Source: Beroe forskalii (lineage: Eukaryota > Ctenophora > Nuda > Beroida > Beroidae). Taken from it: a DNA stretch of 64,000 nucleotides. A program made the translations under genes and the position numbers. Position 1 is the stretch's first letter; every line of letters begins with the position of its first letter. The stretch is taken from assembly GCA_011033025.1 (NCBI GenBank), contig WFMF01000010.1, positions 1,087,163 to 1,151,162 on the forward strand. The letters are read 5' to 3'. The notes beneath the pieces are model-generated. The model was given only the letters and a program-made list of their open reading frames with translations, was not told the origin of the DNA and searched no databases. Of this stretch, positions 1 to 64,000 are shown one piece after another.

Positions 1-374
1 GTGTTCCTTTGCTATTATTTTGCCGCCAGACGTTGCTTGACAACATTGCGTGTATTTGCGATTCATCTTCAAAGTTCAATGCCGTTATCAATGCTATCAA
101 GATATCTCAGGTTTAATTATTTAGAATATTTCTCTTGCTGATTGCTGAATGAGGAAATATGTTGTCACTTTATCTTTTATTCAAAGTTTATGAGTTCATG
201 TTTTTGACAATTTTTGCCATGCAATGACTAGTATCTGACATCTGTTTGAATTAAAAAATAAATCTTTCTTTAAGACATCATGATGATATGTCAAAAATTT
301 ACTACAATTCTACAATCTGCAAGACTTTTTTCCAACTCCAAACTCTGTACTTGAACACCAACATGATCTCTTTA

Positions 375-2227
375 CTCCAGTAGCTAGCCAAAGTTTTTGG
401 GGTCAAACGAATCGCAATGGCCTTGTTTATATTTGACTTGCAATAAACATATGCTCTAAAATGCTCCTGAACCGAGTTACAGGCCAAAAAGCATTTTGAG
501 CCAAAGCGATGGCTAAAAATCGATTATTTTATCATAACTTGGGCTAGGAAGGTCGCAGAGACTTCGTTCATAGCTCAAAAGAACCGCAATTGGCATGTTT
601 ATATACAACTTGTGAATAAACATATGCCCTAAAATGCTCAGAAACCAAGTTATAGGCAAAAAACTGATTTTTGGTCATTTTTGCTGTGGAATTTATGGCA
701 AAAAATCAATGTAGCATCCATGTTTTGGGGTCGAGACCAAAATTTTACCTCTGAAAATGTTCTTTAAACATCCCTCGTTTGACAGAAAAAGGTTTTGGGG
801 GTCTAGAATAGTCACAATGGCTATGTTGAACTATTTAGCAACTGGATTTGATGCCCAATTTTGACATTTTTTGACACGCATGTCCAAAAATTCATATCTC
901 GGGCCAGGAAGGTCGTAGAGACTTGTTTTTGGGTTCCAACGAATCGCAATCTCCATGTTTATATTAGACTTGTTAATAAACATGTGCTCTGAAATGCTCC
1001 TGAACCGAGTTACAGGCCAAAAAGCATTTTGAGCCGACGCGATGGCTCAAAATTGGTAATTTGTTCATAATTTGGGCTAGGAAGGTCTTAAAGACTTCGT
1101 TAATAGCTCAAAAGAACCACAATTGGCATGTTTATATACGACTTGTCAATAAACATATACCCCAAATTGCTCAGAAACTCAGTTATAGGCCAAAAACACT
1201 GATTTTTGGCCATTATCGCTATGCCAGATTTGCCAAAAATGAATGCAGAATCCATGTTTTGATCTGCAAACCAAAATTTTGACCTTCGAAATGTACTTCA
1301 AACATCCCTCCTGTGATGAAAAAAGATTTTGGGGTCTAAAATTTTGGTTTGCGGAGTCTTTAACAATTCTACATTTTGGCAAATCTGGCATAACCTGTTT
1401 CTAAACAAATTCAGTTATATGTTTTTTACTCTGTAACATGTAATATTTAGAGCTGTTTATTAACAAGTCTTATATAAACATGAGAGTGAATCGTTGGAGC
1501 AAAAACAAGTCCCTATGACCTTCCTGGCCTGAGATATGAATTTTGGACACATGTAAACAAAAAAATGTCAAAATTGGGCATCAAACTAGCTGCAATAGTT
1601 CAACATAGCCATTGTGATCATTATTCTAGACCCCAAAACCTTTTTCTGTCAAACGAGGATAAAGAACATTTTCAGGGGTAAAATTTTGGTCTCCCCAAAA
1701 CATGGATGCTACATTAATTTTTTTTGCCAAAATTCCACAGCGAAAATGACCAAAAATCAGTTTTTGCCTATAACTTGGTTTCTGAGCATTTTAGTATATG
1801 TTTATTCACAAAATGTAAATAAACATGCCAATTGCGGTTCTTTTTGAGCTAAAACGAAGTCTCTGCGACCTTCCTAGCCCAAGTTATGATAAAATAATCG
1901 ATTTTAATACCGGCTATGCTTTTGGCCTGTAACTTTCGGTTCAGGAGTATTTTAGATATGTTTTATTAACACGTCAAATATAAACATGGCCATTGCGATT
2001 CGTTTGACCCCAAGCTCAAGTCTCTACGACCTTCTAGCCCGAGATATGAATTTTTGAACACGCACACCAATTAAAAAATGACGAAAAGTGGGCGTGGTCA
2101 CCTGTTCGCCACTATTTGAAAATTTCTACCCCCCTCAAAGTTGATTGTTATCATTTGAACAAACAAATTCCGATGAGAAATTCTCTGGACCTCGAAAGGC
2201 CTACTCAACTTTGGCTAGCTACTGGAG
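375..2227. mobile_element. Foldback transposable element with long inverted arms
   Basis: The left end CTCCAGTAGCTAGCCAAAG is the reverse complement of the right end at 2209-2227. Inverted similarity extends through most of the element (for example 720-830 against 1600-1712). The left arm also holds a tandem duplication with a period of about 530 bases (about 410-660 repeated at 935-1200). CTTTA lies next to both ends (370-374 and 2230-2234), consistent with a short target duplication. No transposase frame is present. Confidence 0.85.
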
Positions 2228-2314
2228 TACTTTAGGTAATGCAATGTGGAGAGCAGTTGTATCTAAGTGAGTCACACCAGGATGAGTGGTGTGCAGGCAT
2301 CTTCAGTCTGTGAG

Positions 2315-2692
2315 GCACATGCATAGTACATCGGTCAATTGAATGAAATTGATCAATTGATCAACTTCATTTGATTGACTGAGGTGTTTTATACAGAAAA
2401 TCTTTGAGCTAGTAGGGAAACAACAATAACATTGCTTATTCAGCCTTGATTAAAGTTATTGAAACCAGTAAAACACATCAGTCATTCAAATGGAGTTGAT
2501 TGTCCAATTTCATTCAATCAGGATTTTGCCCATTTTTCTCATCTCATTTATCCCTACAGTTAGAGGGCATGTGTTGCTAGTTTTTAGTTTTGGAGTTTTT
2601 TTTTTTTATTAATTTATTTAAAGTGACACATTGTATGTATATTTAGAAGTAACTAATTAATTAATTTCAATCGACCAATGTACTATACATGA
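2315..2692. repeat. Nested inverted repeats
   Basis: 2334-2391 pairs with 2469-2524 (TTGAATGAAATTG and GTGTTTTA against their reverse complements). 2315-2339 pairs with 2668-2692 (CATAGTACATCGGTCAATTGA). Together they make a second foldback structure just downstream of the large one. Confidence 0.75.
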
Positions 2693-2794
2693 TCCTAACC
2701 TTTTATGTTACACAATGAAATTTATGAGAGTGGCATGCATCCTGATCCAATACTCCACACTTCTCCTGAAAACCAGGGACCAGGGTTATAACAT

Positions 2795-2902
2795 ATTTGA
2801 ATTAAAAAGAAATCTTTCTTAAAGACATCAATCTGCAAGAATTCTCTCCAACTCTCCAACATGATCCCATAAGGTAATGCAATGAGGAGAGCATCTGTAT
2901 TT
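2795..2902 (+). repeat. Paralogous empty copy of the foldback insertion site
   Basis: This segment matches the left flank (246-374) joined directly to the right flank (2230-2262) of the foldback element. It keeps GAATTAAAAAGAAATCTTTC, AAGACATCA, ATCTGCAAGA, CAACATGATC, then GGTAATGCAATG and GAGAGCA. Confidence 0.8.
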
Positions 2903-2905
2903 TAA

Positions 2906-4146
2906 AAAGTGTGTTTCTCAAAATGATCTATCACTCCAAACATGTCAATACTCATGATAGCTTAATAATACTCAATAGCTCAAGATTTAGACAGTTGTTC
3001 ATTGTATTGCTGTTGAGCTTATGAGTTTTGTTGCACCCAAGTAGCATTTTTTATTCAGGAAATCTGGCTCATGGGGGTCCTCATACCCAGATTCCTGCTT
3101 TTTTCAATTTTAACTTGTGTATTCTTTAAATTACAATCTAGCAATAATAGCAGTAAAATTTCTGTGCTGATTTGAGTGTGATATTTTATCAGGACAATGG
3201 ACATCTGGCTTCTGGGGGCTGTCCCCCAGACCATATCTTCATCCTGGGTTCAATCCCCCCTGAATTTTTTGACTCCCCTTGCCAAAACCTCCCCCTGAAT
3301 TTTCAAAATCCCCTATCTCCTTTTTGGGCAACCCTCCCCTTAATTTTTAAAAGTCAACCAACCCCCCACAAAAACTTTTTTTGATAATATGTCCCATTGA
3401 ATTAAATGAATCTACCGGAAGTAGAAAATTAATGACAAGATTAAAGTATGTAAGCTATTTGATGAGGCTGACAGGCTGACACAGCAAGTCAGAAAAAATT
3501 GAAGACTATTGAAGGGCAGTGTTGTAGCCAAAGGGTATGCAGATTCCCTATTTGATTTTTAATTTTCAGGGAACCATTTTGTTGCTTAGAATCATGTACA
3601 CAAGCATATGCAAACACACATGCACAGAATTTTCGGAAATATTCTGAGTTCCAAAATCCATAACTCAGGTCACAGTTATAGAAGTTAGGACAATATTTTT
3701 TTTAATTCTGTTAGTTTTTTCTGGTTGCCATTATGTTTTTTATATAATTTCTCAAAACTCTATTTTGGCCATTGACACTCCAAAGACCCCAAAGGCCCAG
3801 CACCCCAATGACGTGCCAATTTGGGCCATACATTTTTGAAGCATATCATATTGCTACAGAGTAGCTTAGTACCCTGCTAGTCTGTATTGATTAATATTGA
3901 AGAACTGTTTAACTCTATGGAAGCACTCATCAAGTTATATCTGCTCGCTTAGGTAAAATCTGATTGCAATGTAAAGTTTATGCTTATTTCAGTCACTTTC
4001 ACATTTTCAGATGAATGTTGAATTTCAATTTGGTTGATTTATGATCTCCTTAGGTATACGGTTGATTTCCTGATAAAGCATGCATATATACAATATACAT
4101 AGATTGATGACTTGCAAAATGCTACTGTTTTTCATTTTTATTATAG
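2906..4146. other. Upstream flank, no gene seen
   Basis: At 3190-3375 there is C-rich sequence with a TCTGGGGGCTGTCCCCCAGA hairpin, probably a decayed repeat. The short ORF there is not a recognised protein. No clear promoter elements are visible. Confidence 0.5.
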
Positions 4147-4210
4147 ACTGCTTCTGTAAGCAACTGGCAATGGGCCATATTTTTTGCCTACTTAATGTGT
4201 GCTATCAGAG
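4147..4210 (+). other. Candidate 5'UTR exon
   Basis: This 64-base stretch lies between a T-rich acceptor ending TTATAG and a strong donor, GAG|GTAAGA. It is about 770 bases upstream of the start exon. It has no in-frame link to the ESRP reading frame, so if used it would be an untranslated leader exon. It holds an ATG that would open a short upstream frame (see findings). The splice signals are good, but I have no transcript support, and a chance pair of sites is possible. Confidence 0.4.
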
Positions 4211-4978
4211 GTAAGATATTTTGGCATATAATCTGGGTTTTCTGTGACATATGTTGAGAAACACAATTTGCATAAAAGTATAAAGCAACATTTAACACAA
4301 AAGTTTGGTCTGGACATAGAATGTTACACCAAAACAACTGATGCTTATTAGTTAAATGGCTATCTATTGGCTTGTGGGAATGCTAGGGATGAAATTATAT
4401 TGGATTGTAAATTTGTTTAATTGTTTGTGTTATCAAATGAGAAGTCTTTTTGCATGAATTAATCTGCATTGCATTCAATCAAAAATGATGCAATGTCTAG
4501 TTCCACTGTCAAAACTGATCTTGATTATTGCTAAATAATCTAAATGAAAAGATAAAACTTTTTACCTATAATCTCATGAAACTTAACACTCAGGTATGTA
4601 GGTTACTACAGTACATTGATCATTCTTTCTGAGATAAAGTGCAACCAGAAACCTTCAATGATTAATTACTATCCAATTATAATGGAATTGAAATATAACT
4701 ATTTATTATATGGCAGATTAATTTAATCAGCCCAATCAGTCAATGGGCTCCTTTTGTGAGATTTGAGATAATGTGACAGGAAATGAATTAGACCTTTGTG
4801 TTTATTCTTTTGACTAATTGCCTCTGCATTAGTTTTCATTAAAATTGCTCATAAAATCTGATATCTCTCTTGCCCTTATTATACACTGTAGATTGCTTTT
4901 TGTCCATTTATTTTCTTCTGACTGTGATATTTTATTAACTCACTTATCAAGTTATTGAATATCTTATTTCATGTATAG

Positions 4979-5039
4979 CTGGAACAGGGAGAGATGGCTG
5001 AAAATGATTTTCTTGTTGCAGTTCATGTCACAACCTCAG
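4979..5039 (+). CDS. ESRP: ESRP exon 1 with start codon (coding from 4994)
   Basis: The exon follows a probable acceptor (ATGTATAG, ending 4978), so about 15 bases are leader and coding begins at ATG 4994-4996. The start context is good, with G at -3 and G at +4. It encodes [16 protein letters not shown], with the last Gly split across the intron. This matches the hydrophobic first strand of the ESRP N terminus, where the vertebrate protein also runs from the initiator Met through a short acidic/hydrophobic segment into a Gly-rich turn. The donor is CAG|GTAAAA at 5040 (phase 1). Intron 1 is only 161 bases. Confidence 0.8.
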
Positions 5040-8000
5040 GTAAAATCTTATATCATTTTAACTTAAAGCTTGACAAAGTACCTTACATCTTTGCTTGTAT
5101 CAGTGACTGTTCATGCACCAATATCAAATATGATTTAGTGAATCATTAAGTCTCTATCAATGTATATGAGGACTATTTTTTATAATGTTTCAAATCTCAG
5201 GAGTACAGGGGCAGTACATGGGATCTGATGAAAAGGAAGTCATTTACATAGCATACCAAGCTTTGAATGTTACTGAAAAGCAGCTACCAAATAGAACACC
5301 TCATTATTAAACACAGTTTTTATGTTTATCCGCAACATGTCATGTTTATAATCAATAACCCACATGCATCGTGTGTACACCACATATTAAATTCAGTCTG
5401 ATTATCACTCTCATAAATCATGTACATGATCACTGATCAAGTAATCCTAAATTAATAAATTCGCATGTTCTTCATCCGTTTGTATCATTCGTTAGTACTG
5501 TTTTCTTAGACCCATTTTGCTGAGGTTGAAGCAGTAATTTATCTATTTGAATCATCTTTCAGCTACTGGATGGACAAGACTCTATCATCAAGTCAGAGCA
5601 AAGCATCACTTCATCACTGCAAATGCAGATAGGAATTACTCAGCAGCAAATTGAGAAGGGAACAGCCTTCCAGGACGCAATTTCAAAGGTTTGCATTTCA
5701 TAACTCTACACTCTACAGTTGCTCTGTTTCCTTTTTCTAGTTAATTTTCCGATAAGACAACCGATTGGCTACACAGACTGTTAGATGTTTTCTTTTATTC
5801 ACATTCTAGTTACACCGCGGCAGTTGCCACTTACAACCAAGAAATCTGTTGACATATCTGGACTTCCGTCACTATTAATTAATGTTATAAATTTGCTGTT
5901 CTCGTTTAATAATAAATCCCCTGGTACAAACACCCAATACCTATGTAGATTATGAATTATTATCAAATAATTATTAAACTGGGTACTGATTCAGAGCCAG
6001 ATGAATCTTGACCGCAAATTGAAACCAGCCTTAGGCTCAATTTTTGGCTCATGATTTTGTTGAGAAATGGAACACCTTACCTTTATTTAATAACTTAAGT
6101 TGCTGCGCCCATGAATTTAAACACCTTACTCTACGACTTCTTTTATGTTGCTATGAAATATAACATCAAATGCAGTATGCAATCACCTACAACCTCCCTC
6201 TCACAGTTCAACGACTACCTTTCTCAAATTGGTGGCAATGTTAGGATGATCTGCGATGGTCCCTCGCACTTGCGACAGTGCCTCCACCCGGACTCCGTGA
6301 GACGAGACGCACCCCTGTCTCCTCACTGCAACACCTTCACTGATATCAGGTTAGATAGTTACATGCCGATCAGAACTACAGTTCAACTAAACCTCTTACT
6401 GGCTGCGCTTGTTTGAGTGGACTTGATTCCTGCCTGTCATTAATGACATTCAGGGTTCGAGTCTCGAGGAAATTCTCACTCATAAAAGCGGTAAACTTGC
6501 CAAGCTAACCTTGGTAGTCCACCTTTTTCCGAATCAAATTCTACTGATGTCTTGATATATAAGGATGCATTCCATAGGGTATAACTCGTTAATGCCAATT
6601 AAATTTTCGACCCTGTTTTTAAGACTCAACACACCTTGAATTTCACATTTTCGTGGAACTTCGAGTACGCCACACGTCTAGATATTTCTCTGTGGAGCTT
6701 TCTAGGTCACCGTCCTTAGTACACATAATATTTCTATAATAATTTATTTTTTATCTCCTTATCAGAACTTGTATTACCAGTGGTATAACTGTCAAACGCG
6801 CGTTTTATCTCGCATACCATTTCCGTGTGGAGGGTCACATGGTGGTAAATTGATGTAATAATATCAATACGTTCAACATAATGTATAATAACGATAATTC
6901 ATTTCATTTATATAATATTTAATAATAATATGCCAGTTGTACCCAATGATGTTATATAATGACGTCAAGATGGAAATATATTCGTTTTTATCGTATAAAA
7001 TAGCACCACTCTAATTGGTAAGCATCCTTGATGTAAGCTGATACACACGCCATTTTATTATTTCGTGGGGCACAAGAAATATAATCTTATCATCCTCGTG
7101 AGGACGTCCTATAATCGGTAGACAAGGACTTCTCCTTCCGAAATCTGTCATGGACTCAAAAAACCTGTGACATATAATTATCAAGGTTCTTTTTTACTGG
7201 TATACTATTTAATATGAAGAAGTAATTCGGTCACAACTAAAGTACATTAATAACCATTCTGCGAAAAATATAACTTTTAAAGAATTATCTGCCTTTGTCA
7301 TAGAATCTTTGACACAAAGCTATCAATTTTGCTTGACAATAATGTTCGCTGACCCTCAATTTTAATGAACTTAGCTCGATTATTTATAATCGAAACTGTC
7401 ATATGTTTTGATATATGCGTACAGATTAATATAGTTTGAACTGACGAGGGATTCTCGAGTGATATTCTTCATCGAATGATATCAAATATTAAATTATCTT
7501 GATTTCATGCACTTTGTCTTACCTACTTCACTCACTCTTCATCTCATTTCTCACTCTACTTTCCCCTCCCATCTCTTCCTCACCGGTGCTCTTTCTCTTT
7601 TTTCTCTTCTCTCACCCCTTAGACTTGCTCATCTTCCCTCTCACCCCCTCTTAATCGCTCTTACTCCCCCCTCGCACCCCCTCTTAATCGCATATTTACT
7701 CCCCCTTTTAATCGCTCTTACCCCCCTCTCGCCCCACCTCTATATCCCTCTTACTCCACCTCTCACCCCCTCTAAATCGATCTTACTCCCCCTCTCACCC
7801 CCCTCTAAAACCCTCTTACCCTCCCTCTCACCTCTCCTCTAAATCCCTTCTTCTCCCCCCGTACCCCACTTCTTCTCATCTCCCAACTCCCCAGGAAGGA
7901 GTTCCACGCTCGGTTCCCAGCCGTGGATATCAGGAACAACGCTCTCTTTGTCATGGCGCAGCACTTTGCCCTGGATTCTGACGGTAGACACGGTGTCGGG

Positions 8001-11000
8001 CACTGCAGGACCATCCTGGAGATAGCAATGAAGCTCCTTAACCAAGGTAAGCTTAGAAAGCTATGAAGTTTTCTAACCAAGGTACGCCTAGATAGCAATG
8101 AAGCTTCTTGACCAAGGTAAGCTTACACAGCAATGAATCTACAGTACCAAGGTAAGCTTAGATAGCAATGAAGCTCCTTAACCAAGGTAAGCTTAGATAG
8201 CAATTAAGCTTCTTAACCAAGGTAAGCTTAGATAGCAATTAAGCTTCTTAACCATGGTAAGCAATGAAGCTACAGTACCATGGTAAGCTTAGATAGCAAT
8301 GAAGCTTCTTAACCAAGGTAAGCTTAGATACTTAGATAGCAATGAAGCTTCTTAACCAAGGTAAGCTTAGATAGCAATGAAGCTTCTTAACCAAGGTAAG
8401 CTTAGATAGCAAGGAAGCTTCTTAACCATGGTAAGCTTAGATAGCAATGATGCTTCTTAACCAAGGTAAGCTTAGATAGCAAGGAAGCTTCTTAACCATG
8501 GTAAGCTTAGATAGCAATGAAGCTTCTCAACGAAGGTAAGCTTAGATAGTAATGAAGCTTCTTAACCAAGGTAAGCTTAGATAGCAAGGAAGCTTCTCAA
8601 ACAAGGTAAGCTTAGATAGCAATGAAGCTTCTTAACCAAGGTAAGCTTAGATAGCAATGAAGCTTCTTAACCAAGGTAAGTTTAGATAGCAATAATGCTT
8701 CTTAACTAAAGTAAGCTTAGATAGCAATGAAGCTTCTTAACCAAGGTAAGTTTAGATAGCAATGAAGCTTCTTAATGGGGGGGGGGGGGTTCAAGCCAAA
8801 TTTTTGGGAAAACATGTTTCTGAGATAACGGTTGACCCAAAACGTATACCCCGTGGGCCAACTTTTTGGCCAGATTTGGTACCCCCACACCCACTGGCGC
8901 CGCCGTGGCGCCGTGCCAAAATATGGGCACAAAAGGGGCATATTTTTTCAAAAGCAACTTGGGCGGGATCTGAGGTGTGCAATCGATAGATAATGGTCCC
9001 CTGAGTTACCATAAAAAAATTTGAAGTCGATATCTCAAAACGTTATGGCTGAAAAACGCTTATATGGGCATACGCGCGTCACCTAAGCAATTCTGGCCCA
9101 TAACTTGGGCAAATATCAATATTTTTGAATGAAACCAACTTTATTCGATAAATAGCGTTGAATTATGTATTCTCTGCAAGTTTGGGCTTAATTGCTGCTA
9201 AAATGGCGATTTGAGGTCCAAAAAACCTCTAAAAAACCACAAAATCGCCATTTTCTCAGTTCGCGTTTTTTCCAAAGTGCACTTTACTCAAACACTTATA
9301 ACTTCGGCTACGATTGATATTTTTGCATAATTCTTTTTTTTACGTGAAACTAGACTAAATTCCTCAGAAACAAATAGAGCCGGATTTTTGATTTAGGCCT
9401 CCAAAAGTTTTTGGCGCCAAAAGTGCCAAATTTTTGGCAAAAATTTGGCACTTTTGGCGCCAGTGGGTCTGGGAGTACCAAACCTCGCCCACGGGGTATA
9501 CCTTTTGGGTCAACCGTTATCTCAGAAACGTGTTTTCCCAAAAATTTGGCTTGAACCCCCCCTTAACCAAGGTAAGCTTAGATAGCAATGAAGCTTCTGA
9601 ATCGCTGCAGCATACATATAAATTCCCCGCAAACACGAGTTTACCCTGCCATTAAACAGATATTCTAAATAACTCCGATAATAGTGGCTCATTATTTCCC
9701 ACACCAATCACTACACTAAGTTCTTGTTTTCTTACTGGATGCTTCTAAACGATTGCCGGAGTTAAGCAACTGACGTGGTATTTATGACGACATATTATTA
9801 TGTATCACACTAGTAGTTCAGTGCATACTTCCCCTCGAATGAGTTCAGTTCACTTGATCAGTATCTCCTTGTCGCAGTTGCACAGGTTTACATGTTCGTT
9901 ATATGTCCGCTTATCAGCGAGCTGTTTGGGTGGTGTTGGTATCAGTTCGGCATTGGAGGCTGCACAGGTTGATAGTCGTAGAGTCCTCCCCGGGTAAAGG
10001 AATGCCGCGTACTAAACATGTTCAGCATAAATATGCAGCATTAATATTATATATACAGATGAATATTAAACCCAACACACGACGTGATGACTGGTGTAGG
10101 AAGTACTGATGAGACGGTAGATATAATATTCTGCTCTGTTTTATCATAATATATCGCACGAGAGGACTTTTTAAAAACCAAGAGTCGTCAATTATCAGAC
10201 TGCAAAATTAAATGCTTTCACTGAAAACTTAAAAAATAGCTCGCAAATAGTGGGTTCTGTCTAAATTTTCCCGAAAGAAGCATGGCTGTCTCAATGTCCC
10301 ATTCAGTCCTAATTTTATTCTTTGTATCTGAAGCTTGGAAAGTATGATTGACTAAGATTGTGTATTATATTAGTGGTGTTTAAGAAGGGGATTTCATACG
10401 TATACGAATTTAAAATACGCATTTTAAGCAGTTCCGTCTTAAAATAATAGGTAGCAAGTCAATGTGACCCTGCAAGCTAGTTTAGTGTAACGAAGTGAAT
10501 ATAATTGTACATACTTAAATGTAGCTAGTTTCGTGTCATAAACAGCGTACTGCAGTATATATATGTGATGATACATTCTTGATTCTATCACCTCAACACT
10601 TGATCAAATATGTGCAGCAACGACGTGAACCCAACTGATCTACACTACATTTACAAATAGAGCACTTCATCTCGACTTTAGTTGCTCTGTGGAATGTCTG
10701 TACTTGTGGTGGGTCAAGGACATTCCTTTATCATCAGGGCCGGTGTTTATCCCCAGAAATCTCATTCTAGAGTAGCTCCAGGTTGTAATGAATATTAGTA
10801 TGTTAGGAATCTGGTGACAGTGTTCAGACATGAGATATTCGGTAGGATACTGGTAGAGTTGCGTCGTGGGAGGTCTCCTTAGGAGGGAGTGGATGAGTAA
10901 GTGAGTTGCTAAACACGGGCAAAGTGGTGGAATCAGGCTTCTAGAATCTAGAGCTCTTGCTGAAACACCTTTACTTTACGTATCCTAAAGCTCTAATAGC

Positions 11001-14000
11001 TCACCAGGCACTGGCGGTTCAATCCCCAGTTGTATAAACTACACCCTTACCAGAGTACACCTCTCCAAAGAGTTTTCAATCTCCCGTAAAGCCGTGGCCT
11101 GAAGTCAGAAGTATTTAATATGCCTATTGCTTGAGTGAAGAAGAGACGGTGTCACACTTCCTCGGAATGTGCCCTGCCCTGGGCAGTGTTAGGGCGGAGT
11201 TCTTCGGTACCTACTACTGCTCAGGGACCGACATCTTCGACAAGTTCAAGATAAACAGGATTGTTAGCTACGCTCATAGGACTGGGCGACTGGAACCTAG
11301 AAAAGCCGACAACTCGACAACGATCCTGCAGCAAACTAACCTTGGGATTCTCCTGGACTTGCAACAGGAAGATCCAGTTTACAGGGCACCACGGGTCCTG
11401 ACCCGAGTTAGGACCCGACGGCACCCCGGATCACCAACACTGGGCAGGAACTCTCTTCCGTAACCATGTTGGCCTCACCAAGATGCCCGGCATCTTGGTC
11501 CTCCTGGGGAGGTACGGGACTCGTTCCCATCACAGTAGCCCTAGCAACACTTTTTCCTGAAGGTCCTGTGCTTTAGGGACTCAAATCTCTCGTGGATCCT
11601 ATTAACATCATGACGCATCATTTCTCAATGGATTTATTATCTTAGCTGTAATTTCTCCTTTCATTGCAAACTGTGGAACTTGATTATTACACTATAACGG
11701 TCATGAGTGTACTTTTTCAAACCACCTTCAAAACATGAACAAAGCAATTAGAAAAGACATGATATGTACAATGTACTGTATTGTACTCTTGACGGCTGCG
11801 TCATATTAAGTATTCAAATTGCTTGAATAATAATGTGTGAAGTAGTGTTGATAAGTTTTTAAACATATATCAACACGGACCATACTTTATTAGGTATACC
11901 ACTCGTACACAACTGATATAACTCCAAGATCCTGTAAATTTCTGTAACATCTAAATCATTAACTTTGTTAGAGTGGTTGGGTTTGAGGGTGAAGGAAATC
12001 AATGAGTAAGAAAGGCTTTGCCGGAGGAAGGAACTGGTTCTTTACAGCTATGAATCCTTGTGAAAGATTTGCTGTTTCTCATAATCATGATGTCAATGCC
12101 AAATATTCGACTCCCTGAGTCCATGTAGGCTAAATAAGGCCTTATAATAGCTTTATAGTAAATACACGTCCCATACCCACGTAACCAACTACCCTTCAAA
12201 CCTCATCAAATAAGAGACTATACGCAATGTTCTGACCTCAGGAAATTCCTCAAAAGCAAAAGTTATTTAAATTGAAACTAGGTTGCTCATTAATTCTACC
12301 GTTTCAAATAAGAAGACCTTGAAGTTTAAATAGGTATGTGATTAGCCTGAATCGAATTTCAGTTAGTATTAAGCTTCATAACTTTACAATGTAGATTAAT
12401 ATTTGGGTTGAATGAACTACCTGTGACTATATGAGGGCACATTTGGAAATTGTTTGTAAGCACTAAGCCTATTTGAAGCCCAATTCTAATTTCCTACATA
12501 TTCCATGAGTTATTATATCATTTTTTGAATAAGAACTTTTGAAAGTTGGTAAAATTATCTTGCCTGTTCTCCTTCAAGTTACTGCACGTGGAGGTATCGT
12601 ATAATCTCAGTGTCTACCCCATAATAAAACCCTCTTTAAACAACCGCCCTGACAGGTAGGATATAACATCTCATCAAACGGTTGCATTGTTCAGCCTCTA
12701 CCTATATCTCCGCACTGGCTATGGACTCCCTGCTAAATTCCTAGGATGTTGTCCGGCTTCGACAAAAACTTTGACACATTTCCCATCTGTCACATGTAAC
12801 TCACGTACCCACACTTTGCTGAACAAACACACGTTAGGTAGAAAGATAACTCTACTTGAAGAAGGGTGAGAGGGGAGGAAATCATTCAGAGTTCTGGAAC
12901 AAACATAAAAAACTTTCCTGTTATCTGGCGAGGCTTTTTAACACGCGCACACGAAGCCTTGTCAGCTTTATCACAATATGTGTCCTCAATTAGGGATTCT
13001 ATTATTATCAATTTCAATATGTTGCCGTCTTTCGGTGGGTTTGATAGGAGAATGTAATATTTCCTTGAATATTGTATCGAATCAAATAATACCCCCTGTC
13101 TCTTTGCCTGGCGTCCACTTAGACGTCCATTGGGCTGTGCGACGAGGAGACCTGACAATAAGAACCCGGCCATATTGTTGATATATGTGAGCGCTAGGCA
13201 GACGCCGTTTGTACCATGTACCGTCCTAGCGAGATATGGGTTGAGAGGTGGTCCATCAAAAGTCTGTTAATTTACTGCGTTTTCTCCGTCTCAACATATC
13301 CTCCTGGGTGTATTGTGGAGTTATTATAGCACCTCTCATCAACTACTTTTTATAGTACTGAAGAGCAGTCTTTGGACGTGGTGGTAAGGACAACCAGTGG
13401 ATTTCCTCAGAATCTCAGTGAGCACAACTCTGACTGGCAGACGTTGTCTGATTTCATGTAAATATATGTGAAGTAGTGCTGAACTAAAGACCTGGCTAAT
13501 AATAACGCGATATAAAACTTGGCATTTTGTATCATCATTACTCGAGCATATTTCATCATCTTATTGTGATACGTGTCTTTCCAAATGATACGTGTCTTTC
13601 CAAAAGATTTCACTGCACTTATAATGTGGTAACTTCTGTATCACTACCGCTCAAGTGATGAGCATTCCCAAGTGAATGCTAATCATTCACTTGATCTTGA
13701 GGCGTGATCAAAAAGTGAGCAAAAATAAGAGACTGTAACAAGTTTTAGATTTTCATTGTGAGTTATAATTGGTAGGCGGACTTTATAGCTAAAGGACTTT
13801 ATAGCTAAACCGGTCAAAATAGCTGAATTTTGATTTAGCTATATCGTCCGCAGTTCGGACTATTTAGCTAAATCTTCCTAGCTGTCCCTCCTCCCGCATC
13901 AGTTTATGTGTTTAGCTATATAGTCCTCGATTCGGACTATTCAGCTAAATCTGTACCATAGTTGTTCTTCCCTCTCCATTCAATTTATAGCTTTATAAGG

Positions 14001-17000
14001 TTTAAGTTAAACGGGGTTCGGAAACTACGGCACAGGGCTGTAGAGCACTGGACCCTACGGCACAAAACACTACGACACAGGACTCTTGGGCACACTTTTC
14101 ATTTTTGGGGCCACGCTACGGCACACTTTGGTTTTAGAGTGGACTCTCCGGCAATTCTAAGGCTCGGTTGCAGTTAGGGGACAATTTTGTCCCATAACGA
14201 CAGATGCCTCTCATCAGCTCATCAGAGATTGTTAGCTGACCTCATTAGAATTTTGGGACTCAACAGGACTACCGTGCCCATGAGAAGAATATTAAGACTT
14301 GATTGCATATGAACTTGGCACCTGAAGAAACAATCTGATAGTATAAGAGATGCCTCTTTGCAGGATCCAACCATCACATTCATTTGTTCGCTACCAATGT
14401 ACAACATCGAAAAAGTCAAGATAGATAGAGGGCGGACAACCCTGGGTGCCCTAAGGAACTCTGCTCCTTATACCATCATGAAATCATGGTGGACCACAGA
14501 TCCTTCAACGGGTAGAAGGGGTCCACTCCTCTACGTACCTGGGTCAGACGGTTTATGATGGGGCCCTGAATGGGGCGAGGTATTACATCGTACACAAATT
14601 AATGTTCTCTGATCAGTAGGCACATCGTATTTCGTATCGCTACGACACATTGCTGTTCTCTGATCAGGTGCTACATGGTATCGTCACGATACATTGAGGT
14701 TCTCTGATCAGGTCATATACCGTATCACTGCGATACTAGATACACTTCCAGTAGTCATCTTGCTGTGACTCGCTACACTGACACGCGATCAATGATCATG
14801 TGCTCTGATTAGGTGGAATCGTAGGGTTTGATCCGCTGTGGCAAAGCGTAGAGCATTATACCCATACCGATGAAGGCATTACCTATTATACCGAGGAACA
14901 GTGAGGTCAGATTTAGCTATATCGTCCGCAGTTCGGACTTTTCAGCTAACGGACTATATAGCTAGAGCTAGGACTTTATAGCTAAACTTACAGAAAAATT
15001 TAGCTATATAGTCCTACAATCAGAAGAATCTTGCAAATAGGTTAAAAATAGGCTAGTGCTGCCACAAAAACAAGGTGATGTTGAAGGGAATTTACAATTC
15101 TCAGAAAGTAAAATGTTCAGAAAGCCGTGAATATTGCGAATTTTTGACGTTCGTGAAACTGAAAATAAGTATTATATTATATGTGTCATGTATAGGTCTT
15201 CCTGTAATGTTCGAATGTTTTTAAACGTCTACAAGTGGTGCGAAGCCGTCATTTTGTCGTCTTTGAACAAGTACCTTCAACAGCTCATTTCAGTTTTCTC
15301 AGTGGCCCAAATTCTGGGAACCAATTCTAGTTTTACTAATATATTCTATTTCAATATTTGCACATCTCAAATACTCAGTTGATCATAATATATTCAACAA
15401 TGCCAATGATGTTCATGTTTATACTTTGATAATATAAGAATAGAGCGTGGAGGGGAGTAAATTAATGATCTAGCTTTTTATATGATATTAACAATATTTT
15501 AATGCTAAAGGCACATGATTCTTTACTTTTTATGAATCCTCTTGAGAGAAATAAAAATTTCGCTTGAAATGAGTCAAAAAAGGGCCTACACATAATATTC
15601 CTTGAGAGAGCTACTGTATAAGCCACTAGGAATCTTGCTGATGTGAGCGAGAGCTTTTTTCTAAGCCTTACGTCATTTAAATTTAATAAATGCATATTCA
15701 GTTTTGATATGAAAGATTTTTCAGCTGAAACAACTGGGATGATAATAATTTATTTCCCGAATTCGATTTGTTAATTCTCACAGAGTGTCATTCCTCAGAT
15801 TCTAGCTGTGCAGCCGAAGAGGATTCAATTCTCAGTTAAATCAAAGGACACTATTTGAAGTGTTTGTTTTGATATTTTGTCCCCACTAGCATAGGACGGT
15901 GGAGGGTGACTTCATATCATTGTTTAGAATGGTGCATTGGTATTTGGTAGCTTCGTTCAGACGTCTCTCTTTGCCCCCCTCGCTAATTAACAGTTTGGTG
16001 TTATAATTGAAAATTGAATGTTTCTAACACTCTCGATCTATTTCTGATTGATGTGAAAATCCTATTCTTCACCATCTTCTTTACTTCTCCCTTCACTTCT
16101 TCCTCTCCTTTTATCTGCCTCTTCTCATCTCGCTTCTCTCTATTGCGCTGAATGTAATGAAACCTCGTGACTCGAACTGTCCGTTGGCAATTAAGAGCCA
16201 GGCATGGTAACCTCACATGCAGCACTGATTGTTAAACGAATAAGTTGAGCCTGCGTATATGAATTATCTTCTGATATAATTATATATATACGATGCCTTT
16301 TCTGAACCTTGAACAAGTAGCCACTTAGCGATGATATTAGTATCATGGCTCAACAGAGAGAAAATTGACCAACATGGGATGACATTTCTCCTCAAATATT
16401 ACCATGGCAGACTCAGGGCCTATTGAGTTTACACTGGTCAGCTATCATACAAAATAATACATGTTTGAAAAGATAATAGCGTGTTCATTGCTAAACCGAC
16501 AGCCAGCCATACCTTCCCTCTTTTCATTTTCTACATCCTGAAATGACTGACGTGTGCTCGTGAGCTTATACATTGTCAACTGCATCTCTCTTGATCTATT
16601 AAAAGCGAGGTATCTTCTATAAAGACTCTCATCATCTTAATTTGCCCATGCGCAGCCGATTTAAACTGACATCGATCTTTGCTGATAAATTCGCAGTGAC
16701 GGAAATCTATGAGTTCTTCAGAAATCTAAACACCAATCGTTTCATGACATCTCTTTGGTACGTCAATAAGAGCCAATTTAGAAGTTAAACTATTCTAACA
16801 GGTACGATTTTCTTAGTAATTTATTCTGGGCTATTATGAGTACCACACTGCCCACAAATGGATGACGGATGACATGAAAAAGCATGTCAAGCGGGGTTTC
16901 ATGCATGGGTTGAAAGTGATGTCATGAGATAATTCCTTTGAGTGCCATTCGGCATGAACTAACATTAACTAGTCATACTCAAGCCAAAAAACTCCTAACT

Positions 17001-20000
17001 ACACTCTGTACTATGTGCGCTCCAACTCTTTACTGAGGCTGCCAGCACTACAAAGAGTAAACCATTACCTCTCAGCCATTCAGATACTATTTGACTATAT
17101 ATAGTTATTAGACTAAATTAGGTCTCTCTCAGGTGGGAGGTGCTGATCTCACATGAATGGTGTCGGTGGCACAGAAGAGGCCAGGGTTCTCGGTGGATAC
17201 CAGGGCAATTTTATTGCCTTGCAGAACCTGCTGGTGAGTCAGGCATTCTTGGGGAGGAGACAATGTGAGAGGGAGGAGATGTGGAGGAGGGGGCTGAGCT
17301 GAGGGGTCAAGTCGGGTGATACCAGGCAGACCCTCTGGGCAGATTGTAATTACCTGACCTGCCAGCAATTTTTCAGGCATTAATTTTGCGGCCCATTCTC
17401 TATGGGAGGAGATGGGGAGGAAGGATGAGGAGGCAGGAGGAGGGGTTTGCAGTGAATTAGTTGCTGGTTGGTTCGATTTTTAAGTGAATCAGATTGTGTG
17501 GAGGCATGTCCAGCCCCAAATGGAGTTTCAAAGCCGCGGAAGGGAAGCCTTGCTGCTTCACTTTGTATTACTACTGATCTTTCATGTTCTACTTTTTCCA
17601 TGGCTGCTGGTGTGATCCAAATGGCTCATAAATTAGTTCCAGTGACTTCAGACTGGAAGCCATGATCATGGTTGGCAGGGGTTCATTGAAGGAGAAAGGT
17701 CAGGCAATTGATTGCAGCAACTGTTCAAAGGCTTTAGTTACTTGATTACTTGGTGCAGTGATAATGTGAAAGTTTCAATGATCTCATTCATTGTAGAATT
17801 ACAACTTGGATCGCGATCCTCGGTAAAATATTTCAGGGGCTTAGAAGGTTTTCAGGTACTGAGTCTTGTCGAGAGATATTTGGTGGCATCCATCTCACTT
17901 TATTTTATGTATAACTTTTCATCACTTGTCTGCAGACTGTCTGAAAGTGTTCTGAAGTGTTAATAAACCTTTTGTGCACCATCTGTTTTAGCAATGAACA
18001 GGTCATGTGCATGATAGGCAGGCGATGTCAGTTAACGTTATGTGCAGAGGCATGGATGTGGGGACCTGATATGTCTTGACGCAAAGTGCACCCCTCAGTC
18101 TGTTAGCATTGGTGTGGGGGAACATATAGCTGTTGATCATGAACCTAAGTGGAGCCAGGATATTAAATAAAGCACACTATTATTGGGGTAGGAGGTTGTC
18201 TTCTTTATTCTTCTTGGCCGACTCTCTGGTGAAGAGGTTCTACATGCCGGTCGAATCATGTGATCATCAGAAGGTCAGAAATACCAAACTGGTTAATGTT
18301 TCTGATCTGAGCTATCTGATTATTCATGGTACGATCACACATTTTCAAATCATTTTAATAGCAAAATTAAATAATCAAATATTATTATTATGCTCCTATA
18401 TTGTCTAATTCATTTTACCGTATTTGATGGCTAAAACCAAACAAACGCTTTTTGCGTGATCTAATATAAAGATTGTCCTCAGGTAGTAACTACTCAACAG
18501 ATGACCCATGCTTTAGACACTTGCCTGCTAAATAGTGGTGTCTTAATCATATACTGTCTTGGCTTGTTCAAATGTACAGGTGTGATCAAGTTGTTTTTGT
18601 GAGGGGCTCTTACCCTTCCTGTCTATATTTCTTTTGTTCAGTATCTCATGACTTTAACCCAGTACAACTGCATTTCCCATTGTCTCTCTCACTTTGGCTG
18701 CACAACACTGTCCTCTCTAGCCCGGCTACCTCTGGTGAACCACATGCATGCCTACCTCACTTTCTCACTTCCATCACGATGTAATAACCTCAAGTGGCGA
18801 AACTAGGTTCTGCAGTGTGTCAAGCAGCCGTTCTTTCTTATAGCCTCTCAAACACGGCAGTTAACAACAGCGTCTTCGCTTCAAATCACTTAATCCTGGC
18901 GATTTTTAATGGAACGGCAAAACAACAAAATGCTCCTGCTGTCTTTTGTCAAGCTCATCACTGAATATTAACTTTGGCCCGTCTTGGTTATATATTCTAG
19001 ATGATAACTATGTAAAGGGTGATGAGAGGATTGTGTGAGGGGTGAATCAACCAGTCTCTGCGTAAACTTCTACATGATCATTGGAGATGCCTTGATGGAG
19101 GTGTAAACTACATGATCTGGAGATGCTAACACTACATGATCATGGAGATACCCATTGAGGTGTAAACTTCCACGAATACTGAGATGCTGATGTGGGACGC
19201 CAGACAAGTAGCCCGCCGTGATGATGTCATTATCATGGCTCAAGCAGGAAAGTTATTGACGCGGAATTGGCCACATTTCCAGCGCACGAGGCATGATATA
19301 TATTACATTTACATCCCCATTCCGCTATCATCAACTTCCGTGTCCAGCATATTTTTGATTTAGCTAAATTTACACGTGCCCGAGCTCCCTATATTAAAAT
19401 ATATTACCGTAAAACGGAGCTCCTGGGGGCCACCAATTGGGCGCGTGGGCAAGGTTTACCGAGTCCAGAAACATCCGTAGAATATTACCTTGTGTTTGAA
19501 AAGATAGCGTTATTTTCGACAGCATGTTCATTGTTCATAGACCAATGCACGCGCATACTTTCACTGCGTTTTTCTGTACATCGCAATGACGTGACTGACG
19601 TGTGTATCTCGTGAGCCATACATTGTCAACTGTGAGGTATGTATCGTGAGAGTATGTCACGTCTCCTGAGCAGTGTCTCTTGATCTCAGAAACGGAGTAT
19701 CTTCACTGTCAGGATATATCATCGTGTAGTAGTAGATGTTATACGATCAGATTCCGCTAGTAAATCTATGATTCTTCAGAAATCATTACCAATCGGTTTC
19801 ACGGCATCTATTTACGGTGCGCGTATAAAACGAATTTATGTCTGAGGGGTCAGCTATTCCTAGCAAAAATTACGATTTTCCTTGGTAATTTATTCTGACA
19901 AGAATATTTCGTAATTTGAGAGCCTGCAGAGACACGCACATACAAACTCGGATGACGGATGACATGAAGAAGAGCATGTCAAGCGGGGTTTGAACCCATC

Positions 20001-23000
20001 CGGCCATTCAGTGATTCCGTGCATCGGGTTGAAAGTGACAATCAAATGATGATGTCGAAGGATAAATTCCATTTTTGGGAGTTATTCAATAATTCAACAT
20101 GGCTGTTGTGAAAGTCGCTATAAAAAGTAAAAAATCCCTAACAGTACACTCCTGTACTAATGTGTAGCTGCTCTTGCTGAGAACACCTTGTACACCTGAG
20201 ATAATCAGTACAATCGTGTGATGTAACTCCATTACCTCTCGTTATGCACTGCTAGGAATACTGACTCAGATAGCCCCAGCTACTTATATATAGTTATTGA
20301 AATAATTGGAAGATTCAGATCACTCCGGCTGTATGTTAATGGAATGCTAGGTACACATGAGAATGTGATATCGGTAGCGAGCCCTGAAGAGCTGGGGGTT
20401 ATCAGTCAGATACCAGGCAGACCCTCCTGAGGCAGGTGTAATTACCTGCGAACCTGCACCAACTGGTGCACCTGGTGGTGGGCAGTACATTCGCTGTAGT
20501 GTTGAGGGGAGGCAATGGGGAGGAGGAGAGGGTTTGAAAGAAGGCTCGTGAATTGGATTTCTAAAATAGGTTTGATTTTTGCAGATGATCAATTGACATG
20601 GAAAACATGCCAGCTCCAACCATAGGTTTTCAAACAAACAAACACTTTCTAACGCCTGCTTCACTTTTTAGGTCTAGTCTTTCGTATTCTTTCGCATTGG
20701 CTGAGACCAAGCACGGGGGTGATCCAGTAAAGTTATAGTAAAGTTCAGTGACCCATCGCCCGGTTCCAGGCGAACACAGCGGACTGAAGAACATGACCAA
20801 TGTTTAAAAGGAGTTCATTAGAGGAGAAGGGAGACAGTTAGAAGAGGTGGATTCTTGATTTCTTGATTGTGACATTGTCAATCTGAAAGTTCCAATGAAA
20901 TCTGGTCATTGTAGGTCACAACTTGGATCACATGATCCTTGGTCAAAATATCACAGGGCTTCGGAAAGTTTCAGTCACTAGAATCTTGTCGAGATAATTT
21001 GAAATTTAACATCTCTATCTCCTCACCATTTGCCATGCCTCAACATAGCACCATCCTTGTCTCTGGAACTGTCTGAAAGTGTCTGAGAAGTGTTAACTCT
21101 GTTATTACAGACCTTTGTCACACACATCTGTTTAAGCAGTAGTAGCAGTAGAACAGGTCGTATTATAATAAGAATGAAAGGCGATGGACCATAACGTTAT
21201 TTCCATAGTGTTATACGGTGAATTGATGACGTCACTCCTTTGATAGTGCTCGAAGGCAGCAGCTTGTGTTAGTAGTAGGAGGTTCTGAAGTATGTCTGTG
21301 AAGTACAAAGTCGCACCCCTCAGTCTTATTGCGTTATATGCTGTATTCGATTATTAGGGGAACATGTGTTATAACATTGTTCGCAAACTTAGTGAGCCGT
21401 AGAGATGACAAATAAAGCACACTAGTGTGGGGTAGGAGGAGTTGTCTTCTTCTTCTAGACTCTCCTGATGAAGTTCATATGCCATTAGATCCGGGCCACC
21501 GATCATGTGATACACGTCCTGTCAGAAGGTCGAAATACCAGCTGGTTATAGTATTACTACGATCTGGAAACATCTCATTGTCATGATACAATGTATGGTA
21601 TAAATCAGTACCATGCTCATAAAATTCATCATCCAAGTATCATTATTATTACTATCCTATATTAATTATCTTATTATTTTTACCGTATTTGATTAGCTAA
21701 AATAAAGCTTGAACTTACATTTACAACGCGTAGACTCTAATACTCTGATAGAAGATTGTTCCTCAAGTGTCTTTATCCAAACCAGATGACAATAGCTGAA
21801 CGCCCCCTGCTAAACTGTGTGAGAGTGGGTGTGTGTCTGTAGGTGTGTACTGTGTGTGTGCGTGTGTCTGTAGGCTTGTGCGTGTGTGTGTACACGGAGT
21901 GTGTTGTGATCCAGAGGTTGTTTTTGTGGGCTGCTCTTACCTAACTACATAATCTACATATTTGTACCGTTCCAATTATCTCCGCCCGGCAACAGTACAG
22001 CCCTGCGTTCCCCGGCCATTGTCCTCCTCTCACTTTGGCACCGCATAACACTGTCCCCTCTAATACAGCTACCTCCTTAATTGAACCTTTCATACCTACC
22101 TCACCCTACTCCGCTTTATATCACGATATAATCACCCTCAAATTAGCGGAAACTAGGACTGCCAATTAATAATCAGCAACACGTTCTTTGACTTATAGCC
22201 TCCTCGCTTCATTGTCGTGTACAGCAGTTAATAACAACAGCGTCTTCCACTTCCAGTCACTAATCCTGGGTGCAGTGGGTGGAGCAACGAAAACAATAAA
22301 ATTACTCCCTGCTGTCTTTTGACTCAAGCTCATCCGCTGAATATATTATGTACAGCCCGTCTTTAGTTATATTCTAACTTGCCTCAGACCAATGAATGAT
22401 AACCTATGTACATAATAAGGGGTGTGTGTGTGTGTGTGTGTGAGAGTTGAGGCGACGTTAGTAGTAAGGGGTGGATGCTCCAGTCTCTGCTGTGTAAACT
22501 TCTACATGATCATGGAGATGCCCAGTGGGAGGGTGTAAACTTCTACATGATCATGGAGATGCCGGCAGTGGGAGGGTGTAAACTTCTACATGATCATGGA
22601 GATGCCCAGTGGGAGGGTGTAAACTTCTACATGATCATGGAGATGCCCGCAGTGGGAGGGTGTAAACTTCTACATGATCATGGAGATGCCCAGTGGGAGG
22701 GTGTAAACTTCTACATGATCATGGAGATGCCGGCAGTGGGAGGGTGTAAACTTCTACATGATCATGGAGATGCCGGCAGTGGGAGGATGTAAACTTCTAC
22801 ATGATCATGGAGATGCCCAGTGTGAGGGTGTAAACTTCTACATGATCATGGAGATGCCGGCAGTGGGAGGGTGTAAACTTCTACATGATCATGGAGATGC
22901 CCGCAGTGGGAGGGTGTAAACTTCTACATGATCATGGAGATGCCGGCAGTGGGAGGGTGTAAACTTCTACATGATCATGGAGATGCCGGCAGTGGGAGGG

Positions 23001-26000
23001 TGTAAACTTCTACATGATCATGGAGATGCCGGCAGTGGGAGGGTGTAAACTTCTACATGATCATGGAGATGCCCAGTGGGAGGGTGTAAACTTCTACATG
23101 ATCATGGAGATGCCCGCAGTGGGAGGGTGTAAACTTCTACTTGATCATGGAGATGCCCGCAGTGGGAGGGTGGCAGCGGGTATAGTTAGCCGGGTTTCTA
23201 TTTATTAAGTATCGTTAGAATATAATTGTGGGTCACGTACCTTTAGGGAGGGTTCTGAACCTCGGCTGAACTTTTCAATTGTTTCATTGAGCCGCTCGCA
23301 ATGATGCTATGATAATCCAACACAGGTGTTGGTGTTGAACAATCTGATTGTGTTGCTGCAAACAGCATCGTCATATTATTTGCAATGCGCAATGTGTTGC
23401 CACGCATTTGAGCGAGCATAATAATGAAATCCATTGTTAATATTATGCCCAATGAATAGCAACTAAATACGGGTTCGTAAATGACAAATGTGATAAATAA
23501 TTGTCATTTAAAATCATATTAGCTAAATGTCAGGGTTCCCGGTTCAAATATAAAATTCTCGTTTCAATTGGAGAATTTGTAAATCATGCAAGCATGTATA
23601 TCCAGTTGATAAAAAGATAAAGAGTGGCGGAAATTTGTTCGAAGGATTCATCAAGAATTCTCTAGATGCTCTTGAAGTACAATACGTGAAAATAATCTGT
23701 GCCTCATTGTCGATGAATGCTCCCATGAATTATCTACACGGTCTATTACATCGGATTCGTCAAGCCTCGCAGAGTTATTTTACTCCGAAAGCTTACCTAA
23801 TATAACCTTTTCTTCGAAAACGGTATCTGTTTTTTGGAGTTTTTACCCTTCACGCAACACACTACATATTTTACTGTTACGTCCCACCCGTCTCCGGCAG
23901 GAATTATTCCGTGTGCTGATTTCACCCCGTTCCGCCAATAGGAAGGGCTGATTTTACCTCGCTCCACCAATAGGAAGGCTCCGCTGGGTCACGTGACCAT
24001 GTCGGTGTTATTAACAGGTCTTTGTCGCACCAACCGCCTGACATGAAATGGAAATGGAACATAACATTCCGCATAAAACATACATAGTTTTTTAGAAAAT
24101 ATGAGAAAGTCAATATGAAACTACAGTGCTGATTATAGCAGCTGTTTGGCACTGCAGTGTATAGTTCGATGAGAACCGTACGTCCATAGGTACTCAAGAA
24201 TTTAGTACACAGTCTACCTCTCTTTGTAAGAAGTTGGAATAGCCTCGGCAATGCAGATCTGAAAAGTAGAAGTACTCCTGAGCTTGCTTTGTCTTCTGGA
24301 GTCACTGCTCTGTAAGGTAGACCTCCCGGAGACATAGCTATAGAGTGTTCATGCGATAATGATCAGGAGACCTCTCATGCAGTCAGGGTATTCTTTAGAA
24401 ACCTGTTGCTTAACGATTCATTTATTAAAATGAGAACTTTCACTTCTAGATGTCTCTTTTTGGAAATTATCAATCCTGTGTGACCAAATTTTAGATGTCT
24501 CTTTTTGGAAATTCTCAATCCTGTGTGACCAAATGATAGCAAAGACAATTTTCTAATTGACACCGATTGAATTTAAGTAGTTTCTACAGAAATATGATTT
24601 TATAAAACCCTCTGTCACATGGACACTTGTCTGATCGGGTCCACATTGATTTAGACTCTCGCCCTCCGGGCTGAACGTATAAACCGGATACATCTCTCGG
24701 GCTGTGCACTCGGGAAGTATCCCAAAGTGGATCCGATAGGTGTGTGTTTATGTGTTAAGAATATAGCAATAATCATTTTGCTGTAATACGTCATTAAGGC
24801 TCAGTTCCCCTTATCAACATCGTCAGCTTCTGTCTCGGTCATATTGAGATATTGATTTCTTGTCGTTTCAATAATGAGTGAAAAGTACCCAGCATTACTG
24901 GTTTATATGGACATAGGTTTCAGCATACAAGGTATAATGGTGAGAAGCATCGGATTGTTGATAAAGATTTAGTTCTTATTCGGCATCTTATTTGCATGAA
25001 ATTACAAATAGTGTACTCAGTACTAAGTTCTTTCATCGTACGATGACGGTATGAAGTTACACAACCTGTAGTGAGCAATATTTCAAGAAAACAGTAAACA
25101 CGCATAGTCCTAGACACTGCACTCAGACACACTGCACTACATGTTTAGTTATAATTAGGATCTACGTGACACATCGAACCAGTCAAAACATCAGCCCCCG
25201 CCACAGTCTCGGCCTTCAGTGTAAATGGTGGTCGTGGAATGAAAATAAGCTGGTAATATAGGGTAGTAGGGCACTCCGAACACCTTGACATCATCATGAC
25301 TTGAATTAATCTAATTTGTCCTGTTTCCACAAGTTCTTTTTATTGAAAGGGCCAGCTGACGTATCACTCCAATCAGGTGAGTTGTGATAAAGTGAGGCGT
25401 TCCTTTTCTTTATTTCAAGGCATAATAATTAATATGTATCCGCCTGACGTCAATTGACGAAAGCAACGCATAATCAATATCAAGTGGTTTGCTTTTCTGC
25501 CTGCGTATTCATGCATTCCAGCTTAGCAGAACCTGACTTCGAAATATGCCCCGGATGTTTTCTGATTTCTTTAAATCATAATTGTGATTCGAATGGACTA
25601 ATATGGACTTATGGAGGCAAATGGTCGGATTATAAGTTTATGAATTCCGGTTCTTACGATTGTGCAATTAAAAGGGATGGTTTCCGATGGCAGCACAGGT
25701 TATGAAACGGACTTTTGGAAAATTTAGAAATAAATTTGCAGATTTTCATGGACGATATTTCAGAGATTTTTCTGTGAAGTGAGTCAACCTAAAGCACACA
25801 CTATTACAGCAGCATCACACCGGGTGATAAGTAGATTGGTGTGTTTACCTACTAAATTCAGCAAGTAGCTGTCATGAAATACTGGACGTATTTCTCCTGT
25901 TATATGTAAATTCTTAGAACCATTCCACGTTTATATTATTTACGGTACACTAAAATAACTCTGCGCTGATGGTTGGGAAATGTCAAGGTCTTTTTCATTA

Positions 26001-29000
26001 AGGAAAAACACCTGTCCTTCCCACTTCCCTGAACCGATTACTCATAATATGTGTGCCATTTGTTAGGACTTCTGGAAACCATACAGGGAACGTAAATTTG
26101 TTTTCAACACATTTATCACATTGTAAAGATATGAGATATCTTAGTATGGTAAATTCGACATCTAACAAGGTTCGTATTGTGTTCTAAACTTGGATTTTTA
26201 GTCCGAAACAATATACCGAGAAATTCAGCTCTTAGCTTAGGAAATTAGGACTAGGTTTGAAAAACCTTTCCCAATCTAAAGTGGTGTATCCTTGGCTTTT
26301 GCCCCAGATTACACTGGATTTTTGGTTAAAATGGGAAGATGGGACGACATTCAAAGAAATAAGAGATCAGGTTATCAGGACACTTCCAGAAAGAGGGCTT
26401 CAGTCCTTTTAGCAAAGGGCAACTGATTTTGAAGATTGTTTTCAGTGGCGAGGTTTTCACTGCTCTCTTGATCTGGAGGTCAATATTTTATTTTCATGCA
26501 ATCTGAATCTTGTAGAATGATACTTGCTAAAAGACTCCGGAATATTTTATACTTCATGTGGCAGTTCCTAGTTCCAACCCTGAAAGCAAGGTATCATAAT
26601 AAATTGAACTGTCATCTGCAAAAGTTTCTGAGGTGTTACCGGCTCCGAACTTATTATATAAATGCCATCTTCAATTGAGGTAATAAACGCATCTTTAAAG
26701 CTACTTAAAAACATAAATATGTGATAATGGTATCCAACTTTTCAGTTTTTATTTTGATTCCTATCTCCATATTTGTGGAGATTGAAGGGTTTTATGCAAG
26801 CACTGTTTTATATCACTTACCCAAAAAGTGCTGAATGTTAGAAGCTCTGTTTTACTTGAATATTAGAATTTATAAAATCTATGCCTATTACCTAGGTCAG
26901 CCTAGGCACGGTCTATTTGATAATGAGAAATCTGAAAATGTTATCGCCTATTCCTTGAATATTTGATCAATGTTCCAATACTCCAATAGTTGAGATCTCC
27001 ATCGAAGCCGACCTGCTTGGTTCATGTTCATAATTCCAGTCTCCGTTTTCCCAGCCCGTGGTATTTCAGTGAAGGACTAGCTGCAGCCCCCACGGCCCTA
27101 CCCCTAAATACGGGCCTGGCTGTAGTATATAGTTTTAAACTTATCCTGTGTAAATAATAAATATCCAGTGAGGAAGTGCACAGTATACTGCGCGGGTATA
27201 TTCTGGAAAACCTGTCGTTTACTCAGTACAACCCGAATATAAAATATACAATGTCAGATGCCGTGTGACACACCCTTTTAAGACTACACACTCACAGTCC
27301 ACACACACTGGGTCTCACATCAACCCAGGGCCACTGTAGAACAGCTCGTTTTACTTAGTCCCTACAGTGAGATCATGGGGATTCCATCATGGTTCTTCTT
27401 GGAATACGGGGGAATCAGGAGATGCCAGATGGGGAACTGAGCCTGGCGAATGAGCAATATATATATCTGCAGAAGTAGAAGTGAGACACAGTCCTAAAAT
27501 CCGAGTTCCAGTTAATAAAGATAGGGAAATAGGAAAAAAGGGGACTTTAAATACTTACTGGTTTTTAAGAATGTGGCATTCATTACCCGTGCATTAGGAA
27601 ATATAACAGTAGGTACTAACTTACTGAAGTAAAAAAGAAGCAAAGTAAAATTCACAGGATCGTGATGACTTTTAGAATCCAATCGTTCCTAAAAACTCCG
27701 GGTATCTTTGTATTTTGCCAATGGCTTCAACCATCACCATCTAATCAACATCTTACGGTGGTTCACTGTTTGCTCTCCGCACATCACTTTAATGCTTCGT
27801 TTTGCAGAGTTGAAAACGTAAATCTTGAAGATCAAGTGAGCAGGTGGGACCAGGATATGTTAATATGTACAGGTATTTGACGAATTCTTGTCAAAGTGAT
27901 GGCCGATGGGTATCATGGCATCGTCAAATCTTGACGATTTTCGCTGTTGAAATACTGCTGACAAGTGTTTCAAACAGTTCATCTCTCGTGATTTAATTTT
28001 ATTTGATGTCAGTAGCTGCGTTCACAGGTTTCAACCAATGCTGCACTAGCCACCCACTGGAATTTGTTTGTAGGAATGGCTATCGGGAATTGTTGAAATG
28101 GTGTTGCATTTATCGAAACCATTCAAGAAAATATGCCTAAGATCTTAAGATGTTTGGGGTGCATAGTGCCTTATTATACCGGCAAAATCGTGTACTGGAA
28201 AGCTGCTCGAGAAACATTGCTATTTTCACTTTTTCATGATCAATACTGCACGAGAAAAGATAGTCCCCTCGAATTGCAGACCCTCGCATTTCAAGAATTT
28301 ATCCTCAACCGAGGGACATTGAAGTACACTCACCATTTCCTTATTTGATGAAGGTTGTGAACAATGCAGTCTTGCTTTGAATAACATTCAAATGATAATA
28401 ATATGTTACTACCACTCTTTCGGCGATATTACATTCTATACCTAAAGTCCGCTCTTTTTTCGGATGCAGAACGACATCTCTGCTCACTATAATATCCCAT
28501 AGTCCTATAGCCACAGGCCATCGTCTAGATGCATAATGCACAACTTCGCAGTCCCTTACCTCGTCCAATATGCAACTTATTTGCACCTCTACTCTGTCCT
28601 ATGAATATGAGTAACACACTTTCAAATCATGAGTCTTCGTCAGCAAACCAGAAACATCACCTTTTCTGATAGCACTATGATACTATAGTAATACGTGTTA
28701 GCACCTACTATAGTATCTAATACGATATCACAGGAGGAGTAGTAGTAGTGAAGCAGGAGACCAAGTTGTACTACAGTACACATGACACGTGCTGGTGAAT
28801 TCTTGATACACTCAGTCTCTTGAGTCAATGTTACTCCACATATAATAAAGTATAGTAATAGCTTAGTAATATGCTTCAAAGTTCTGTTCACACAACAACG
28901 ATGAAACGTATGATCTGTCTTCGAACAGAGAGAGATTAGGACCATTGTTCTTTATAAATAGATTAATTATTGCAATTTTCTAGATCTTTTTATATCAGAA

Positions 29001-32000
29001 GTCTCCAGGGACCAATGTTGACACAGAGGAGAGAGCCCAGCTCCTGGGTAGAACCCTGGGCGAATGTTCTCTGGTCTTACAAACGGATGAATTCCTATTA
29101 CCCAATGCAGCGAAGTCTGGGGGGAAGGGAGTGTGAATTACACTAGCTTGATTATCCTAAGATCCTCTTATTCCAGTCAGTGGTTGACATCACTATCAAC
29201 TGGAATGGCAGTAAATCCATTGAAAAAGATGAAGATAGATTATATTATTTCAAACTCTTACACTTGAATACACCGCCATGTGATCATCACATCATTATCA
29301 TATTGTTGTAGTACATTGTACTATGCTAGCAGAGTACAACCTTCACGATCCCACTGTTCATTGAGATCAACATATTATCATCATGACTTTTTATCTCTAA
29401 AAGAATGCATAATATAAATAATATACATTCAAATTATACTGTTCACAATCTTGCGAATAAAACTTTGTTTTACATGTTTGAACTTACTGTCGACTTCAGT
29501 TTTTGACACCCTCAAGGCTCAAGTCTTAGAATATAAAGGGTGTAGGCGGACACATACATTTTATGTTGGCTACATAGTCAGATATAATATGTTGCATCAA
29601 AACTTTTAAGAAAAACTCCGAGGAATTGCTGGATATGACTTAATTATGATTCGATCGGATTCTATCTTTATAAATTAAACCCTTACTAGCATGAACTTCG
29701 TGGCCCAATGTCAGAACAAAGTTCAGCTTTATCTCAATTGATGAACACTGGGTATTTGATTCAGCAGAATCTTGCGTCATCTAAATGATAACTTTAAGAC
29801 GTCGAAGGAAGATGAATATGCATTTCATGTGAGGTACGTCACTGCACGATTCTCCAAAAGGGGCTCCTATCTGCATCCAATGAGAAGGCTAGAAAGCACC
29901 TACAGTTGAATAATGGATCAGGTTTGGGTGTTTTGTTCGACTCTCGGAATATTCAGAGCGTCAATTTCCCCTGCAGAACAACTGAGCCAGCTGATTGTAC
30001 AGCTGTATAGTATACCTGCAAGAAATCACCATATTATTCTTTGCTATGACATATGTATTAACTTATTAAAATATACAGGATTATTTTTTCTAGCCATTAG
30101 CTATTCAATCTTCAAATTTTCCATGATACTCACTTCTTCAATAGGTCAATACTATAGCACTTATAATACTAATGTGATGCAAAGTTTGGCAATAACCCCC
30201 ATTTCCGACCATTTCTCTACTTATATTATCTGACAAATGAGGACCATGGGTCTCATCACTTTAGTCATCTGCAGAATCAGGAGAGTCTACTCTCTCGTCC
30301 ATAATTATCATATTTTCATCAGCCGAGTGAAGTGCTTCTCTTGAGGCTGGAAAAAGTCTCACGGTCAATGACCATAGCATGGGATTTTACGAAGATGGGA
30401 CATTGGAGAGATGCATGGCCTTTCCGCTTTTTGGTACTTTTCTCTACTGCTCTACTGACTGATTCTAATTTTACACAACAATTTTCCAACCTGAGCAGTG
30501 AGCACTCAGGGGGTCAGTTCGAGCTAAATCAAGAGGTTTAGGAGCTAAATTTAAGAAATATCGAATTTGTCAATTACTGCCTCCCAATTTTCATTGCAAA
30601 TCATGGGAACTGGGAAGGGACACAGAGTCCAGTTAGAGCCAGTTAGCCATTGCGGAGGTGCATTCTACTTATCTGGAATGGGTGTACGGTGTAAACTGTA
30701 TTTTCTGAATTATTATTATTCTCTGGAAGGAGAACTCCTGCTATTTATTGCTGAGGGAGAGAGGTGTTAATTTGAAGTCAGCAGCATTGCTTGAATTAGT
30801 GCCTTCACTCTTCAATCAGGACACCACACTGCCTAATTAATTCCAGTGCTACAGATAATGCATATCGTAGCCCTAATCGAGCTGCTAATTGACGTACAAT
30901 GCTCCCGCACAAGTAAATGTATTCAAATATAGAGTTGAGAAGTGCGTACAATCTGATAATTCTTCAATAAACTCAAATAAAAGGCAGCAGTTGGACATTG
31001 TGTCTTTGTGTGGTATATTCGCAATATCGGCCCCGATGCATTGGATGGATCAGATTTGTTGCCAATTAGCATATTTTCAAGTCAGAAATAGATAAATGAA
31101 GATGAATAGGACTTATCTGTTTGCTATCATGAACAGATTGAAATTGATGTTTGCGTACCTATTTATATATCACTACACCGCGTTGACTGTGTAGAACTGT
31201 ATAATGTGACGGCTAATGCTATTTGAATCATGAAATAGCTCTGTCGTCGTGTTACTAAGTATTTATACACTAGAACAATAAAATGTTAGAAAACAAAAGT
31301 ACAATGAATCATGTAGATGGACTACAATTATCCTGTACCGGATCAAGTTACTCCAATTAAAAAGACATATTGTAGTCTCGACACAAACTTAACAGTGCTC
31401 GACAGAGCAAAATATCAATTTTTTGTGTCTGTGCCAAAAAATTGAGCCAAACGAAAACTGGGACCGCGACCGTGTATAGTGTATTGCCCTTTTATCACTG
31501 ATCACTGCATCAGTTACTCAGTTATAACGAAATCCTGGTTTAAAATTATAACCAATACCTACTTATAAAGCCATTATATGAGCCATTGGCGAGACGATTT
31601 TCTGCATAAATGATCATAGACTTAGTTGTTAGTTTTCGTGAACGTCGTCACAAAACCAGTTTCTTGCAGCGTGGTGCTTTAATGTTTTAAGAACGATTAT
31701 CTTCTCTTATTAATATTTCCACGTCAGAATTAAATAGGTCTGGTAGGTATCGGATAATAAATACTTCAATATACAGTAATGTTGGTGGGACCACTTCATT
31801 GTTAGTTGTTACAATAACAATATTATGTTGAATTCAACAATACGTCCATACCTCCCGCCGTCTGAAACGTTACATTATTAATTAATCAACTAATTAGGAA
31901 AGCAATTGTTGAAATCCAATCAGTTTATAGACAAAAGTAGATCACAATATATCGGATCACGCTTAGTTGTCATGAAGATTCACTCGTCTTTTAAGAAGGA

Positions 32001-35000
32001 TAAAGCTCACAATTTAATTAAAGCTCATCAATGTCTTTTCACAGTCCCATGAGCAATCAAAAGTTGAATGTCCTGTACGACTTCCGTACGTTTTCCACCT
32101 CCTAGCAATCCATTGATCCAATTCACGCGCAAAATTATTCCTTTGTCTTTCCTTCTTACACACTCTTATCTATCATCTCAAACCATGCCACAACACCCAT
32201 CCCCGTTTCTTATAACAGGGTTCTATCTTTCGCTCACTCTCATCTATTATCTCAAGCCATGGGACAACACCCATCGCCGTTTCTTATGGCTGGTGTTTAT
32301 CTTTCTCTCACGTTTATCTATTTTAATCTCATACCAACCCACAATCTCAAACTCTTGTAATGCCACAACACACAATCCCCGGTGGGTTTTTAATGGCAGG
32401 TATTTCAGCACGGCTAGCCACGCAGAGGACGAGAGCGTGGTGAGGTTGAGGGGACTCCCCTACCAGGCATCAGATCATGAGGTGGCACGCTTCTTCAGAG
32501 GTCTCAACATCGTCAGGTAGGAGAGACTTACTGTGAGACTTTCTGTGAGACTTTCTGTGATACTTACTGTGAGACTTACTGTGAGACTTACTGTGAGACT
32601 TACTGTGAGACTTTCTGTGAGACTCACTGTGAGACTTTCTGTGAGACTTTCTGTGACATTTACTGTGAGACTTACAGTGAGACTTATTGGTCTAGGAATC
32701 TGGAATAAGACGCAATTTGGATTATCAAACGGGGGCAATTTGGTGGATATAAAAAATCGCCAATAGGGGTTTAATTTTGGGGTTTTTGGGGGCTTAATTT
32801 TCAGTGTCAAAACAACCTTAACTGTGAAAAAAGGGACTTACCATTTTTGTTTCTGATTTTGGCATCTTTTTCAAATGGTACCTTTTTTGTTTCTGATTTT
32901 TTGCACCATTCAAATGGTACCATTTATGTTCTTGATTTTGGCACTTTTTGTGAGACTTGACACATTTTACAAATGGTACCATTTTTTTCATAATTTTGGA
33001 ACTTTTTTGAAATGGTACCATTTTTGTTCGTGTTTTTGTAACTTTTTTTGAAGGTACCGTTGTTTTGTTCGTGATTTTTGGCAATTTTTCCAAATGGTAC
33101 CATTTTGTTCGTGATTTTGGCACCTTTTTGAAATGGTACCATTTTGTTTCCGGTTTTTGGCACATTTTCCAAATGGTACCCTTTTTCTGTTTCTGATTTT
33201 CGATTTTAAAATGATACCATTCTTAGTCGTGAGATTTTTTTGAAATGGTACCATTTTTGTTCGTGATTTTGTACTTTTTGAAATGGTACCATTTTGTTTC
33301 CGGTTTTGACACATTTTCCAAATGGTACTGTTTCTGATTTTGGCACCTTTTTAAATGGTACCGTTTTTGTTTCAGGTTTTCAGCCCTTTAATTAAATGGT
33401 ACCAATTTTGTTTTGATTTTTGGGATCATTTTCAGTCAGACGTACCCTTTTGTACCAAAGCCAATTTTTTGCGCCTTTTCGAAATGGTACCTTTTTTGTT
33501 CGTGATTTTTGGCAATTTTTTCAATTGGACTTTTTGTTGCTTAATTTTGACCCATTTTAGGCCCATTTTTGCTGTCGATAGGGGTTGAATTTTGGGGCGA
33601 TTTAACCCCCCAGGTGGATTAACAAACAATTGGGGGTTTTGGGGGTTGCCCCCCAAACATTTTGAAGCGTTTTGCGATTTGACATTGTGACATATTCTCA
33701 CAGCTTTTTCAGTCTTCACTACTAATATTGGTAAGATTGAAGTCCAGCAAGTAATACTGATTTCATGAATACCATTCTACCTTTGGTAGCGGCTATTTCA
33801 TTATGTTTATTATATCATGTAATATATTACGTGTAATTTCTCCTTTTAAGGCTCCGGTGCGAGGTGCTGTAGGAGAATATAACTATCATGTCTCGCCCAA
33901 TTAGCATAATACTGTCGCCCAGTACTAAGTACTCACTTGGGATATATGCCTCGTGAGATGGTGGTGGTTTGGCGTCAGCAACCCACCATCTTAAACCTTC
34001 ACAATAGCGTCAGTCGAGCAATCACTTTCCTCAATCATATTATATCTCAAGAAGAGGGCATGCGATGAGCAGTGTGTGCATGAACTTCCTCTTTGGTTCA
34101 CTCTTTATGAAGAATAGTCAGTTAGTCAGTAAGATGGAAGTCATCAAATCCACCGTAGTTTGTAGATTATCAAAATTGGACGTTGAAAATTGGAAACAAT
34201 TTTGTATGGGCTTGGGTTACAAAAGCTTGATCCACCAACCCGATCAAGCTTCAACAAATAGACAAAATTCTTGTCAAAAGTTTCAGAGCTGGTATCCAAA
34301 CCTTTTTGACTTGCACAGGCTTCTTTAAATTGCATTACTCCACATGCTTTAGTATCTCTCGAAAGTTTGAAAGTTATACCAGATACCTAAGTCTCTTGGA
34401 TTTATTTCAGATCATGTTTTTTTTTCTGTCTTTCCTTAGAATTCATCTGTTCCTTGCGTGATAGACAGAATTATCCACAGTAACTCGCCGATGTATTTAA
34501 ATTATGGTAAGTCACGTTTTTTAGCTGTCTATTTATTCTCGGCCGGGAATTTCAACTCCTTTTAAGCTTGTAGCAGAATATTTAAGATAATTTTTCGCTA
34601 TAATATATATTATGTGCAATATAAGCAGGTTAAATTATTATAAACCAAGCTCTACAAGGCCAGGGAGTAAGCTTTACAAGGCCATATGACCACGTCCGAC
34701 ATAATGGGTGTAATATTTTAGTTAAAAATGCTAATATGTGTGTTGCTACTCCGCCGCTCCTTCTTACGCCGAACATAACACTGAGTAGACGAATAAGAAG
34801 GAGGAGGAGGAGGAGGAGGAGTGATAGAATCTGAGGAATACGCGATGACTGGCATCTGCAAACCGAGTCTGTACAAGTTACTGCTTCCTCTCGATATCGG
34901 GCGGTAATAACTAGAATAAACATGAACTGTGGTTTGTACTGTCTACTAGGCTGAATGACGTGCTGAATGAAGTGAATATAATATAGGGACAAATTGTACT

Positions 35001-38000
35001 ATTATTAATAACTTTACCTAACTATGCGCCAACTCTTTCAATTAAACATAATTATTAATATTGTTGTTGGTTAGGATTATAGATCTTGATATATAATTAT
35101 ATATTCCTAATGTTCAAGTCAAATATTAAATTATCTATATTCGAGTTGCCGTACTGATGTACCTACCATAGTTTAAACAAAAGTAGTTGAAGTAGTAGAA
35201 ATAGTAGCACTCACAACAGTTCATGGTATGAAATATAATTACTTGTAGGTATTGAATACCAACTGTTGAATGGATAGTGTGTTTTTAACATGGGATACCA
35301 TCACATATTAGCATCACATAATATTAGCATCACATATTAGCATTTATATAAGTTCCCACATTACTTTCTGCTATGAAACGTTAATCGAACCACCTTTATA
35401 ATTAAAAAGTATCCGGGCTTTTTACCTATCTCAAGCTGCATGGTAGTAGATCAGTAGCTTGACATGATTAAATTATCATCAGTATGCCCTGTGTTTGCAG
35501 AGTATCAGTTCAGTGATCCCCCACTACACGGCATAAGTATAGAAGTAGTATATTCTATCAACGATGACAAGCCTTAATAAACTGTTATAGTTTGTGAGGC
35601 AGTATGTTGTGGTGTATGGTGAGGGAATGTGCGAACATATTTCTCATAAAAAACATAAAACTCACTCCTAAATCATCGGATAACTCCCTCGAAAAACTGG
35701 CGAGTGACAAAGTGATTTCATAAACCTTCGAGTTTTATAAGAATGGTCACGTCGAACCGCCTATTTTTTGTCGTGTTCGACGATCCATATTATGTGCTTG
35801 AATAATGTCGCAGGCTTTCTACACTTTACTAGAGATGTAACTTTGAATATCTGATCAGGAAAATGACCCACTAAATCAAGCCCCAATCACATGAAAGTGA
35901 TTCAGACCGATACACGCAACATATTATGTAAATTGCCATGTAGATAATTGCAAATAGATATACTAATATACATGTATTTTAGTGATAGGTGTAAATTTTA
36001 GAAATGTGCGTTACTCACTACCTCCTACTACACCCGATTATCAACAGGATTATTAGTACAAAAGCCACTGTCCGATGATGCACTGTCTTATGATGATCAT
36101 ATTAATAATAATAGCAAAGTTGAATCCGCCCCTCCCTTTTTTCCTTAGCCGCGAAGTTGTACATGTATTATTACACCGATTCAATACACGCACATTTCCA
36201 CATCAAGTCGTGATGTAGCAGGCAATAACTCGAGGGTGATTTAAATCAATCTAACTTTGTATCAATGATGAACTAGAAGTGATGAAATGGCGGAGGTCAA
36301 ATAATACAAGCATCCATAAATTTTATTTATCAACCTCAAGAAGATTGACGACGCCAAACCATTAGGAAACAAATTTACAGCTTTAATAAAGCTTTAAGAT
36401 GCTCTGTGCACATTATACGGTTCTCCCTTATAATTATCTGGTAAAGCATCGACATTCAGATGAAGCTTGTGAAAACGCAATTTATAATCCTAAAACAGAG
36501 GCCTGAAACTGAACAAGAGAGTTGAATAATTTATCTCACTTTGTCAGCTGTTCATTGATGTCTCTCCAGGCTGCTTCTTTTTGGCCTTTAGATGTTTTTA
36601 TTTTGAGCCTAGGCTTCTTTTATGTTTTCGTTGCATAGGTGTTTCTAGTTTTAAAATATAATGTTGGTCTGCTGAACTATTATCATTGAGTTGTATTGAG
36701 GTTTATAATCTATATCGGGGTTGTATTGAGGTTCATCTCTCCTCTGTTTGAGCTGTATTCAGGTTTATAATCTATATCGGGGTTGTATTCAGGTTCATCT
36801 CTCCTCTGTTTGAGTTGTATTGAGGTTTATAATCTATATCGGGGTTGTATTCAGGTTCATCTCTCCCTTGTTTGAGCTGTATTCAGGTTTATAATCTATA
36901 TCGGGGTTGTATTCAGGTTCTCCTCTGTTTGAGCTGTATTCAGGTTTATAATCTATATCGGGGTTGTATTCAGGTTTATAATCTATATCGGGGTTGTATT
37001 CAGGTTCTCCTCTGTTTGTATTCAGGTCTATATATCCTCTTCTTGGGAATGCCAGGCATCTATACAGAGCTGCTGCTGCTGGTCATTACTAGCTTACACT
37101 TAATTGCTGTGATTAGCGAGGCACGGCTCATTACCCTGTCGTTAAGCTATTATTGTGATTTCCATCATTAAACCTGTTAAGATTCGTACAACTCATCAAG
37201 TCATCAGCTATGAAAATAATTGTGCTGAAAAGTCGAGTGAAGTTATCCGGAAAAATACCTTGTCCTCCATTTTATTATATTTCTTGGAAATTAATCTGAA
37301 GAGATTAATGGTGATAATACCGAGAATAACCATCCCCCTTCAATCATCCGGTCACGAAATCCAAATGACAAACCCTTATTCCTTCATCTGGTAACACCCA
37401 TAACCCAAGATGAAAGACTTCCGCCCACCTGCCCTTCATCAGTCAATAAACCGTTAGTCAGTAGGAATCTCATGAGAAACGTGCACTGAATCACATAAGC
37501 AATGGGATCCTATCTGAGGCAACGTTTGCCATGTAGGCATTGGAATCATTGGTTTTAACAGCAACTAGGTTATAAAATATCAGATAGTTGGATATGAATC
37601 CTAGTTTTACCCTATTATTTTAACCTTATAACCTTAAAACCTTTCACTAACCCACTGTTGTGGAACTTGGCAATTACAGTGTTTTATTACTAACCCACTG
37701 TTGTCTGCTTCAGAGGTGGGGTAGTGCTGTGTCTCAACCCACAGAACTAACCCACTGCTGTCTGTTTCAGAGGTGGGGTTGTGCTGTGCCTCAACCCACA
37801 GAACTAACCCACTGTTGTCTGTTTCAGAGGTGGGGTTGTGCTGTGTCTCAACCCACAGAACCAGGAGAAACGGACTAGCGTACGTCAGATTCGTGTCTCA
37901 AGAACACCGAGACATGGCCCTGCAGCGTCACCGACACCACCTCGGCAGCAGATACATCGAGGTGAGTTGTGTTTTTGGTGTGAAATCCACAGACCCCATG

Positions 38001-41000
38001 CTTCTAAGGTAGAAAGGTGAGTTGTATGAAGTGTTTTCGGTGTGAAATCCACATGGCTTACGCAAGAGGCGGTAGCAGCTCTCTCCACTGCGGAGAGCTC
38101 TGATAATTTGTGAAATGTGTGGTGTTGGGATGCCGTGACACTGTGGTCAATGGTTGCTGAATTAGACCCCATACAGTTATCCAGCTAGGTGAAGGGAGAC
38201 TGACTTCCTTTGCGGTCTGATTGAAGCCTTTGGGAGTTTATGATTCGTTAGAGGACTGTGTAGTCTGGGACTGGCTCATTGTCTCTTGTTTCTGATGTCC
38301 TCCAGTGGGCAAGTGGTTCGGTTTACTCAACAGTTTCACTACATTCTTGCGTACCTACCTGGCAGTCTCTATGACAGTATGTCCTGTCTCATATCAACCG
38401 ATATCAACTTATCGGTTGCTAAGGCATTGAGGTGGTTGCTAACTTGGTAGAGTATCTGGTTGTCAAGGCAGTGTGCTGGTTGCTAAGGTCGTGTGCTGGT
38501 TGCTAAGGAAGTGCGGTAGTTACAGATCAATGGATGCGCAGTTACTATGTGATCATAGCTCACATTTTTCTAAAACCGTACATATAATGTCTCTCTCGCT
38601 GCCATGCATCTTATGTGGCTTCTATTGTTTCATGAAATGATGACACTTAACTGTGCTATTATCATGAAGGATTGTTCTAATTCTCTGTGAATTTCGTTGA
38701 ACCTGACTGAAAACAAGGAGTTAAACGTTTTCAAACGTTAAAGGACCCCGAAAATAGAATTTCTGTCAAAACGGCAGGCCTTATCAACAGTTCACGTTAA
38801 ACAGTATCGTGTCCTTCAAAAGTGTGTGTTCGGGGAAAACGTACTGAGCGGCGTTTTTTAGGGAATTCCGCGACAGAACAAAAGGTACAGCTGCTGGTAT
38901 ATATTGTTTAGGAGATAAAACAAAGGCAGGATATATTATAGAGAGAACCCCTACAACGCTAAACTGGTATTTTATGGTACTGGTCAGAGGTCAGTACCGT
39001 CTCCCTCTCTCGGTCTAAGACTTAGAACCATGTACCATGCCATGCCAGTAAGACTTGTTAGGGTATTTGTAATGATGGGTACACTGGAGAAACTTACAAG
39101 CGTTTGATGGGATTGAGGATCACACGGAATTGAGAAACAATGAGGCGACTGCTTCGGAGGAATTGAAAAACAATGAGGCGACTGCTTCTAAGGAATTGAG
39201 AAGCAATGAGGCGACCGCTTCAGAAGAATTTAATTTACTAGAGGCAAAAATTTTCAACACTCAAAAAATTTCCATACTTCATAGTTATGTACCCATCTCA
39301 TATTCTCTTCTAGTAATGTGCCTTCTGTCTGTAGGCACTTAGCCACTCAGTTTCTTAGATTTTAATGTTTTTGACATGTCTTATAATATCATCAATTTAA
39401 GTCTAAACTTAAAAAGTTGAAATGAAGTCTAATGACAAAGATTAGATAAGAGGTTCTTCAGTAACAACTGTTGTTTGATTATAATGCAGCCCTAATATAA
39501 ATTATATTTACCATGATCAGTATAGATAATTAAATGATAGTGATAAAAAATTTAATTAAGTGTTAAGATTAATAGCGTGACGTTGATGTGGTCATTGTTC
39601 ATTAGACACACATATTTCAATCGGGGCATTCAGATCACGTACTTTATACTGTTGGAAAGAAAAGGAATTTAGAATGGAATATCTAGAACTGAATGAAAAT
39701 TGAAAATACTTTAAATAAGCACAATGTTTTCTGGGCGCATCCCGCCTGACACAGCTCCTAATAAAGTAAGGAGGTATTTTTATGTTTTACTCAAACTCGT
39801 TTCCAAAGACATCCCAACTCTGTAAATCTTCTGTAGAGAGAACTTTCTCATCCGATGTCATTGCCAGAGAATCCCAGTTACTCTTTACGTCACGGATAAT
39901 TTAGTGACTGGAGTCCAGCCTTCATCTGCACTACACACACATTCCTGTACACTTTTATCAACTTTGTTTCGCTGTAACTCTTCCTTTGGTTGGTGAGAGG
40001 AGAAGACGAACTTGTTTTTAATTCTGTCCGTTTTCACACATGATAAGTAGCCTGTAAACACATGAAATGAAGCCAGGGTTCGTTGGTTATAAACTTCAGT
40101 TTAACAACCACCTATCATATATACTGGAGATCTAAAGGCAAACATATCATAACAATTTTATAATAGTAGAATATTTAACATAATGTATTTTTTATATCGT
40201 ATAGATTACATTATTATCGCAGTGTTAAACTTGTGTGCCCTATACTAACTAAGCCTGGAACAGGTGACGATCGGGGTTAGTTTTAACATAATAGTACGTT
40301 CCGTTCGTGACTAGAAATTGTCCTCCAAAGCTCACATCTCTAGTGCTTCCCATGGGTTTAATTGTGGAGAAAATAAAATATAAAACCTATGTAGAGCCTG
40401 ATAAAGTACGTGCTCTGCATAATATTAATTAATGAAAAAAATAATTATTTTTGTTGTTCATGAATGTTATAAGGAACCTAAAATATAAAATATTTTGTGT
40501 TAAATTCTTCCCCTAATGCTTTGTCTATCTGGTATATAACATTTGAATTAAAAAGGTCTACACTATAATTATAGCTGCCGGTCAATGGCGATGCCTATTA
40601 CTGAAGGCTTTTATTTTATCATTCTTTCATTTCTTGAAAATAGCTATTCTTTTAATCAAGACTGGAGTAGAGAGTGTTAGAAAAGTAAGGAAAAGCTATA
40701 CAACTACTACTCTTCTACATTACATGAAAAGGAAAATATTCCAAAAAGCACCTCCCATAATGAAGATGGTTTACATAATACAAAATAATTTTTGTCGTTG
40801 AGCTTACTTCTCATTAAAATCTTAAACTTTTTGACACCAGCAATGTTTGAAAATAATCATTCTTTGAACTTTTCAATAGGCATTAATTCTTTGCTTGTTC
40901 CATTCTTTTGTATTCATGCTCTATTTCATCAAAACCAACAACTTTAAACCCCTAAAATAAAATTAGAAAGTTTTGATGAATTTAGTAAAACTCATAATTC

Positions 41001-44000
41001 TGGTGCACCGTGCAGGAGGAATAACTCCACTTCCACCACACATAATTAATCCTAAATTAACCCTAAATTTCCATGATTAGTGAATATATTTCCAAATAAT
41101 AATTATTATGAAGGTGTAATTGATAAACTCCCACGACATACAGGACAGGTGAACTAAGACATATTAATGAGAGGCCCCACTTCATTTTATAACGAGTTAC
41201 TGTAACTTTACCAATGTACCAGCATGAGAGTTTCCCCAGAATAAGTTGCTGCTGATCATGGTAGGGGTATGTTGGAGTATGCTGGAGTATATTGCTGATC
41301 GTGGTTAGGGTATGCTGGACGTGATGCGCAAGTTAAAATTCGGAGGTTCAGGAAACCTTAGAGCGCATCTAGAGAGCCTCTCTATCCGTGGCTTGTTATT
41401 AAACGGTCCGGCTCTTTCCCGCACCCAGACGTGTTGCACTGGTATTCTACCTAAAACATGCGCATTCTAGAGGCATCCCCAAAAATGAAGCGCCTTTCAA
41501 GGACACTTCCTCACTCGTATCGGCTGCTTTTCCATTTGCTTACGGAGGAATTCTACTCTGTAGAATTTATATTACAAAATTGAAGAAATTTAGCCGAGGT
41601 GGAGAAATTTTTGATAATTTTATTCTTGCTAATAATGGCCACTGAAGTAGGTCGGCTGCACGTATAAGAATCAATATAATATTATACGTCGTATTGAAGT
41701 GAGAGAAATTGTTTCTTGTCGGCAAAAAACGATATGTTTCTTCAATATTTTTATCGACAAATTATAAAAGAGAAGGGTGTGAACAAAAATTTTTCGCAGC
41801 TATCATTATTTCATGTTCACTGCTTTTTCCGTCGCGGGCAAGGGAGACGCACTCTCTGACAGTATTGAAGTGATAATAGATATAATTTTAGGCTTTTGGA
41901 GTTCTGATTGATATGAGCTACACTCGGTGCTAGGTAATCAGATCAGAATATTATGGTAATGTGACATTTATCTGTCGACAAGACGTACAAGAAGGGGGTG
42001 ACTGAGTAACTGGTAGTATTCTGAGACGTAAGAGAAGGGGGTGACTGAGTAACTGGTAGTATTCCGACCCTCACCATGATGATGACTCTGGTATCACATA
42101 TAAACGTGACCCATCATGGCATTATATATATTAGAAATAAGGGTCCAGTATAATGCATAATGCATCTCCGCGCAGCCTATGGCAGACAGGCAATTGTCCG
42201 CAAAAGACGGGCTCTGTATCCACGTTATAATACTACCACCAGGGAGTAGTGGTGGGAGCTCTCTTTGACAACGAACTCCTCCTAATTAAGTGTACTAAGT
42301 ATGTAAGAGAATGCGGGTGAGATAACCCTGGAACCAGTCAACTATTCAGCTCAACTAACCCCCCGGCTCAGTTAGCTGGCTCTTCAATTGAACTGTCACC
42401 CTAGAGCTTGCCAAATCAGCAGTCTGTTCACCTTTCACTGCCATAATACGGTAGGTATTGTAAGTACACCGAATCCTTGACTGGCTCTCTCGGCTACTAC
42501 AACTTGTCTTTGATAGCGACTCTCTATCATCTGCATGTCCTTTGATAGAGAGGGAGAGTGTACACAATAAGATAAAGACTTGTGTTTAGGAAATGCTACT
42601 CCTCGTGATAGTACAAGAGTACAAGCCTACCACAGGTCCACAGTGTCTGCACGGTGCAGCAACACCCGGTTATTGCCAGCTTGTATGAGAAATAGAGCAA
42701 ATAGATAAAAACAGGCAACCCGATGAGTGATGCGATGATGAACTTGAGCTGAATGTCATGGGTTATGGATGGAATAGGCAGTTTAATGATGCGATTTAAA
42801 GATGAAGATAACTTCTTGGTGTGTGTGTGTGTGTGTGAGGAATAGTCAATATGATGCGCTGTAGCGTTGAGACTATGAGCGCCTTGCGTAGTGACGGTAG
42901 CGTCTTCAGTCGGTGTGTCTGTGTGACCTGTGTCACTTTCAGTCGGCGTGTCTGGACTTTTGTGTCTTTGTGCAATGTGCTGTCTGAGTGCTTGGATGTT
43001 CGGTAACCTAGTTCGTGTCCATTGATCAGTTGGTGTCTATCCATCAGTTGGTGTCTATCCATCACATATTTTACAGTCTACGCATCAGTTTGTGGCTACT
43101 GTCTGCCCATCAGTTTGTGCACTAAGAACTTAAGGAGCTAAGATGCCCGTGACATTCATTAAAGACACCTCAACAAAGAGACACTACTTTGTACATGCGT
43201 CCACCTGTCTGACTGGTCAAAACTTCAAAATCACTCTTAGGTACAAGATCTCCTATTCTCTTGATCTAAGCATGATAATATTATCAAGATTCGCCTAACG
43301 TGCTCATGATTCATGGAAAACTGAAGAAGGGGTCCGCGAATCAAGACGTTTTAACTTTTCACATTTTCCGTTCCCTATCTCTTCTCCCGTTCCTATCACC
43401 AGTGTGAGTTTGATCAAGTGCGCGGAATTAATAAACCGACATTCTAATTACCGTTACTGAGGTCATGTTACACTTTTTACATTTTACATCACACCGTTTT
43501 CATGGCGGAAGATGGGCTGTCCGGACACATTATTCCAGATAAGAAATCGAATATTTAGTACTCTGCATAATTAAATATTAGCACATTATGTCTTCGAATT
43601 AGGACGTTCTTTCCACATTCATGAAACTGTGTCACTTCTGACAGAAATTATGGTTTCATGATTGCTATATTGAAAATGCCACAATCTTGACTAGAAAAGT
43701 CTAAAGAGTAAAATACATACATTGGTGCTTTGATTTAAAGCTTTTGGCATAAGATACTAGTAGGTATAACAGTAAAAGGTACCAACTGTATTTTTGTAAA
43801 GCTGTACCTAATCTTACTAAGAAGGTACCAAAGTACAAGGTACTAAAGTAATCATAAAACTGTAAAATTTGAAAACTATGGGTATTATGAACAGGCTTCT
43901 GTGTGTCGTTTCGTCTAGCAATAGCTCCCCAGGCTCTAAACTTCTGAACAATGATAGCTTCCCCTCAAACAATGATAATGAAGTGTTTGAAGCTATAGTT

Positions 44001-47000
44001 TCTCAATTCTTTCTCTCTTTTTACACCTGACTCACAAGTACTTTATACTCCCCCAGTTCTATTGTATCTCCAGTGAACTTTACGTGTGTAATATTCTTAC
44101 CTCTACTATTCCTCTGACCAACAGGACTCAATGAATTTATCATAATGCTTGATATCATTATCATCATTATCACGAGTGTTTTATGTCTTAGAGCTCTGAG
44201 AGCGAACTTCAGAGTCTTTATGATATATTTAAGCTCATGGTCAGGACTACAATAGGTGGGTGTGGCTATAGTATAGTACACTCGTATATTAGTTCATATT
44301 GTTCATTAAGAAATGTTAGAATTGTGTCCATATGTAATCTTCTTGAATGATGATAATTCGCGCGATTATAATAAAAACTATATCGTCAGTATATATTATA
44401 TTGTATACGTGTGCCATATGGTTTACGCAGGTGTTGTAGAGTGACGTCATTATCAGGGGTTAACATGTCGCATTAACGACACTCTGCCGTCTGTTCCTCT
44501 CCCAAAACCATGGCTTCGCGTACTGTAACATTCTCATCGTACAGTATGATAGGTGCGCTAACCGTCTCCTACAGGGCTGACCTACCGGGGCCATTGTTCG
44601 CCAAATCAATTACGCTGCTGCGTCACATGACCCGTGACACGTGGTTAAAATAGTAAATTATTTCTAACGGTAATTACCGTCAAGGTCAACGTGTGTTGAT
44701 AGTGAACGCTGTGCTTCTCTGTCTTAGAAACTGCACGAACCACGCCCAACATCAACCACGCCCATGTGTTAGAAACTGCGCCACTTCAACCACGTCCATC
44801 TGTGTTTGCTGGACGGTGCAGACCGGGATTAAAAAATTGGGAATCAAATTGATGATTTTTTTTCGGTAAATGAGCATTTTCAACAAGTATCGGGTTGTAA
44901 CTTGCATGATTTATTCAGCTATACAGATACCTTTACCTAAAGTCAGTCTGACAATGACAGTCAGACGATGTTAGTTTGTAAATCAAACGATATCAGTCTT
45001 TCAAAGTCAGTTTGATATTTCAGTCAGACACTTATTTCAGTCCGTCACTGTCAGTAATTGGCTTCGTGTAAAAGTGTAAAAGAAGCGTTGCATAGACAGG
45101 GGCATTTGTAAAAAGTAAAAACTTGAGAGGGATCACGTGTAAAACGGACCATTGCTTAGTAGACAAGTGGCAAGAGACATTGTTTAGCGTGTCTACTTTC
45201 CCTTTCACCGGGACCAGTGTAAGTGAATGATGAAGTGTAGTGGTAGTTCCTTCCTACCTCGTGTCACGTGACCTAACACCTGCCGGTTGTTCAGTACCAC
45301 GGTACTTTTGTTTTAACCACTTTACAGATTGAATTTCTAAAACACACTGCCTTGGGACTGGGGACAATGCACTATGGCTGTGATACACTCTATTATATAC
45401 CGGTCGTACGAGGTTGATTGGTGAGCAGGAGTGATGGAATTATCAGGGGTTGATGTGGTGTGTTTTTGTCGTGGATACCCCCATTCTACGTGTTCAGCGT
45501 GAATATACACACTAATTATTGTACTGGTTTAATCATCTGTAATGTCTAGTCCAAGACACTTGTAGGTGGTAGTATTGTGGAACTTGACAAATCTTACAAA
45601 AATAGTATAGTTTAACGTTCCGAGATACAAATTCTTGCATGGGGGTCCATCCATGGATGATAGTTAGCTATTGTTTGAACTATGAGCTGTTGAGAGTGTG
45701 AGATAAAAACATGGCCAGTTCCTATTTTCATGAAATTGCTGGGTTCGATGAGAACAGCTGGTTTTGTTTGTAAATACCAGTGTTTTATTCTGTAATTTAT
45801 TACCTTCCTTCTTTGATCTATACTTCCTTGTTTCCTTCCCCCCTTCTGCCCTGTCCTCCTGTGATCGTGTCATTTATCATGGATTCAAAAAAGTAAAACT
45901 CCTTCCTCCCTACCCAGATCTCTTCTTAATTCCCCTTCAATTCCTCTCGTTCTCCCACACAATTATTCTGAAGTAACAGTAGAAACCCTCCCCTTCTCGT
46001 TCAGTAACTGTACTAACTCCCCCTCTCCCCAGCACTGCACTCCCTTCCCACCTTCCCCTCGTCACAGCACTAAATCCCTCCCCCTCCTCGTTACTAACTC
46101 CCCCACTTCTCCTCCTCAGGTGTTCACAGCGACGGTCCAGGAGTTCATGTCCCACGCCAGCACTGCCCTCATGAACTACTACAACTCGGTGGTCCCTAAC
46201 GGAGCGGACTACATCCTCCGAGTTAGGGGACTCTCCCACGACAAGGACTTCTGTGAGAAGGACGTGGTATGTGACAACTGTCTGTGTTTGTGTGTTCGTT
46301 TCATCTTTTCATGTTTGTTTATGGTTGGTGCCAACTGTTCTTCCTGTGTTTATTTGTTTGTTTCATGTCTGTGGTCTGTGTCTGTTTCATGTTTGTCGTC
46401 TGTTTCGTGTTTGTCTGTATGTGGTATATGATCCGTATCACAAGTTCAATGCTAGAATTTTCAACTTTTTACCAGCCCGTTTTTAGATTCTAAATGATTT
46501 TTGAATTTCCGGTACTTTAAAATTTAACGTCTAATATGATCAGAACGCAAGTAAAATGAAATGTAGTCTTAATCCCTATAAAATATGCGTTCCGTTCCAT
46601 TTAAATAATAATTTCATGATAGTACTGTAGGTAATAGGCATTTAAAAGTTTAAACTTCAGCCATAAATTAATTTCATGATGTCCATTTGCACTGTGCAGC
46701 CCAACTAAAAACCCACCCAATTCCAACCAACACTTAACTAGTTAACTACTTAGAGATCCTATTAACCTATAATTTAACTTTATTCTGGGTGGAGTCAAGA
46801 CGCGGTACATTGGTTAGTCATCCACTGCAGAATAATATTTCCCATGAAATATTCCTAGCATAATATCCAAGTTGCGTGTGGGGCTGTGTAAATTTCAAAA
46901 TATAATGCATTTCAATGAATGATCCGGGGCTCTGGCTTGCAATCTATCCTAGAAGAAGGCCTATAACTACTCCTTAACCACAGAGTTACCGCATCATTGA

Positions 47001-50000
47001 CATTACGCCACGACCCTGTTAACATACACGCAGTAACCCAAAAGACATGCCCATTGGCCCATTGCCTGGACACGTTCTGTTGTCCCATGGGGGGCACAGT
47101 TTACCTTATCGGACATAATTCTATTATTTTCACGGACATAAATTTTACCCGGAGGGCCTTAGCGTGAATAGTTATATGAAAGTAAACGCTGTAAAAATTG
47201 AAAAGACATAAAATAATGAAAAACTGAAAAACATTGAAGCGCTAGATTTTGGGTCTTTTTTAAAGATATGGCTGTTAGCGTGAATGATGTGTGCGAAAGC
47301 ATCCGTGATAGTTCCATGATAAATATGCCCAGTAAGATATTGTTTTAGACAGTAAGACCCGGAAAGAGCATGTCTTCCTCTGCATGTCTTGTGATATTAT
47401 AATAATAGTAGTAGAAGGTAGAACATGACTCCTCTCCGATGCATTGTGTACTAATTTATACCTACACTCCGAGAACATGTAGACTACTATATATATGCTA
47501 ACTCTTAGCTCGCTGCCAGTATGTTAATTCCGGAGGCAGGAGCCTACTGGCCAGTCTCTGATTTGCAGTGTGCCAGCAGGGAATGCTGTGATGCCCAGCA
47601 GGGAGGGATTCCCTGAATAGTTAATGCTTCAATCTCCTTATCTGTGCCCGTACACGCAATGTAGTAGGGTGCTGTATATTAGTAATGGTGATATGGAGCG
47701 TGCAACCTTTTCAAAGGGATGCGTTCTTTTTTTCAAAGCTGCAAAGCATGCAATATTTTGTAGATAATTTTAAAGACTTATCATAAACTTGAATTCTGTA
47801 ACTATCATTGGTTATAATAAGTCATGAGTCTGTACCTAATTTGAGAATGGATTTGCACCATTGTATGTATAATCTTTATAAAAAATACCAAAATACAATG
47901 CAAATGATGGTCTCAATTGTAGACACGCACGTATTCAATGAAATGCTAGAATAGTTCTGAAATACACGAATACTGATGGACTGAATATTGAGTATTCACT
48001 TCGCCCATCTTGGTGCCTACACATATTAAGCGCCAAAAGACTCAATTGTGTTTAGGGAAAACAAGAAAGCGAGAACTCCGGAATTCAGGAGGCGATCTGC
48101 AATTACAAAACAAGCAAAAGGCTATCGATTGAGATTCACAAACTTTTCATTACGTGCATCGGCGATTAAAGCATCTTTTATGAGCTCTACTATCATGAGA
48201 TTATCATCTTCCCTCACTTTTCCTTAAATTTGATTGTATAAAGTAGTGTTATAACGTTCGAAAAGTTTTCTACTTAGTACTAAAAAATCATTCACATTGG
48301 CATTGCTTGAAACTACTCCTTACGTTCATTAGAACACATTTTATGCGTTTTGTGAGTTTCTCTAAAATCATCACGTACCGTCAGCACCTCTTTACTTCAT
48401 AAGAATTCGGTGGAAAAATAATTTAGAGATAAGCATTACAACGTTAATAAACTTCCAGTGACTTGCGTCAGTGAGCTGATAATATGCGTGACATTTTGAC
48501 ACATGAGAACTCTCCGCACTCCATGGTTATTTCACACCGAGTTTTACCGAGCGAAATTTACTAATTCAGACGCACCCACGTCCCACGTACATGCTACCTA
48601 TAGGTACTAACACGTACCTATACGTACTTCCACGTACTTACACGTACCCACATGTTCATATAAACGTAATCCCAGGAGTAGGTACGTCTACACGCAGCGT
48701 GGAACGTGTGTAGCTGTGCAGGTTACCCTATGCGAGAGTGATCAGTGTGTTTTCTGTGTGCTGGGTATGAGTGTAAGTGTGTGTAAACTTGTGTGTAGAC
48801 TTGTAAATAGGTGTGCAGACACACTTCACAGTGATCCCATGTCAAGTGACGGCTTGACACTTAGACCCATTGAATGGTGTCTAAACCAGTGTAGGCACAT
48901 CAGTTCGAGTGGTCAATGCCTGTGTGACTCAATGACCACATCACCAGATTCACTGCATGGCATTTACTGCGAGGGGTGAATTGCGAAACAATGGAACAAA
49001 AGAACAGACAGCTGTTTACAAGTTTGGATCTCAATTTAGTTCAACTGGAATTTAGATCTTTAACCACCTAAAATGGATAGACCGATCAAAATATTAAAAT
49101 GAAAAAGGTAACATACAATGTTTCACGTAATTAACTAATTAACTAATTAGGTACTTAGCAGGAAGAAAGTCAGTGCTTCTCTACCATCAATTCGTAAAAT
49201 TAAACATATAGGGCCTCTTCCCGTCTTGTATTTAGCAACCCACCACAGTTTTGAAGATTTTCATTCTTCTTCCATCTTAATCTTATCATCTTATCATGTC
49301 CTCAATGGAGCATGATACGAAATACGGTGTGTAATTACATGTAGGTGTCAGTGTATTATGTATATTTACCTACGGACCCTAGGTATCACCTTTCACACTT
49401 GAAAAAGTATATCTATTGTACACACACGTAATTATGTATACAATGCTCGAATTAGAGCATGTAAACCACGGCATGATCGTTCATTTCCGAATTTCGAGTA
49501 GAAAATTGATAAACTACCGGCCCAAAAATCTGGTAAGTTCGGACTTCGGAGCTCGCACTTTGAGTTGAGCTCTTGAATGAAACTCGAATAGGAACAGGAG
49601 TAAGAAGTAATCTATAATGGGTATACCTAATCAATTATCAACCAATTACCAATCACAATAATTTATTCTAATGTTTTGTTACCTTTTAAAAGACTACCTA
49701 ATGTGTAACTGTGGCCAAGCATACTGGCATATGCCTGGCCACTGCAACTTTGTACTGTGTTTTGTAGATTAGAATAGACTCATTGAAGGTATCGTTTTCC
49801 GGAGAATCATAAGTTACAATTACACTCGTGTTGGTACGAGACCACGGAAGTCGGAATGTGTTAAACATTTGGAGAAGCAAACAAACTCCTAAACCCCACC
49901 GTACATGGTCACGTGGGGTGCCTGTACGCGCCCGTAATAATGCTATACGAACTCGATAATTATACCAGTCACGAACAACCGACCAAGTGCTAATTGTATC

Positions 50001-53000
50001 GGATACAGCTATTTCCAGCCTTTCATTTACAGCACAGTTCATATTGAATATTTGTAGCCCTACAAAAAAGGAGATACCTATCAAAGTATCAATGGATACC
50101 TATCCGTGATACGAATTCCAGTCAGACTGAACGTAATCAGCACGTCATGTCCTTGATTCCTTGTTTCCGCGCGTGTTGATCTTATACTATATCTAGGGAG
50201 GTATATGATATTACGATGGCAACCTGGTCCAGTTATTTCACCAACCCTCTGCACTGAAACAGTGAAACGTCGCTCAGGAGACAGCTGAACCATACCGAGG
50301 CCACTCAGCGGCATACAGAGGCCACCCAGCCGAATACAGAGGCCACTCAGCGGCATACCGAGGCTGATGTACTTTAGGCTCCAGCGTGCGGCGGTGCATT
50401 TCGGTCAAGAGCATCGAACGTGACTGGCATAACCATCCCGATATTGGTTATGTTTGAGTGCTTGCCTAGTGCTCTCAGTCAGTAGTTATAAGGTATTCTG
50501 GAAATAATGTAAGGCTCATATGCCACTTTGTTCCCCCAATCAGCAGTGTTTAAATAGGGAACAATAACAGAAAGAGAGCCAGCAGAGGTTTAGTGAGGTG
50601 TTCTCCAATGGAGTGCTGCACTCTATTGTGGTATTGTCTACTTCTACACTTGCTGTCAAACACACGACACATACAATCATACAGACACACAAACACACAT
50701 GACATACAAACATACATACATACAAACACATTGATTCGCACACACTCGTACAGCACTTCAAGCTGTCACCCTGACTACACTAAACAATACTATGTGTCTT
50801 GGAGAAGGTGTTTAATTGTCTGTCTTTTATCATTATTATTACTATTATCATTATATTATGTACTGTACACAGGATAATAATAATAAAAGCTGTGTGTGTG
50901 TTTGTTTGTGTGTCGTTGTAATCAGTTTATACCACATGCAGATAACAGTGTATGCTGGTGTCAATGCAGGCTACAACACATTGCTCACAAAACACAACGT
51001 GATATGCTCAATGTGTTCTGCTTGTACATGGCAAAAACATGTCAACAAACATGAAAAAGCTGTATGGGATGTTTTTGTTGATACCTACTTGGGAACAAAT
51101 CTTTGTTTACCAACTGTCCAAAACTCCAATGACCCAATTCGATATGAAGATGTCATATTGAATACCTACTTACCTAGTTTTATTCCTGTGCCACGAATTT
51201 GAAGAGAACAACCACGAAATTTACTTTATTTTACCAGAACACGAAAAATCTTTATTATTTCAATCCGCATTAAAATTAATAAAGTAATTATCCCTTTTTC
51301 TCGAAGGCTTGAACAAAGATTCAAACGTTCTTAGCAGACCGAATGTTATTTTTTTCTTATTTATTATACTAAAATCAGTATACGAAGGTAATACCATCAA
51401 AAACATGACGCTCGTACGCAAGTTAACAAGGTGATCTTATGGGTGTCAAGGATATTAATTTTTTGGAACTTCACTAAAATTTAACAGTCAAATAATTTTA
51501 TTGCTACTGATAAGCAGATAACGAATCGATAAAATGTGAACATACCACTATTTTTCTTTAACTTTTCTATCTAATTGATCAAAATGACCTAAAATATACG
51601 AAGGATGAAAACATTCTTTTCAATTAATTCAGCCTGTTGGTTACTGATAAATATCTAATACATATTGTTTTCTAGTGGAAGACTTTGACATCAAGCGAAG
51701 TCATAGATATAGCAAGTGGATGTCGCTGTGAACCAAAAGTTCCAGGGAGTTAATAATAATAATTTACTTTGCCGCAATTATGTTTGATATCATAATAAAT
51801 TATTCGAAAAATTTCTTTTCAACACCAATTTATTTATAACGATGCAGAAATAAAAACTACTGTTGAAATAAAAAACGTGGCGGATTGTCGCCAAGAAGCC
51901 CGCCCACGCCACTGTGAAATTCCACGGCAAGATTCTATCGAATCGTACCGTGGAATCCTACCGCGGAATTATTCCGTAGAATCTTTGTGTGGAATTATAC
52001 CGCGGAATTTTAACGCGGAATCACAACATGCCAATAATTCAATTGGTTTTAGGATGCCGAAAAATCAAAAAGAAAAGAAGAAAAAGTAGGACACTGCTTT
52101 AGCCCGTGAGCATTTTGTTTTTCGAGGCCTTAAAGTATGATTATTATTATAAAATATTCAGTCCTTCTATGTTATGGAGCTTTTTTTTACTCTTGCCATG
52201 TACTTATTGCTCATAACAGACATAGCTTATCGGAGTACAGCACTTCTGTTTGTGTGATATGTAGATAGAAATACCTCTAGTATAATCACGAACCTTGTAT
52301 CATCGATATCAATTTGGTTAAAATTATACCGATTATCATCAATAGAATAAAAATCTGAATGAAATTAAACTTGAATTTATCTGAAGCAAATAAATTCTCT
52401 ATAGCCCTGATCGCCACTTGTCTTCATGTTTCTCAGATTGCATCTCCGCCAATGTCTTCGTACAATCTCTCTATAGTTCTGTAGCCGCTTTTCCTTCCTT
52501 CAGATCTTCAGAAAGCTAGGAAGTCACTGGTCTGATCTTCATATCCGTAACAGGCTTCTACTTGGATAAAGTGGACTTCTTAGCTCCTGTTGCTCTGATG
52601 CATCACTTGGAAGGGTTCTACTGTTCACCAGCTCCCAACTTCCACAGTTCACCAGCTGCAACTCATTGGCGTACTCATCATGGGGAGCATACTATCTGCC
52701 TGCGTGGTCTTCCCCGCTTGTTTCTGTGCATCATGTGAAGATGCGAGGTCTTCCTCTTCTTTCTGTCACCCATCACAAGGTGGAGACACTGACGCCTGTC
52801 TAGTTTCTGATTGGAGTCTGTTTGATGTCAGGAGGGTTGTTGGACGAGGTCTACAAAGGAGCTTCATCCAACTCAACTATCTTCCGATGGGTGCTCGTAA
52901 AGCCATTATCCAGCAAATCGTACTTTAAGCATGATGTACCACTCACTGCACTGACGGTTATACATTGGCAGTCGGGAAGCAGCGATATTCCATGATATCC

Positions 53001-56000
53001 TAAACATGAATTATCAAATTGATTACTTTTGAAAAAACTTTAAATTACCATTTGCTATAATATTTCCACACATGTTCATTTCCACACGTTCTACTGTAGT
53101 ACTGTGTTTTACTGCCCAATATAATTTTATAACAGCATTAAGATGATGAAATGTGCTTTCGTAACACTGATTTTACAAATGTTATATATAAATAATAGCA
53201 TATATTATGTTACTTGTACAAGTGATAATTATTCATAACTTTCATGAACTTAAACTTTTTAGCGCCACCCGCTGGGTGGAATGTAAGCGGCCGTGGCCTC
53301 TAGGTACTATCCCGCAATAATTGCCTAATTGAGTGTCTATAAATCTACGGCTTTCTGGGACTGTCCTTCTGGTCCGAAGTTAAAAGTCACTTTTTTTCTT
53401 ACGCACTTCATTATTTTTAAAACTAATTGTTGAAGGTAATAGTGTTAATAATAATATATTATAAATTTATTTTTGTATTGAATAAAATATAAGTAAGTAG
53501 TAAAATGGAATTCGAACTATGCAACAACACGGCCTATTTTTAGCTCTTATTGCAAGGTACAATCTATGCCGTGCCTCGAGGAACCTCTCGTTTTTCTGTG
53601 ACCTCAAACACATATAAACGAGAGGGAGAGAGAGCTGTTTAGCCTTTTTGCAATCGGAGAAACCTGCTAAATACTTAAATAACGCTGTCTTGAAATGTTA
53701 TTAATAACACTGTCTCAATGTCAATTTATGTCTTTACTGCAATAATGTTGGTTGAAAAAGTCCATTTTTAATATCTGGCAATCTCGTAACTCTGTTAGTT
53801 TGTAATACTGTAATAAACCGACAAACCGGCAGGCAGTGGCCCGTTGGTAACCGGTCACTTCTTCATTATACGGTGATCGTTCATTCTGTAAGAAATATGA
53901 AAATACAGCTAACCCATGATCTCATCAGGTGTTATTGGTGGGAGAAGATAAGACGAATGAGGAGAACGTCCTGATACTCAGACACCTTGATGGGACCTGC
54001 ACTGGCGAGGCTTTCCTCTTCTTCTACAAGTGAGTTTTAGGGAAATGTCCCCCTTTCTCCGGGTCTTTTACGGGGGAAACTAGTGTTTCCCCCATGTTTT
54101 GTCTCAGATAGTCTCACTGGTGAAAGTTGGTGCTTAGAAAATTAGAAGTTATAGTGTCATTCCTACGACGTTGGGTCGGTGGGGAGCCATATTTTTTCTA
54201 TTTTTCAATTAACAATAAAATATAATTTTATAAAGTTCATCTGGCTGTTCTTGCAAATGGGAATTGGGAATGCTAAATCCGGATTTCAACACACATCAAA
54301 AATCACCTGAAAGCTCCGATGTTGTATGAATCCATGAATCTATGAATCTCTGAATGTTATCAAGTTCTTTGTTGTAGGATTTGCATCACTTATTCCATAT
54401 TAGATAGCAATATTATGTTGATATATTATGAAGATATATTATGAAGGTAGTATAGGGATTCTGAAGAAAGTTAAATGTGCGTTTCCCGGACTTGGATTAT
54501 CTCTCATATTTCTGATGGTATTGAGAATTTGCTAGGAGAGATGTTTTAAAGCCCAATCAATAGCCGGTCTACACGTCCTTAGTCCATAAGTCGTGATGTT
54601 GCTTAGTTCCATTGCTGTTAATTCTGGCTTCCCAATATCAAGTCAATTCAAGAATATGCAGTCTAATAGGTGAACTTAATTTGTTTTGGTGCCACTGACC
54701 GTCCAAAGATCACATTATAAGTGTTCATATTATATCGCCATCATTGTACAACTGTTATTATTAACATAGCAACTAAACACACAATATAATACGTCTGTGT
54801 TAAAACTTTTCCTACGCCCATTCTTTATGCCGAATTTCCCGAAAACTTTCAGAAAAATGTCAACAACATTCTCATATGATATGTGTTATATATAATTTGC
54901 TACTAGTCTAACACAAGTTTAACAGATAGTACACCACTTACACTAGTTAAGTATAATGTAAAATAACACAGTATATTCTGATTATTATTTATTATTATTA
55001 CACTGTGTTCACAATACACCCGGATATTGAATAATGAATCCTTGCTCTGTACGTGTCTAGAATGTGAGTGTAGAATGTGCGTGTGCTTGGGAAGACGTAG
55101 AACTATGAAAGTTTGTGGCACTGACACACAGTATTTTTAACAACATTGGTGTACTGAACCACAGTATATAACACACATATCGACTGTCGTCTAGTCTGGG
55201 ATTTATAATTTTGTGCATACAAACTAGGTATAAACACAATATAATATATCTAGGTGCCGCCAGGTCTCATCGAATGTACTATTTGAGTATTTGCTGGGTA
55301 GTCAGTTAGGCGCGCGCGCCAGAGTGCACTGATATGCATGAACTACAGAAATAGCCCTATTACTTTTCAAACTGAAGAATTGAATAGCCCTATTACTTTT
55401 CAAACTGAAGAATGGTTCAGTCGACGGAGCCACGTTTCACGGAGATTGGATTTGTTTGGGTGTTTGGGTAAAGGCGTGTGTAGTTTGTATTTTTATGCCA
55501 TTTTTGGTTAAAATGCTTCTCAATTCGAAGCCTCATTTTCCTTTTTACTGCATAATGAATTAGGCTACAGAATCATAATTTTCTCTAATTTCAATCTGGA
55601 ATCACCAATAGCCTTTATTTTCAGTATCACACCGATTTTAAGAAAATTAATCGAGTTTGTATTCGGTCACACTTTTCTTGATTCGGGAATTTCTTATTTT
55701 AGTTAGAGCTCTCGAATTGACGTGAGTTTATGAGAAACTTGATAAGACATACAGATGGATGATTTTGATTAAACTGTTTTTCATATTTTGTTTGTTTCGT
55801 GGTGCTTCATCACTGAGATGTGTTACTAAAACTCTTAAAAGCATTTTGAAGAATGTAGTGCTGAGTGTCTGGGTGCGTGTGTGTGTGTCGGGCGAAACCA
55901 TACTAATCTTCTAATTTTAGGAATGCAGATAGACAGTTCTTTTGATTAAATTAAACCATTTCATTGCTGATACATCAAGCAACTTATCTTCCATCAATAC

Positions 56001-56757
56001 AGACTTCATTGCTGATACACTCCAACAGTGAAGCAACTCTAACAATGCTGATATTTACTCAAGAACTTCAATGTATATTTACATTGGGTGAGTCTGCTGA
56101 TCTATAAATGTAAAACGTAAAGCCGTACCAGGACAGCAGAAAAGGGTGTGAAGTGCTCCAATTTCAACCAACCTTGAGAAGTTACGACACTTTTTTAGAC
56201 TTTAAAGGACATTCTTGAAGTGCGAGACGTTTATCAAATGTTTGACACATTCCTTCAGTTTAAACATTTCAATGTTATTGTAGCTCTCAAAAATCACGAG
56301 CAAACCATAATAGGAGATTCCAAATAGGAGCTTTTCCATGAATTTCGTTTTATGAGATTGCAAAAAGGTTTCTGAAAACAGCTGTATTTAAATATTCATC
56401 TTCCCATCAAATAAATTGTAAGAGAGTAAGAGTAAGTATTCCTCTCAAGTCATTACAGAAGGCCCAGTATAGCAGTATTCCTTTCAGCTTATATTCCTGT
56501 CATAAATGGTCTTTTGACCTTCATAACACACGACCTTTAGAAATTACAATTTAACATAAACTACTGTACAGTGTAGCATAAATATGTCAATAGATATCAA
56601 CTCATTTCCACATTTTAGGAGCTATAACAATAATTCTGTAATTAGTGGCTTGTAACAAATGTACGTTTTGTACCTCCGCTGATTAAAGGCATGATAACCT
56701 TCACACACGTACACACGCAGTTAGCTTCTGTAACTTCTATCGTGGATGTGAGAATAT

Positions 56758-56804
<47 letters not shown>

Positions 56805-59800
56805 CATTCACACCAGACTGAAGTATTGCCACAACGTCAGGTAGGTGTGAAGCAGCCTCTACACACGCAGTATATTCCGCATTGTCATCCTCCAGCTACT
56901 GAACAAGAGCCCGGGACACTTGCTGAGACTTTAGTCTACCTACTGCTGTATTCAACTATATACGATATACATACAGATGAGGCTACTGCTCATCAACTCG
57001 CATTGTTGGTGTGGCTCGTCGCCTGTTTTCCTCCCTCAAGACTGCTCGAGTAAAATTTCAAGTCGGCCCGTTAAAAGTACCTTTCAACAAATTTTAATAT
57101 GCAAAGTTTGAGCATGGAAATTTTGTCGTTCTTTTTGTTTAAAATAGGATATTTTAATTGGACTTTGTCAGCAAAGCTGCGCTGAGTATATAATGGCTTT
57201 GTTGGGTGGTTTAGGCACACTTTCAATCCTGAATTCCTGCATAATGTACATTATGTGTCACGCCCACTCACCATTGTCCATATGCCGAGTCTACCACATT
57301 GCATTAGACACTAGTTGACTCCCAAGAAGGAGACACCTTCTCCATAAACTGTATTATAGTGTGTGTACTATCGGGGAGTAGGTTGGAGGCCTGCCTTTTG
57401 CTCGTGTTTTTGGGAAGTGAAACTTCTTGGGTTTTTATGAGGTGAAACTTAAAACAATGGAGGACATTAATATATGTACAACAAGACTTGGCGGTACATC
57501 CAAATACTGGAAAGCTTTGTCCTTTGTATAAACAAAATAAGCGCTCACGAAATATTTAGTATAAGAAGTATATAAGGTGATTGAGTGGGGGGTGGGTTGG
57601 TCATCAAAAAATATGGACGAAAAGTTGATAACCACTATCTCCAGCGATATTTTCCCATTTGATTACCACCCTTCTTCCGTTCATAAAACTAGGTATTAAT
57701 TTGATTATTGATATAACAAAAGTTATCATATTAATTTGACAATATTCCCTTGCAGTGAGGAGGAAGCGAGCTCTCTTGCCGGCACAGCGCTCACTCCAGA
57801 CCGGAAGGTACAAGTTCAGTGGAGCAACAAGGGAGAAATCCAGCAGTGTTTGACGAGTCTAGGGTACCTGTCACCCTCCGTCACCCCTGTAGCACCCCTC
57901 AACCACTCCCTCTCCGCGCTTTCACTCAGGTGTGTAGTCAGTGTGTTGTCAGTGTGTTGTCAGTGTGTTGTCAGGGTGTTGTCAGGGTGTTGTCAGTGTG
58001 TTGTCAGTGGAGTTGTCAGGGTGTTGTCAGTGGAGCAACAAGGGAGAGATCCAGCAGTGTTTGTGTGTAGAGTGTTGGGATACTTGTCAGGGGTGTTTTC
58101 AGTGTGTAGTCAGTGTGTTGTCAGGGTGCTGTCAGTGTCCCTCTCAGGTGTTGTAGGGGGAGGTGTGTAGTCAGTGTGTTGTCAGAGTGTTGTCAGTGTG
58201 TAGTCAGTGTGTTTTCAGTGTGTTGTCAGTGTGTTGTCAGTGTGTAGTCAGTGTGTTGCCAGGATGTTGTCAGTGTGTTGTCAGGGTGTTTTCAGTGTTT
58301 TGTCGGGATGTTGTCAGTGTGTTGTCAGTGTGTAGTCAGTGTGTAGTCAGTGTGTTGTCAGGATGTTGTCAGTGTGTTGCCAGGGTGTTATCAGGATGTT
58401 GTCAGTGACTCAGTGTGTTGTCAGGGTGTTGTCAGTGTGTAGTCAGTGTGTTGTCAGGGTGTTGTCAGTGTGTTGTCAGGGTGTTGTCAGTGTGTTGTCA
58501 GGGTGTTGTCAGTGTGTTGTCAGGGTGTTGTCAGTGTGTAGTCAGTGTGTTGTCAGGGTGTTGTCAGGGTGTTGTCAGGGTGTTGTCAGGATGTTGTCAG
58601 AGCATATTCAGTAAGTTTCCATTTTACCCAAGAAGTGAAGGATTAAATCAAGTTTGTTAAGCAGGTTCTGGCATGATCCTACAGCAATAAATCTCCAATT
58701 TGATCTTATATATGAAGGAAAACAATTGGATGGTAATGGGTTTTACAATAGTTCATGTCTAACTTATTATACGCTTTCTATCTGCACTCGTATTTCTATT
58801 AACAAAAGGTCTGACAATATCTACTTATCAGACGAAATTCTTAAGATTGCTTGCATCTCCTGAACTATTTGCAGCTTTATTACAACTGCAGATATCGTTT
58901 AATCAATAGTGTCAAATCAAACGCACCGTAGTGAAGAACTTGTGAGAGCTTTGACACATAATATTACTTAGATCTAATGATATGCGGCTGATACTTCATT
59001 TGAAGTCGTGCATTATTGATCTCTATTCGATTTATAATTGCGAATTAACGCAGAACGCTTCCGCTGAAATGAAACTCCTGAGAACATGCTATCTACGAGG
59101 TTGGGGGTTGTTATTACCTGACCAATTCGTGCCATACTCTCCATTCCAGATAGAAGTCACATTCCCTGTATATCCTTCGAATATATAGACCGTTCATATT
59201 CGTTCCCTCACTATTCAATCCCTTTGACTCATTGACAAGCGGTGTAGACTGACACACACACATGTAAAAGACGGTATATAGCAAGCCGTAAAGCCTTTTG
59301 TTTTGGAATTTGGAGAAAGAAAGCCATTGTAAAGTAGCAGAGCTGGCATTGCAGGGTTCACGCATTGTTTGCTCATAGAAACAGCGCGACATGCTGCGCC
59401 AAGCTATTGTTCGATTGCCTCACGTCTTGGCAGTGTTTTCAACTGCTACAGTATAATGTGAGTGTACAAAATCATATGATCATTGCCGTAAATCAAGGGT
59501 GATTTCTTTGGCGAAAGTGCAATTCTAATGTTGAGTTCACAAAATAGCGCATTCAATAAAAGAAAAATGAATCTACAATTCGATAGAAGAACAATTTCAG
59601 TCCATATATGAAATCAGCTCAAAATTTTCTTTGATTACTCCAAATCTTTCGGGTGCCAGCTCATAGCATTCCTCAAATTTTGAATTAGTGTAATTCTTTG
59701 ACATTGCTTCGAGTACCAAGAAGTATTTTTAGACTAATGGACAATGGTTGCTGATGTAGATTGGACTTAACTAGCATATTATGCTCGAATGTGGGCTTTT

Positions 59801-62771
59801 TGTGTGCGAGTAACACTTCTTTTATTCCCTTCAAAGTTTTGTAGACTGAATGTCGTGAAGAAATCTGTTGTATACGTGTAAAATATAATTCATAATTTGC
59901 AGAAAGCAATGCTAGTTCCGTAATTCAACGTGAGGCGCGATGACAAAAGTTTGTATTAGCACAACAATAAAGCATTTACTATGTCAGAAAATCGCGCGCG
60001 CGTGGGAAAAAACGGAACGATCGCCACGTTACGCTCGTGGATGAATACCTGAATATCATCGAACGAAGATTAAAGCCTTGTAAGAATTTCACATGAAATC
60101 CTATGTTCCCCCAACTATTTTCCGTTCAAGATGAGGTAAAACTATGTCCCATTTCAGCCCCCTGCGTCGCCTCCCACACGAGACTGCATCCACATCAAGG
60201 GCCTGTCTCAGAGCGTCACTGAGAACGATATCGTGAACTTCCTGTCCAGCTACCAGTCGTCCCTGATCTGGACCCACATCCACTACAGCCCTAAGCGGAA
60301 GTGTACTGGCAGTGCCTACGTGCAGATGTGCAACAGTGACGAGGCTGTCAGGTCCTCCAACGAGTGCAACCAGAAATTCTTCACTGACTGGTGGGTATCT
60401 TTTATATGACCTGATTTCCACATAAAACTTATTAATGGAACTCGAACATGAGATGCTGCTAAAACCTTGCCACTTCTTTGGAATCCATGCAGGATGAACT
60501 TGGAGAATTGAATTCTGCGGTCAATCTTTATTACCCAACTCAACACGTGACTTAGTTGTATCCCAACTCAATTACTCAACCCCTCCTAACCGCTTTGCCC
60601 CACTGCACTGGTAGCCGTATTGTGGAAGTGATACCGTGCAGTCAGGAGGAAATGATTAACTCCGTGAGGAGTTCGTATTTCCTCACCCACTCCTCATACT
60701 CGGTCCTCATTGGGTCCTCAAACGCTGCTGCTGCTTTCAACGCTGCTGCTCCCCAACTGATCCAGCCTCGAATGTACCTCCAACCACAGATGATCTATCA
60801 AACTGTGAGATATTGAAATGATGCTTTTACAATCAAATATAGTAAATACTTCAATACAAGGTGAAGTTATTAACTGTGAATTCCATCCAATGCAAAACGT
60901 CTCATGTTTTACCCCTGCCACGCCCACAGATGCCCGCTCCTGGACTAGTCTACTACTACCCCACTGCTATTCCTCTGAACGGAGCGGCTGCCTACGGAGC
61001 AGCTGCTGGTGTGATGGCGGCTGCGGCTGCCACCCCGACCCCCATGGTTAGATACAGAGCCGCTGCGGCTGCAGCCGGGGCCTACATTCCTGCTCCTCCA
61101 GAGATGATGGACTACACTACCATCTACAATGGGGTGAGTAATTGCTGGTCACTGGTCAGAGATAGCAGAACTGTAGCCTTGGGGGTTGAGATGACTTATT
61201 TATCCGAGGATTTCGTTAAGTTGGTCATATACAATATATCTGAGCATGATAGAAGCTGTCATCCTAATTGCTGTAACCCTTGTCCCCTCCTTGCTGTAAC
61301 CCTTGTCATCCTCCTTGTTGTAACCCTTGTCCCCTCCTTGCTGTAACCCTTGTCTCCTCCTTGCTGTAACCCTTGTCCCCTCCTTGCTGTAACCCTTGTC
61401 CCCTCCTTGCTGTAACCCTTGTCCCCTCCTTGCTGTAACCCTTGTCCCCTCCTTGCTGTAACCCTTGTCTCCTCCTTGCTGTAACCCTTGTCTCCTCCTT
61501 GCTGTAACCCTTGTCCTCCTTGCTGTAACCCTTTGTCCCCTCCTTGCTGTAACCCTTGTCCCTCCTTGCTGTAACCCTTGTCCCCTCCTTGCTGTAACCC
61601 TTGTCCCTCCTTGCTGTAACCCTTGTCCCCTCCTTGCTGTAACCCTTGTCCCCTCCTTGCTGTAACCCTTGTCCCTCCTTGCTGTAACCCTTGTCATCCT
61701 CCTTGCTGTAACCCTTGTCCCCTCCTTTGTAACCCTTGTCCCCTCCTTGCTGTAACCCTTGTCCCCTCCTTGCTGTAACCCTTGTCCCCTCCTTGCTGTA
61801 ACCCTTGTCCCCTCCTTGCTGTAACCCTTGTCATCCTCCTTGCTGTAACCCTTGTCCCCTCCTTGCTGTAACCCTTGTCCCCTCCTTGCTGTAACCCTTG
61901 TCCCCTCCTTGCTGTAACCCTTGTCTCCTCCTTGCTGTAACCCTTGTCCCCTCCTTGCTGTAACCCTTGTCTCCTCCTTGCTGTAACCCTTGTCCCTCCT
62001 TGCTGTAACCCTTGTCCCTCCTTGCTGTAACCCTTGTCCCTCCTTGCTGTAACCCTTGTCCCCCTCCTTGCTGTAACCCTTGTCCCCTCCTTGCTGTAAC
62101 CCTTGTCCCTCCTTGCTGTAACCCTTGTCCCTCCTTGCTGTAACCCTTGTCCCTCCTTGCTGTAACCCTTGTCCCTCCTTGCTGTAACCCTTGTCCCCTC
62201 CTTGCTGTAACCCTTGACCCCTCCTTGCTGTAACCCTTGTCCCCTCCTTGCTGTAACCCTTGTCCCCTCCTTGCTGTAACCCTTGTCCCCTCCTTGCTGT
62301 AACCCTTGTCCCCTCCTTGCTGTAACCCTTGTCCCCTCCTTGCTGTAACCCTTGACCCCTCCTTGCTGTAACCCTTGTCCCTCCTTGCTGTAACCCTTGT
62401 CCCTCCTTGCTGTAACCCTTGTCCCCTCCTTGCTGTAACCCTTGTCCCCTCCTTGCTGTAACCCTTGACCCCTCCTTGCTGTAACCCTTGTCCCCTCCTT
62501 GCTGTAACCCTTGTCTCTTGTTAGGGCTACCACCACGACATGCAGACCAGTCCCACCATGGAGTACTTCACAGCCCCTCAACTAGTCTCCGACTTCAAGC
62601 ACGCTCAGTGAGTATCTTTACTCATCTTAAAGCATTACCCTTTGTTTCTGTTGAATGAATCATGAATTCAAGTAGAATTTCTTTGTTTTTATTCTTGTCG
62701 AGAACTGACCGTCTTACCCTTGATTATTATATGTACCCTTTTGACTCAGGCACGTCGCATTCACACAGTAA
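4994..62771 (+). CDS. ESRP: ESRP/fusilli-family splicing regulator, whole gene (spliced, about 15 coding exons)
   Basis: This is an RNA-binding protein of the ESRP1/ESRP2/fusilli/sym-2 family. In vertebrates these nuclear proteins promote epithelial splice choices (for example in FGFR2 and CD44) by binding GU-rich RNA. The exons, in order, encode the N-terminal ESRP domain (exons 1-5), quasi-RRM1 (6-7), quasi-RRM2 (8-10), quasi-RRM3 (11-12) and a low-complexity Ala/Tyr/Pro tail (13-15). Recognisable anchors are GSDEKE near the N terminus, VVRLRGLP (RRM1 RNP2), [11 protein letters not shown] (RRM1 RNP1 and helix), RVRGL (RRM2), RDCIHIKGL (RRM3) and [11 protein letters not shown] after RRM3. 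The summed coding length is about 645 residues, against about 680-730 in vertebrates. The family call is secure. The exact gene model is less so, because one exon has a one-base frame break and three junctions are awkward. Only the exon entries below are coding; the rest of the span is intron. Confidence 0.93.
5201..5283 (+). CDS. ESRP: ESRP exon 2 (N-terminal domain; 3' border uncertain)
   Basis: The acceptor is AATCTCAG|G. The reading frame carries [16 protein letters not shown], which matches the highly conserved GSDEKE...LFWKV segment of ESRP proteins. The alignment suggests coding continues through VTEKQ to about 5283, but no GT donor lies there. The next bases are CTACC and the frame closes at TAA 5302. 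The only in-phase GT-AG solution is a weak donor after AAT (GTTACT at 5269), which would drop five residues. The heptamer CAGCTAC occurs at 5281 and again at the exon 3 acceptor (5560), so the border can slide. The exon itself is certain; its end is not. Confidence 0.8.
5563..5688 (+). CDS. ESRP: ESRP exon 3 (N-terminal domain)
   Basis: The acceptor is ATCTTTCAG and the donor is AAG|GTTTGC. The exon is 126 bases (42 codons), phase 0 at both ends. It encodes a Gln- and Ser-rich amphipathic stretch ending in TAFQDAISK. This aligns with the vertebrate segment where a Ser/Ala-rich helix leads into a Phe-Asn motif encoded at the start of the next exon. The intron phase at the Lys|Phe border agrees with my memory of the family gene structure. 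Confidence 0.85.
6207..6349 (+). CDS. ESRP: ESRP exon 4 (N-terminal domain)
   Basis: The acceptor lies in a C/T-rich tract (CCCTCTCACAG) and the donor is CAG|GTTAGA. The translation begins FNDYLS and contains [16 protein letters not shown]. This is the counterpart of the conserved vertebrate block with CTDGQLHVRQILHPE, where the His, the Arg-Gln pair and the Leu-His-Pro are kept. It ends in FTDIR, matching FFDLRKEF across the splice. It ends in phase 2 (AG|G), which exon 5 completes. Confidence 0.92.
6401..6475 (+). repeat. tRNA-like SINE head (pol III A- and B-box-like motifs)
   Basis: A GAGTGG-containing A-box-like motif (6409-6420) is followed about 43 bases later by GGTTCGAGTC (6454-6463), a good match to the pol III B box. 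Spacing and motifs resemble the 5' part of a tRNA of the Leu/Ser type. I could not draw a full cloverleaf with acceptor pairing, so a tRNA-derived SINE head is more likely than a functional tRNA. It sits about 50 bases after the exon 4 donor. Confidence 0.4.
6476..7599. other. Intron 4 interior, no gene seen
   Basis: This is AT-rich intronic sequence with many stops in all frames. I see no conserved coding block or repeat family beyond the SINE-like element upstream. Confidence 0.6.
7600..7893 (+). repeat. C/T-rich minisatellite merging into the exon 5 acceptor
   Basis: Imperfect copies of a roughly 30-36-base unit built from CCCTCTCACCCCC, AATCGC and TCTTACTCC run up to the acceptor CTCCCCAG of exon 5. 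The plus strand is almost pure pyrimidine in the last 200 bases, so the array acts as a very long polypyrimidine tract. The translated ORFs here are low-complexity Pro/Leu/Ser/Thr and are not genes. Confidence 0.85.
7895..8046 (+). CDS. ESRP: ESRP exon 5 (end of the N-terminal domain)
   Basis: The acceptor is CTCCCCAG|G and the donor is CAAG|GTAAGC. The frame opens by completing an Arg codon, then KEF, which is LRKEF in vertebrates. It ends in [19 protein letters not shown], aligning with the vertebrate helix RYGASQVEDMGNIILAMI. The exon is 152 bases and ends in phase 1. Its last 26 bases together with the donor form the unit of the minisatellite that follows. Confidence 0.93.
8047..9599 (+). 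repeat. Minisatellite built from the exon 5 end and its 5' splice site (interrupted by a MITE)
   Basis: Some 21 further copies of a unit of about 35 bases follow the true exon 5 donor. Each unit carries GATAGCAATGAAGCT, then a CTTAACCA block, then AGGTAAGC, i.e. the exon 5 3' end fused to its donor. Most copies keep GTAAGC; others read GTAAGT or GTACGC. The array runs from 8047 to 8775, is split by a transposon at 8776-9562, and resumes for one copy at 9563-9598. Use of any later donor would read into TGA at 8064-8066, in frame with exon 5. Confidence 0.95.
8776..9562. mobile_element. MITE with long terminal inverted repeats and TTAA target duplication
   Basis: The 787-base element starts with a G run followed by TTCAAGCCAAATTTTTGGGA and ends with the reverse complement before a C run. 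Inverted similarity continues inward for about 120 bases, including GGTTGACCCAAAA and the GGCGCC-containing segment. TTAA lies on both sides (8772-8775 and 9563-9566). The surrounding minisatellite shows the empty site CTTCTTAACCAAGG with a single TTAA. No transposase is encoded. TTAA duplication is typical of piggyBac-type mobilisation, but the family is not certain. Confidence 0.85.
9600..11100. other. Intron 5 segment without recognised genes
   Basis: Short ORFs only, none resembling a known family. At 11013-11030 a GGTTCAATCC motif resembles a pol III B box. It sits about 100 bases upstream of the retrotransposon fragment, but a proper A box is lacking. Confidence 0.5.
11119..11463 (+). 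mobile_element. Non-LTR retrotransposon fragment (3' end of the reverse transcriptase ORF)
   Basis: The frame from 11119 to the TAA at 11461 encodes [20 protein letters not shown] followed by a helix-rich stretch with [17 protein letters not shown] and RTGRL. This is the C-terminal Cys/His region (C...H...C before Pro-Ala-Leu) typical of LINE ORF2 proteins of the Jockey/CR1/R1 kind. The catalytic reverse transcriptase and endonuclease domains are missing upstream, so this is a 5'-truncated dead copy. A hairpin with arms AAGATGCC/GGCATCTT follows at about 11479-11496, consistent with an element 3'UTR. Confidence 0.75.
11640..13777. other. Intron 5 segment, nothing recognised
   Basis: AT-rich, with only short ORFs on either strand and no clear repeat or conserved block. 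Confidence 0.5.
13778..15016. repeat. Composite element with TTTAGCTA/GGACT hairpins at both ends
   Basis: Motifs of the form TTTAGCTATATCGTCC and their reverse complements recur near both ends (about 13778-13950 and 14912-15016). At least three form near-perfect palindromes of about 38 bases with a short loop around CAGTT or CGATT. Between them are repeats of CTACGGCACA (14020-14120) and three to four copies of a unit of about 58 bases with TTCTCTGATCAG and GTATCG (14600-14740). No protein is encoded. The layout suggests a non-autonomous DNA transposon with subterminal hairpins. Confidence 0.7.
15017..16310. other. Intron 5 segment, nothing recognised
   Basis: No conserved ORF, RNA gene or repeat structure is visible apart from an AT microsatellite-like run near 16280. 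Confidence 0.5.
16311..19193. repeat. Tandem segmental duplication, copy A
   Basis: This block and the next are diverged copies in the same orientation. Shared landmarks in the same order include CAAGTAGCC, CATTGTCAACTG, CGATTTTCTTAGTAATTTATTC, GCAGACCCTC with ATTACCTG, AATAAAGCACACTA with GGGGTAGGAGG, and CAAGCTCATC. Copy A ends in about four degraded units (19050-19193) of the minisatellite that is expanded in copy B. Scattered indels and substitutions show that the duplication is old. Confidence 0.85.
19205..23172. repeat. Tandem segmental duplication, copy B
   Basis: The second copy of the block above starts directly after copy A. It is longer mainly because of GT-rich microsatellites (21820-21905 and 22421-22441) and the expanded minisatellite at its 3' end. 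Neither copy has a convincing coding frame, so this is duplicated intron sequence rather than a gene pair. Confidence 0.85.
22490..23172 (+). repeat. 41-45-base minisatellite, 16 copies
   Basis: The unit contains GTGTAAACTTCTACATGATC followed by ATGGAGATGCC and a CAGTGGGAGGG block. Sixteen copies occur, with two length forms (a CAGTGGG or a GGCAGTGGG spacer) interspersed. ATGATCAT is a palindrome inside every unit. Because the length forms differ by 3-4 bases, repetitive ORFs arise, but these are not genes. The same unit is present in about four decayed copies at the end of segmental copy A. Confidence 0.95.
23173..23920. other. Intron 5 segment, nothing recognised
   Basis: No structure beyond short random ORFs. 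Confidence 0.5.
23921..24003. promoter_or_regulatory. Promoter-like block: paired CCAAT boxes and CACGTG E-box
   Basis: Two tandem copies of a unit of about 31 bases with CCAATAGGAAGG are followed by GGTCACGTGACC, a palindromic E-box. CCAAT pairs and this E-box are common in metazoan promoters. I see no transcript start or convincing downstream ORF, so regulatory function is inference. A decayed repeat is the alternative. Confidence 0.3.
24446..24537. repeat. Two-copy tandem repeat, about 46 bases
   Basis: Two adjacent copies contain TAGATGTCTCTTTTTGGAAA and CAATCCTGTGTGACCAAAT, nearly identical. Confidence 0.85.
24538..32099. other. Intron 5 interior (7.5 kb), no recognised gene
   Basis: Many ORFs of 60-106 codons occur on both strands, but none resembles a family I know, and their composition follows the AT-rich background. 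A small ESRP linker exon may lie somewhere in intron 5, since the phases of exons 5 and 6 do not match. I did not find it. Confidence 0.4.
32125..32400 (+). repeat. Tandem repeats of about 75-110 bases leading into the exon 6 acceptor
   Basis: Three imperfect units, each with CACAACACCCAT or CACAACACACAAT, a GTTTCTTAT-like segment and CTCATCTATT or similar, precede the exon 6 acceptor. The last unit contains TTTTTAATGGCAG and TATTTCAG, the candidate acceptors. The ORF across this stretch is intronic. Confidence 0.7.
32409..32516 (+). CDS. ESRP: ESRP exon 6 (first half of quasi-RRM1)
   Basis: The frame encodes [20 protein letters not shown] and ends in [11 protein letters not shown]. This is the RNP2 strand and first helix of ESRP RRM1, nearly identical to the vertebrate [20 protein letters not shown]. 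The donor is TCAG|GTAGGA (phase 2). The 5' border is unsure. TATTTCAG at 32408 (or GGCAG at 32399) has the best context, but both need an incoming phase 2, while exon 5 ends in phase 1. The acceptor CGCAG at 32425 would join exon 5 in frame but has a weak pyrimidine tract. A missing linker exon is the likely reason. Confidence 0.88.
32521..32690 (+). repeat. 12-base minisatellite with GTGAGA donor-like motifs after exon 6
   Basis: A 12-base unit, GTGAGACTTACT with C/T variation, is repeated directly downstream of the exon 6 donor. Eleven units contain GTGAGA, which resembles a 5' splice site. Unlike the exon 5 array, the unit is not a copy of exon sequence. Confidence 0.9.
32693..33720. repeat. 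Non-autonomous repeat with internal GGTACC minisatellite
   Basis: The core (about 32860-33500) has roughly 15 copies of a 38-40-base unit centred on AAATGGTACCATTTTTG followed by TTCGTGATTTTGGCAC. The GGTACC centre makes each unit partly palindromic. Similar AATAGGGGTTTAATTTTGGGG-type segments flank it on both sides (about 32760-32790 and 33577-33600). The arrays of ORFs on the minus strand are Lys/Asn-rich low complexity and not genes. Confidence 0.75.
33721..36680. other. Intron 6 interior, no gene
   Basis: AT-rich sequence with a GGA microsatellite (34797-34821) and three short copies of a CACATATTAGCAT motif (35305-35345). No coding potential recognised. Confidence 0.55.
36685..37035 (+). 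repeat. Minisatellite of about 60 bases in intron 6
   Basis: Units contain GTTGTATTCAGGTT, CATCTCTCCTCTGTTTGAG and TTTATAATCTATATCGGG, with internal deletions giving shorter forms towards the 3' end. The ORF through it is repetitive and not a gene. Confidence 0.9.
37689..37861 (+). repeat. 57-base tandem triplication of the exon 7 acceptor and exon start
   Basis: Three copies with a 57-base period each contain CTAACCCACTG, TCTGTTTCAG (or TCTGCTTCAG), then AGGTGGGG and CTCAACCCACAGAAC. Acceptor AGs end at 37713, 37770 and 37827. After joining to exon 6, the first two would read [11 protein letters not shown] and then TAA (37748-37750 and 37805-37807). Only the third copy leads into the rest of RRM1. 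Confidence 0.95.
37828..37961 (+). CDS. ESRP: ESRP exon 7 (second half of quasi-RRM1; one-base frame break)
   Basis: After the exon 6 AG, the frame reads [12 protein letters not shown], matching the family GG..LCLN.QGRRNG block. From 37863 the matching frame is one base over: [18 protein letters not shown] and then [15 protein letters not shown], which contains RNP1. Removing one C of the pair at 37861-37862 restores a single frame that enters exon 8 in phase 0. The donor is GAG|GTGAGT. The sequence on both sides is well conserved, so an assembly or sequencing indel is more likely than a pseudogene, though a real lesion cannot be excluded. Confidence 0.92.
37962..38055 (+). repeat. Duplicated exon 7 donor region
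   Basis: GGTGAGTTGTG, then a TTTT segment and GGTGTGAAATCCACA, begins at the exon 7 donor and is repeated about 54 bases downstream (GGTGAGTTGTATG at 38016). The second copy keeps a strong donor, AAG|GTGAGTT. Reading through to it meets TAG near 38011-38013 in the RRM1 frame. Confidence 0.8.
38440..38522 (+). repeat. Short tandem repeat, GGTTGCTAAGG unit
   Basis: About four imperfect units of 22-25 bases with GTGCTGGTTGCTAAGG. Confidence 0.75.
39130..39240 (+). repeat. 36-base tandem repeat, three copies, open in one frame
   Basis: Each unit encodes [11 protein letters not shown]-like 12-residue repeats. Several of the differences between units fall at third codon positions. No flanking gene is visible, and it lies deep in intron 7. 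Confidence 0.7.
39241..41975. other. Intron 7 interior, no gene
   Basis: AT-rich background. At 41240-41310 short GGTATGCTGGAGTAT repeats are present; otherwise nothing is recognised. Confidence 0.55.
41980..42066. repeat. Two-copy tandem repeat, about 43 bases
   Basis: Adjacent near-identical copies of AGAAGGGGGTGACTGAGTAA followed by CTGGTAGTATTC. Confidence 0.9.
42067..45980. other. Intron 7 interior, no gene
   Basis: Contains a short GT microsatellite (42819-42836), small CATCAGTTGGTGTCTATC repeats (43024-43062), repeated CCACGCCCA motifs (44740-44800) and CAGTC-rich sequence (44940-45055). No coding block recognised. Confidence 0.5.
45985..46119 (+). repeat. C-rich imperfect repeats at the exon 8 acceptor
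   Basis: Repeats of CCCTCCCC, CTCGTTACTAACTCCCC and CAGCACT run into the acceptor TCCTCCTCAG. Internal AGs such as CCCCAG near 46032 are potential decoy acceptors. Confidence 0.7.
46120..46266 (+). CDS. ESRP: ESRP exon 8 (inter-RRM linker and start of quasi-RRM2)
   Basis: The exon is 147 bases, phase 0 at both ends; acceptor CTCCTCAG|GTG, donor GTG|GTATGT. It opens with [10 protein letters not shown], continuing RYIE of exon 7 exactly as vertebrate RYIEVYKATGEDFL does. It contains [20 protein letters not shown], the RNP2 strand (vertebrate VIVRMRGLPF) and first helix of RRM2. The linker between is diverged. Confidence 0.93.
46275..46428 (+). repeat. GT/T-rich degenerate repeat after the exon 8 donor
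   Basis: Imperfect units with TGTCTGTGTTTG, GTTTCATGTTTGT and TCGTCTGTTTCGTG follow the exon 8 donor within about 10 bases. The strand transcribed with the gene is U- and GU-rich. Confidence 0.65.
46430..53928. other. Intron 8 (7.5 kb), no recognised gene
   Basis: Mostly AT-rich. It holds short ACGTAC-type repeats (48570-48660), a 22-base GGCATACCGAGGCCACTCAG repeat (50290-50362), CA/CATA microsatellite sequence (50655-50735) and a CCGCGGAAT repeat (51925-52025). A GC-richer stretch at 52440-52930 may be a decayed element. The 128-codon ORF at 50816-51202 and an 82-codon ORF at 52680-52928 match nothing I recognise. Confidence 0.5.
51925..52025 (+). repeat. CCGCGGAAT minisatellite
   Basis: Five to six imperfect units of about 16-18 bases with TACCGTGGAATC or TACCGCGGAATT. 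Confidence 0.75.
53929..54029 (+). CDS. ESRP: ESRP exon 9 (middle of quasi-RRM2)
   Basis: Acceptor CTCATCAG|GTG, donor ACAA|GTGAGT; 101 bases, phase 0 in and phase 2 out. It encodes [20 protein letters not shown], the counterpart of vertebrate [21 protein letters not shown], and includes the RNP1 strand GEAFLFFY. The DG..TG.AF pattern is the clearest landmark. The segment before it is diverged. Confidence 0.92.
54030..57755. other. Intron 9, no gene
   Basis: Contains a two-copy tandem repeat of about 34 bases with ATAGCCCTATTACTTTTCAA (55350-55416), imperfect CATTGCTGATAC repeats (55960-56050) and a GT microsatellite (56763-56803). Nothing else recognised. Confidence 0.55.
56763..56803 (+). 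repeat. (GT)n microsatellite
   Basis: About 19-20 uninterrupted GT dinucleotides. Confidence 0.95.
57756..57929 (+). CDS. ESRP: ESRP exon 10 (end of quasi-RRM2 and linker to RRM3)
   Basis: Acceptor CCCTTGCAG. With the two bases from exon 9 it encodes [20 protein letters not shown] and [15 protein letters not shown], matching the vertebrate CEEYAQNAL...[22 protein letters not shown] region, followed by a Pro/Ser/Leu linker. The best donor is CTCAG|GTGTGT at 57930 (phase 2). Exon 11 needs an incoming phase 0, so either exon 11 lacks a C or a downstream phase-0 donor in the array (for example AGG|GTGTTG at 57976) is used. Confidence 0.88.
57930..58615 (+). repeat. GU-rich minisatellite from the exon 10 donor, with embedded exon 10 fragment
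   Basis: Units of 11-12 bases (GTGTTGTCAGG, GTGTTGTCAGT, GTGTAGTCAGT) repeat for nearly 700 bases starting exactly at the exon 10 donor. At about 58026-58090 the array contains a diverged copy of exon 10 sequence: CAGTGGAGCAACAAGGGAGA, then TCCAGCAGTGTTTG and a TACTTGTC segment. The genuine exonic copy is at about 57817-57873. ORFs over the array are Cys/Val/Leu/Ser low complexity. Confidence 0.93.
58616..60157. other. Intron 10 remainder, no gene
   Basis: AT-rich, with no recognised features. A short alternating CG run (CGCGCGCGCG) occurs near 59993-60002. Confidence 0.55.
60158..60390 (+). CDS. ESRP: ESRP exon 11 (quasi-RRM3)
   Basis: Acceptor CCCATTTCAG, donor GACTG|GTGGGT (phase 2). The frame starts CCC CCT and encodes [20 protein letters not shown], then a helix, and [14 protein letters not shown]. 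These match vertebrate [20 protein letters not shown] and GDAFIQMKSADRA. RNP2 is CIHIKGL and RNP1 is GSAYVQMC. The exon is 233 bases. Its start is in phase 0 only if read as it stands, which conflicts with exon 10. A sixth C in the run at 60158-60162 would resolve this. Confidence 0.93.
60615..60804 (+). CDS. ESRP: ESRP exon 12 (end of RRM3, start of C-terminal tail)
   Basis: Acceptor ACTGGTAG|C, donor ACT|GTGAGA. Completing a Cys codon, it encodes [17 protein letters not shown], matching the vertebrate RYVEVFQCSAEEMNFVL at the RRM3 exit. A Ser- and Ala-rich stretch and [14 protein letters not shown] follow. Phase 2 in, phase 0 out. The intron before it is 224 bases and the one after is 125 bases. 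Confidence 0.92.
60930..61133 (+). CDS. ESRP: ESRP exon 13 (Ala/Tyr/Pro-rich tail)
   Basis: Acceptor CGCCCACAG, donor GGG|GTGAGT; 68 codons, phase 0 both ends. It encodes [20 protein letters not shown], followed by runs of alanine (up to six) and [17 protein letters not shown]. Vertebrate ESRPs have a comparable tail rich in Tyr-Tyr-Pro and Ala. No domain is expected here, and such tails usually act in protein contacts. Confidence 0.88.
61260..62518 (+). repeat. 23-base pyrimidine-rich minisatellite filling intron 13
   Basis: Roughly 54 units (by length) of CCTTGCTGTAACCCTTGTCC plus a CCT variant run almost to the exon 14 acceptor. I find no AG dinucleotide from about 61262 until the acceptor GTTAG ending at 62524. 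Each unit has TGTAAC, resembling a branch-point motif, embedded in pyrimidines. The opposite strand has long repetitive ORFs (up to 295 codons), which are artefacts of the array. Confidence 0.95.
62525..62607 (+). CDS. ESRP: ESRP exon 14 (C-terminal tail)
   Basis: Acceptor CTTGTTAG directly after the minisatellite. It encodes [20 protein letters not shown] and VSDFKHAQ. The donor CTCA|GTGAGT is strong. If it is not used, the frame ends at once at TGA 62609-62611, so both spliced and unspliced forms give nearly the same C terminus. Confidence 0.85.
62750..62771 (+). CDS. ESRP: ESRP exon 15, terminal coding part
   Basis: Acceptor TTTTGACTCAG|G. Completing the Gln codon, it adds HVAFTQ and stops at TAA 62769-62771. 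It is short but in phase with exon 14. Confidence 0.65.
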
Positions 62772-64000
62772 CAAGCAACAACCACCACCAACCTACATTT
62801 GAGAAGGACATGACATACCGGTAAGAGAAGAAGAAGGATGAAAAGGAAGATGTTTGATGAGAGAAAGAGGTATTTAGCCCGCAAACAAGTGACTCTGATC
62901 TTTGAAATTATTGTTTTGATTGTGTACTACGTAAGACATTTTTTCATTGTTTTATTTTGCACTGAAACCTACCGGATGCCTTTGCAGAGATCGTTATTTT
63001 TATATGATATTGTTTGGCTCTTTCCGGGCTGGCAGACCAATATATATTGAGTTAACTTTCCCTGCCGATTCTTGCATGAATTATTTGACATCATTTATTG
63101 AGGCATCCGTGGCTCATGTATGCAGCAAGCGTAGGTAAACGATGTGCATATCAATGACTCAGTTGCCGTGACATACTGATAATGTGTTATTCATTTCCAA
63201 GTCGCACGCACCCTGACCGTACGTGATTATTCTGTTAAATTGGTCTCACGTACGTACAAAATACAAAAGGCTGACGTGTGGAAATATTATTCCAGATTCC
63301 AGGATCATTCTCAGATGTCACAACACCTGCGTAACACATGATGATGTAATATGTTAACATACGTTCTTATTTATTATATTCTGCTTTGATTCCCATATAT
63401 TATTATGATACATTATTTTTTGATGATGACGTACATTTCGATGACGTATATGTTTTTTGATGGCGATGGTAACGAAGATGATGAATTGCGAAGGTTATAG
63501 TTAAAACAACGTTTTGAAGTAGTGTGCGACCTATTTATTGAAACTATAGTCTTTTGTTATAGTTATTTAGTAGTAATAAATTCTAGAGATTTGAGTTATA
63601 ATCTTACATAAAGTCTGTTTGATATATAATATGTTATTTCAATTGTTTAAAGATATATTCATAATAATGATTCAAGTAAAATGTTTCTAAAATACAGTAA
63701 TAGCATTCAGACCTATCTATTGAAAAATTAATTTCAGGAATCTTTGTTCTTTCTTTCTAGATAATAATAGATTATCGTGTTTAATTATTGAGATCTGGCG
63801 ATTATTTGGAGATATAATACATGGCAACCTCTGAACCTTATCGCGTAATCATGGCAACGGTCGTATGATAAAGTGACCTCCAGCTCACCTCATTCACTGG
63901 GTTTTGACGAATTGCTTCTACTCTAGTTTATGTTATAGCATAAAAATTTTCTGTATTTATTTTGATTTTTCTCAAAAACTTAGATCCGTAGATAGACTTA
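62772..64000 (+). other. ESRP: 3'UTR and downstream flank
   Basis: AT-rich non-coding sequence. A donor-like CCG|GTAAGA occurs at 62820, 49 bases after the stop, and possible acceptors CTTTGCAG (about 62985) and AATTTCAG (about 63738) follow. A candidate polyadenylation signal AATAAA is at 63575-63580. No further gene is visible before the window ends. Confidence 0.55.

What the first reader, a model, noticed from the sequence alone, without database searches (positions are those of the whole stretch)
7600..62524. Minisatellites repeatedly anchored on splice junctions of one gene
Tandem arrays touch or contain many splice sites of this ESRP gene: the acceptors of exons 5, 6, 7, 8 and 14 and the donors of exons 5, 6, 7, 8 and 10. 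Four contain copies of the junction or exon (exon 5 donor, exon 7 acceptor, exon 7 donor, exon 10 fragment). Most of the remaining introns have quieter interiors. This looks like a recurring process that seeds arrays at exon-intron borders, and I know of no standard description for it.
Basis: partly seen in the sequence, partly recalled or inferred. Interest (0 to 1): 0.75.

Follow-up and report, generated by a model that had tools for sequence, protein, structure and literature searches.

The report
Splice-junction minisatellites ("mirages"), probable ctenophore
In what looks like a comb-jelly genome, short tandem repeats sometimes copy the border between an exon and an intron, as in lancelet genes where such arrays are called mirages; they mostly look like by-products of local duplication that splicing tolerates.

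Summary
The gene is ESRP (best PDB hit ESRP1). In a sample of myosin, TCP1, kinesin and dynein exons of the same assembly, 15 of 178 called junctions do so, 10 of them inside an array. So it is not special to ESRP, and it has a name: amphioxus "mirages", minisatellite-like duplications of intron-exon boundaries (PMC3087553 passages). Seeding at borders is not established: spanning arrays are near a random-unit expectation (10 against 7.1, sd 2.0), but spanning-or-abutting ones exceed it (15 against 9.5; strong arrays in complete introns 7 of 8 against 2.7). Coverage is lower next to junctions when pooled by distance, yet not lower at intron ends in 47 complete introns. Two TCP1 gene copies show the same junctions single and multiplied. 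Best explanation: frequent local tandem duplication; if a unit spans a splice site, the exon-proximal copy keeps working and the rest becomes intron. The mitochondrial contig suggests a ctenophore; species unknown.

The parts
7895..8046 (+).
8020..8775 (+). 35-bp x 21.6 array that copies the exon 5 donor junction (27 nt exon + 8 nt intron per unit)
   Evidence: TRF score 1083; 15 of its 27 GTs, the real one included, score at least as high as the real donor; all 5 reported matches of a 351-nt piece lie at this locus
9563..9599 (+). last unit of the exon 5 array, cut off from the rest by an inserted element with inverted ends
   Evidence: 40-nt match at C2:1096724-1096763, i.e. window 9562-9601; sequence
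7636..7860 (+). CT-rich imperfect array ending 34 nt before the exon 5 acceptor
32409..32516 (+). exon 6 (start of an RRM)
   Evidence: acceptor score is poor (-1.6), so its start is uncertain
32523..32686 (+). 12-bp x 13.7 array starting 6 nt after the exon 6 donor
37689..37861 (+). 57-bp x 3 array; each unit holds a TTCAG|AGGTGG acceptor plus exon start; the last copy is the exon 7 border
37828..37961 (+). exon 7 (rest of that RRM)
   Evidence: carries a one-base frame break in the assembly, see Noticed in passing
37969..38053 (+). two copies of a 23-nt piece, 62 nt apart, just after the exon 7 donor
57930..58600 (+). 11-bp x 61 array starting at the first intron base; holds a 37-nt copy of exon 10 at 58027-58063
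61268..62515 (+). 23-bp x 54.7 array ending 9 nt before the exon 14 acceptor
   Evidence: all 7 reported matches of a 301-nt piece lie in this array
62525..62607 (+). exon 14

Best explanation
These are mirage-type minisatellites. Local tandem duplication of units of about 10-100 bp is frequent in this genome and roughly blind to gene structure. When the founding unit spans a splice junction, the exon-proximal copy keeps the exon and its splice site, every extra copy falls into the intron, and the change is close to neutral; the array can then grow. A unit inside an exon is usually removed by selection, so arrays stop at or just past exon borders and their ends collect there. Shown: arrays at junctions in several genes, single-copy against multi-copy state in one gene pair, units not found elsewhere for two ESRP arrays. 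Inferred: neutrality, use of the exon-proximal site, the mutational mechanism, clipping by selection.
For: Outside ESRP, 10 of 178 called junctions lie inside an array, 5 donors and 5 acceptors. Seven were read as sequence, e.g. dynein C441 donor CTCAAG|GT x3 with 86-bp unit, dynein C277 donor x7, C163 acceptor x4, C240 acceptor x3. C558 TCP1 copies: a donor single in one copy has about three units (37 bp, the last degenerate) in the other; an acceptor single in the second has four in the first. The reach into the exon is below one unit in 9 of 10 sampled spanning arrays and in both ESRP ones (27 of 35 nt, 34 of 57 nt). Spanning count near the random-unit expectation. All reported matches of two ESRP arrays lie at their own locus. 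Same anatomy described in amphioxus, with regular splicing.
Against: Arrays that span or abut a junction exceed the random-unit model: 15 against 9.5 (sd 2.3), 14 against 7.6, 11 against 6.6 at three score cuts; in 60 complete introns P 0.05, 0.004 and 0.001. Nulls that keep arrays within 0, 10 or 30 nt of the exon border are also exceeded (15 seen against 4.9, 6.6, 8.5; P 0.01 or less), the one allowing 60 nt is not (10.6, P 0.08); at score 150 all four are exceeded (11 against 3.3-5.8, P about 0.01 or less). Coverage in 47 complete introns is not lower at the ends (8.1% first tenth, 9.8% last, 4.3-5.3% in the fourth and fifth tenths), so depletion next to junctions holds only when pooled by distance. 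ESRP has more touched junctions than the sample (5 of 18 against 15 of 178, Fisher P 0.024), though it was picked for that. No RNA data.
Confidence: 0.68

Rival explanations
1. Arrays are preferentially born at splice junctions: something at exon-intron borders (AG|GT-rich sequence, pyrimidine tracts, co-transcriptional DNA exposure) raises the rate of tandem duplication there.
For: Excess of touching arrays; 7 of 8 strong arrays in complete introns touch a junction, P 0.001; ends of strong arrays within 12 nt of a junction 1.87 per kb against 0.19-0.96 per kb in the intron bins beyond; coverage not lower at intron ends by tenths.
Against: Spanning arrays are not clearly in excess; coverage pooled by distance is lowest next to junctions; counting all arrays, ends at the border (1.87-2.34 per kb) are about as dense as at 60-250 nt (1.86-2.24), though denser than beyond 250 nt (0.90-1.06); clipping at exons predicts a pile-up of ends too.
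Confidence: 0.2
2. The arrays are functional in ESRP: repeated decoy donors or GU-rich tracts tune splicing of a splicing regulator.
For: 15 of 27 GTs in the exon 5 array, the real one included, are donors as strong as the real one; the 671-bp array after exon 10 is GT-rich.
Against: The same kind of array occurs in dynein, kinesin, myosin and TCP1 genes; C558 gene copies differ in which junction carries an array; no RNA evidence.
Confidence: 0.05
3. Assembly artefact in repeat-prone sequence.
For: Exon 7 has a one-base frame break, so base errors may exist; no reads available.
Against: Copies carry private differences; such arrays are found in several genes; an element with inverted ends and TTAA on both sides sits inside the exon 5 array.
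Confidence: 0.03
4. Dispersed elements (introner-like or other mobile repeats) inserted at splice sites.
For: Introners are known to create introns (recalled). A 34-38 nt stretch just before the exon 7 array is dispersed.
Against: All reported matches of the exon 5 and exon 14 array pieces lie at their own locus (that search skips simple repeats and very common words); units contain the local exon sequence. The dispersed stretch is not part of the repeated unit.
Confidence: 0.02

Closest known systems
Amphioxus 'mirages' (Adh3, globin BflGb6/BflGb9, TnC, PGBD5)
   Same: Minisatellite-like tandem copies of an exon-intron boundary, at 5' and at 3' borders; many copies keep AG/GT; unit sizes from 10-72 bp (Adh3) to about 160 bp (globins); copy number differs between haplotypes (PMC3087553 passages; PMC3902484 one passage).
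   Different: Reported there in cephalochordates; here the mitochondrial contig is ctenophore-like. Regular splicing was supported there by RT-PCR, not testable here.
Intron gain by tandem duplication of AG|GT segments (Rogers model)
   Same: Tandem duplication around splice signals; the amphioxus globin paper links the two.
   Different: In the C558 pair both copies have the same intron with and without the array. No gained intron was shown.
Internal tandem repeats that change exon-intron structure of human paralogues (PMC2812944)
   Same: Tandem repeats that modify gene structure between gene copies.
   Different: Seen only in a search listing; not read.
Human 6-16 (IFI6) minisatellite with multiple donor sites
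   Same: Minisatellite that carries repeated splice donors.
   Different: Recalled, not looked up in any call; single human gene.
High tandem-repeat content of a ctenophore genome
   Same: TRF marks 13% of the Hormiphora californensis genome (PMC8527503 passage); here about 10% of the sample and of the window.
   Different: No statement on splice junctions in the passages seen.

Membership tests
Mirage (junction-spanning minisatellite) | Tandem repeat units that span an exon-intron boundary | tested here: met
   ESRP exon 5 donor and exon 7 acceptor; 10 of 178 sampled junctions
Mirage (junction-spanning minisatellite) | Both 5' and 3' boundaries affected | tested here: met
   5 donors and 5 acceptors among the 10 spanning arrays
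Mirage (junction-spanning minisatellite) | Copies retain splice-like AG/GT signals | tested here: met
   Exon 5 array: 15 of 27 GTs as strong as the real donor, itself included; three TTCAG acceptors in the exon 7 array
Mirage (junction-spanning minisatellite) | Copy number unstable between alleles | tested here: inconclusive
   Only gene copies could be compared: 1 against about 3 and 1 against 4 units; DNA search of exons 11-13 found ESRP once in G000
Mirage (junction-spanning minisatellite) | Regular mRNA splicing is not disturbed | not testable with these tools
   No RNA data
Mirage (junction-spanning minisatellite) | Somatic instability (Adh3) | not testable with these tools
   No reads
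Introner-like dispersed element | Similar sequence at many unrelated junctions | tested here: not met
   Two ESRP arrays tested; all reported matches at their own locus; the search skips simple repeats and common words
Intron gain by tandem duplication | A new intron position appears with the duplication | tested here: not met
   C558 copies share the intron positions with or without the array; one gene pair only

The most novel reading that the evidence does not exclude
In this lineage strong minisatellites really do start at splice junctions: in 60 complete introns 7 of 8 strong arrays touch a junction against 2.7 expected, so a mutational process coupled to exon-intron borders, perhaps to AG|GT microhomology or co-transcriptional DNA exposure, would create mirages in a ctenophore-like genome as in amphioxus and could supply raw material for new introns.
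Probability: 0.22. Interest if true: 0.65.

Novelty: new member of a known kind. Interest (0 to 1): 0.4.

Why it matters
If the organism is a ctenophore, mirages are not only a cephalochordate oddity but may appear where tandem duplication is frequent. About 1 junction in 18 of the sample lies in such an array (10 of 178), so gene prediction and short-read assembly may stumble there, and gene pairs such as C558 offer single-copy and multi-copy states for studying how splicing picks one site out of many near-equal copies.

Tried and rejected
Seeding at junctions as main explanation: not established, kept as a rival. Dispersed mobile unit: not supported for two ESRP arrays. I first misread the side of arrays because I took minus-strand loci as turned; they are stored in contig orientation; spanning arrays split 5 donors to 5 acceptors. 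One search counted one junction twice (C173) and missed one (C558 acceptor); one search corrects this. The called C212 acceptor is doubtful (its exon match had internal stops); it stays in the counts. Gene copies in the sample (C558, C441, C173) are not independent. Rfam found nothing in the window. Second ESRP copy: none by DNA search of exons 11-13.

Left out of the junction counts: RRM loci L001-L008, L070 and the mitochondrial loci; of 123 Myosin_head and TCP1 matches only the 91 lying in fetched loci were used; of the Kinesin and AAA_6 matches only those in the stretches, and of the seven repeated pieces at C441 only one per gene stretch. Those stretches were chosen by me for clusters of exons, which favours short introns; C441 was chosen because it already showed repeated matches, and C291:171-175 kb likewise, so the sample is not strictly blind. 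Junctions were called by my script with recalled splice-site frequencies, not from annotation. Searches (failed; empty script) gave nothing.

Full report
What the gene and genome are. Translated pieces of the + strand gene match RRM_1 in two of three pieces tried; the exon 5 piece matches no Pfam family. Joined exons 5-8 match Epithelial splicing regulatory protein 1 best among 44 PDB sequences (E 8e-36; next hnRNP H, 4e-30). The window is part of contig C2 of a 216-Mb assembly of 1134 contigs. Its mitochondrial contig C1134 (13,339 bp, 6,900 bp read) has a COX1 with four TGA codons in frame that looks very derived to me. ARAGORN, run with the bacterial code, found no tRNA in the 6,900 bp; COX1 and the six ORFs of 80 aa or more in L091 lie on one strand. 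Absence of tRNA genes, all genes on one strand, high AT and an extreme rate are traits of ctenophore mitochondria (PMC5924465 passages). I therefore call it a probable ctenophore; this is inference and the species is not resolved.

The observation. TRF gives 57 rows, 33 merged arrays covering 6,494 bp. Of 18 located ESRP junctions, five are inside or within 12 nt of an array: exon 5 donor, exon 6 donor, exon 7 acceptor, exon 10 donor, exon 14 acceptor. Random positions give 2.5 (P 0.10). Two of these arrays contain the junction itself (exons 5 and 7). Exon 10's array starts at the first intron base and includes a 37-nt piece of the exon.

The control sample. Exon-by-exon matches to Myosin_head, Cpn60_TCP1, Kinesin and AAA_6 lying in fetched DNA make 46 segments, 178,872 bp, with 93 merged arrays (10.3% coverage) and 178 called junctions, 120 of them called jointly as donor-acceptor pairs. 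Fifteen junctions lie inside or within 12 nt of an array and ten inside one (listed; same numbers of arrays). Reading seven of the ten as sequence confirms a repeated junction in six and leaves one, C212, with an uncertain exact border.

Is there anchoring? Pooled by distance from the junction, array coverage is 2.0-4.0% on the exon side, 6.7% in the first 12 intron nt, 9.8% at 12-30, 13.2% at 30-60, 14.8% at 60-120, 16.2% at 120-250, 17.5% at 250-500 and 35% at 500-1600 nt; on the acceptor side alone it is 15-22% from 30 nt on, without a trend. By tenths of 47 complete introns of 150 nt or more it is 8.1, 7.9, 9.4, 5.3, 4.3, 8.0, 10.9, 11.7, 11.1 and 9.8%, so not lower at the ends. Array ends, all scores, are about as dense at the border as at 60-250 nt; for strong arrays (score 150 or more) they are denser within 12 nt of the border (1.87 per kb) than in the bins beyond (0.19-0.96 per kb). 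Placing arrays at random within their intron, allowed 0, 10, 30 or 60 nt into the exon, gives 4.9, 6.6, 8.5 or 10.6 touched junctions against 15. Treating each array as grown from one unit placed at random, 7.1 of 50 arrays should span a junction and 10 do; 9.5 should touch and 15 do (at score 80, 6.1 and 10, 7.6 and 14; at score 150, 5.4 and 7, 6.6 and 11). In 60 complete introns spanning is 4 against 2.7, 4 against 2.2 and 3 against 2.1 (P 0.27, 0.14, 0.34), touching 7 against 3.9, 2.9 and 2.7 (P 0.05, 0.004, 0.001) at the three cuts. I read this as mainly random origin plus clipping by exons, with an excess of abutting arrays that clipping may or may not explain.

Single and multiplied states. 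C558 carries two copies of a TCP1 gene on opposite strands; the main aligned blocks around the compared exons are 86-98% identical. One donor (TTACAG|GTTTGTT) is single in the copy near 175 kb and present in about three units of 37 bp, the last degenerate, in the copy near 214 kb; one acceptor (GTTTCAG|AA) is single in the second and fourfold in the first. So junction copies arise or vanish after gene duplication, with the exon kept, at the same intron position.

How it works. A unit that spans a junction leaves one complete exon end next to the exon; added copies are intron. This predicts that an array reaches into the exon by less than one unit, as seen in 9 of 10 sampled spanning arrays (the exception is the doubtful C212) and both ESRP ones. 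The copies are strong decoys: 15 of 27 GTs in the exon 5 array score at least as high as the real donor, itself included; reading on from exon 5 into the array meets a stop within a few codons. How the right site is chosen is not shown here; in amphioxus RT-PCR suggested regular splicing (PMC3087553 passage).

What is known. Mirages were named for amphioxus Adh3 and described in globin genes (PMC3087553, passages read), and are discussed for PGBD5, Adh and TnC (PMC3902484, one passage read). The original Adh3 paper was seen only through these citations. A search for 'ctenophore' with 'minisatellite' gave two papers, neither on this by title; 'ctenophore' with 'tandem repeats' and 'introns' gave 17, 15 listed, none on this by title; at least two of 'amphioxus', 'minisatellite', 'mirages' gave nine, of which the two whose passages I read are on mirages and the rest were judged by title. 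The library is open-access only, so earlier reports elsewhere may exist.

Noticed in passing
window 8776-9562: An element of about 790 bp with 83-nt inverted ends (94%) sits inside the exon 5 array; TTAA flanks it on both sides and the array unit continues after it. Looks like a non-autonomous TTAA-target (piggyBac-like, recalled) element younger than the array.
   Followed up: partly
window 37828-37961: Exon 7: after the TTTCAG acceptor the frame reads [11 protein letters not shown], then the ESRP-like frame continues one base out of step ([10 protein letters not shown]). Either an assembly base error or a different acceptor is used.
   Followed up: partly
window 37656-37693: A 34-38 nt stretch just before the exon 7 array matches 39 other places among the 40 scored of 108 candidates in G000: a short dispersed repeat of unknown nature; no exact match in the 91 fetched loci.
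   Followed up: partly
L085 (C291:171000-175000): Kinesin exon pieces (221-264 and 263/266-300 of the domain) repeated at about 0.8 to 2.0 kb spacing, with the same acceptor sequence called three times: larger tandem exon duplication.
   Followed up: no
L071, L072 (C441:50600-54200 and 59400-60700): Two dynein gene stretches carry the same 86-bp donor-spanning array with different copy numbers, 3.6 and 3.0 by TRF.
   Followed up: partly
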